NCBI GenBank assembly: GCA_947172415.1
Contig: OX359190.1
Location: 744,001 to 808,000, forward strand
Length of the DNA stretch: 64,000 nt
From: Chondrosia reniformis
Lineage: Eukaryota; Porifera; Demospongiae; Chondrillida; Chondrillidae
Direction: 5' to 3'
Shown in pieces: positions 1 through 64,000 of the stretch. Below the pieces are notes generated by a model. The model was not told the DNA's origin. It saw only the letters and a program-made list of their open reading frames with translations, and did not search any database. Each line of letters opens with the position of its first letter. Position 1 is the first letter of the stretch. A program made the position numbers and the translations under genes.

Positions 1-715
1 TTAAATATGGCCGCCCCCAATAGAGCCAGCACTTAATACAGTCCATAGGAAATGTCCTGGTGCACAGGTGGTAAAAGTGTTAGGAGTTTTGCTATAGCTC
101 TGTGAATCTGTGGAAGAGGTTTTAAGCTGACAATTAGCACGGTCAGACAAGTCAACCACATGCATTCAGAGTCTTCTTTGAAGAGACATTCCACATGCAT
201 TCACAATCTTCTTTGAAGGTCCAGATGGTCTGGAGCTTTAAACAGACCTTCCACACACATTCACAATACCTTCATTCACAACAGAAAAACTTTAGCATGT
301 CAAAGGGGGACCCAGACAAGCTGCATCAAATCATATGGAAGTCATTAAAATTCAGTGTGAATGTTGTTTGAGGGCGACCTCATTGAGTGATCATGTATTA
401 TCATCAGGTGTGAGAACTGACAGGGAATGACTATTAAACCAATTAGCAATAGATTTCAAAGAATATCTTGAGTAAAGAAGATAATAGTATTAAACAGAAA
501 AAGAATTCATGGGTCCATTGAATTATTAAATCATGAAACTGTTTTTCTTAGAATTACTGGCTTCCATTATATGATTAACAAACATGTTATGCATTAACAT
601 GTTAACAACATCATTGTGATTAGGAATAAACAAGATGTCACATTCTACTCATGATGGGATGGAGACATCAAAAGGAAAAACAGATCAGTTAGAGGAATAC
701 CAGAGAGTGGAAGGC

Positions 716-1040
716 CTGGGTAAAGGGAGGTTGGAGGAAGGCCTGGGGAAAGGGAGGTTGGAGGAAGGCCTGGGGAAAGGGAACCAGGAGGAAGGCCCGG
801 GGAAAGGGAGGTTGGAGGAAGGCCTGGGGAAAGGGAGGTAGGAGGACGGCCTGGGGAAAGGGAGGTTGGAGGAAGGCCTGGGGAAAGGGAGGTTGGAGGA
901 AGGCCCGGGGAAAGGGAGGTTGGAGGAAGGCCCGGGGAAAGGGAGGTTGGAGGAAGGCCCGGGGAAAGGGAGGTTGGAGGAAGGCCTGGGGAAAGGGAGC
1001 CAGGAGGAAGGCCTGGGGAAAGGGAGCCAGGAGGAAGGCC
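716..1040 (+). repeat. 27-bp minisatellite grown out of a receptor-gene fragment
   Basis: About twelve head-to-tail units of 27 bp with core GGAGGAAGGCCTGGGGAAAG run straight into sequence matching the GTPase exon of the Kelch-ROC-COR-CARD genes. The matching spot in copy A (near 30470-30500) holds a single GAGGAAGGCCAGGGGAAGG, so the repeat appears to be an expansion of that exon segment. The units are in frame with each other, so long repetitive reading frames exist on both strands; I regard them as by-products. Confidence 0.85.
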
Positions 1041-1210
1041 AGGGAGAGGATGACTTCATTAAATGTTTGGCAGTTGGTTCTTCCTGGAAAGTTTTAACAG
1101 ATGAAAAGTTAGGGCAGCTTATTTCAAAGATTAAATGGAGGAAAGGGAGGTCTTTCCAGGAGGCACTCTAGAGACCCTACCTGCCTTTGTTTCACAGACG
1201 TCATCTGGAG
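1036..1210 (+). pseudogene. Fragment of a ROC-COR GTPase exon
   Basis: This stretch matches copy A at about 30476-30655, including the peptide AVGSSWKVLTDEKLGQLISK. It corresponds to the variable insertion between the G1 and G3 motifs of the GTPase. One A is missing from the run in TTAAAATGGAGG, which shifts the frame and ends the reading frame soon after. No P-loop, DTGGQ, COR or CARD sequence is found around it, so it is an isolated broken fragment. The Cys before the AVGSS motif is shared with copy C (and not A), so its source was probably a C-like gene. It shows that the receptor family has seeded pieces outside the main array. Confidence 0.8.
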
Positions 1211-1884
1211 TAAAGGAACATCCTCTCAATTTATCCAAACCTGCGCAACCTGGTCACATGGTAGTACCTGGTAGGGTGGGTTGGACCTAAGTTATGTGGC
1301 TGAATTATACCGTTTCCACATGTGCATCGATATCAGGTTGAACCCAGGTTGATGAAAAGCGAGCTGAACTTGGGTATAACTCAGTTTTGCTCACATTATA
1401 AAAAGCGCAATACAAACAATATATACAAACATCTTAATTTGCTTTTTCACACCTTGCTGTAGCCAGGGGTCAACCCTACTTTTGAAAATTATTATTAGAC
1501 TAGGGACTGAATTATCAGGGTTCAACAGTACTAAAAATAATGTACTTTGAATTTGGGAGTCCATTGAAGCAAGTCATGTTCTAAAGATCACCCACCCACA
1601 ATAAGACTGATTGATGCAATGAATGACAGGACCTTGTAAGAACCAAAATTACAAAGGATCAAAGTGAAGGGCATGACATTCAGTGAGTACACTGACCACA
1701 CACATGGATCTAAGGTTTAATAAACCTCCTGAACCTATTCATACCTGACACATTTTCCTTTGTAGCCATAAGGAAGGTCACTCTCACACAATGGGTAGAG
1801 GTCAGAGGTCAGAGGTCAGGGTATCACCCTATGATTCATGTTTATTCATTCTTAGTCATTCAAATAGTACATTGTCTTTTAACT

Positions 1885-2185
1885 GCTTCTACCTCTCTAG
1901 TGTGACCACCTCTAAAAAGTAGCTACCTCTCTAATGTAACCACCTCTCTAGTGTGACCACCTGTATATAGTAGCTACCTCTCTAGTGTGACCACCTGTAT
2001 AAAGTAGCTACCTCTCTAATGTAACAACCTCTCTAGTGTGACCACCTCTATAGTAGCTACCTCTCTAGTGTGACCACCTCTATAAAGTAGCTACTTCTCT
2101 AGTGTGACCACCTCTATAAAGTAGCTACCTCTCTAATGTGACCACCTGTATATAGTAGCTATCTCTCTAGTGTGACCACCTCTAA
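1885..2185 (+). repeat. Minisatellite, about 33-bp unit
   Basis: Imperfect units with core CACCTCTCTAGTGTGACCAC alternate with AGTAGCTACCTCTCTAAT. It lies in the DARS1-like gene just downstream (minus-strand sense) of the last exon seen in the window. Its core is the reverse complement of the repeat at 3610-4055. Confidence 0.85.
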
Positions 2186-2202
2186 AATGCATGACAACTT
2201 AC

Positions 2203-10001
<7,799 letters not shown>

Positions 10002-10467
10002 TTTCTTTGCGGTCTCGTGGTTTCCATTCCCATTTCCAATTCACTTCCTCCAAAGGGGAGGGTCCCGAGGGGGCGTGCAGTTCACTGCGGGTCGAAGTCT
10101 GGGACGCGAAGAGGCCAAGCAAACAAACATTTTATTTATTTAGTCCTCCCGGAGTTTGGTAGCATATGTAATTCAAGGGTTGTATCAGGAAGATTCACTT
10201 AACAGACTTATACTGTAATTTAAAGAAGGTGAGTTAGTTAGTTGTATGTTTCAAGTTAACAAAACACATTCTTTCTATTGTGTGATCCTCTCTCTCCCTC
10301 TCCCTCTCCCTCCCCCTACCCTTCTCCCTCTCCCTCTCCCTCTCTCCCTTCTTCTAGCCGCACCTATCTCTTTCAATAACAAAGAAACGATAAATTATTG
10401 TCAAGAACCAATCATTTCAAAATAGCCCAATCAGTTACATCATTTGATCAAGTATTAATCACTGAAG
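10002..10467. promoter_or_regulatory. Divergent intergenic region, DARS1 and coiled-coil gene
   Basis: These 466 bp separate two start codons on opposite strands, so any promoter is likely shared or back-to-back. There is a CT-rich tract at about 10286-10352. No TATA box was recognised. Confidence 0.45.
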
Positions 10468-13484
<3,017 letters not shown>

Positions 13485-15920
13485 TTCTATCAATTTATCA
13501 ATTTTAAAAAGAGGGGAAAGATTCACATCAGTACCAACAACTTCATTATTTCATAAACTTATGATCTACACTTTAACTCTTGCAATTGTGATTCCTTTGT
13601 AACAGTTGCTTTTGTAGACATTCAAACAAACCACTTGTATTACTTGTATTGAATACAAATGCTGAACCTCAATCATGCAGATCTAGAGTTGGAGATATTT
13701 CAATTACTTCCTCAAGCACAACCTATAGCTATCCTGAAAGAAATTCTGCAGTAAAGTACATATTCAAACTGCACAATAGACATTCACAGACATCCATAAA
13801 GTATATTCCTCCAGTTTCAGAAATATGATGTCTACTTTAAATTTGTCCATCTCATATCATACCTCAAGTTTGTATACCAGTATTGTAATATACATTTAGT
13901 GCTGTAACTCTGTCAAATAGGCAAATATGAAGCTGGACTTGGAGTCAGCATTCACAGACACATATGAAACAGTTTCATTGAGTTTTAAGGTGTACAAAGT
14001 ATAGTGCAGTATAAGTCAAGATTGCTTTGTCTACCTTCCATTATAAAGTATGTTCTTATAGTTTAAAAGTTCTATAATTATAACAAAGAGTATCTTCCAA
14101 AGAAGTTGTTATTCAATTAGTGCATGCTCAGACACAAATCTTTCCATGCAAAACATGTTATTGCATCAACCACTGTCATGTGCTGTTACAGTGAAACAGT
14201 TGGACAGAAAAGTGTCAATATGATAGTTTAAAAATCTACAAAGAAATTCTCTACCTACGTATATAAGAGTCACAGATAGTTTCTGTTAATAGGACATATA
14301 CATGAAATACACATATTACATCAGCTTTACATGCAACAAAATAATGTTTCTCTCTTCATGTATACATCCATTAATAATGACTTTGGAGAAACTGCCTGAT
14401 CTCAATCGGGTTCAGCTGACTAGTTCTTGACTTACATGTGTGAAGTTTGCTCTACAAGTGAGAGCCACATGAACAATTGATTACAATTGAATGGTTGCCA
14501 GGGAACTGCACCTGGTTGTTATGGAGACTTTTCTAATTGAAATAGGCTATACAGAAGCAAACAAGATGTTTAATGTAAGCACATTAAAATTGCTACATTT
14601 ACACCTCAGACTGGGCGGCACTGTAACCACTCCCCCAAATGAGCATAACCATAGCTACTAGGAGTTGGAATGAACCCTAAATCAGGTACGTATACCAGTT
14701 GGACAAATTTAATCTAGGTCATTTGAAGTATTCCCCTATCTATAGTTACCATGGATACTCAAGAAGAGTAAAACAAATAGATTATCTAAGTAGCTACAGA
14801 AACAAGAAATTTTGAACAATTTTACTATTTATCTAACAAAGCCAATAAACTTAATAATCTTGCTCAAAGGGAATGTACAGTTTCATAGCCAAATAGCAAG
14901 GCAAACTGATCTAAGGTTACAGAGAACCTGTTAAGCATGTACTACACACCTCCCCCAACTGAACTATGGTAGCCAGGAGTTACTACATATTTAGGGAGAC
15001 TGGTAGACATGCTAAATCTGGTGGTACAATAGGTGTAGTCCAGGTCCTTTACAGTTGTTATACTCACTGCTGATTCCATACACATTTCCCTTGATGCAAT
15101 ACTTTCACTATCTTTCCCATCCAAATGGATTAAGAAAATAACTTTAATGATTCCTACAACTCAGTACTTCTTTTTTAATTGGACATGTTGCTAGGTAACT
15201 GATATTTTATTTCCATGACAATTCTTCTGTAAATAGATGAATATACAGCAAATAAAGTATAGGCTGCACAATAAGCCATGTACTTGCGTAATCAACTGTT
15301 AGTTTGTATACTTGTAGTAAAGATGCTGATTAATATGCTAATCATAACATTGTACGTAACTTAAAAGTAAAAATGTAGACTTTATTTAAAGCGGCTATAT
15401 AGTTTGTCTGATTCTCTAAACAAGATGACCTACCATTTTGCGTAGTTTACAGCTTGTATAGACAACACTCAAACTATAAGGCAATTGAACTTCAGTAGCA
15501 ACGGCCATTTTGGATTCACAAATTGATTGAGCAATAAAACAATTGAGTCAATTAGAGTTATATAAGCAGTTTATTGGAAGTATAAAAGTTAAAGATAATG
15601 TATATAATGCATTTTTGAAAGTAATTCAATAGCTTATATATAGCCTATACATACCTCGAAAGTCTGCATGTATTTAACAGTAAGCCATTATATATACGTC
15701 TTCAGAAGTTGCAAAATTGTGGCACATAGCTTTAGCTATTTATGTGCACATACGTAATAGATACATTCACGAAAATACATTAGCGTAAAGCCTTTTCTTT
15801 ATTTAATAATACCTTTATACATACGTATGATAATTAAGGGATTTGTGATACTTGTTAATAACTACATCTGTATCCTTGATTCTCGCCGTTGGTGTTGTAC
15901 ATGAAACATGCCGCTTGACA
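13485..15920. other. Gene-poor stretch
   Basis: No convincing exon was found. The sequence is AT-rich with short stray reading frames. A motif near CATTCACAGACATCYATAAAG recurs at about 11878 and 13780, which suggests worn dispersed repeats. Confidence 0.6.
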
Positions 15921-15929
15921 TGCGCTCAT

Positions 15930-16022
15930 AAGAGCTTGTGTATATGTTTACAAGGATTACTGCTGAAATAATACAGTTCATTGAGATTAATTATTCCTTG
16001 TAAACATATGCACAAGCCTAAT
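15930..16022. mobile_element. Short inverted-repeat element (MITE-like)
   Basis: Left arm AGCTTGTGTATATGTTTACA and right arm TTGTAAACATATGCACAAGC are imperfect reverse complements of about 30 bp around a short centre. Confidence 0.55.
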
Positions 16023-16089
16023 TAACCACTTCTATTCATGCAGGTCACTCGACATGCCACGATTTGCTTCGCAGTAAAGCCATGAATGA

Positions 16090-17130
16090 TTTCTAGTCGA
16101 AACTCAATAACAATAAACAATTTACTGAATAGATCGGGTCTTGTACTACATGTTCTCTATTGTTCGCTAACATGACATCGAAAACAATTAGGTTCCATGA
16201 TTTTCCGCCAAGTTCACGATGTTTCCCGCCGACAATTTCTAATAAATAGGCGAGGAAATTTTCAGTCATTGGCCTCCGGGCTATCAACTCTGGAGGTCTA
16301 CTTTGGTGTGGATCGATGCGAAAACCGTGGTAGGAGCACGACCATGGTACCATGCGACAAAGGGTCATCGGTGTTCGTATAGTGGGGTGGTCTCTCTATC
16401 ATGGGTTAGTGCCTGGAGATGTATCTCACTATTAATCCTGCTTGTGTGTTAAATTGGCACTTGCGGGATTCTTGCTATACGACCCGTACCTGGAGGAGCG
16501 TGGGTCCAGTGCCACTACGTAGTCGGTCAGGAACCCCTGTTGTAGGCTGCAGCTTCAGGTTGGTTTGGAAGGAATTTGCATTTAAATTTGTATTCAGTTT
16601 TCGTATTCATTGTATATCATGTATTTTCAATTCTTTTCTTATAGTTCAGTGAACTGATGGGTCCCTACTCTAAAGCGCCTGGCCGATCCCAATGAGCTAA
16701 AGTCTGTGTGCAGTGTTCCCAAGCTACGTTGTGTGCACATGATGATTCTCATTGGTGGGAGTTTGTGGTCCGCCAGGGTCGGGCTTGTTTCTGCTCGTAG
16801 CGTGTAGAGCAAGACTAGCAACTGGTCATAGGTCAGTCAGGTACGCCGGACTGTTCCCGTGCAACTTCTCTTACGACGCAAGTAGTGGAAGTGTCAAACA
16901 GAGTTGAGAAACCGGAGGCCTTTTGGGGCACGAAGTACTTCTACCTCCACGTGGTGTGTCCTGGGATCATCTTGCAGATGATGCAAAAAGAAGTACGGTT
17001 AAAGTTTTACGACTGATCATGAATGGACGGATAAATTCAGAACAACACTACTGGACTCGTAAACCCTTGTTTTTTTTTATTATTTGTCATATAAAACTTG
17101 TTCATTTTATCATGATTTTATAAATGTTTG
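16090..17130. other. Region with higher GC, no gene recognised
   Basis: This kilobase is visibly richer in GC than its flanks and contains several reading frames of 60-90 codons on both strands. None resembles a known protein or joins to neighbouring exons. It could be an old transposon or a non-coding transcript. Confidence 0.35.
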
Positions 17131-17276
17131 TACATAAAAAGTATATTTGATGGTTTTCAATTGAATTGAATTTAGACTTATTATCTAATAATAATGATTG
17201 TATACAATACAATGTGATACAACTGCAAATCGTTTGCAGCTAAAGGGGGAAAGTCCCTTCACGTGACCGTACACCT

Positions 17277-17328
17277 ATGCGAACATCTTTTAGTGGCCAA
17301 AGCTTTGTCCACTAAAAGATGTTCGCAT
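17277..17328. repeat. Perfect 20-bp hairpin
   Basis: ATGCGAACATCTTTTAGTGG at 17277-17296 is followed by a 12-base spacer and its exact reverse complement at 17309-17328. The spacer itself contains AAAGCTTT. Confidence 0.95.
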
Positions 17329-17859
17329 AAGCTTCGAGTCAATCACTCTCTTAAGGTTATTTCGCATACTGAAGGTTATTAGCTTGTCCACAGAAAAGGC
17401 CGCAGGAAACACACTCGTCCATCCATTACAGTTAAGTACAGGAGAAGGTCTGTATATTTATGTGTCAACCGTTCAAGATGATATTTACTGATATCTACAT
17501 ACGTAGTGGCAACAGGTTGAGAATTGGTGAGTTTGATTATATAGGTACAGTAGCAAAACTGAAACCTGGTTATAGATACAGCTATTCATGATCACGTGAG
17601 TTGCATGTGTCCTCTGTGGGAAATTCCCTCTTCAGCTGGGTATATATATCCATATAGTGTGACTCTGTTAAAAAGATAATGTAGTTTTTCACAAATGCAA
17701 CTAATCAATATAGGCAATCGATTTATCATGGTTGATCTATAAGATCTGTTTTACTTATATAATTGAATTGCATCACATGGTTTAATAATACATAAGTTGA
17801 GGAAAATGACATAAAGTGGAGAAGTTTTGAGTTTGATACTAATAGATATAGTTGGTCTA

Positions 17860-20800
17860 TTATCTGTGGTTAGCTGGCTCCTCCTCTTTCTCTGTAACTA
17901 CAGGGTTCTCCTCATCTTTATTATTTCCAGCTTGATGAGATGGCTTCTCTTTGTCTTCTTCCTCGTCTTTGTTTTCTTCCTCGTCTCTGTTTTCTTCCAA
18001 ATCAACTGCATCTTCCTGCCTGGTCTGGACACGTGAAGAAGATTCTAGTTTTGGTGCTGAAGGGAGTTGCTTCCTGGCTGGGTTTAGTGTGTGGCAATAA
18101 GCACATCTGAAGGCTGTGGAGGAAGCAAATATACTACAGTAGAAACTGGTTAACAAGAATCCATTGTACAGGGCAAAGTCTTTCTCGTTATCAGTATGCT
18201 TATATGAGGTAGGAGGGGTGGGGTAGGTACACGGTTACATGAGGTAGGAGGGGTGGGGTAGGTACACAGTTACATGAGGTAGGAGGGGTGGGGTAGGTAC
18301 ACGGTTACATGAGGTAGGAGGGGTGGGGTAGGTACACAGTTACATGAGGTAGGAGGGGTGGGGTAGGTACACAGTTACATGAGGTAGGAGGGGTGGGGTA
18401 GGTACATGGTTACGTGAGGTAGGAGGGGTGGGGTAGGTACATGGTTACATGAGGTAGGAGGGGTGGGGTAGGTACATGGTTACATGAGGTAGGAGGGGTG
18501 GGGTAGGTACATGGTTACATGAGGTAGGAGGGGTGGGGTAGGTACATGGTTACATGAGGTAGGAGGGGTGGGGTAGGTACATGGTTACATGAGGTAGGAG
18601 GGGTGGGGTAGGTACATGGTTACATGAGGTAGGAGGGGTGGGGTAGGTACACGGTTACATGAGGTAGGAGGGGTGGGGTAGGTACATGGTTACGTGAGGT
18701 AGGAGGGGTGGGGTAGGTACATGGTTACATGAGGTAGGAGGGGTGGGGTAGGTACATGGTTACATGAGGTAGGAGGGGTGGGGTAGGTACATGGTTACAT
18801 GAGGTAGGAGGGGTGGGGTAGGTACATGGTTACATGAGGTAGGAGGGGTGGGGTAGGTACATGGTTACATGAGGTAGGAGGGGTGGGGTAGGTACATGGT
18901 TACATGAGGTAGGAGGGGTGGGGTAGGTACACGGTTACATGAGGTAGGAGGGGTGGGGTAGGTACATGATTAGTGCAGCAGTAGGCAATAAATTTGGAGA
19001 CCTTTAAGAAAATAACATGATTTCATTTAATTTTGTGACATGCGTGACATACAAATATATTCAAATTCATCTTGAAGTGCCATTCCATTGTGAGAGAAAC
19101 AAGCTGAACAAATCAGAGCATATCTCTTGCCAGGTCCCTCTCCTAACAGAAAATCTACAACCTGAAATAAAATAATAATACATACACATATTCTTCTCCA
19201 ACACTAAACAACAGAATTCTGAATGGCTGAGTGAATCAATATCCAGGACGTTTCGATCCGTAGATCTTCCTTCATTGGTATAAAACTGAATGAAGACCTC
19301 TAACATAGTCTCCAGATATTATTATCTCTGCGAGTTGGTTTTACTGATGAAAGTCTGTTATTAAATCACCATTTTCAAGGTAAAGGACCATTAACATAGT
19401 GACCATATCAACCACATGTAAGTTGGAGAACAACAGCTCACTGGTTGGAACATCAGACTTTACCTTTTCCACTACTCCTCGCTCTCTGGGCGGTATGTAA
19501 CGAGGGGTTGGAGGACCAGGTGCTCCGGATGGAGCTCTGGCAGAAGAAGGGCCAACAGATATGCTTCTGACAGCTTCATCTTGAAGTCCCAGATCTCTAG
19601 GAGTTGGCCCCGAGGGGCTTGCCTGGGGAGGCAATCCAGAGGGGCGGGGCTGGGGAGGCAATCCAGATGGGCGGGGCTGGGGAGGCGGTCCAGATGGGCG
19701 GGACTGGGGAGGTAGTCCAGATGGGTGGGGCTGGGGAGGCAGTCCAGATGGGCGGGGCTGTGGAGGCAGTCCAGATGGGCGGGGCTGGGGAGGCAGTCCA
19801 GATGGGCGGGCCTGTGGAGGGTGTCGCTGGCGAAGAGCTGTGGAAAGGAGAAGTTTTATGAGATTGTATTTATTGTAAAAGCACTAGTCAAATATTAGAA
19901 GTGAAAATTTTACATTTTATCATTTTATAATCCAGTAACACAAGACTGTACTACAACTGTAAATTGAATTATATAGCTTAACACTTGAATGATACATTTC
20001 CTCAACTATGTTACTAGAGGTTATGAATCAATTTGCTTAGAAATCTTTTATTATAGTTGACCTGGTAGAGTACCTACCCTGATCACTTGGTTGCCTAGGT
20101 GATGACACCCTCTGTTGCTGGGGTAACAGTCTAGGTACACTATCAGGATCATACTTCTCCAAAATCTGTTTCACAACGTTGTAAGGCTCTGATTCTTTGA
20201 TGTCCTCAAGCTAGAAATGACATTTATATGATAAAACACAATGAAGTGCTTGGATGAATCAAGTGGTACATATGGAACAAACCAGTTTCTTTTTTCTTTG
20301 TTTTAACTCATTAATTTTTAAATCTGAAATGGGAAATGGAAAAATGGAAGAATGAGACAAAAATAAATTAATAACCCACCCACTGGAGTACTATAGGATA
20401 GTGACCCTACTGTAGTACCATAGGATAGCGACCCTACTGGAGTACCATAGGATAGCGACCCTACTGGGGTACCATAGGATAGCGATCCCACTGGAGTACC
20501 ATAGGATAGCGACCCCACTGTAGTACCATAGGATAGCGACCCTACTGGGGTACCATAGGATAGCGACCCCACTGGGGTACCATAGGATAGCGACCCCACT
20601 GGAGTACCATAGGATAGCGACCCTACTGGAGTACCATAGGATAGCGACCCCACTGGGGTACCATAGGATAGCGACCCCACTGGGGTACCATAGGATAGCG
20701 ACCCCACTGGAGTACTATAGGATAGCGACCCCACTGGAGTACTATAGGATAGCGACCCCACTGGAGTACCATAGGATAGCGACCCCACTGGAGTACCATA

Positions 20801-21753
20801 GGATAGCGACCCCACTGGAGTACTATAGGATAGCGACCCCACTGGAGTACCATAGGATAGAAGTATGCACTCACCTAGTTTTGTTCTTTGGTGCGTAAAG
20901 AATGAACTGAGCAGCCATTTTATTAGAAATACACTAAAAAAGGGGGAAATTAAAAAAAGATTTTGAATATACATACAGACCTGTAACCACAGTAACCAAT
21001 GAATATCATTACAACTCACATGATGGGGAACACCACAAAAGGTATTAATCTCAGAAGAGTCTCTAAAGTGGTTGCAGGACGCAAGTAAAGGTACAAGACT
21101 ATGGCTCCAATCAGATAAATCACAAATGAGATCACCACCAAATATGCAACAAAGCTTCGCTCATAACTCTGGGACTTTCCCCTTTTCAACTGATAGCCTT
21201 CAAGCTCCTAAGAAAAGAATTAAGAAATTCAAAACTACCTGAAAAATATCACACAAGTCCTCTAAAATCTAAAACTTTAAGAACTCTAATTACTATTGTG
21301 AGCTATTGTCAGTATATACTTCACCAAGCAACAGTGCGTCCATACATCAGTAGCTACCTACATACATCTATATGTATATCAGTTTATAGAAAATATCACA
21401 CTGCGGGGGGGGACATTCTAGCGCAAAATACGTTTGTTGCTATTAATGACAAATTTGATTTTCTGCGGGGAATCTCTACAAGGTTCGTAGTTGAAGGTAA
21501 ATGGCAGAAATATCATGAATAATATAGTGTTACCAGGAATAAAGAATAAAACAAATCTCATTCTCCATTAATATAGAAGCTAAAGGCGCAAAACTTTCCT
21601 CCCCTATCTACAGCGAGTATTATTCCAGTAACGCGGGCTAGTTACCGAGGAATTCACTCGCGTGTTACAATACGTGTAGTCTACCTGGTGAACGTGGTCC
21701 AACTGGTCTACTTTAGACTCTCTTCTTCTCAGCCTTGACACAAAGTTGCCCAT
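17860..21753 (-). CDS. LNPK: Lunapark, ER three-way-junction protein
   Basis: Lunapark stabilises three-way junctions of the tubular endoplasmic reticulum. Eight exons fit exactly in phase: 21685-21753, 21020-21207, 20875-20933, 20283-20323, 20078-20210, 19464-19837, 19053-19161, 17860-18113, giving 408 residues (vertebrate forms are about 430). Visible: MGNFVSRLRRRES start (Gly2, as in N-myristoylated Lunapark), a coiled segment, two membrane segments (FVAYLVVISFVIYLIGAIVL and LLRLIPFVVFPI continuing into the next exon), DLKINELKQRKKKL, YDPDS, a Pro-rich tandem repeat, PPRERGVVEKV, then the zinc-finger pairs CSAC and CAYC with FSHNGMALQDEFEYI and LNPARK. The acidic tail ends at 17860. Two introns hold large minisatellites. 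Confidence 0.95.
18190..18966. repeat. 35-bp minisatellite
   Basis: About 22 very uniform units built on GAGGTAGGAGGGGTGGGGTA plus GGTACATGGTTACAT. Variants are mostly ACAC for ACAT. It lies in the last Lunapark intron. Uniformity suggests recent expansion or homogenisation. Confidence 0.96.
19616..19830 (-). repeat. Coding 27-bp minisatellite in Lunapark exon 6
   Basis: About eight units of nine residues, PQPRPSGLP, in frame in the Pro-rich middle of Lunapark. Substitutions mostly keep the residue, so it is likely translated. Confidence 0.9.
20375..20862. repeat. 27-bp minisatellite filling Lunapark intron 3
   Basis: About 18 units on the core CATAGGATAGCGACCCCACT with GGAGTAC. It reaches to within about 15 bp of the exon 3 donor and about 50 bp of the exon 4 acceptor. 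Long SYGTPVGS-type frames are artefacts. Confidence 0.95.
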
Positions 21754-22504
21754 TTTTGATAGTCGTGCTGGGGAAAACCCCTAACGATTACGTAGGACGT
21801 TCGTCTATTCCAGGTCACGACCCTCCGAGTTTGCAAACGAAGGTTACCGCTCTACGAAATTGTATATAACTGGACTATATGCATTGAAATACGAAACAAC
21901 AGTATCTACAATAACTGTATTGTGCACTTGAATTGACTGTCATTGTATTATGTAGATAAGTAGTGGCAGTAATGTAGTCTGAATACAGTTTCCTATATGT
22001 TCTAATCCATTGGCCAATTTGAATGATAAAAGTGATAATTAAACCACAAGTAATCAATCATTAATTAAGAGGGAAACCTCAATAGAAGCAAATGCTAGGA
22101 ATTGTAGATTTGATGGAATAGCAACTGTCAAATCATACAAACACTATGATTTAAAATTATCTATTAGAAAAGTGGAAATTAGAACTTCCCTAAAAAGTGG
22201 AAACTATTTACCTTATATATCTTATGAGAACCATGCAAAAATATGGACAGATATATCAGAATGTAAGGTAATACATCCCAAGCGGAAATGGTTTACATTT
22301 CAGTTGCTATTAATTGGTTAGCATTCTTATACATTATCTTGTTATGAAATGTTTTCCAGACCTGCCAGTGACTTCACCGGTACCATAGTGATACGTATAT
22401 AGCAAGATCATTGATTTATTCTGGATTAGGACATTATACATGGTTTAGCATTCGTATATATAGAGCTATATAGGAACAGAAACATTTCATATACAACTCT
22501 TATT

Positions 22505-22855
22505 AATATTAGTTATAAGAGGTTGCTGTAGTTATAAGAGGTTGCTCTAGTTATAAGAGATTGCTGTAGTTATAAGAGATTGCTCTAGTTATAAGAGATT
22601 GCTGTAGTTATAAGAGATTGCTCTAGTTATGAGAAATTGCTGTAGTTATAAGAGATTGCTGTAGTTATGAGGGATTGCTGTAGTTATAAGAGGTTGCTCT
22701 AGTTATAAGAGATTGCTGTAGTTATAAGAGATTGCTGTAGTTATGAGGGATTGCTGTAGTTATAAGAGGTTGCTCTAGTTATAAGAGATTGCTGTAGTTA
22801 TGAGGGATTGCTGTAGTTATGAGGGATTGCTGTATGTAGTTATGAGAGATCTCTC
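22505..22855. repeat. 19-bp minisatellite
   Basis: About 18 units of GTTATAAGAGATTGCTGTA with CTCTA and GAGGG variants. Confidence 0.93.
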
Positions 22856-23311
22856 TAGTTTGACTCAGCTTACATTAATAGAATTATTATGAAAACTTAT
22901 TAGTATTGAAATGGGAATCGTATTTCTCTCAAAAACATCTTTTAAAATATTTTCGTATTAATACTGATACTTACCTATTAGTAAATGTAATAAAAATTTC
23001 TATATCTCCTGTCAGATCCTCTAATGCAGTACCATATACGTACATAATTGATTGCATATATTATTATAAGTCTGAATTCATATTCTTAAAGACACAATTA
23101 ATTAAAAGACTACTATTACAGGGTTTCCCTCATTAGGTATACAAGTTATTTCCTACACCATAGCTAAGAGTATATAGTTCATAACACTACTTTCATGGTG
23201 AAGTGATTCTGCCATCAATGGAGGCAAAGTTCTTGTACAGCGACTATACAAAGAATTACAAGATATATATAATATACGTACATATGAAGTGATAGGGCGG
23301 GATTTTTTGTC

Positions 23312-23467
23312 GCGATCATAGATATGAAGTTTATTGAGCAACAGCAACATTAAATCTTTGGAATAGAACGTTTCAACCCGTAGGTCTTATATTGCTGATG
23401 AAGACCTACGGGTTGAAACGTTCTATTCCAAAGATTTATTGTTGCTGTTGTTCAATAAACTTCATAT
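23312..23467. mobile_element. Long hairpin element (MITE-like)
   Basis: Arms of about 70 bp: TTTGGAATAGAACGTTTCAA and CCCGTAGGTCTT on the left return as AAGACCTACGGG and TTGAAACGTTCTATTCCAAA on the right. The outer arms carry TATGAAGTTTATTGAGCAAC and its reverse complement. Half copies of a related sequence lie at about 19245, 34547-34625 and 56935-57012. Confidence 0.85.
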
Positions 23468-23759
23468 CTCATACAATTTATTGTACATCCGTATTACATA
23501 CGTACATATATATCATCATTGAACTCTGGATATACCCCACCCACTCATGTCTCCCGGAGGAGCACCATTAGCTACTGGGTGGAACTGAGTTCAGGTGATG
23601 GGAACCAGAGTCTCCCCTTAGCAACTCAAAAACATTGACAGCTGTTTTGTACCTATCAAGACTCATCAGTATGGTGACGTCTGAGGTAAAATCCAGAGTC
23701 AAATTGTGATGATATCAAAGTTTTAATATTGGCCTTAGAGCTCCCTTATAGTACCTCAC

Positions 23760-26700
23760 CTTGTACAACTGAATGGACTGGTGAGGTCCACTGGTACAGC
23801 ACATCTCTCGTATGCTATGCATACTCAACTGAGGAGTGCCAATATCTACATGAGGGTCAAATATATAGTATTAAATTTATACTATTTGTATAGCAGTATT
23901 ACAATAACAACTAACCCACGGTCCTGATTCCCAGTTTTGAACTTAGTATGGGACCAATGGTTGACCCACAAGAACTGTCATTTCTTACAACTACATCTTG
24001 AAGGGGAATCCCCGCTTTAGCAGCAGCTTCTCTCATGATGGTTGCCGTGACAGCAGTAGTGGCATACCTCTGGTTGCTATTGAACTTCAATACAATTCCC
24101 TGCAGGATTACATCACAAAGGAAAACATTGAATTGGTTCCAACTGTACTGAGTACATTATATGAACAATCTCACACACCATTTTTCAACATGTAACATCT
24201 ATGGAAAAAATAGGGGAACTTTAAGATCTAAAGCCGATCTTAAAGCATCGATGTCATCATCATTTAACTCTGGGTATTACCCCTGCCCACTCATGTCCCC
24301 TGAGGAGCGCAATGCCCAGAGTTAAATGACGATGATGTAACATCTATTCTAGATTAAAAAGGCCTATAGGGAACTAAATCTAGTGAGAGCTTTGGATACA
24401 AGAGTCTTTGTCTTCTTCTCCACTGGGTCTCATGTCATTAATTAAGTTCCAATCTCCAAATATAAATTGAAGTAGCAATTTTACAATAAATTCAGGAAAA
24501 ATTTGGAAGAAACGTAAAATTTTTACAAGATACTCAGGGAATATGGATTCAGCCAATATAATGTAATATCAGTAAACAAAAGGGTACTGAGGTCTATACA
24601 ATCCTACTAACACATTCAAGAATCATGATCGTGTCTCTGATGAGTTACCTGATGAAGCAGCGGCCTGTGCATCGGTTCATGCTTCTCCGAGTAATTTGGA
24701 TGGACGGCGTGAGCCTGATCGGCGGAGACAAGGAGTGACTTGGGGATCGAGAGCTCAAATGCGTGCGGTTGGCCACCAGTAGATATACGTCTCAAGAGGA
24801 ACTCAAACATGGATGACCCCGCCCCCTGGGCAGACTGAGACCCCACCTCCTCATTATCAAAGAGTGCTGCCATCCTAATGTTAGGGTCTTCCCCTATACT
24901 GTCCATTTCTTGAATGAGAGCTTCAATTGCTCCGTAACAATTCATAAGATTGTCAATCCGAGGGGCAAATATAAATTCATCCAAGGCACCTCCGATGGTC
25001 TGAAGGAGGAAAATGAATAATTATGGATATTTTATGTCTAAGGTAATTGTGATTCTATTTTAAGCTGGTGATGCAATATACAGTGGAAATTACATAAGAA
25101 TTTGACTGCTAACAAAAATCAGAGTGTAGTACATTATCTTGTCTGAGATATTCACTTAACAATTACTGGATGAGTCCTAAGATTTCTAACATTTAAATCT
25201 TAGTCAAATGCATTTCAATGGTTGCTGTTTGATTGTGTTAATTAACAAAATGGCTGTCACTTACAGCAGGCTGGGTATCTGCTAGGCACAGCTCAAAATC
25301 CAGAAGAGCGTCCGGCTGACACTTTAGCTCATCACACAATAACTTTATGAGGAGAGGATGGTGGGAGGCGGCCTAAGAGGGGGAGGATGGTGAAGGGAGA
25401 GGTGAGGTGGAGGATGGGGAAGGGAGAGGTGAGGTGGAGGATGGTGAAGGGAGAGGTGAGGTGGAGGATGGTGAAGGGAGAGGTGAGGTGGAGGATGGTT
25501 AAGGGAGAGATGAGGGGGAGGAGTGTAGGTGCAGTTGGGAGAGGGAGATTTCTTCATTAGAGTATGATTTCTATTAACAATAAAAGGGATGCACTTTGAC
25601 CTACGTACTCTGGTACCATGTGGAGATGGAGTAGTTCTCTCTAGTGAGTTCATCACTTCTGTAGCCAGTACAGGGACACTGAAAAACATATAATGATGCA
25701 GGACCTATTAATGCAAGTGTACTATCGTTGTGAAAGTGTACATGTATACCTTGTATGCTGTATAAATTATGCATATACATAGAAGTGAAGAACATTCTAT
25801 AGCTTCACAAATTAGAATGCCTTTAACATCATATCACATGATACATTAGAGGCCTCATTAGCAACTATTTCAGTTACTTGGGTAAAACCCTACCATTAGT
25901 AGAGCCTTACACTTGTGTTTCTGTGTTTGGTCCAAAACTTTTGTTCATGTCCCTGCTTAGGTGAATACAAATATTGGGAATCCGCACCACAGGTTTACCG
26001 ACATGTACCAACTGCTGCCGCAAGCTAGGCCCGTCCTATATAGGAGATACGAACCTCTTATATGTTAGCCGTCCTATATAGGAGATACGAACCTCTTATA
26101 TGTTAGCCGTCCTATATAGGAGATATGAACCTCTTATATGCTAGCCCGTCCTATATAGGAGATATGAACCTCTTATATGTTAGCCCGTCCTATATAGGAG
26201 ATATGAACCTCTTATATGTTAGCCCGTCCTATATAGGAGATATGAACCTCTTATATGTTAGCCGTCCTATATAGGAGATATGAACCTCTTATATGCTAGC
26301 CCGTCCTATATAGGAGATATGAACCTCTTATATGCTAGTCCGTCCTATATAGGAGATATGAACCTCTTATATGCTAGCCCGTCCTATATAGGAGATATGA
26401 ACCTCTTATATGCTAGTCTGTCCTATATAGGAGATATGAACCTCTTATATGCTAGCCGTCCTATATAGGAGATATGAACCTCTTATATGCTAGCACGTCC
26501 TATATAGGAGATATGAACCTCTTATATGCTAGCCGTCCTATATAGGAGATATGAACCTCTTATATGTTAGCCGTCCTATATCATCATTTCTGGTTACCTT
26601 GGTGATGACCCTTCCAGCGATGGTGAGGTCTCTATCCAGCCAGGTATGCCAGATTCCTCCCCCATACATCTCCACGCCGACCATCAGATAACCAGACTTA

Positions 26701-27598
26701 GTGAGGGCGGATCTCGGCTTGACTCTCATACAGGGACTGTCAGTGTGAGCACCCACAATGGTGAACCCATTGCCTGGCAACCATTTTCCACCCACAGCAA
26801 AGGCAATTATGGTGGACAGGTTATTTATGATGAAATACTACAAAAATGTGAATTAAACAACAAACAAGAAAGTGTGGAAAATAAACTTTTATTTATCTTT
26901 TGAAAGGATCATTTTTCAACTTTTAGAGTGTACACTGAAGAAGACCCTCGGGTTTTTATTATAAACCCCTCTATTTAATGCTCACCTTCCCTTGTGGTTC
27001 CACTTTCCAGTCCTTCTTCTCTGACAGTTCTGTAAATCCTGCCCCCACCAATCTTCTCTTACACTCTTCAACAACTACGTTCATGTAAAATGACCTTAAT
27101 TTACTCAATCATATTAATCTACAGATACCACATTAAAAATTAGAAATAGGTCATTGAAGGAAAAGAAACCAATTTATCATTTAACCACAAGAAAGGGTTT
27201 TAACAACAGTTGGAGTTCTTAGTCATGCAGCACTCAACGAATGGACCAATTAAATTTGGTAGAGGGCACATATACGTATATAAGGATGAAGCGTCATGGA
27301 GCGTAAGATATTATGCAATAGGATAGTATAAACCTAACCTAGTCCAATCCTAGGTACACCCACACCCTAACCCTAGAGACTACATTATTGCGTAATAATT
27401 TCAATCCATCCTTATACGTATGTGCAATTACCCTTAAATTTCGCTCACCATGGAAAGGGGAGGGTCCCTTATTCACAAAATCAATAAAATCTTTGGCACG
27501 AGAATTCAGCAACTAAAAGTATAAAAAGTGTTTCATTATGGAAATAAAACAGTTTGTGTCTGTTAGAAAAGATTCTACCTCACCAGTCTATCTGCCAT
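23760..27598 (-). CDS. DNPEP: Aspartyl aminopeptidase (M18), last exon unresolved
   Basis: Cytosolic zinc aminopeptidase that removes N-terminal acidic residues. Ten exons fit in phase: 27584-27598, 27449-27512, 26986-27074, 26598-26837, 25911-26035, 25609-25678, 25265-25372, 24649-24999, 23916-24099, 23760-23845, giving 444 residues. The family is about 475, so one short C-terminal exon is missing from my model. All M18 metal-ligand motifs are visible: [30 protein letters not shown] and SMHSIRE; also YGGGIWHTW and [12 protein letters not shown]. The start exon encodes MADRL. Intron 4 is nearly all a minisatellite that repeats its own 3' splice site. The gene is head-to-head with receptor copy A, 148 bp between start codons. 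Confidence 0.95.
24250..24340. mobile_element. Small inverted-repeat element
   Basis: Left arm GATGTCATCATCATTTAACT-CTGGG and right arm CCCAGAGTTAAATGACGATG-ATG are imperfect reverse complements. A related degenerate copy lies at about 23510-23610. It sits in the DNPEP intron between exons 8 and 9. Confidence 0.6.
24358..24432 (+). mobile_element. Dispersed short element, copy 3 of 4
   Basis: AGGCCTATAGGGAACTAAAT, then AGTGAGAGCTTTGGATACAA and CTTCTTCTCCACTGGGTC, in a DNPEP intron. Confidence 0.65.
25372..25520. repeat. 30-bp minisatellite
   Basis: Five units containing GGATGGTGAAGGGAGAGGTG, abutting the DNPEP exon 7 acceptor. On the gene's strand it is a pyrimidine-rich tract. Confidence 0.9.
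26031..26582. repeat. 37-38 bp minisatellite carrying a splice acceptor
   Basis: About 15 units on CCTATATAGGAGATATGAAC plus CTCTTATATGCTAGCC. On the minus strand every unit has CTCCTATATAG followed by GACGG. The last one is the acceptor and first codons of DNPEP exon 5 (end 26035). The remaining intron is only about 22 bp at the donor side. Confidence 0.93.
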
Positions 27599-27746
27599 TT
27601 TCTTGTGACGTCATAGACAGAGGTCTATGCTGAGATCAAAGAGAATACCGCTACTGCATAGGCGCTGCTATAGTTGCAAATTCCAGTGACACGTTTCAGT
27701 TGCGCAGTTAGTTTTTCAGCTTAGTTTTTCGTCTCTGTAATTCTCA
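27599..27746. promoter_or_regulatory. Bidirectional promoter, DNPEP and receptor copy A
   Basis: Only 148 bp separate the two start codons. A palindromic TGACGTCA (CRE/ATF type) is at 27606-27613. The segment from GAGATCAAAG to GCTATAGTTGCAA is repeated upstream of copies C (about 48860-48920) and D (about 60290-60335), where no DNPEP follows. This points to a core promoter element duplicated with the receptor gene. Confidence 0.65.
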
Positions 27747-30700
27747 ATGTCCAACGATAAAGTGAGTTTATCTACATCCTTCCCAGAACTAAACAAAAAG
27801 CAATGGAGATATATTCTTGATGAAGCCGCAAAAATTTCCATCGATTGCTCCCAGACCATTTATCTCATTCAGTTTCTCGTAAAAGTGGGTGTTACTATAT
27901 AGACTCGCAGTCGCTAACCTTTCACCGGTCAAAATGAGTTCAGTTTAATTTAGCAAACTACATGTTCTGCCAGTGTATGGAACTCGTTACCAGAAATAGT
28001 CCAATTCAGCGAAATATCTTGTAAGCTCAATTTTTGAAATGCGCCCAACTAGCTAGGTTGAAAGAGTGGTTATCCTAAGCTGATATTATCCGAGAGTTTT
28101 TAGAACAGTCACACCTTTAGCTTTCAAAGACCCTTGCCCAAAGTCTCTTTGTTTAGAATACTGCGACACAGTTGGGTTATGCAAAACCTCGCTCAAACTA
28201 GCTAGCGAAATGCAACCTTGAAATTCGTAGGCACTTTAGAAAGCAAAGTACACCGCTCATCCTTACTAAGTGGCAGAATGTTTAACTGGTGCATGTTGAG
28301 GAGGTTAAGATTTAATAGACTATTAGACAGTAAACGGTGAAATGACTCTTTGCATTCTGTTAAGTTGGACTTTGTACAAACAGACTGCATGATTTACAGA
28401 CTGTAACTCAAAGGTTTCTTGTAATAAACTGCTACTGAAAACTTACATATCCGTGTGTGCTAATTTATAGAGAGTTACCAAGCAGACGTGCACGCTTCAA
28501 TCAGTAAATGTTTCTTATCTCAATTAGATCTTTCTCAGTGACCTCCTCAGAGCTGGAGGTCATTTTCTGAAATCCACCGATATCCCCAAAATGTTGAGAG
28601 GAACATCCTTTGCTAAAGCACTTGCACATCTTCAAAGTGTTTTCGTCTATGGAACATCTGAACAGGTTCAGATTTACGATGTTAGAAACACTAAATGGTC
28701 AACACTACCTCGACCTCCTCATTCTGAGAGTGGAGCAGCCATCATAGGAAACCAGTTTACTTTAATAGGAGGTAGAGACACTCGTCATATTCCTACAAAC
28801 GATCTAGTGACATGGACAGGCAAAGAATGGAAAGTACTATATCCTCCAATGCACACCGCCCGATCCAGTCCAGGTGTTCTTGCATTTGAAGACTTAGTAA
28901 TTGTCTCTGGAGGAAGAGGAGCAGATGGCAAAGCAGTAGACACAATTGAAGTCCTGGATATTAACAAAAGAATATGGATACAGTCGAATCTGAAACTTCC
29001 TCTACCATTAACAGGACACCACATGGCATTGTGTGGTGAATACATTTGCATCTACTACTACAGGGATGGATATTTTTGGAGAATGAATAAGAATTTTATG
29101 GCTTCACTTACAACAAATGATGAACATCACTGGGAACAGCTCGAGAATGCACCATTGAACAGTTCGCTATTACAATACAGCACCCTACCAGTCGTAGTGG
29201 GTCCAAAAGGAATCTTCATTTTCGAGAAGAAGAATTGGACACGAATTAGTGAAGAAACGTCTTATCACCTCAATTGTACGGCTTCCCTCAACGAAACTAC
29301 ATTTCTCACATTTGGAGGAGACTATCAGAGAAGAGCTGTACAGTACGACATTGCAGTTAAGGTTAGTAAACTTATTTAGTATTAAAAGTCTTGTTAACAT
29401 TCGTTGTGTGAAATTTTCTTGTTCTTTGCATTTGAAGTGAAAAAGTAGAGGAAAGCGTTTAAAGCATTTATTTTCCGCTGTAGTTAAACTGTTTATTATC
29501 GCGTGCTACGTATGTAAGTATGTTTATTTCTCGTCCTGTGAACATTCGTGTGGTTAGTTATAAGATGTTGATAGTACAGAAATGTTGGTTGTAGACACGT
29601 TTAATAAACTGCTTCCTAACAGAAACGAGAGTTCATTGCTAGGCACGGAAGCGTCCCAAGGCGAAGTCGGCCATTTTATTTTAGTAGTAGATAGTAGCAT
29701 AGCATCTATTTGAGTGGCATTCCGCTATAATTATAAGATTCTATAGTTGCATAATAATGGATGTATATAACTTCTCAGACATATTAAAGTGACTTTAATG
29801 TGCTCAAAAACTGTCCTTTAGGTACGTATGTAGGTTCCATGTCTTGCAAGTCATTTGGATTAAAGTCTTCCTATTTCTGTGACAATGGCCTACCTCTGAA
29901 CGATAGTAAAACTGGCGTCTTTGAATACAGTGAATAACAGATAAGGTCGAACTGATAAAGAAAACACAAAACCATTTAGGACACTCCATAGAGGACGTTA
30001 AAGTAGTGTCTAGTTGATCACATGTGAACTGTAGCAGGCGTTTGAGGAATAATAAACTGATAACCCTCGAATTAGGTTAATGAAAATTTGAAAAACTGCT
30101 TATTCATATAATGACTTATTGGTGAGAATAGTCAATACTTCAAATATGTCAAGTGTGTATTACATTATAAACACATGCATATTATGTTTAATTACACTCA
30201 ATCTCAATTGTCCATGATAGTTACATATCTCTTCTTGGTATATCCCATGCAGGAACCAAAGTGGTATGAAGAAGCCATAGAAGGACATGGTTCAGTTGAA
30301 GTGAACATTAGCCATGCAATCTTCACAGGAGGCTCGCGTGTTGGTAAAACCTCACTGAAGCACTACCTGCTCCACAACACAGTAAGAGAAGACAAAACTA
30401 GCACTGGAGTGCTGGAAGCTCCTGAAGTGGCCACCATTGCTGGGGAGCAAACTATTAGGGCAGGATTTGAGGAGGAAGGCCAGGGGAAGGAAGAGGAGTA
30501 TGATTTCATTAAAGGTTTAGCAGTTGGTTCTTCCTGGAAAGTTTTAACAGATGAAAAGCTAGGGCAGCTTATTTCAAAGATTAAAATGGAGGAAAGGGAG
30601 GTCTTTCCAGGCAGCACTCTAGAAACCCCACCTGCCTCTCCTCCACAGGCTTCATCTGATGATACCACTTTAGCTGGTGATATTGCCAAGACAACTGAGA

Positions 30701-33233
30701 TAGCCAGTGAGACGACCAAGCTACCAACCGACACCTCCATAACCCCTCCTCCTCCTAGCCATGATACCACTGAGGCTTTAGCAGTACAAGACCCACTGGA
30801 GCTGTTAGTACAAGCCAGGGACAGCTTCCTGCAGAAGCACAATCTCTCCACTGAAGCAGAATTTGATGAAAAGGAGTGCACGTTCATTTACCTCCTGGAC
30901 ACAGGAGGCCAGCCCTCCTTTCAGAATGTCATTCCACTCCTACTGGACTTTCCCTGCAACTTTTTGCACGTCTTTAAAGCTTCAGAGAGGTTGACCGATC
31001 CGTATATCAATGCTTACTGTCAAGATGGAGTCACTGAAGTGGAGAGCGCCAACAGCCGTTCAACCTGGGAATTGATGAAGGAGTCCATAACAGCTGCCTA
31101 CACAATGTCAATGAAGAGCAAGCGGCAGTTGGAAGCATTCGATGTTGCCACTGAGCCTCAACTTTGCATTTTCCTTGTTGGCACTCACCTTTCCCATCTT
31201 CCCAAGGATCCTGAAGCTGAGAGAGCTCTACTGGACCACAACGAGAAGGTTCTAAAGGAAATGGACAACAAGCCCTATGACAGCAACAGGGTATTCCCCC
31301 CAAAAGAGGTTGCCTACAAAGGTGCTGGTAGCTACTTTCTAGTGGACAGTCAGCTACAAGGAGACAGCAAACTGAAGGAGCACACTCGTAAAGCTGTAAA
31401 TGTTCTTCGTTCTCTACTTTCAGATGCCAAGAATCGATTAACACTGAAAGTCCCCAAAGTTTGGTTCTGCCTTCAACTAATCACATCTAGCGTGAAAAAG
31501 AAGATGTGGAAGTTCACAGAACTGAAAGAGTTCTGCATCCGATGCAACTACATCCAAGCTGTAGATGCTGACAGACAGCTCCTTGCACTGCTGAACCTGT
31601 TTCACAGTCTTGGGTTCTATGTGTACTTTGACCTGAGTGAGTACAAAGAGCAGTGGATCTGTACAGATGCAACCTTTCTGTACAAGGAAATGTCCAAAGT
31701 GCTATCGGTCCAGTATGGCCCAAGTGAATCGCCTAGTCCAGAATTACGTATCTTTAAGGAAACTGGAGAAATTCCTGAAGCAACTTTTGAAAATTTGTTC
31801 CAACAGCTAGGCATTGATGCTGACATTCCAACAAGATGGCTCCTGGAGGTCCTGGTAAAAATTGGTATTGCAGCCAAAGTGAGAGCGAAGGAGACACGCT
31901 ACTACTTAATTCCAGCAGCCCTTCCTGAGAGGCAGATCCACCTACCTGAAGCATCTGTGGCCACTTTGGGATTCGCTTTCTCCTTTCATTCCAAGTTCCA
32001 ACATCACAGATACAGCTGCATACCAACTGGTCTGTTCCACAGACTGGCCGTGGACATTGTAACCAACCGACAGGCTCTTGAGGATCAGCAGATCATGCAA
32101 GCATACATCAGTGGAAGCCAGTGGGAGTACTGTCCCAGTCAATCTGACAGTACTCAATTCATTTTCTCCCAAGAGAATGCCCACATTGTCCTTTCCCAGA
32201 AGGGGGACCTCATTCTGCTCCAACTGCTGGTTCCTCAGTACGTTTCTCAGTTTGGTCTCTCTTTGACAGAGCTCTGCAGGTGTATCAGAATGGAAATGAA
32301 AGAGCGAATTGCTTTTGTAAGTAAAGCCGTTTTCGGAAGCGAGTTTTTATCCAGAAAGGCTACTTTAGAGGATGGTGTCATTTGCCGTTACTGTGAGGGC
32401 TCCACTTTGCATCTTTTGCGATTTAAAGATGGCAACCAGAGAACGGGTCTGTGTACCAGACTGAACAAGGTGAAGTCATTATCTCCAAGAGAGTCTGTTT
32501 GGGTTGCTAAGGAACAGGACAGCAACACCAATGTAAGTTTGCATAATATTACGTATTCACAATTATTGACTGTATATTTTACATTCTAATCTTGCTGCTA
32601 CTAACTCTATTTAATATGTTATTATTGTTATTCTTTGGACACAAGTAATTTATTGATTTTTATATCTTCTTCTGTATAGTTGAGTGTGGCTGGTAAAGTG
32701 GAATTTGACGGAGACCAGTTCCTTCTCTATAAAGACCAGTCTACCTGTACTGGAGGACCTGAAGTTGTTAGACAGCCAACACCATCTGCCAACTCAGGAG
32801 AGTGTGATGGTGAGTACATATTCACTGTACCACTAAAATGTGAACCCGATTATGTCAGTTAACTGCCTCATGATGATGTAATGATTGTTGTAAATTCATT
32901 TGTTGTGTAGATGTTTCGGACAATTGGAAAGAAATAATACAATCCAAACACTGGGTCTACCTGTTGGGCAACCTCACTGTCAACAAGATAGTGGATCACC
33001 TCTACCAGGGAGTGGATGGAAAGTCACTGGTTACTGAAGAGGTGTATGATGAGATTGAGAATGCAAAGAGCAAAAAGGAAGCAAACAAGATCTTCTTAAA
33101 GCACTTGCTGAATGCTGGTACAGAGGAGAGTTTGAAGCTCCTTTGTACAGTTCTTCAACAAACATCTGGTGACTATCAAATTCATGAAGAGATTCTTGAG
33201 AAACTGAACGATGATTTCAAATTTGGAATGTAA
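27747..33233 (+). CDS. Kelch-ROC-COR-CARD receptor-like GTPase, copy A
   Basis: Exons: 27747-27761 (MSNDK; a longer option ends at 27884), 28528-29361, 30253-32532, 32680-32809, 32911-33233, about 1193 residues. All junctions are in phase. The second exon is a Kelch propeller (about residues 6-283; AAIIGNQFTLIGG, PPMHTARSSPG, DTIEVLD). The third has P-loop GGSRVGKTS (near 309), DTGGQPSF (near 499), VGTHLS at the G4 place (near 593) and a COR domain (about 683-840, ending YYLIPAALPE). The last exon is CARD-like (VTEEVYDEIENAKSKKEANK, then LLCTVLQQTSGD). No signal peptide or membrane segment: a cytosolic sensor-switch-adaptor is inferred. The CARD exon differs from those of B and C, and a relic of their type lies downstream. 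One Gly of the first Kelch GG is missing. Confidence 0.88.
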
Positions 33234-34620
33234 CTTTCAAGTTGATCTGTATCTTGTAAATTTTAACTTATTTTGTCATTTAGTTTAATTTCTATTTGTT
33301 GATTTTTAATGTCCTTTGTAAGTTTACAAGTTCGTATAAGCAGAGTATATACACACTAATTACCCTTTATCAGTTTAAGGCCTTTGCATGATGTAACACT
33401 TGTGTTATCGCTTATCTATAGTGGCTAAAATACATTTGTAAATATGGTGTCAAGGGTGTCAAGAAACAGCTAAAAGAGATGTCTCAACGTAGTTTAGAAC
33501 ATAAAATGGATAAGTGCGACCACTGGTCCGTTGTCAATCATTGATTAGAGGAAGCTGGGTGCGAAGATCAAACCAGTTGACCCAAAAATATTCACAGATA
33601 TTGCTACTGATGTGAACCAGATTCATTATGTCAGTTAACTGAGTCATGATGTAAGGAGATTGGGAAGGCAAAGAATGTAAAGGAGGCAAACACGATCTTC
33701 CTTCTCCACCTGTTGACCACTGGTACAGTGGAGAGCTTGTATCTGTTTGGTAAAGTACTCCAACAGACATCAGATGACTATCTGATTCATGAAGAATTTC
33801 TGGAGAGACTGAAAGAGGATTTCACCATCTTACGTATTTTTCCATTTATAGACTTTTGTAACTTAACAACTCTTTAGTATTTCATATTTTGGACATTACA
33901 TGTACCTACGTACGTACGTGTATTATTTGTAAATTTAAAACTGTCAAAGTGGAACAATCAGTTAATTTTAATTCATACTTATAAAAACATTTAAAATGAA
34001 GTTAGAAGTAGGAATGGCCAGTGTTGTAACAATGTACATGTCAAAACACGTATAACTGTATATACTAGCTGGATTAATAATCCTTGTAGATTTAGGTTGT
34101 AAGGTATACTGTTTGGTAGGTTTTGTATATACTGTGTCAATTATTCTTACATAATAAGGTGTAATCATATTTCAATTAAAGGTATTATGTGTTAGTACAA
34201 CAAACTGTGTCTAGAGAGGATTCACTGACATGAACTGCGCAAGCATGAGTTTGTATATATTGTGTTCAACTTGAAAAGCAGGAATTATAAATGTTATAAT
34301 GGATGGCTTGTATTGTTAGTGTTCTAATAGAAGCACGCCCTATTCACAGTCAAACTGGCACTGCTCTGTGCACTATGGAAGACATGGACTGGCAGAGAAG
34401 AGGCCATTCTGGTCTCATAATAGCAGGTGTTCTAAAAGGAATGGAAACAAGGTCAAGTTAAAAGAATATTTGAATCCACATAATGTCTTAATATACGAGT
34501 TAACATATACACACAACTGAAATACATTAATATATTACTAGATATAAAGGTTCTATTGCTGATGAAGACCTATACAGATTGAAATGTTCTATTCAATGCT
34601 ATTGCTCAATAATCTTTATT
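33234..34620. other. 3' flank of copy A
   Basis: Apart from the relic CARD exon at 33655-33830, this is AT-rich sequence that matches the 3' flanks of copies B and C (for example ACCTACGTACGTACGTGTAT near 33905). From about 34190 on it matches the flank of C up to the collagen locus. No further gene was seen. Confidence 0.6.
33655..33830 (+). pseudogene. Relic of a B/C-type CARD exon
   Basis: Matches the last two thirds of the terminal exons of B and C: IGKAKNVKEANTIFLLHLLT, then LFGKVLQQTSDDY and LKEDFTI. The first CARD helices and the normal acceptor are absent, and the stop codon (CACCATTTAA in B) has become CACCATCTTA. The flank that follows is the normal 3' flank of B and C, so this is probably the original last exon of copy A. 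Confidence 0.75.
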
Positions 34621-34625
34621 TCTCA
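34547..34625. mobile_element. Half copy of hairpin element
   Basis: AGATATAAAGGTTCTATTGC and TGATGAAGACCTATACAGAT-TGAAATGTTCTATTCAATGC resemble one arm of the element at 23312-23467. An almost identical copy lies at 56935-57012, carried by the duplication. Confidence 0.6.
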
Positions 34626-37600
34626 TCATGATCGGAACAAATAATCTCCCTATAGTTGATACATACAGCTAATATACGAGGTTTAACTAGATGTAAGGTT
34701 GCCTGGTTACAGACCTCAATAGAACCACGATCTCCACCTGTTCCAGGTAGACTCTGTGATCCTGTGATACCAGGACCACCTGCTAGTCCTCTGGAACCCT
34801 AAACATATACATACATGTAGTGATGAAAGTATACTTTGATTAGATTAATCAAACCCAAAAATTGCACACTTCAATTTACTATCTAATTTTTTGATTGTAA
34901 AGTTTTATAACACATACATAGTCAGCTTGTTCTGATATATATGTATATACGTAGGTGAATCACTAGAACTTGTTTTGTTTATTCCCTCTAAAATGATGTC
35001 TGAGAATGATTATTTGTACTCTAATCAACACTACAATTATTCATATAAATGCTGTACTTACTGCTGCACCTTGTAAACCCTCCGATCCAGTGACAACCTT
35101 TGCTCCCTTATTACCTTCAGTACCAGCACTTCCACTTGTACCATCACCTCCACAACGTACTTCCAACATCACCTCTCATACCCTGCCAGTGAATTGCATA
35201 CAATATTAGACATTTTACTATGTAATTAATTAAAATGAGTGATGGAAAAACATACTTTTAGTCAACAGGATGCTACCTATATGTAAGATCTTAACAAAGA
35301 GTTTAACTGACCTTTTCTCCTTGATCACCTTGTGCCCCAGTAGAACCTCTATCTCCCTTGACACCTTTGATACCTTGTGCACCAGTTGCACCAGTAAGAC
35401 CACTCACACCCTACAGAGAATGAAATGTAGTCAACCAACATGTAGTATGCTTCAATCAGACCACTCATGAGGAGAATGACCATCAGGTTTTTGAATGCAT
35501 AATATCAATTAACTCACTGCTGCTCCAGCTATTCCAGAGAGACCATTAGGACCAGAATCCCCTTGTTTACCAGGGCTACCATGCTCACCATTGCTGCCTG
35601 GGTCTCCAACAGCACCTGGATTACCAGGTTCTCCATCAAAACCTCTGTCTCCCCTTCCTCCCTAAATTGTAGTACGTAACTTCTAAACAACCTAGATGTA
35701 TGCAATGCTAGCTGGTTTCACTTACAATAGCACCTGGAGCACCACGGAGTCCATTCTCACCACGATCTCCCTGTGAACCACCAACTCCTGGTTTACCAAC
35801 TGCACCATTAAATCCAGTCAATCCTGGAATACCCTGAAATGATCATAATTTTGAACAATTATAGCACTTTTGGTTCTGACATGTAAATCCACTTACTCTG
35901 GCACCTTGAGACCCTATGGGTCCCTTTTCTCCTTTCTGACCAGGTTTACCTTGGTCTCCATTACGTCCAGGTCTGCCATCCACACCATTTTCACCAAATG
36001 CACCAGGATTACCAGGTGAACCATCACGGCCAGGAGAACCCTGCTTTCCTTCTGCACCAACATTGCCAGGAGGACCAGGTGGACCTGGGGGGACCATCTG
36101 CACCTTGTCGACCCGGGAGACCAGGCTCACCATTGGCACCAGGGGGCCTCACATTGCCCTATTATTATAACAACAGTTAAAATAATATAGAAAGTATGTG
36201 TATATGAAAAACACTAATCACTCACAGATGCTCCTTTGACACCTGAGGCACCAGCCACACCTTTTTCACCCTAAAAATTGACAGATGTTATTAATTATTT
36301 TCAAAGTTCCTTACTTCTTATGCATGCACATTTAAGCTTGTAAAGCAAGGATTTTTGTAACTCACTTGGGGTCCTTGACTTCCACTAGATCCACGCATAC
36401 CTACACTTCCTGGTGGACCTGGTGCTCCAGGGTTACCTTGCCTTCCTGGATCACCTCTCTCACCCTTAGGGCCTACCGCTCCTTGGACACCAGGAATACC
36501 ATCTTTACCTGGAGGTCCCTGGGTACCTAGTTCACCTCTTCGTCCTGGGTTACCATTGGTTCCATCAGGACCACGTGCACCCGGGTAACCTTCCAAACCA
36601 GTTTCTCCAGGGAGATATATATTAATCTTTCCATCACATCTAACCTAGTTTCTCACAGCAGCTCCAGCTGGACCACTGGGACCTGTATTGCCAACTGGAC
36701 CAGGTTCACCAGGCTTGCCTGATTCTCTGTCTTTTCCTTTAGATCCAGGATCACCCTGACAGAGGAAGCTTACACTTTTAAAGAGTGATTCAAACTGAGG
36801 GTAAATTTACTTAAAATTGGACCCCTCTTTGCTCTTGCAAGCCATTTGCTCCAGGAGGACCAGGGGGACCCCTAGAACCATCCTCGCCTGGGTTACCCTT
36901 ACTACCAGGAATACCCTATTGATGTGCAGGCATATATGACTATGATCTGGAACAGAGGAGGAGGTTGATTATAGCACTAACATCGGTTCCAGAGGGCCCT
37001 TCTACACCAGCAGGACCTGTAAGTCCGACTGCTCCGAATCCACCAGGCTCTTCGATAATTCCTTTAGGACCCTCAACCCCATGGGCTCCCTCAGGCCCAG
37101 GTGGACCAGGTAGTCCTGGAGGTCCTGGAGGTCCTTTAGGCCCCTAGATCGATCACAATTAATTTATTAATAGACAATTTCTATATTTGAAACATCTCAC
37201 GTACCTCTAATCCAGGAAGTCCGCCAACCTAAATTTAGAAAACACGATTAATAATGTAATAATGAAAGGAAATAATTTTACCACATACTATATGAGAATA
37301 GAAGATGTATGTAGGAAAATGGTGAGATTCATGCACTACATCTTGAAAACACTGAAACGTATAATACACATTTCCCAGTATACTGCAGACCTTACCTGAC
37401 ATGGTATACATATTCCCGGTGGTCCAGGGGGACCAGGATCTCCCACTTGAGCAGCCATGTAACTCAGAAAGGACAACAGTGGCAATCTTCATGCTACTAT
37501 AGAAAGACGAATAATGTTGATCAAGATTGTTCATACCGCATGCTGTGTCCTAGCGCCTGACGGTGGTACAGTGGACTTTGCTTGATATACAGTGCAAGTT

Positions 37601-37831
37601 ACAAATATACGTATATACGTATAAATATATATAAATTATATCTTGCACTATTTTGTGCTTGAAGTGGTCAAACTGGAGTAATGCTGAACGTGTCGCGTGC
37701 TAACATACCTTGAATCCTGCAACAGTATATTTTCCTAGGCCAACAGTAGCTATGCTGATGTGCCTAGAAGAATCAAAAGTTGTCCAGTAAGATGAAGCTG
37801 GAAAATGGCTGGCACATTCCTCTAGAACCAT
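34626..37831 (-). pseudogene. Collagen-like gene, locus 1 (decayed)
   Basis: A run of small minus-strand exons encodes Gly-X-Y repeats (about 34694-34799, 35059-35186, 35311-35411, 35518-35661, 35726-35832, 35896-36158, 36225-36272, 36364-36605, 36657-36755, 36812-36914, 36981-37143, 37205-37229, 37396-37465) after a non-collagen exon at 37709-37831 (MVLEECASHFPASSYW start). Compared with locus 2 it carries lesions: an extra base in a C run near 36090 shifts the frame; the exon near 36812 has lost its donor (GT to TT) and 7 bp and now stops after GVQF; a frame break near 35160; GIIEEPGG breaks the triplet pattern near 37055. Short sponge collagens are secreted matrix proteins. This copy is unlikely to make one. 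Confidence 0.75.
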
Positions 37832-38070
37832 ACTCGCTTATAATGCATACTGTGAGAGAATATAAGGTATGAGATACAATATTGAATCATCAGATATAAC
37901 AAGCCACTACTGACTACTGACAACAGTAGCTATGCTGATGTGCCTAGAAGAATCAAAAGTTGTCCAGTAAGATGAAGCTGGGTCTAGAACCATCCTCGTT
38001 TATAATGCATACTGTGAGAGAATATAAGGTATGACATACAATATTGAATCATCAGATATAACAAGCACCA
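37741..38070. repeat. Tandem duplication of collagen exon 1 region
   Basis: CAACAGTAGCTATGCTGATG begins both halves (37741 and 37921), each running through TTGTCCAGTAAGATGAAGCT to the ATATAAGGTATGA region. The second copy lacks about 20 bp. Locus 2 has one copy. Confidence 0.9.
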
Positions 38071-38099
38071 CTGACTCCATGGTTACCATGGTTACTGTT

Positions 38100-38316
38100 C
38101 TGTCTCTTTCTCAGGATCCACTTGCATAATTTTCTCCTTTCAGACAATTTTCTTTAACAAACATATACAATTGTTCCCAGTTGGACCATCTGACCTTGAT
38201 GACCTTGTTGGGAGAACATCATCATCAGTTATATTTACCAGTGGACCCAACACTGTTGCAAATAATGCAGAAGTAGATGTCATCCTTTAATTGGTACCAG
38301 CCACACTTGCACCTGC
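38100..38316 (-). pseudogene. Cys-rich exon, broken copy
   Basis: Counterpart of the exon at 59703-59933. It starts CKCGWYQLKDD and continues IICNSVGSTGKY, then hits stop codons because GACTGTGATGATG has become AACTGATGATG. The acceptor AG is still present. Confidence 0.55.
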
Positions 38317-38325
38317 ATATGCCTA

Positions 38326-38460
38326 CCTACTTTCAGCTGTCTTTGTGTAATAGTCCTTTAGTATACCACGGCAGATCCAACTAATATATTACAATACCTC
38401 ACTAAAGCAATCCAAAGGCATATATGTGTGACTAGCTAAATACTGGAAGAGCATAAGAAC
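38326..38460 (+). promoter_or_regulatory. Truncated upstream region of copy B
   Basis: Matches the far upstream part of copies C and D, from CATATGCCTACCTAC to AGAGCATAAGAAC, then jumps to CAGTCACACCTTTAGC inside intron 1. About 465 bp that hold promoter and first exon in C are missing. Confidence 0.8.
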
Positions 38461-38685
38461 AGTCACACCTTTAGCTTTCAGAGACCCTTGCCTAAAGTCT
38501 CTTTGTTTAGAATACTGCGACACAGTTGGGTTATGCAAAACCTCGCTCAAACTAGCTAGCGAAATACAATCTTGAAATTCGTAGGCTTCTAAGGAACACT
38601 TTAGAAAGCAAAGTACGCCGCTCATCCATATAGTGGCAGAATGTTTAACTGGTGCACGTTGAGGAGGTTCAGATTTAATAGACTA

Positions 38686-39449
38686 AGAACAATAAAAATT
38701 TTCTACAAAAATAGTGAAGATGTAGGGATGGCACAAAAAGCATAGAAACAAGAAAGGGATGTTACACAGTGAAGCATTAGCTATATATGCACGAATCATA
38801 CAACACCCTTGCTTGTAGGATTCATGCATAGCTAATGCTTCACTGTGTAACATCCCTTTCTTGTTTCTATGCTTTTTGTGCCATCCCTACATCTTCACTA
38901 TTTTTGTAGAAAATTTTTATTGTTCTCTAGTTTCTGTACTTTTTATGGAGCATAAGCTAAGAATTCGTTGTATTTTAAACCACTTTGGTTTTGCAATCTT
39001 CGACTGATTATGACGTCATTAAAATGGCGAATTTATTGAGGTCTTGACTCTTGAGCCATGAAAACTGTCATACTCAATAATAGCGTTATCGCTCTCGCTT
39101 CTACAAAAGAATACAGCTCGGAAAATTTAGAGTAATTTCGATTAAGAAGTAGTCCGAAGGTTTATTTCGTTTTTTAGTTACAGCGGGCGAAGAAGATGAA
39201 GAAGATGAAGAAGAAGATGAAGAAGAAGAAAACGAAAATGGGAGTTTTCAAAGTTCGTTCGTTTGCCAACGATACACGGTCGCTTGCCTTCAAGGCCAAT
39301 TTATAGCATGTTTGTTCTATATTCAACTCTACATAGTCTCGTTTTGGCGATTTTCAGCCTAATTCGGAATTTCGCTCCTATACCAATGTATGGGGAAAAC
39401 GAAACAACCCGTACCATCCCTACATAGAGAGTACTACCGTACTCTCTGA
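38686..39449. mobile_element. 764-bp insertion in intron 1 of copy B
   Basis: Copies C and D read GACTATTAGAC; in B the sequence between GACTA and TTAGAC is this insert. Its left third is a near-perfect hairpin (arms about 110-120 bp, 38686-38800 and 38820-38934). It ends with the small hairpin AGAGAGTACTACCGTACTCTCT and CTGA. It also holds a GAAGAT-rich tract and ATGACGTCAT (near 39010). Ends in an A/T target and CTGA recall Helitrons, but a 5' TC is not seen, so the class is open. Confidence 0.85.
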
Positions 39450-39646
39450 TTAGACAGTAAACGCTGAAATGACTCTTTACATTCTGTTAAGTTGGACTTT
39501 GTACAAACAGACTGCATGATTTACAGACTGTAACTCAAAGGTTTCTTGTAATAAACTGCTACTGAAAACTTACATATCCGTGTGTGCTAATTTAGAGTTT
39601 CCAAGCAGACACGCTTCAATCAGTAAATGTTTCTTATCTCAATTAG

Positions 39647-42600
39647 ATCTTTCTCAGTGACCTCCTCAGAGCTGGAGGAGGTCATTTTCTGAAATCCACC
39701 AATATCCCGGAAATGTTGAGTGGAACATCCTCTGCAAAAGCACTTGCACATCATCAAAGTATCTTCGTCTATGGAGGAACATCTAGACAGGTTCAAGTTT
39801 ACAATGTTAATAACACTAAATGGTCAACGCTACCTCGACCTCCTCATTCTGAGAGTGGAGCAGCCATCATAGGAAACCAGTTTACTTTAATAGGAGGTCA
39901 AGACACTCGTCGCATTCCTACAAACGATCTAGTGACGTGGACAGACAAAGAATGGAAAGTACTATATCCTCCAATGCACACCGCCCGATCTGATCCAGGT
40001 GTTCTTGCATTTGAAGACTTAATAATTGTCTCTGGAGGAGAAGGAGCAAATGGCCAAGTAGACACAATTGAATTCCTGGATATTAACAAAAGAATATGGA
40101 CACAGTCAAATCTGAAACTTCCTCTACCATTATCAGATCACCACATGTCATTGTGTGGTGAATACATTTACATCTACGACGGGATGGATGGATATTTTTG
40201 GAGAATGAATAAGAAGAATTTTATGGCTTCACTTACAACAAATGATGAACATCACTGGGAACTGCTCGAGTATGCACCAAAGTGGAGTTCACTATTACAA
40301 TACAGCACACTACCAGTCCTAGTAGGTCCAAAAGGAATCTTCATTTTCGAGAAGAAGTGGACACGAATTAGTGAAGAAACGTCTTATCACTTCACTTGTA
40401 CGGCTTCCCTCAACGGAACTACGTTTCTCACATTTGGAGGAATAGTAGCAGGAGAACATCAGACAAGAGCTGTACACTACGATATTGCAGTTAAGGTTAG
40501 TAAACTTATTTAAGTATTACAAGTCTTGTTAACATTCGTTGCGCGCTTCGCGTGCACTTTCTCCTTCAAATAGAAACATTAGAAGGTTTTATTTCCTTCG
40601 TTAGAGTCACCTAACTTGTGCGCTCAGTGTACACGAAGCGCGTGTCAATGTTAACAAGACTTGTATTGCTTTAATGTTCTCGTACGAGTGTGTTCTACGA
40701 ACGCTCTCACGAGTTTAAGTGTTAACTTGTTTCCACTAACGAAGACTGTTAAGTCTTCTTGTTCTTTGCATTTGAAGTGAGAAAGTAGAGGAAAGCGTTC
40801 TAAGTATTATCCGCTGTAGTTAAACTGTTTATTATCGCGTGCTACGTTAGTATGTTAATTTCTCGTCCTGTGAACGTTCGTGTGTGATTAGTTATAAGAT
40901 GTTGGTAGTACAGAAATGTTAGTTGTAGACACGTTTAATAAACTACTTTCTAAGAGAACGAGAGTTAACTGCTAGGCGCACGGAAGCGTCCCAAGGCGAA
41001 GTCGGCCATTTTGTTTTAGTATTCAACAAGTTGTAACCTAATTTTTGGTGCGCCGTTGTTTTTGTCTGTTATTAAAAAGAAGCGAGTTGCCACGTTTTTA
41101 AATACTTAAGTACTTCTTGTTCAAAGTAAGTGAAAGGTAAACAGAAGTCAAATGAATGTGTCAGTGAATGTTTAGAAGAGATGTCGGGTATTGACTGTAT
41201 TATACTTGGCTGAATTGACTGTTCTCTAAAGATGCTTCTTGCTAGTTTTCCTGAAGCTAAGCATCACCAATAATATTGACCTACTGACTGAATTGTCAAA
41301 AGAATGTTTGCTTATAAACACAGACTGTCCCTTTGTGGGTAAACTATTGAAAAGTAATTAATGTGAAGTTTGGCAATGGCAATAATAAATGGCACTCAGA
41401 ATAGTATTTATATCAATTATCTAATTAACTGGGAGAATGTACACATCCTGGCCATATGCAGAGTTTGTAATATCAGTTTGCAGATAAATAGACAAACGAT
41501 ACATTTTTTGGGATCCGTTCACACGTTAATGGTTGTGGTCCTGTGGCCATTTTTAATTAGCTTTATTGACCAGTTATACATTGATTTGGAGAAAGTATTA
41601 TCATACGAGAGTATGTCATATGTACATTTACATACGTACGTAGGTAGCTGTTTTGTTGTCTTTTTGTGATCTAACTGTGCTATAAGATAAAAGTTGGTAT
41701 ATGTAAATGTACAAATCGTGTGTGACATACATGGAAAATGTATGAAACCTGTAGTATAATAAGTTCCTTCTCTGTGCTCTACCTGCAGGAGGGTCCTAAA
41801 TGGTATAAACAGGCCATAGATGAACATGGTTCAGTTGAAGTGAACATTATCTGCTGTTTCCTCACAGGAGGCTCGCGTGTTGGTAAAACCTCACTGAAGC
41901 ACTACCTGCTCCACAACACAGCAAGAGAAGACAAAACTAGCACTGGAGTGCTGGAAGCTCCTGAAGTGGCCACCATTGCACAAGGCATTGCCATTGGGTC
42001 TTCTTGGGAAGTTTTGGATGATGACAAATTAGGTGAGCTTATTTCCCAAATTGATATGGAGAAGACAAAGAACTTTCCCAGCAACACTCCACACACCACA
42101 GAATACTCACCTCAACAAGCTACAGCAGCAGGTAACACAGGAGTATTAACTTTGTGGGACAAAGTTAAAAAGCTGTTTCAGAGAAAGTCAACAAGAATGC
42201 AGTCTGATGTCTCTCCCAATCCATCTCTGACTGCTGCCACACAAGCCCTTCCCAGTAACTCTAGTCCTTCCCCAGTACACCAGGACCCTTTACTGTTACT
42301 ACACCAGGCCAGGGAGAGCTTCTTACAGAAGCATGATATTCCCACTGGAGCCACTTCTGATGAGAAGGAATGTACGTTCATTTACCTCCTGGACACAGGA
42401 GGCCAGCCCTCCTTTCAGAATGTCCTTCCACTTCTACTGGACTTTCCCTGCAACTTCTTGCACGTCTTTAAAGCTTCAGAGAGGTTGACAGATCCGTACA
42501 TCAATGCTTACTGTCAAGATGGAGTCACTGAAGAGAAGAGAGCCAACAGCCGTTCAACCTGGGAATTGATGAAGGAGTCCATTACAGCTGCCTACACAAT

Positions 42601-44750
42601 GTCCATGAAGAGCAAGCGCCAGTTGGAAGCATTCAATGTTGCCACTGAGCCCCAATTGCGTATTTTCCTTGTTGGCACTCACCTTTCCCTTCTTCCTGAA
42701 GATCCCGAAGCTAAGAGAGCTCTACTGGACCACAACGAGAAGGTTTTAGAAGAAATGGACAACAAGCCATATGACAGCAACAGGGTATTCCCCCCAAAAG
42801 AGGTTGCCTACAAAGGTTCTGGTAGCTACTTTGTAGTGGACAGTCAGCTACAGGGAGACAGCAAACTGAAGGAGCACACTCGTAAAGCTGTAAATGTTCT
42901 TCGTTCTCTACTTTCAGATGCCAAGAATCGATTAACACTGAAAGTCCCCAAAGCTTGGTACTGCCTGCAAGTAATCACATCTAGCGTGAAAAAGAAGATG
43001 TGGAAGTTCACAGAGCTGAAAAAGTTCTGCATCCAATGCAAATTTATCCAAGGTGTAGATGCTGATGGACAGCTCCTTGCACTGCTGAACCTGTTTCATT
43101 GCCTTGGGTTCTATGTGTACTTTGACCTGAGTGAGTACAAGGAGCAGTGGATCTGTACAGATGCAACCTTTCTGTACAAGGAAATGTCCAAAGTGCTATC
43201 AGTCCAGTATGGCCCAAGTGAACCTTCACGTCCAGAGCTACGCAAATTCATTGAAAAAGGCACGATTTCTGAAGTTGTTTCTGAGGCCTTGTTCCAACAG
43301 CTAGGCATTGATGCTGATATCCCAACAAGATGGCTCCTGGAGGTCCTAGTAAATGTCGGTATTGCAGCCAAAGTTAGGGAGAAGGAGACACACTACTTCA
43401 TTCCAGCAGTCCTTCCTGAGAGGCAGATCCACCTACCTGAAGCATCTGTGGCCACTTTGGGATTCACTTTCTCTTTCCATTCAGGTGAATTTCAGAGGTA
43501 CAGCTGTGTACCGACTGGTCTATTCCACAGACTGGCTGTGGATATTGCAAGTGGCAGACAGGTTTTAAACGAGGAGGAAGTAAGACCATTGCAGTTGAGA
43601 CGAAACCAGTGGAGGTACTACCACATGCAGTCTGACAGTAGACAGTTCATTTTCACACAAGAAGATGCCCACATTGCTCTTTCCCAAAAGGAAGACCTGA
43701 TTCAACTCCAACTGTTGGTTCCTGAGGACTTTCCAAACACAGAGCCGTCCTTGTCTGAGCTCTGCAGGCACATCAGAAGGGAGATGTACGAGCGCATGTG
43801 TTACGTGAGTGAGGAAGTATTTGGTGCCGAGTTTCTTGAAGAGAAAGCCACTCTAGAGGACGGGGTCATTTGCAGTCACCAGAATTGTGAGGGCTCCAGT
43901 TTGCATCTTCTGCGATTTGAAGGTGGCAACCAGAGAAAGGGTCTGTGTACCAGACTGAACAAGGTGACTGGACTAACTCCAAGAGAGTTAGTTTGGGTTG
44001 CTAAGGAACAGGACACCAATGTAAGTTTGCATAATATTATGTATTCAACAAAATAGACCTTATACGAATGTAGCAATTATTGACTGTATATTTTACATTT
44101 TAATCTTGCTGCTACTGACGCTATATAATATGTTATTGTTATTCTTTGGACACAAGTAATTTATTGATTTTTATATCTTCTTCTGTATAGTTGAGCGTGG
44201 CTGGTAAAGTGGAATTTGATGGAGACCAGTTCCTTCTCTATAAAGACCAGTCTACCTGTACTGAAGGACCTGAAGTTGTTAGACAGCCAACACCATCTGC
44301 CAACTTGAGAGAGTGTAATGGTGAGTGCATATTCACTGTACCACTAAACGTAACATCAGTTATATTAACTTCTGAATGATGTTGTAATGATTGTTGTAAA
44401 TTCATTCGTAATGTTATTTCATGTGTTGTGTAGATGTTCCAGGCGATTGGAAAGAAACGATACAATCCAAACACTGGATCTACCTGTTGGGCAACCTCTC
44501 TGTCGACAAGATAGTGGATCACCTCTACCAGGGAGTGGATGGAAAGCCACTAATCACTTTTAAGGTATATCAGGAGATTGGGAAGGCAAAAAGCATAATG
44601 GAGGCAAACACGATCTTCCTTCTCCACCTGTTGACCACTGGTACAGTGGAGAGCTTGTATCTGTTTGGTAAAGTACTCCAGCAGACATCAGATGACTATC
44701 CCATTCATGAAGAGATTCTTGAGAAACTGAAAAAGGATTTCACCATTTAA
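39647..44750 (+). CDS. Kelch-ROC-COR-CARD receptor-like GTPase, copy B
   Basis: Exons 39647-40495, 41789-44020, 44191-44320, 44434-44750, all in phase; the Kelch exon has an in-frame ATG at 39713. The homologous first exon and promoter are deleted. Domains as in A: Kelch propeller, P-loop GGSRVGKTS, DTGGQPSF, VGTHLS, COR (PKAWYCLQ to FIPAVLPE), linker exon, CARD-like exon (ITFKVYQEIGKAKS, LFGKVLQQTSDDYPI). This is the most diverged copy: NIICCFLTGG before the P-loop, and its own insertion between G1 and G3 with TLWDKVKKLFQRKS instead of the EEEGQGKEEE stretch. No stop or frameshift is seen, so the protein part is under constraint or recently active. How it is now transcribed is unclear. Confidence 0.85.
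40521..40662. repeat. Hairpin element in intron 2 of copy B
   Basis: AAGTCTTGTTAACATT with GCGCGCTTCGCG on the left pairs imperfectly with CGAAGCGCGTGTCAA and TGTTAACAAGACTT on the right. The same sequence is in C and D but missing in A. Confidence 0.8.
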
Positions 44751-45259
44751 CTTATGTTTCCATATAGACTTTTATAACTTAACAACTCTTTAGTATTTCG
44801 TATTTTGTACATTACATGCACCTACATACCGTGTATTATTTGTAAATTTAATGTTTTAAAACTCAAAGTGGAACAATAGTTGATGTTAATTTTTTCATTC
44901 ATATTTATTAGTAAAATAAAAACATTTAAAGATTAAGTTAGAAGTAGGAATGGTCAGTTTTGTAACAATGTTACATGTCAATGTAATATAGTGATCGTGA
45001 AAGATACAGCTCTAACCACACAGAAGTGGCTTGTGGCTATCCAATGTATTCTCTGTAGCTGTACGTATATATACATAATAATAAGGTATATATACTGTAA
45101 TATATACATAATAATAATTCCTATAAGGTATATATACTGTATTACATATATGTATACAACACCAATCCTTAGTCATGAAACAGCAATCTAGTCTTACAAT
45201 TATTATTGAAAACATTATCTTAGAAAATGTCCAAAAGAGTGTTAGATTTTGAAATGCAG
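44751..45259. other. Flank between copy B and ZIP gene
   Basis: The first part matches the 3' flanks of A and C and contains AATAAA-like signals near 44914. The rest is TA-rich simple sequence (ATATATAC, 45063-45150). No gene was seen. Confidence 0.6.
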
Positions 45260-48233
45260 CTATTCAATCAGATTCTCCAGTTGATGTTCAAACAAGGCAA
45301 GGACCAATAGTATTGCATAACCAATGAGGAACCCCAAAATTTGAAGGAACCAGTGAACATAATTTGTTCTTCTTTTGTTCTTTGTTTCGTACAAAGCTGG
45401 CAACTGTGAATCAAAAAGGAAACATTGGATAGGATAGTGAGAGGGAGAGGGAGGGGAGAGTGATGAGAGAGGGAGGGGAGAGTGATGAGAGAGGGAGGGG
45501 AGATTGATGAGAGAGGGAGAGGAAGGGGAGATTGATGGAGAGAGGGAGGGGAGAGTGATGAGAGAGGGAGAGGAAGGGGAGATTGATGGAGAGAGGGAGG
45601 GGAGAGTGATGAGAGAGGGAGAGGAAGGGGAGATTGATGGAGAGAGTGAGGGGAGAGTGATGAGAGAGGGAGGGGAGAGTGATGAGAGAGGAAGGGGAGA
45701 TTGATGGAAAGAGAGGGAGAGGGAGTGGAAAGTGATAGAATAATTCTCACTCACCATATCAACAAGTGCTACATAGAGAAATATACCAGCTGCAATTATG
45801 AAAATCCAAGAGTTAGCAACAACTGAGTGGTTGCCTATAGCAACACCAATAAACATTCCCACTATGGCTGGTACAGCAGACAAGAAGTTGTAAAATGCAG
45901 CCGTGTACCATTTCATACCAGTAGAGAGTAGAATAGCATAGTCACCTGGGGCAAGGGAAGGTAAAATGGATGGATAGATGGACGAACAGACAGACGGACG
46001 GACGGACGGGTGGATGGATGGGTGGATGGATGGATGGATGGATGGATGGATGGATGGATGGATGGATGGGTGAATGGGATGGATGGATGGATGGGTGAAT
46101 GGGATGGATGGGTGTATGGATGGATGGATGGATGGGTGAGTGGATGGGTGGATGGATGGGTGGATGGATGGGTGGATGGATGGATGGGTGGATGGATGGG
46201 TGGATGGATGGATGGATGGATGGGTGTATGAATACCTAATTCATGTGGTAGCTCATGAAAGAACACGGCCAGCGAGGTGCTGATTCCTCCCCCAAGCCCG
46301 CTGGTAAAGGCCGCCCCCACAGCCAGACCATCAGCAAAGTTGTGTATAGCATCCCCTATTATGATGATCAGTGCTACAGGGGCAATGCCATGGCAGAAAC
46401 CTACAAACAAGGTATACTTCATAACGCACATGAAATATCTTATATACCATTTCCCAACATGCTATATGACTATTCTGTGAAAAAGCCTATAGGGGAACTA
46501 AACCTGAAGAGAGCTTTGGATAAAGATACAGGAGTCTTTTCTTCCTTCTTTTCTTTTCCTTTCTTACATCTTCTTCACTGGGTCATCATCATACACACAT
46601 CACCCAACATGGTGAATGTAGTGACAATGTGATATGTATGTATTGCATGTTGCCTCGTGTTCCTAACGGATCTAATGCATATCTATATGTAGGTAATTTC
46701 TTCTCCTGAGCTCTAAAGTTGCTCTAAGTATCCTCTGGGCTCTAATACACTCTAAGTAACCTCCGGGCTCTTATGCACTCTAAGTATCCTCTGGGCTCTA
46801 ATACACTCTAAGTATCCTCTGGGCTCTTATACACTCTAAGTATCCTCTGGTCTCATGTATACTCTAAGTATCCTCCGGGCTCTTATACGTACACTCTAAG
46901 TAACCTCTTGGCTCTTATTTAGAGCCTTAGATTGATTGTCGATTACCTTGATGTTTATTGAAGTATTCATATTCCTCTCTGTTATCGTCCTGTACATTTT
47001 CTAGCTCCAGACTTTTTTCCTTTTTCTTTTCCTTCTTGGCCTGCCAAAGCAATTAATACATGTATTAATTACTTTAACATTAATCATCTCATTCTTAATG
47101 TAGCATGATTTCAAATATTGTGATAGTATGAGCTCAGAGCTAATGGCTTTTCATGAGATGATTATTCATGACTTCATAATTATATTCAGAGGATATATGA
47201 ATGTCATTAAAAATGACAGGTCACCCCGCCTCCTTATACATAAGAGTAGCTAAAAGCACAAATTACTGGTCTATTGAAAAGTATTAGAATGTTAGCATCA
47301 TGTGACAAATCTGGAACACCACACATGGTCCATGAGACGTGACTGACATCAATAGTATGGTAAATTAAGTTTGAGCAAATGAAACGTGACAAATTAATAG
47401 AATAAGAGGATTTCTTCTAACTGTGTCAAACTTATCTCTTGAAAGGATCATCTTTCAACTTTTAGAGCGTCTAAATACACAGTTTTGTTGTCTCTTCTTG
47501 ATTGTCAGATGTTTCGACACTAAGGGTCTTTATCATTGACTCAAAACGCTCTAAAAGCCAAAAGATGATCCTTTCAAAAGACAATGACAAATTCTTACTT
47601 TAATGTGATCCTGCCATCTTTTCATAAAACCCTCAAAGAGGAAGAAGAGAAAGATGGCCGCCAAGAGAGCACTGCCTTTCCAGATGATGAGAATTTCCAT
47701 CTCCTGCTCTTCATTTCCGTGATCATGACCACCTGATCTGGAGGAGAAGAAAGCCTAGGGCAGCAAAACATGGTCAACTCAGAGATATGAATAATATAAT
47801 AATCAAAGTGATAATCAAACCACAAGTAATTACAATCTGTCCCAATATCATGAAGACGGATATGTACATAACAGATGCTAAAGATCAATATAGAAAAGAT
47901 TGACGGGAAATCTATAATACATTTCTTTGTTATTAGAAGTTAGCAAATTCACTCATCAAGGCAGGACTTAATTTATCTAGAGGGTAAAAATGCCTCCCTG
48001 CAAGAGAAACCCTGAGCAAGGTTAATGGGGTGGGTGTGTCAAGTGGGCGTGGCTACCACTCACATGAGGTATCAGATGCAGAATGGCATCACAGGCGAGA
48101 GCAGAGACTCCCAGAGCCACAAGAAATGCGGACAAATAAGTCATTACTTTCTTCCCCAAAAACGGAACTGTCAACACGCCAATCAGAGAGGCCACGCTGA
48201 TGACCAACACAGCAACAAACCCAACTCCATAGG
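45260..48233 (-). CDS. LIV-1-type ZIP zinc transporter (5' end unresolved)
   Basis: SLC39 family carrier moving zinc towards the cytosol. Exons: 48057-48233, 47599-47732, 46947-47040, 46236-46400, 45755-45945, 45260-45403, about 300 residues. Visible: membrane segments [20 protein letters not shown] and [20 protein letters not shown], a short His-rich [24 protein letters not shown], a charged loop ([10 protein letters not shown]), the metal-site pair HNFADG and HELPHELG in consecutive membrane helices, [31 protein letters not shown] and a last helix ending LENLIE. HELPHE assigns it to the LIV-1 (ZIP4/6/10/12-like) group. The junction of the first two exons listed is the least certain. A candidate 5' exon lies at 48480-48610, just before sequence that belongs to the receptor duplication, so the 5' part may be lost. 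Confidence 0.88.
45432..45735. repeat. GGGAGAG-type minisatellite
   Basis: Units of about 25-50 bp with GGGAGGGGAGAGTGATGAGA and GGGGAGATTGATGGAGAGAG, filling the ZIP intron between the last two exons. Confidence 0.92.
45966..46232. repeat. GGAT/GGGT microsatellite
   Basis: GGATGGAT interspersed with GGGTGGAT and GGGTGAAT. It fills the ZIP intron from about 20 bp after the 45945 exon edge to a few bases from the donor at 46235. Confidence 0.95.
46482..46590 (+). mobile_element. Dispersed short element, copy 4 of 4
   Basis: GCCTATAGGGGAACTAAACC, then AGAGAGCTTTGGATAAAGAT and ACAGGAGTCTTTTC, ending TTCTTCACTGGGTC, in a ZIP intron. Confidence 0.65.
46716..46925. repeat. 29-bp minisatellite
   Basis: Seven units on CACTCTAAGTATCCTCTGGG and CTCTTATA in a ZIP intron. 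Confidence 0.9.
47438..47580. mobile_element. Inverted-repeat element
   Basis: CTTGAAAGGATCATCTTTCA with CTTTTAGAGCGT on the left returns inverted as ACGCTCTAAAAG and AAAAGATGATCCTTTCAAAA on the right. A half copy lies at about 26896-26945 in DNPEP. Confidence 0.75.
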
Positions 48234-48611
48234 CTGTGGAGAAAAGAAACAATCAAGAGTGATTTCTGGGACAAGTTATTAAATTGGTAGTGAATCTACA
48301 CAACTGTACTCAAATTACGACATTTATCTTGCCTATTTAGAGGAAATTGCCAAATTTTTGGACCACAAATATTTCACTTCTGGCTATATGGTATTAAAAT
48401 GCTTAAAAACAATAAATTTTAACTTCCTGATCTTCCTCCAGGCAGCTGCTCCACAATCCTAGATACACAATGCATGTGTGTGTCCTTACCTATCCCTGGA
48501 TCAACAGCTGTTACCTTGGCAACAGGATCCTCCGCCGAAAGTCTTTACAGTTCCATTTTCTAGGCAAGATGGCGTGGTCATATTCAGATCTAGCAATAAC
48601 TCCCTTATAAG

Positions 48612-49027
48612 GAATGTAGACCTCACAAAACAGCACTACCCTACCTGAACATGTGATCTCCACTGGCTGGAGAGACTACTATGTACTTGTATCATATGCC
48701 TACCTACTTTCAGCTGTCTTTGTGTAATAGTCCTTTAGTATACCACGGCAGGTCCAACTAATATATTACAATACCTCACTAAAGCAACACTAATCCAAAG
48801 GCATATATGTGTGACTAGCTAAATACCGGAAGAGCATAAGAACCGCCATTTTTGAGTGCTACACACTGAGATCAAAGGGATTACCGCCACTGCATATAGG
48901 CGTTGCTATAGACCCGCTGCAGTTGCGCAATATTTATGACGTAATTTTGACCGTCGGCCATCTTGGAGGACCTCGCAGTTGTGATACCAGTGACAGCTAG
49001 GTTTCAGTTATTCGTTATTCGTTCTCA
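48612..49027 (+). promoter_or_regulatory. Promoter region of copy C
   Basis: From GGAATGTAGACCTCACAAAA on, the sequence matches the region upstream of copy D (from about 60029). Left of this point it belongs to the ZIP gene, so a duplication junction lies near 48612. GAGATCAAAGGGATTACCGC and GGCGTTGCTATAG match the shared DNPEP/copy A promoter. Confidence 0.6.
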
Positions 49028-52000
49028 ATGTCCAACTATCAAGTGAGTTTATTTATTCATTCAGTTTCTCGTAGAAGTGGGTGTTACTATATAGACTCAC
49101 AGTCGCTAACCTTTCACCGGTCAAAATGAGTTCAGTTTAATTTAGCGAACTACATGTTCTGCCAGTATATATGAAACTCGTTACCAGAAATAGTCCAATT
49201 CAGCGAAATATCTAGTCAGGTCTTGTAAACTCAGTCTTTGAAATGCGTCCAACTCGCCAGGTTGAAAGAGTGGTTATCCTAAGCTGATATTATCCGAGAG
49301 TTTTAAAACAGTCACACCTTTAGCTTTCAGAGACCCTTGCCCAAAGTCTCTTTGTTTAGAATACTGCGACAGAGTTGGGTTATGCAAAACCTCGCTCAAA
49401 CTAGCTAGCGAAATACAACCTTGAGATTCGTAGGCTTCTAAGGAACACTTTAGAAAGTGAAGTACGTCGCTCGTCCATATAGTGGCAGAATGTTTAACTG
49501 GTGCACGTTGAGGAGGTTCAGATTTAATAGACTATTAGACAGTAAACGCTGAAATGACTCTTTACATTCTGTTAAGTTGGACTTTGTACAAACAGACTGC
49601 ATGATTTACAGACTGTAACTCAAAGGTTTCTTGTAATAAACTGCTACTGAAAACTTACATATCCGTGTGTGCTAATTTATAGAGTTTCCAAGCAGACACG
49701 CTTCAATCAGTAAATGTTTCTTATCTCAATTAGATCTTTCTCAGTGACCTCCTCAGAGCTGGAGGTCATTTTCTGAAATTCCGGAATATCCCGGAAATGT
49801 TAACTGCAACATCCTTTACTAAAGCACTTGCATATCATCAAAGTGTCTTCGTCTATGGCGGAACATCTGAAAAGGTTCAAGTTTACGATGTTAAGAACAC
49901 TAAATGGTCAAGACTACCTCGACCTCCTCATTATCACAATGGAGCAGCCATCATAGGAAACCAGTTTACTTTAATAGGAGGTGAAGACACTCATCGCATT
50001 CCTACAAACGATCTAGTGACGTGGACAGGCAAAGAATGGAAAGTACTATATCCTCCAATGCACACCGCCCGAGCCTTTCCAAGTGTTCTTGCATTTGAAG
50101 ACTTAGTAATTGTCTCTGGAGGAAGAGGAGCAGATGGCAAAGAAGTAGACACAATTGAATTCCTGGATGTTAACAAAAGAATATGGATACAGTCGAATCT
50201 GAAACTTCCTGAACCATTATCAGATCACCACATGGCATTGTGTGGTGAATACATTTACAGCTACTGGAATGGATATTTTTGGAGAATGAATAAGAAGAAT
50301 TTTATGGCTTCACTTACAACAAATGATGAACATCACTGGGAAGAGCTCGAGGATGCACCAGAGAGCAGTTCACTATTACAATACAGCACACTACCAGTCA
50401 TAGTAGGTCCAGAAGGAATCTTCATTTTCGAGAAGAAGAAGTGGACACGAATTAGTGAAGAAACGTCTTATCACAACAATTGTACGGCTTCCCTCAACGG
50501 AACTACATTTCTCACATTTGGAGGAAGTGAAGGATTTGGAGTACATCAGACAAGAGCTGTACAGTACGACATTGCAGTTAAGGTTAGTAAACTTATTTAA
50601 GTATTACAAGTCTTGTTAATATTCGTTGCGCGCTTCGCGTACACTTTCTCCTTCAAATAGAAACATTAGAAGGTTTTATTTCCTTCGTTAGAGTCACCTA
50701 ACTCGTGCGCTCAGTGTACACGAAGCGCGTGTCAATGTTAACAAGACTTGTATTGCTTTAATGTTCTCATAAGAGTGTGTTCTACGAACGCTCTCACGAG
50801 TTTAAGTGTTAACTTGTTTCCACTAACGAAGACTGTTAAGTCTTCTTGTTCTTTGCATTTGAAGTGAGAAAGTAGAGGAAAGCGTTTCAAGTATTATCCG
50901 CTGTAGTTAAACTGTTTATTATCGCGTGCTACGTACGTACGTATGTTAATTTCTCGTCCTGTAAACGTTCGTGTGATTAGTTATAAGATGTTGGTAGTAC
51001 AGAAATGTTAGTTGTTGACACGTTTAATAAACTACTTTCTAAGAGAACGAGAGTTAACTGCTAGGCACGGAAGCGTCCCAAGGCGAACTCGGCCATTTTG
51101 TTTTAGTATTCAATAAGTCTTAGCCTAATTTTTTGGGGCGCCGTTGTTTTTGTCTGTTATTAAAAAAGAAGAGAGTTGCCACGTTTTTAAATTATACAAT
51201 CTGTCTTGTTCAAAGTAAGTGAAAAGTAAATAGAAGTCAAATGAATGTGTCAGTGAATGTTTAGAAGAGATGTCGGGTATTGACTGTATTATACTTGGCT
51301 GAATTGACTGTTCTCTAAAGATGCTTCTTGCTAGTTTTCCTAAAGCTAAGCATCACCAATAATATTGACCTACTGACTGAATTGTCAAAAGAGTGTTTGT
51401 TTATAAACACAGACTGTCCCTTTGTGGGTAGACTGTTGAAAAGTAATTAATGTGAAGTTAGGCAATGACAATACTTATATAGCATTCACATGTAGCAATT
51501 AATCATCTAATTAATCAAGACCCCATTCTACTCTTATTGATAAGAGTGTGATGGAAGATAAGATCTGTATTTATGAACCTGTAAATGTTTTAATAAATAG
51601 TATAGCTACAGCCAAGTTGTGTTGCATAACTGAAAGAGCCTTCAGAAGGATGTAATTTGGATTAGAATCTTCCTATTTCTGAAACAATTTCTGTAACTGC
51701 CTCCGAATGATAGTAAAAGTGGCGAATACAGCGAATAACAGGTCGAACTAATAAAGAAAACCCCATTTACGTAGTATACTCCATAGAGGACAATAAAGTA
51801 GTTTCTAGTTGTCAATGATCACATGTGAACTGTAGCAGGTATTTGAGGAATAATAAACTGATAACCCTTGAATTAGAATAATAAAAATTGAAACTCCTTA
51901 TTCATAGAATGACTTATTGGTGAGAATAGTCAATACTTCAAATATGTTAAGTGTGTATTACATTATAAACACATATTACACTTAATCTTAAATACGTAGG

Positions 52001-55000
52001 TACGTATGTTAATTTCTTGTCCTGTGAACATTCGTGTGATTAATTATAAGATGTTGGTAGTACAGAAATGTTAGTTGTAGACACAATTAATAAACTACTT
52101 TCTAACACAACGAGAGTTAACTGCTAAGCGTCCCAAGGCGAAGTCGGCCATTTTATTTTAGTATTGAATAATTCTAATTTTTGGGCGCCGTTGTTTTTGT
52201 CTGTCTGTTTTTGTCTGTTTGTTTATAAACACAGACTGTCCCTTTGTGGGTAAACTATTGAAAAGTAATTAATGTAAAATTAGGCAATGCCAATACTCAA
52301 TGTGTAGCATTCACATGTAACAATCTAATTAATCAAGACCCTATTCTACTCTTATTGATAAGAGTGTCATGGAAGATAAGATCTGTATTTATGAACCTGT
52401 AAATGTTTTAGTAAATAGTACATCTACAGCCAAGTTGTGTTACATAACAAAGCTGTCTTAAAAGAGCCTTCAGAAGTTGTATCTAAACAGAATGTAATTC
52501 ACACTTTGGATGGCTAATGTAATGTGGATTAAAATTTTCCTATTTCTGTGACAATGGCTTACCTCCAAACGATAGTAAAACTGGCGTCTTTGAATAGAGC
52601 GAATAACAATTCGAACTGATAAAGAAAACACCATTTAGGACACTCCATAGAGGACGTTAAAGTAGTTTCTAGTTGATCACATGTGAACTGTAGCAGGCAT
52701 TTGAGGAATAATAAGCTGATAACCCTCAAATTAGGATAATAAAAAATTGAAACTCCTTATTCATAGAATGACTTATTGGTCAGATTAGTCAATACTTCAA
52801 ATATGTTAAGTATGTATTACATTGTAAACACATGCAATTGTCCATGATAGCTACGTATCTCTTCTTGGTATACCCCATGCAGGAACCAAAGTGGTATGAA
52901 GAAGCCATAGAAGGACATGGTTCAGTTGAAGTGAACATTAGCCGTGCAATCTTCACAGGAGGCTCGCGTGTTGGTAAAACCTCACTGAAGCACTACCTGC
53001 TCCACAACACAACAAGAGAAGACAAAACTAGCACTGGAGTGCTGGAAGCTCCTGAAGTGGCCACCATTGCTGGGGAACAAGATATTAGGGCAGGATTTGA
53101 GGAGGAAGGCCAGGGGAAGGAAGAGGAGTATGATTTCATTAAATGTTTTGCAGTTGGTTCTTCCTGGAAAGTTTTAACAGATGAAAAGCTAGGGCAGCTT
53201 ATTTCAAAGATTAAAATGGAGGAAAGGGAGGTCTTTCCAGGCAGCACTCTAGAAACGCCACCTGCCCCTCTTCCACAGGCTACATCTGATGATACCACTT
53301 TAGCTGGTGATATTGCCAAGACAACCGAGGTAGCCAGTGAGACGACCAAGCTACCAACCGAAACCTCCATAACCCCTCCTCCTCCAAGCCATGATACCAC
53401 TGAGGCTTTAGCAGTACAAGACCCACTGGAGGTGTTAGTACAAGCCAGGGACAGCTTCCTGCTGAAGCACAATCTCTCCACTGAAGCAGAATTTGATGAA
53501 AAGGAGTGCACGTTCATTTACCTCCTGGACACAGGAGGCCAGCCCTCCTTTCAGAATGTCATTCCACTCCTACTGGACTTTCCCTGCAACTTCTTGCACG
53601 TTTTTAAAGCCTCAGAGAGGTTGACAGATCCGTATATCAATGCTTACTGTCAAGATGGAGTCACTGAAGAGAAGAGCGCCAACAGCCGTTCAACCTGGGA
53701 ATTGATGAAGGAGTCCATTACAGCTGCCTACACAATGTCCATGAAGAGCAAGCGGCAGTTGGAAGCATTCGATGTTGCCGCTGAGCCCAAATTGCGCATT
53801 TTCCTTGTTGGCACTCACCTTTCCCATCTTCCCAAGGATCCTGAAACTGAGAGAGCTCTACTGGACCACAACGAGAAGGTTCTAAAGGAAATGGACAACA
53901 AGCCCTATGACAGCAACAGGGTATTCCCCCCAAAAGAGGTTGCCTACAAAGGTGCTGGTAGCTACTTTGTAGTGGACAGTCAGCTACAGGGAGACAGCAA
54001 ACTGAAGGAGCACACTCGTAAAGCTGTAAATGTTCTTCGCTCTCTACTTTCAGATGCCAAGAATCGATTAACATTGAAAGTCCCCAAAGTTTGGTTCTGC
54101 CTGCAAGTAATCACATCTAGCGTGAAAAAGAAGATGTGGATGTTCACAGAGCTGAAAGAGTTCTGCATCCGATACCAATTTATCCAAGGTGTAGATGCTG
54201 ATGGACAGCTCCTTGCATTGCTGAACCTGTTTCATTGCCTTGGGTTCTATTTGTACTTTGACCTGAGTGAGTACAAAGAGCAGTGGATCTGTACAGATGC
54301 AACCTTTCTGTACAAGGAAATGTCCAAAGTGCTATCAGTCCAGTATGGCCCAAGTGAATCGGAATTACGTATCTTTAAGGAAACTGGAGAAATTCCTGAA
54401 GCCACTTTTGAAGATTTGTTTCAGCAGCTAGGCATTGATGCTGACATTCCAAAAAGATGGCTCCTGGAGGTCCTGATAAAAATTGGTATTGCAGCCAAAG
54501 TGAGAGAAAAGGAGTCACACTACTACTTAATTCCAGCAGCCCTTCCTGAAAGGCAGATCCATCTCCCTGAAGCATCTGTGGCCACTTTGGGATTCACTTT
54601 CTCCTTTCATTCCAAATTCCAACATCACAGATACAGCTGCATACCAACTGGTCTATTCCACAGACTGACCGTGGACATTGTAACCAACCGACAGGCTCTT
54701 GAGGATCAGCAGATCAAGCAAGCATACATCAGTGGAAGTCAGTGGAGGTACTGTCCCAGTCAATCTGACAGTACACAATTCTATTTCTCCCAAGAAAATG
54801 CCCACATCGTCCTTTCCCAGAAGGGGGACCTCATTCAGCTCCAACTGCTGGTTCCTCAATACGTTTCTCAGCTTGGTCTCTCTTTGACAGAGCTCTGCAG
54901 GTGTATCAGAATGGAAATGAAAGAGCGAATTGCTTTTGTAAATAAAGCCGTTTTCGGAAGCGAGATTCTGCCCCAAAAGGCTACTTTAGAAGTAGGTGTC

Positions 55001-55892
55001 ATCTGCCATCACCAGAATTGCAGGACCTCCAGCTTGCATCTTCTGCGATTTGAAGGTGACAACCAGAGAACAGGTCTGTGTACCAGACTGAACAAGGTGA
55101 AGTCATTATCTCCAAGAGAGTCTGTTTGGGTTGCTAAGGAACAGGGCAGTAACACCAATGTAAGTTTGCATAATATTATGTATTCAACAAAATAGTCCCT
55201 TATCACGAATGTAACAATTATTGACTGTATATTTTACATTCTAATCTTGATGCTACTGACTCTACTTAATATGTTATTATTATTATTCTTTGGACACAAG
55301 TAATTAATTAATTTTTATATCTTCTTCTGTATAGTTGAGTGTGGCTGGTAAAGTGGAATTTGATGGAGACCAGTTCCTTCTCTATAAAGACCAGTCTACC
55401 TGTACTGGAGGACCTGAAGTTGTTAGACAGCCAACACCATCTGCCAACTCAGGAGAGTGTGAGGGTGAGTGCATATTCACTGTACCACTAAACGTAACGT
55501 CAGTTATATTAACTGCCGAATGATGTTGTAATGATTGTTGTAAATTCATTCGTTAATTTATTTCATGTGTTCATGTGTTTCCAGGCAATTGGAAAGAAAC
55601 AATACAATCCAAACACTGGATCTACCTGTTGGGCAACCTTTCTGTCGACAAGATAGTGAATCACCTCTACCAGGGAGTGGATGGAAAGCCACTAATCACT
55701 CTACAAGTTTATCAGGAGATTAGGAAGGCAAAAAGCATAATGGAGGCAAACACGATCTTCCTTCTCCACCTGTTGACCACTGGTACAGTGGAGAGCTTGT
55801 ATCTGTTTGGTAAAGTACTCCAACAGACATCAGATGACTATCCCATTCATGAAGAGATTCTTGAGAAACTGAAAGAGGATTTCACCATTTAA
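49028..55892 (+). CDS. Kelch-ROC-COR-CARD receptor-like GTPase, copy C
   Basis: Exons 49028-49042 (MSNYQ), 49734-50582, 52883-55159, 55335-55464, 55585-55892, all in phase, about 1194 residues. Domain order as in copy A: Kelch propeller, P-loop GGSRVGKTS, Thr/Pro/Ser-rich insertion containing EEEGQGKEEE, DTGGQPSF, VGTHLS, COR, linker, CARD-like (ITLQVYQEIRKAKS, LFGKVLQQTSDDYPI). GTPase exon is closest to copy A; the Kelch exon shares SEKVQVYDVKNTKWSRL with D. Kelch loops differ from all others (PPHYHNGAAI, ARAFPSV, YHNNCTAS). The last exon uses an acceptor 9 bp further in than in B, dropping three residues. Intron 2 (2.3 kb) contains an internal tandem duplication. Confidence 0.88.
50608..50749. 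repeat. Hairpin element in intron 2 of copy C
   Basis: Same element as at 40521-40662 and 61981-62122. Confidence 0.8.
50935..52830. repeat. Tandem duplication inside intron 2 of copy C
   Basis: Two copies of a module of roughly 1 kb that opens with ACGTATGTTAATTTCT-GTCCTGT (50940 and 52005) and closes near TATTACATT-TAAACACAT. Copy A has one such module. Confidence 0.8.
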
Positions 55893-57170
55893 CTTATTTT
55901 TCCATTTATAGACTTTTATAACTTAATAACTCTTTAGTATTTCGTATTTTGTACATTACATGTACCTACGTACGTACGTGTATTATTTGTAAATTTAATG
56001 TTTTAAAACTCTCAAAGTGGAACAATAGTTAAGGTTAATAATTTTTAATTCATATTTAAAAAGACATTTAAAGATTAAGTTAGAAGTAGGAATGGCCAGT
56101 GTTGTAATGTACATGTCAAAACAATATGGTGATTATGAAAGATTATACAGCTATAACCACACAGAAGTGGCTTGTGGAAAACTGTAATTAACCATACAAA
56201 TCACTTGGAGTGCAACCAAACAGAACTCCTGTATTCTCTGACATACGTATAGCTGTATGTACTAGCTGGATTAATAATCCTTGTAGATTTAGGTTGTAAG
56301 GTATACTGTTTGGTAGGTTTTGTATATACTGAGGCAATTATTCTTACATAATAAGGTGCAATCATATTATGAAATAATAATGAAAGATACAGTTATATAT
56401 ATAGCCACACAGAAGTGGCTTATGAAATTATCCAAACAAAACTATACTGTATTCTCTTATACATATTATATTATATAAGTACTGGCCATGGATTACTGAG
56501 GTATACTGTATATATACTGTGTCAATTATTCTTACATAATAAGGTGCAATCAAATTTCAATTAAAGGTATTATGTGTTAGTACAACAAACTGTGTCTAGA
56601 GAGGATTCACTGACATGAACTGCGCAAGCATGAGTTTGTATATATTGTGTTCAACTTGAAAAGCAGGAATATTATAAATGTTATAATGGATGGCTCGTAT
56701 TGTTAGTGTTCTAATAGAAGCACGCCCTATTCACAGTCAAACTGGCACTGCTCTGTGCACTATGGAAGACATGGACTGGCAGAGAAGAGGCCATTCTGGT
56801 CTCATAATAGCAGGTGTTCTAAAAGGAATGGAAACAAGGTCAAGTTAAAAGAAGATTTGAATCCACATAATGTCTTAATATACGAGTTAACATATACACA
56901 CAACTGAAATACATTAATATATTACTAGATATAAAGGTTCTGTTGCTGATGAAGACCTATACAGATTGAAATGTTCTATTCAATGCTATTGCTCAATAAT
57001 CTTTATTTCTCATCATGATCGGAACAAATAATCTCCCTATCATTTTATTGATATTACTGTATAGTTGATACAATATTAGACATTTTACTATGTAATTAAT
57101 TAAAATAAGTGATAGAAAAACATTTAGTCAATGCTTCCTACTATGTAAGATCTTAACAAAGAGTTTAACT
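55893..57170. other. Flank between copy C and collagen locus 2
   Basis: Matches the flank of copy A with extra small duplications around ACAGAAGTGGCTT (56160, 56405). Includes the half hairpin element at 56935-57012. The two 3'-most collagen exons present in locus 1 are missing here. Confidence 0.6.
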
Positions 57171-57171
57171 G

Positions 57172-59604
57172 ACCTTTTCTCCTTGATCACCTTGTGCCCC
57201 AGTAGAACCTACATCTCCCTTGACACCTTTGATACCCTGTGCACCAGTTGCACCAGTAAGACCACTCACACCCTACAGATAATGAAATGTAGTCAACCAA
57301 CATGTAGTATGCTTCAATCAGACCACTCACGAGGAGAATGACTATCAGGTTTTTGAATGCATAATATCAATTAACTCACTGCTGCTCCAGCTATTCCAGG
57401 GAGACCATTAGGGCCAGAATCCCAGGGCTACCATGCTCACCATTGCTGCCTGGGTCTCCAACAGCACCTGGATTACCAGGTTCTCCATCAAAACCTCTGT
57501 CTCCCCTTCCTCCCTAAATTGTAGTACGTAACTTTTAAACAACCTAGATGTATGCAATGCTAGCTGGTTTCACTTACAATAGCACCTGGAGCACCACGGA
57601 GTCCATTCTCACCACAATCTCCCTGTGAACCACCAACTCCTGGTTTACCAACTGCACCATTAAATCCAGTCAATCCTCGAATACCCTGAAGTGATCATAA
57701 ATTTGATTAATTATAGCACTTTTGGTTCTGACATGTAAATCCACTCACTCTGGCACCTTGAGACCCTATGGGTCCCTTTTCTCCTTTCTGACCAGGTTTA
57801 CCTTGGTCTCCAATACGTCCAGGTCTGCCATGGCCATCCACACCATTTTCACCAAATGCACCAGGATTACCAGATGAACCATCACGGCCAGGAGAACCCT
57901 GCTTTCCTTCTGCACCAACATTGCCAGGAGGACCAGGTGGACCCGGGGGACCATCTGTACCTTGTTGACCCGGGAGACCAGGCTCACCACTGGCACCAGG
58001 GGGGCCCACATCACCCTATTATTATAACAAGTACAAATTAAACCACACCTTTTTCACCCTAAAAATTGACACATGTTTTTAATTATTTTCAAAGTTCCTT
58101 ACTTCTTATGCATGAATAGTTAAGCTTGTAAAGCAAGGATTTTTGTAACTCACTCGGGGTCCTTCAACTCCACCAGATCCACCCACACCACTACTTCCTG
58201 CTGAACCTGGTGCTCCAGGGTTACCTTGCCTTCCTGGATCACCTCTCTCACCCTTAGGGCCTACCGCTCCTTGGACACCAGGAATACCATCTTTACCTGG
58301 AGGTCCCTGGGTACCTAGTTCACCTCTTCGCCCTGGGTTACCATTGGTTCCATCAGGACCACGTGCACCCGGGTAACCTTCCAAACCAGTTTCTCCAGGG
58401 AAACCCTAATTAATGGAATAATCATTCCATCACATCTAACCTAGTTTCTTACTATGTTGTATCCTTACAGGAGCTCCAGCTGGACCACTGGGACCTGTAT
58501 TGCTAACTGGACCAGGGTCACCAGGCTTGCCTGGTTCTCTGTCTTTTCCTTTTGATCCAGGATCACCCTGACAGAGGAAGTTTACACTTTTAAAGAGTGA
58601 TTCAAACTGAGGGTAAATTTACTTACAACTCGACCTTTCTCTCCTCTTTGCCCTTGCAAGCCATTTGCTCCAGGAGGACCAGGGGGACCCCTAGAGCCAT
58701 CTTCGCCTGGGTTACCCTTACTACCAGGAATACTCTATTGATGTGCAGGCACATATGACTATGATCTGGAACAGAGGAGGAGGTTGATTATAGCACTAAC
58801 ATCGGTTCCAGAGGGCCCTTCTACACCAGCAGGACCTGTAAGTCCAACTGCTCCGAATCCACCAGGATCTCCGTCACTTCCTTGAGAGCCCTCATTACCG
58901 CGGGATCCCTCAGGCCCAGGTGGACCAGGTAGTCCTGGAGGTCCTTTAGGCCCCTAAATCAATTGCAATTAATTTATTAATAGACAATTTCTATATTTGA
59001 AACACGTCACGTACCTCTAATCTAGGAAGTCCCAAAATCTAAATTTAGAAAACACGAATAATGTAATAATGAAAGGAAATAGATTTACCACATACTATAT
59101 GAGAATAGAAGATGTATGTAGGAAAATGGTGAGATTCATGCACTACATCTTAAAAACACTGAAACGTATAATACACATTTCCCAGTATACTGCAGACCTT
59201 ACCTGATATGGTATACATATTCCCGGCGGTCCAGGGGGACCAGGATCTCCCACTTGAGCAGACATGTAACCCAGAAAGGACTACAGCGGCAACCTTCATG
59301 CTACTATAGAAAGACGAATAATGTTGATCAAGATTGTTCATACCGCATGCTGTGTCCTAGCGCCTGACGGTCGTGTGGTGGACTTTGCTTGATATGCAGT
59401 GCAAGTTACAAATATACGTATAATATTATATCTTGGACTATTTTGTGCCTGAAGTGGTCAAACTGTCGCGTGCTAACATACCTTGAATCCTGCAACAGTA
59501 TATTTTCCTAGGCCAACAGTAGCTATGCTGATGTGCCTAGAGGATTCAAAAGTTGTCCAGTAAGATGAAGCTGGAAAATGGCTGGCACGTACCTCTAGAA
59601 CCAT
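57172..59604 (-). pseudogene. Collagen-like gene, locus 2 (probably decayed)
   Basis: Same exon series as locus 1, from the first exon at 59482-59604 (41 codons, MVLEVRASHF) through Gly-X-Y exons (about 59217-59265, 58906-58955, 58801-58905, 58627-58736, 58460-58570, 58154-58395, 57749-58016, 57580-57687, 57380-57515) to 57172-57273. Exons broken in locus 1 are intact here ([19 protein letters not shown] with its GTAAGT). But a 10-bp deletion near 57424 shifts the frame (GSPGILALMV then stop), and the last two exons of locus 1 are deleted at about 57060-57070. If the shifted exon were skipped, a shorter chain could still be made. Gly-X-Y chains of this kind are secreted matrix proteins. Confidence 0.65.
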
Positions 59605-59702
59605 CCTCGCTTATAATGCATACTGTGAGAGAATATAAGGTATGAGATACAATATTGAATCATCAGATATAACAAGCACCACTGACTCCATGGTTACCAT
59701 GG

Positions 59703-59933
59703 TTACTGCTCTGTCACTTTCTCAAGATCTACTTGCATGATTTTCTCCTTTCTGACAGTTTTCTTTAACAAACATACACAATTGTTCCCAGTTGGACCAT
59801 CTGTCCTTGTTGACCTTGTTGGGAGATCATCATCACAGTCATATTTACCTGTGGATCCAACACTGTTGCAAATAATACAGAAGTAGATGTCATCCTTTAA
59901 TTGGTACCAGCCACACTTGCACCCTGCAGGGAA
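59703..59933 (-). CDS. Cys-rich terminal exon, gene unknown
   Basis: An open frame from a CCTGCAG acceptor to a stop reads GCKCGWYQLKDDIYFCIICN, then DCDDDLPTRSTRTDGPTGNN and CVCLLKK. Six or more Cys in a short span suggest a secreted or extracellular module. It is 5' of collagen locus 2 on the same strand but ends in a stop, so it is either the end of another gene or a non-collagen remnant. No upstream exon was found. Confidence 0.4.
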   Translation of the reverse strand, partial: FPAGCKCGWYQLKDDIYFCIICNSVGSTGKYDCDDDLPTRSTRTDGPTGNNCVCLLKKTVRKEKIMQVDLEKVTEQ

Positions 59934-60028
59934 GGAGAACAAATGAATAACATTAAGATACCAATGAATACAATTAAGGACTCATAATGTTATTCATTGG
60001 ACTAGTACTTCCTTATTAAGGTACTATG

Positions 60029-60396
60029 GAATGTAGACCTCACAAAACAGCACTACCCTACCTGAACATGTGATCTCCACTGGCTGGAGAGACTACTATG
60101 TACTTGTATCATATGCCTACCTACATTCAGCTGTCTTTGTGTAATAGTCCTTTAGTATATCATGGCAGGTCCAACTAATATATTACAATACCTCACTAAA
60201 GCAACACTAATCCAAAGGCATATATGTGTGACTAGCTAAATACTGGAAGAGCAAAAGAACCGCCATTTTTGAGTGCTACACGCTGAGATCAAAGGGATTA
60301 CCGCCACTGCATAACAGGCGTTGCTATAGTTGCAATCACAGTTGTGATAGTAGAATACCAGTGTCACTTCAGTTTAGTTTCAGTTATTCGTTCTCA
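60029..60396 (+). promoter_or_regulatory. Promoter region of copy D
   Basis: Contains GAGATCAAAGGGATTACCGC and GGCGTTGCTATAGTTGCAA, shared with C and with the DNPEP/copy A intergenic region. CCGCCATTTTT at about 60262 resembles TGCCATTTTC at the DNPEP start. Confidence 0.55.
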
Positions 60397-63300
60397 ATGT
60401 CCAACGATAAAGTGAGTTTATTTATTCATTCAGTTTCTCGTAGAAGTGGGCGTTACTATATAGACTCGCAGTCGCTAACCTTTCACCGGTCAAAATGAGT
60501 TCAGATTAATTTAGCGAACTACATGTTCTGCCAGTGTATGGAACTCGTTACCAGAAATAGTCCAATTCAGCGAAATATCTAGTCAGGTCTTGTAAGCTCA
60601 GTTTATGAAATGCGTCCAACTCGCTAGGTTGAAAGAGTGGTTATCCTAAGCTGATATTATCCGAGAGTTTTAGAACAGTCACACCTTTAGCTTTCAGAGA
60701 CCCTTGCCCAAAGTCTCTTTGTTTAGAATACTGCGACAGAGTTGGGTTATGCAAAACCTCGCTCAAACTAGCTAGCGAATTGCAACCTTGAGATTCGTAG
60801 GCTTCTAAGGAACACTTTAGAAAGCGAAGTACGTCGCTCATCCATATAGTGGCAGAATGTTTAACTGGTGCACGTTGAGGAGGTTCAGATTTAATAGACT
60901 ATTAGACAGTAAACGCTGAAATGACTCTTTACATTCTGTTAAGTTGGACTTTGTACAAACAGACTGCATGATTTACAGACTGTAACTCAAAGGTTTCTTG
61001 TAATAAACTGCTACTGAAAACTTACATATCCGTGTGTGCTAATTTATAGAGTTTCCAAGCAGACACGCTTCAATCAGTAAATGTTTCTTATCTCAATTAG
61101 ATCTTTCTCAGTGACCTCCTCACAGCTGGAGGTCATTTTCTGAAATCCCGGAATATCCCCAAAATGTTGAGTGGAACATCCGATGCTAAAGCACTTGCAC
61201 ATCTTCCAAGTGTCTTCGTCTATGGCGGAACATCTGAAAAGGTTCAAGTTTACGATGTTAAGAACACTAAATGGTCAAGACTACCTCGACCTCCTCATTC
61301 TGAGAGTGGAGCAGCCATCATAGGAAACCAGTTTACTTTAATAGGAGGTCAAGACACTCATCGCACTACAAACAAGCTAGTAACGTGGACAGGCAAAAAA
61401 TGGAAAGTACTATATCCTCCAATGCACACCGCCCGATCCAGACCAGGTGTTCTTGCAATTGGAGACTTAATAATTGTCTCTGGAGGAGATAGAGCAGATG
61501 GCGAAACAGTAGACACAATTGAAGTCCTGGATGTTAACAAAAGAATATGGATACAGTCGAATCTGAAACTTCCTCTACCATTATTATCAGATAACCACAT
61601 GTCATTGGCATTGTGTGGTGAATACATTTACATCTACTACTACAGTGGATATTTTTGGAGAATGAATAAGAAGAATTTTATGGCTTCACTTACAACAAAT
61701 GATAAACATCACTGGGAACACCTCGAGAAGGCACCATGGGGCAGTTCACTTTTACAATACAGCACCCTACCAGTCATAGTAGGTCCATATGGAATCTTCA
61801 TTTTCGAGAAGAAGAAGTGGACACGAGTTAGTGAAGAAACGTCTTATGACTACCCTTGTACGGCTTCCCTCAACGGAACTACATTTCTCACATTTGGAGG
61901 AAGTGAAGGATTTGGAGATCAAACAAGAGCTGTACAGTACGATATTGCAGTTAAGGTTAGTAAACTTATTTAAGTATTACAAGTCTTGTTAACATTCGTT
62001 GCGCGCTTCGCGTGCACTTTCTCCTTCAAATAGAAACATTAGAAGGTTTTATTTCCTTCGTTAGAGTCACCTAACTTGTGCGCTCAGTGTACACGAAGCG
62101 CGTGTCAATGTTAACAAGACTTGTATTGCTTTAATGTTCTCATAAGAGTGTGTTCTACGAACGCTCTCACGAGTTTAAGTGTTAACTTGTTTCCACTAAC
62201 GAAGACTGTTAAGTCTTCTTGTTCTTTGCATTTGAAGTGAGAAAGTAGAGGAAAGCGTTCTAAGTATTATCCGCTGTAGTTAAACTGTTTATTATCGCGT
62301 GCTACGTTAGTATGTTAATTTCTCGTCCTGTGAACGTACGTGTGATTAGTTATAAGATGTTGGTAGTACAGAAATGTTGGTTGTAGACACGTTTAATAAA
62401 CTACTTTCTAAGAGAACGAGAGTTAACTGCTAGGCACGGAAGCTTCCCAAGGCGAAGTCGGCCATTTTGTTTTAGTATTCAACAAGTTGTAACCTAATTT
62501 TTGGGGCGCCGTTGTTTTTGTCTGTTATTAAAAAGAAGCGAGTTGCCACGTTTTTAAATACTTAAGTACATCTTGTTTAAAGTAAGTGAAAGGTAAACAG
62601 AAGTCAAATGAATGTGTCAGTGAATGTTTAGAAGAGATGTCGGATATTGACTGTATTATACTTGGCTGAATTGACTGTTCTCTAAAGATGCTTCTTGCTA
62701 GTTTTCCTAAAGCTAAGCATAATATTGACCTACTGACTGGATTGTCAAAAGAGTGTTTGTTTATAAACACAGACTGTCCCTTTGTGGGTAAACTATTGAA
62801 AAGTAATTAATGTGAAGTTGGGCAATGACAATAATAAACGGCAGTACATATTCATATGTAGCAATTATCTAATTAACTGGGAGAATGTACACATTCTGGC
62901 CATATACACAGTCAGCTAATTGTAATATCAGTTTGCAGATATACGTATGTACTTGATTGGACAGTCAGCTAATTGTAATTGATCTACTGATTGTGGATTT
63001 AGCCAAAACCTAATCTATCTTTCCCTGCTCTGTTTGGTGGAGCAAAGTCATCTGATCTGTTCATATACATGCATATGAACCTGTAAATGTTTTAATAAAT
63101 AGTACAGCTACAGCCAAGTTGTGTTACATAACAAAGCTGTCTTGAAAGAGCCTTCAGAAGTTGTATCTAAATAGAATGTAATTCACACTTTGGATGGCTA
63201 TCTCCTCATTAGCTGATAAGGAAAACCACAAGCTTTACCCTTAAGAGTACTCATAGGCCATCTTTAAGTGGCAAGGGGGATGCTTTGGTTCAATTATTGG

Positions 63301-64000
63301 ACTTCAATTCCTCCCATTGTAGCTCATTGCATTCCTCAGGAGACATGAGCTGATAAGGGTAACTCTAAGTACATATAATAATGATTTTGAAGATGGAGGA
63401 AAGCTTTGAAGTTTATAATTTTGCAGACATGTCTGTCTGCTCAGATGACAATTATACACTCTATAGGTAGTGAGACATTAGCCCAAATACCTGATTGTAA
63501 ACTTCAAAAATACAGACCTATCCATGCAGAGTATTAAACTCCTGTCCATGTTTAGAATGTCTGCTAATTGGTTACCTACTTAATTGTTGTTTTATAACAC
63601 AAGTTTCCCATTTTACGTAATATAAAAATGTATTCTTTCTGACTGAATAGACAGATATGCATAAGTAATACTTGCCTGGAGCAGGTATATACGTACGTAT
63701 ATTTACTAACTGCCACAGGACTTACGTATACCCAAAAAGCTACGTAGCTATTCCTAATAGTATAAACCTTTCGTATAATTGACGTTCCGCTGTATATACG
63801 TAAGAGTCCAAACAGTAATCCACTTGTTTTAGCATACTTTTACTTTATATATTGCCATCCTAAATTATGTAAACAAATGAGGTCTTATTGTGAGTGCTGG
63901 TTTTGTATGTACATTGTACAGGTTCCTAAGTGGTATCAAGAAGCCATAGAAGATCATGGTTCAGTTGAAGTGAACATTAGCCGTGCAATCTTCACAGGAG
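60397..64000 (+). CDS. Kelch-ROC-COR-CARD receptor-like GTPase, copy D (cut by window end)
   Basis: Exons 60397-60411 (MSNDK), 61101-61955 and 63922 to beyond 64000. The Kelch exon is complete; its framework matches the other copies, but loops differ (ARSRPGV, LLSDNHMSLAL with three added residues, KAPWGSS, SYDYPCTAS). Two residues are missing after DTHR. The GTPase exon starts VPKWYQEAIEDHGSVEVNIS and leaves the window just before the P-loop. The array therefore continues to the right. COR and CARD are expected but not seen. Confidence 0.85.
61981..62122. repeat. Hairpin element in intron 2 of copy D
   Basis: Same inverted repeat as in copies B and C. Confidence 0.8.

Follow-up and report, generated by a model that had tools for sequence, protein, structure and literature searches.

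The window (i.e. the whole stretch of 64,000 nucleotides that was analysed) covers positions 744001-808000 of contig C2 in the Chondrosia reniformis genome (117 Mb, 15 contigs). A sequence-only reading of this DNA had described four plus-strand units, here called genes A-D, and the Kelch and ROC-COR exons of all four were located where it placed them, at a spacing of 10-11 kb. In genes A-C, each unit runs from a Kelch exon (834-849 nt) through a ROC-COR exon (2.2-2.3 kb) and a 130-nt exon to a CARD-like exon with a stop codon. Gene D contributes a Kelch exon of 855 nt and the initial 79 nt of its ROC-COR exon.

Gene A has a candidate first exon (27747-27761), which encodes MSNDK, is followed by a GTGAGT donor and would join the Kelch exon in phase 0. 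The Kelch propeller exon (28528-29361; donor AAG/GTTAGT) scored above the Pfam cut-offs for Kelch_1 and Kelch_6, as did the Kelch exons of genes B, C and D. The ROC-COR exon (30253-32532) carries a P-loop, DTGGQ and VGTHLS, matched COR-A below the cut-off (E = 6.9e-6) and is 93% identical to that of gene C. It is followed by a short linker exon of 43 amino acids (32680-32809), delimited by splice sites, and by the CARD exon with its stop codon (32911-33233). About 110 bases with an open frame, within 27765-27899 and 3' of the first-exon donor of gene A, are absent from gene C as judged by eye. Furthermore, a partial second CARD-like copy lies 3' of gene A on the same strand (33519-33818; 62% as a DNA repeat, with a protein match containing an internal stop). 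This copy is of the C type, while gene A's own CARD is of the A type. Second CARD pieces were also observed at loci L024 and L026, and together they hint that CARD exons are replaced or that last exons are used alternatively.

Gene B consists of a Kelch exon (39647-40495), a ROC-COR exon with the motifs and an acceptor site (41789-44020; COR-A below the cut-off, E = 1.3e-3), a short linker exon with splice sites (44191-44320) and a CARD exon with a stop codon (44434-44750), which is 94% identical to the CARD of gene C. Gene C comprises a candidate first exon encoding MSNYQ (49028-49042), a Kelch exon (49734-50582), a ROC-COR exon (52883-55159), a short linker exon with splice sites and without any Pfam match (55335-55464), and a CARD exon with a stop codon (55585-55892). 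Gene D has a candidate first exon encoding MSNDK (60397-60411), a Kelch exon (61101-61955) and a ROC-COR exon that starts at an acceptor at 63922 and is cut by the window end (63922-64000). It is completed beyond the window by a ROC-COR match at C2:807925-810264 and a CARD match at 810686-810988. The claim of a same exon plan is incomplete, as the pattern search for a first exon starting with MSN and followed by a GTGAGT donor yielded candidates for genes A, C and D and none for gene B.

Several other features were observed in the window. Between genes A and B, the minus strand carries collagen-like Gly-X-Y stretches (34616-37147; Pfam Collagen, E = 2e-18), and a similar stretch, recognised by DNA repeats of 93-99% and by eye, lies 3' of gene C (57365-58441). 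An exon of a ZIP zinc transporter is located on the minus strand behind gene B (45913-46461; Pfam Zip, E = 2e-13), and an exon of an M18 aminopeptidase lies on the minus strand at 24616-25020 (Pfam, E = 6.8e-40).

Domain identity and family size

The motifs GGSRVGKTS, DTGGQ and VGTHLS were seen in genes A-C, as had been reported from the sequence. In these genes, Pfam matched Roc with E-values of 3.5e-3 to 1.1e-2 and COR-A with E-values of 7e-6 to 1.3e-3, all below the cut-offs (for gene C, 18.3 against 27 bits for Roc and 25.6 against 35.3 bits for COR-A). At E<=0.01, 8 of 19 family members had a Roc match and 10 had a COR-A match. Similarly, Pfam CARD gave 20.1 bits against a cut-off of 23.9 in gene A (E = 6.3e-4) and no match in the last exons of genes B and C, while 13 of the 19 members had a match at E<0.1 (best 3.7e-4). 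Hence, a check of the proposed domains by profile supported Kelch in all four genes, whereas Roc, COR-A and CARD remained below their cut-offs.

As Pfam left ROC-COR and CARD below the cut-offs, predicted folds were taken as the judge. The predicted fold of the large exon shows ROC followed by COR and resembles solved Roco structures. The last exon, which ends genes A-C as the sequence-only reading had claimed, is predicted to form a six-helix death fold with a broken helix 1 that resembles solved CARD structures. The proposal thereby withstood the fold check that the sequence-only reading had set for itself. When the CARD alignment was used as a profile against PDB sequences, no CARD was retrieved (best E = 0.087). 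SCAPER_N, matched in 12 of the 19 members (best E = 4.9e-5), was rejected as an alternative identity because the whole domain is predicted to fold as a CARD and because the match covers only residues 3-42 in the three window members.

Among 62 relatives, pattern searches found DTGGQ in 60 and a P-loop in 44. VGTHLS occupies the G4 position in genes A-C; of 30 genome exons, 29 have it as well and one was unmatched by the pattern. This motif lacks the Asp of G4, with THLS where a THxD motif is expected; this Asp confers guanine specificity. The predicted fold, the P-loop and the DxGGQ motif fit the Roco (ROC-COR) family, while the Pfam cut-offs and the G4 Asp were missed. A relative in Halichondria panicea matched at 24%. 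Distant relatives of the ROC-COR exon in the public set include a protein with ten ubiquitin-like repeats ahead of COR-A (P0069), two with the order NACHT-LRR-COR-A (P0071, P0077) and P0090 from Halichondria panicea, which has the order ankyrin-Roc-COR-A-Ig-Death; Roc and COR-A matches in these four proteins are below the Pfam cut-offs.

A genome search with the ROC-COR exon of gene C returned 204 candidates, of which 59 were scored, and all 59 were strong matches, so that the family counts at least 59 ROC-COR exons. In total, 58 of these are located on C2 and one on C13, and 56 contain no stop codon, against three with a stop inside. With 135 Kelch and 115 CARD places as the reference set, 58 of the 59 exons have a Kelch exon no more than 8 kb upstream on their own strand, 58 have a CARD no more than 4 kb downstream, and 57 have both. 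The arrangement is directional. The 101 best Kelch exons occurred within 4 kb upstream of 47 of the 59 ROC-COR exons and downstream of none; within 8 kb these counts were 57 upstream and 11 downstream, the latter probably belonging to the next units. A CARD lay within 700 nt downstream of 57 ROC-COR exons and upstream of none. Such co-linearity of 57 of the 59 units across the genome makes a chance arrangement very unlikely. The genome hence holds at least 57 units of the order Kelch-ROC-COR-CARD, with Kelch identified by profile and ROC-COR and CARD by predicted fold; both the parts and the order proposed from the sequence were correct.

We also observed many CARD-like exons distant from any scored ROC-COR exon, at G000:C2:604000-673500 and elsewhere. 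In total, 57 of the 115 CARD places were not paired with a scored ROC-COR exon. From 1539 candidates, no long protein with the array Kelch was recovered at E<=0.001 by a search that is blind to single-exon frames.

Variable Kelch loops and exchangeable outputs

Variation in the Kelch exon was studied in 64 of 137 scored exons, namely those of genes A-D and, of the remainder free of stop codons, the best 60. Variability was highest at two places per blade, immediately before the first strand and immediately behind the GG pair, which correspond to the D-A and B-C loops. In the Kelch exon of gene C, the variable residues are 27, 44, 68, 84, 115, 131, 164, 179, 210-211, 227, 247 and 265. We take these two loop sets to form one (ligand) face of the propeller, as in Keap1. 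Nei-Gojobori counts were used to calculate dN/dS for the 60 residues of these loops and the other 223 residues. In cluster 1 (38 exons), dN/dS was 3.22 in the loops (bootstrap 2.87-3.66) and 0.64 elsewhere. In cluster 2 (26 exons), it was 1.78 (bootstrap 1.53-2.06) and 0.65, respectively. The opposite loops gave only 0.49 and 0.66 in the two clusters.

Several controls gave the same picture. When the loop mask was slid along the exon, none of the 282 shifts reached the observed rate in either cluster. Disjoint nearest pairs yielded 3.48 against 0.68 in cluster 1 (19 pairs; Fisher p = 1.8e-18) and 2.55 against 0.78 in cluster 2 (13 pairs; p = 2.2e-7). A mechanical mask, defined by GG positions only, gave 4.33 against 0.83 for disjoint pairs in cluster 1 (p = 4.7e-13) and a weaker 2.29 against 0.97 in cluster 2 (p = 0.0015), and over all pairs the values were 3.85 against 0.76 in cluster 1 and 1.45 against 0.80 in cluster 2. 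Cluster 2 is mixed: its 14 exons of other arrays had 1.84 (D-A) and 2.83 (B-C) against 0.63, and its 11 exons of the array with Death matches described below had 2.32 (D-A) and 1.48 (B-C) against 0.84. In gap-free columns, loop values were 2.79 for cluster 1, 1.69 for the 14 other-array exons and 1.87 for the Death-array exons. At 13 sites, 61 distinct combinations occurred among the 64 exons.

Conversely, dN/dS was low in ROC-COR (0.38 in 26 exons, 0.39 in 4 exons) and in CARD (0.36-0.54 within types). These results imply that the sensor loops diversify while the switch and the output are conserved. Within the propeller, diversifying selection is confined to the D-A and B-C loops, and the location of this selection strongly supports the earlier assignment of Kelch as the sensor.

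The downstream partners of the 101 Kelch exons were identified by scanning until the next Kelch exon was reached or over at most 15 kb. ROC-COR and CARD followed 57 of them, and one of these also had a Death match at a distance of 13 kb. A further 28 had a Death match behind them, 12 had a CARD without a scored ROC-COR exon, and four had none of these. In a sister array (C2:1.87-2.19 Mb), a Death match lies 3' of all 22 Kelch exons listed, and many of these Death matches contain one internal stop. The only Death-array member scanned with Pfam, L102, had a Death match of 22.7 bits against a cut-off of 22.6. The stretches between Kelch and Death in L101-L103 contain TSLKEGD-like repeats, which may form a coiled coil.

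Seven Kelch stretches were scanned with HMMs, which found Kelch in all seven, CARD in two and ROC-COR in none. The idea that every Kelch array carries ROC-COR was ruled out by these stretches, in which a Death domain (L102) or kinases (L100, L104) were found. At L100 (C14) and L104 (C11), more distant Kelch exons, 36-38% identical to that of gene C, lie near protein kinase domains, and another distant Kelch exon, at L099, lies near a CARD. As the same sensor precedes a Death exon in nearby genes, the Kelch exon behaves as a plug-in module. Its end and both ends of the ROC-COR exon are in phase 0, which allows the Kelch and ROC-COR modules to be swapped while the reading frame is kept.

Proposed working and alternative readings

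We consider it probable that genes A-D encode intracellular NLR-like recognition receptors, with Kelch as sensor, ROC-COR as nucleotide-controlled switch and CARD as output. The variable propeller face would bind a different partner in each gene copy, either a product of microbes or a marker of self. On binding, ROC-COR would change its nucleotide or dimer state, and this change would gather the CARDs into a putative signalling complex. The gathered CARDs would then recruit a CARD adaptor or caspase, leading to death or alarm signalling. The binding step is proposed because of the selection on the loops, the switch and CARD steps because of what is known of these families. The array combines a rapidly evolving sensor with a conserved switch and a conserved output, as is characteristic of NLR-like working. 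No match to NACHT was obtained, with a limit of E<=1 for the Kelch and ROC-COR exons and of E<=10 for the last exons, and Pfam found no LRR in the Kelch, ROC-COR and last exons of the window. The term NLR-like, used by the sequence-only reading, therefore describes a probable way of working and not family membership.

Taking all arrays together, it is possible, at slightly less than even chances, that we are dealing with an intracellular receptor system apart from the NLRs, comprising about 100 genes with one plug-in Kelch exon, a single diversifying face comparable to that of LRRs or antibodies, and a Roco-CARD or Death output. If so, animals would use the Kelch propeller as a recognition scaffold, diversified across whole repertoires and joined to signalling ends that can be exchanged.

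The genes could alternatively be allorecognition receptors, which show the same signature of expansion in tandem and of diversifying selection. The variable propeller face would then read self or non-self markers of other individuals, and the CARD would trigger rejection. Fungal NLR-like non-self recognition genes, whose WD40 propellers vary, offer a known parallel. However, the diversity measured here is diversity between paralogues, and we regard allorecognition as unlikely.

The Kelch and ROC-COR-CARD exons could instead be separate neighbouring genes that were duplicated together. The gaps between Kelch and ROC-COR reach 7.3 kb, and the units are known here from DNA rather than from transcripts. 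Of 30 loci that were fetched, 28 show an acceptor AG at the ROC-COR exon (two were unmatched by the pattern). In 25 of these 28, an in-frame ATG lies upstream of the acceptor without a stop in between, which would permit a separate start of ROC-COR; an in-frame ATG also precedes the acceptor in genes A-D. At the other three loci (L035, L036, L038), an in-frame TAG stands immediately 5' of the ROC-COR exon and excludes a start just upstream. Moreover, the Kelch donor and ROC-COR acceptor are in phase in genes A-C, the Kelch exon has phase 0-0 in genes A, C and D, and the Kelch frame of genes A-D runs into a stop a few codons past the donor. Given also the co-linearity of 57 of the 59 units despite their varying spacing, two separate genes appear distinctly improbable.

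Even less probable are adaptors of the Keap1/KLHL type, in which the Kelch face would bind many changing endogenous proteins, for instance for degradation, and the CARD would serve as a scaffold only. KLHL-type Kelch proteins are among the nearest solved relatives, but Pfam listed no BTB or other E3 part in the scanned exons, and a loop dN/dS above 3 does not fit constant endogenous partners. Finally, it is extremely improbable that the units are decaying, functionless duplicates, as purifying selection acts on switch and output and 56 of the 59 ROC-COR exons show no stop, although the other three and the partial CARD copy 3' of gene A do contain one.

Comparison with known systems

Roco proteins owe their prominence mainly to Parkinson's disease. 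Compared with LRRK1/2, the C. tepidum Roco protein and DAPK1, which is counted among the Roco GTPases in passages of PMC6320773, only the array has Kelch before ROC and a terminal CARD. It further differs from Roco GTPases in the long insert between P-loop and DTGGQ and in the THLS at G4, and no kinase was matched in the scanned window exons, unlike in Roco proteins with a kinase. According to the same passages, Roco proteins switch nucleotide and dimer state, and a kinase-bearing group from Dictyostelium and metazoans has Kelch or WD40 flanks (PMC6320773). This group resembles the array in having Kelch beside Roc-COR and differs in its core of LRR-Roc-COR-kinase. A term count of PMC6320773 gave zero words starting with 'card'.

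Excerpts of PMC11378527 describe Trichoplax ROCO genes with LRR, TPR, CARD and death domains, i.e. ROC-COR with CARD in an early animal, as in the array; Kelch was counted zero times in its main text. The same excerpts already propose brown-algal LRR-ROCO genes as diversifying immune receptors (PMC11378527). These genes share with the array the ROCO switch, the expansion and diversifying selection on a repeat sensor. Their sensor is, however, an LRR of shuffled 72-bp exons in LRR-ROC-COR only, whereas the array has a whole Kelch exon with varying loops and a CARD after ROC-COR.

According to part of PMC8195603, the AP-GTPase-COR conflict systems of prokaryotes, whose LRRs evolve rapidly, are candidates for invader sensing. 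Like the array, they join a fast-evolving sensor, a Roc-type GTPase, COR and a variable C-terminal domain, but they have an LRR sensor and bacterial effectors. The amphioxus DED-TRADD-N proteins, with highly variable WD40 propellers and a suggested role in invader recognition (PMC8195603), likewise are expanded animal proteins that combine a death-fold domain with a highly variable propeller. They differ in that the propeller is WD40 and its variation is attributed to recombination, and ROC-COR is not named for them in that part of PMC8195603.

Animal NLRs, which are expanded in sponges according to passages of PMC12909245, share the logic of sensor, NTP switch and death fold and the large expansion. 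They differ from the array in NACHT and LRR, which were unmatched in the scanned array exons. APAF-1 and CED-4 have an NB-ARC switch and an N-terminal CARD, whereas the array has ROC-COR and a C-terminal CARD. A term search of a 2026 survey of NLRs in a sponge returned 'COR' once, in a figure legend, and no Kelch (PMC12909245). Part of PMC6208332 reports that two Kelch-motif genes decreased in sponges given microbial products.

The sequence-only reading knew of no described family of exactly this order and, at the level of titles and abstracts, no Kelch-ROC-COR-CARD family was recognisable among the papers listed by our literature searches. The case illustrates how such families stay unseen: among the 149 Pfam Roc matches listed for the genome (150 of 280 candidates scored), none lies in the arrays. 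With its diversifying sensor and its CARD, this large Roco family of an animal would allow a direct test of Roco as an immune switch, and the Kelch propeller would join the scaffolds that animals diversify for recognition. Kelch-bearing Roco proteins and CARD-bearing ROCO proteins are already in print separately; what is new here is that the Kelch loops diversify and that the outputs are exchangeable.
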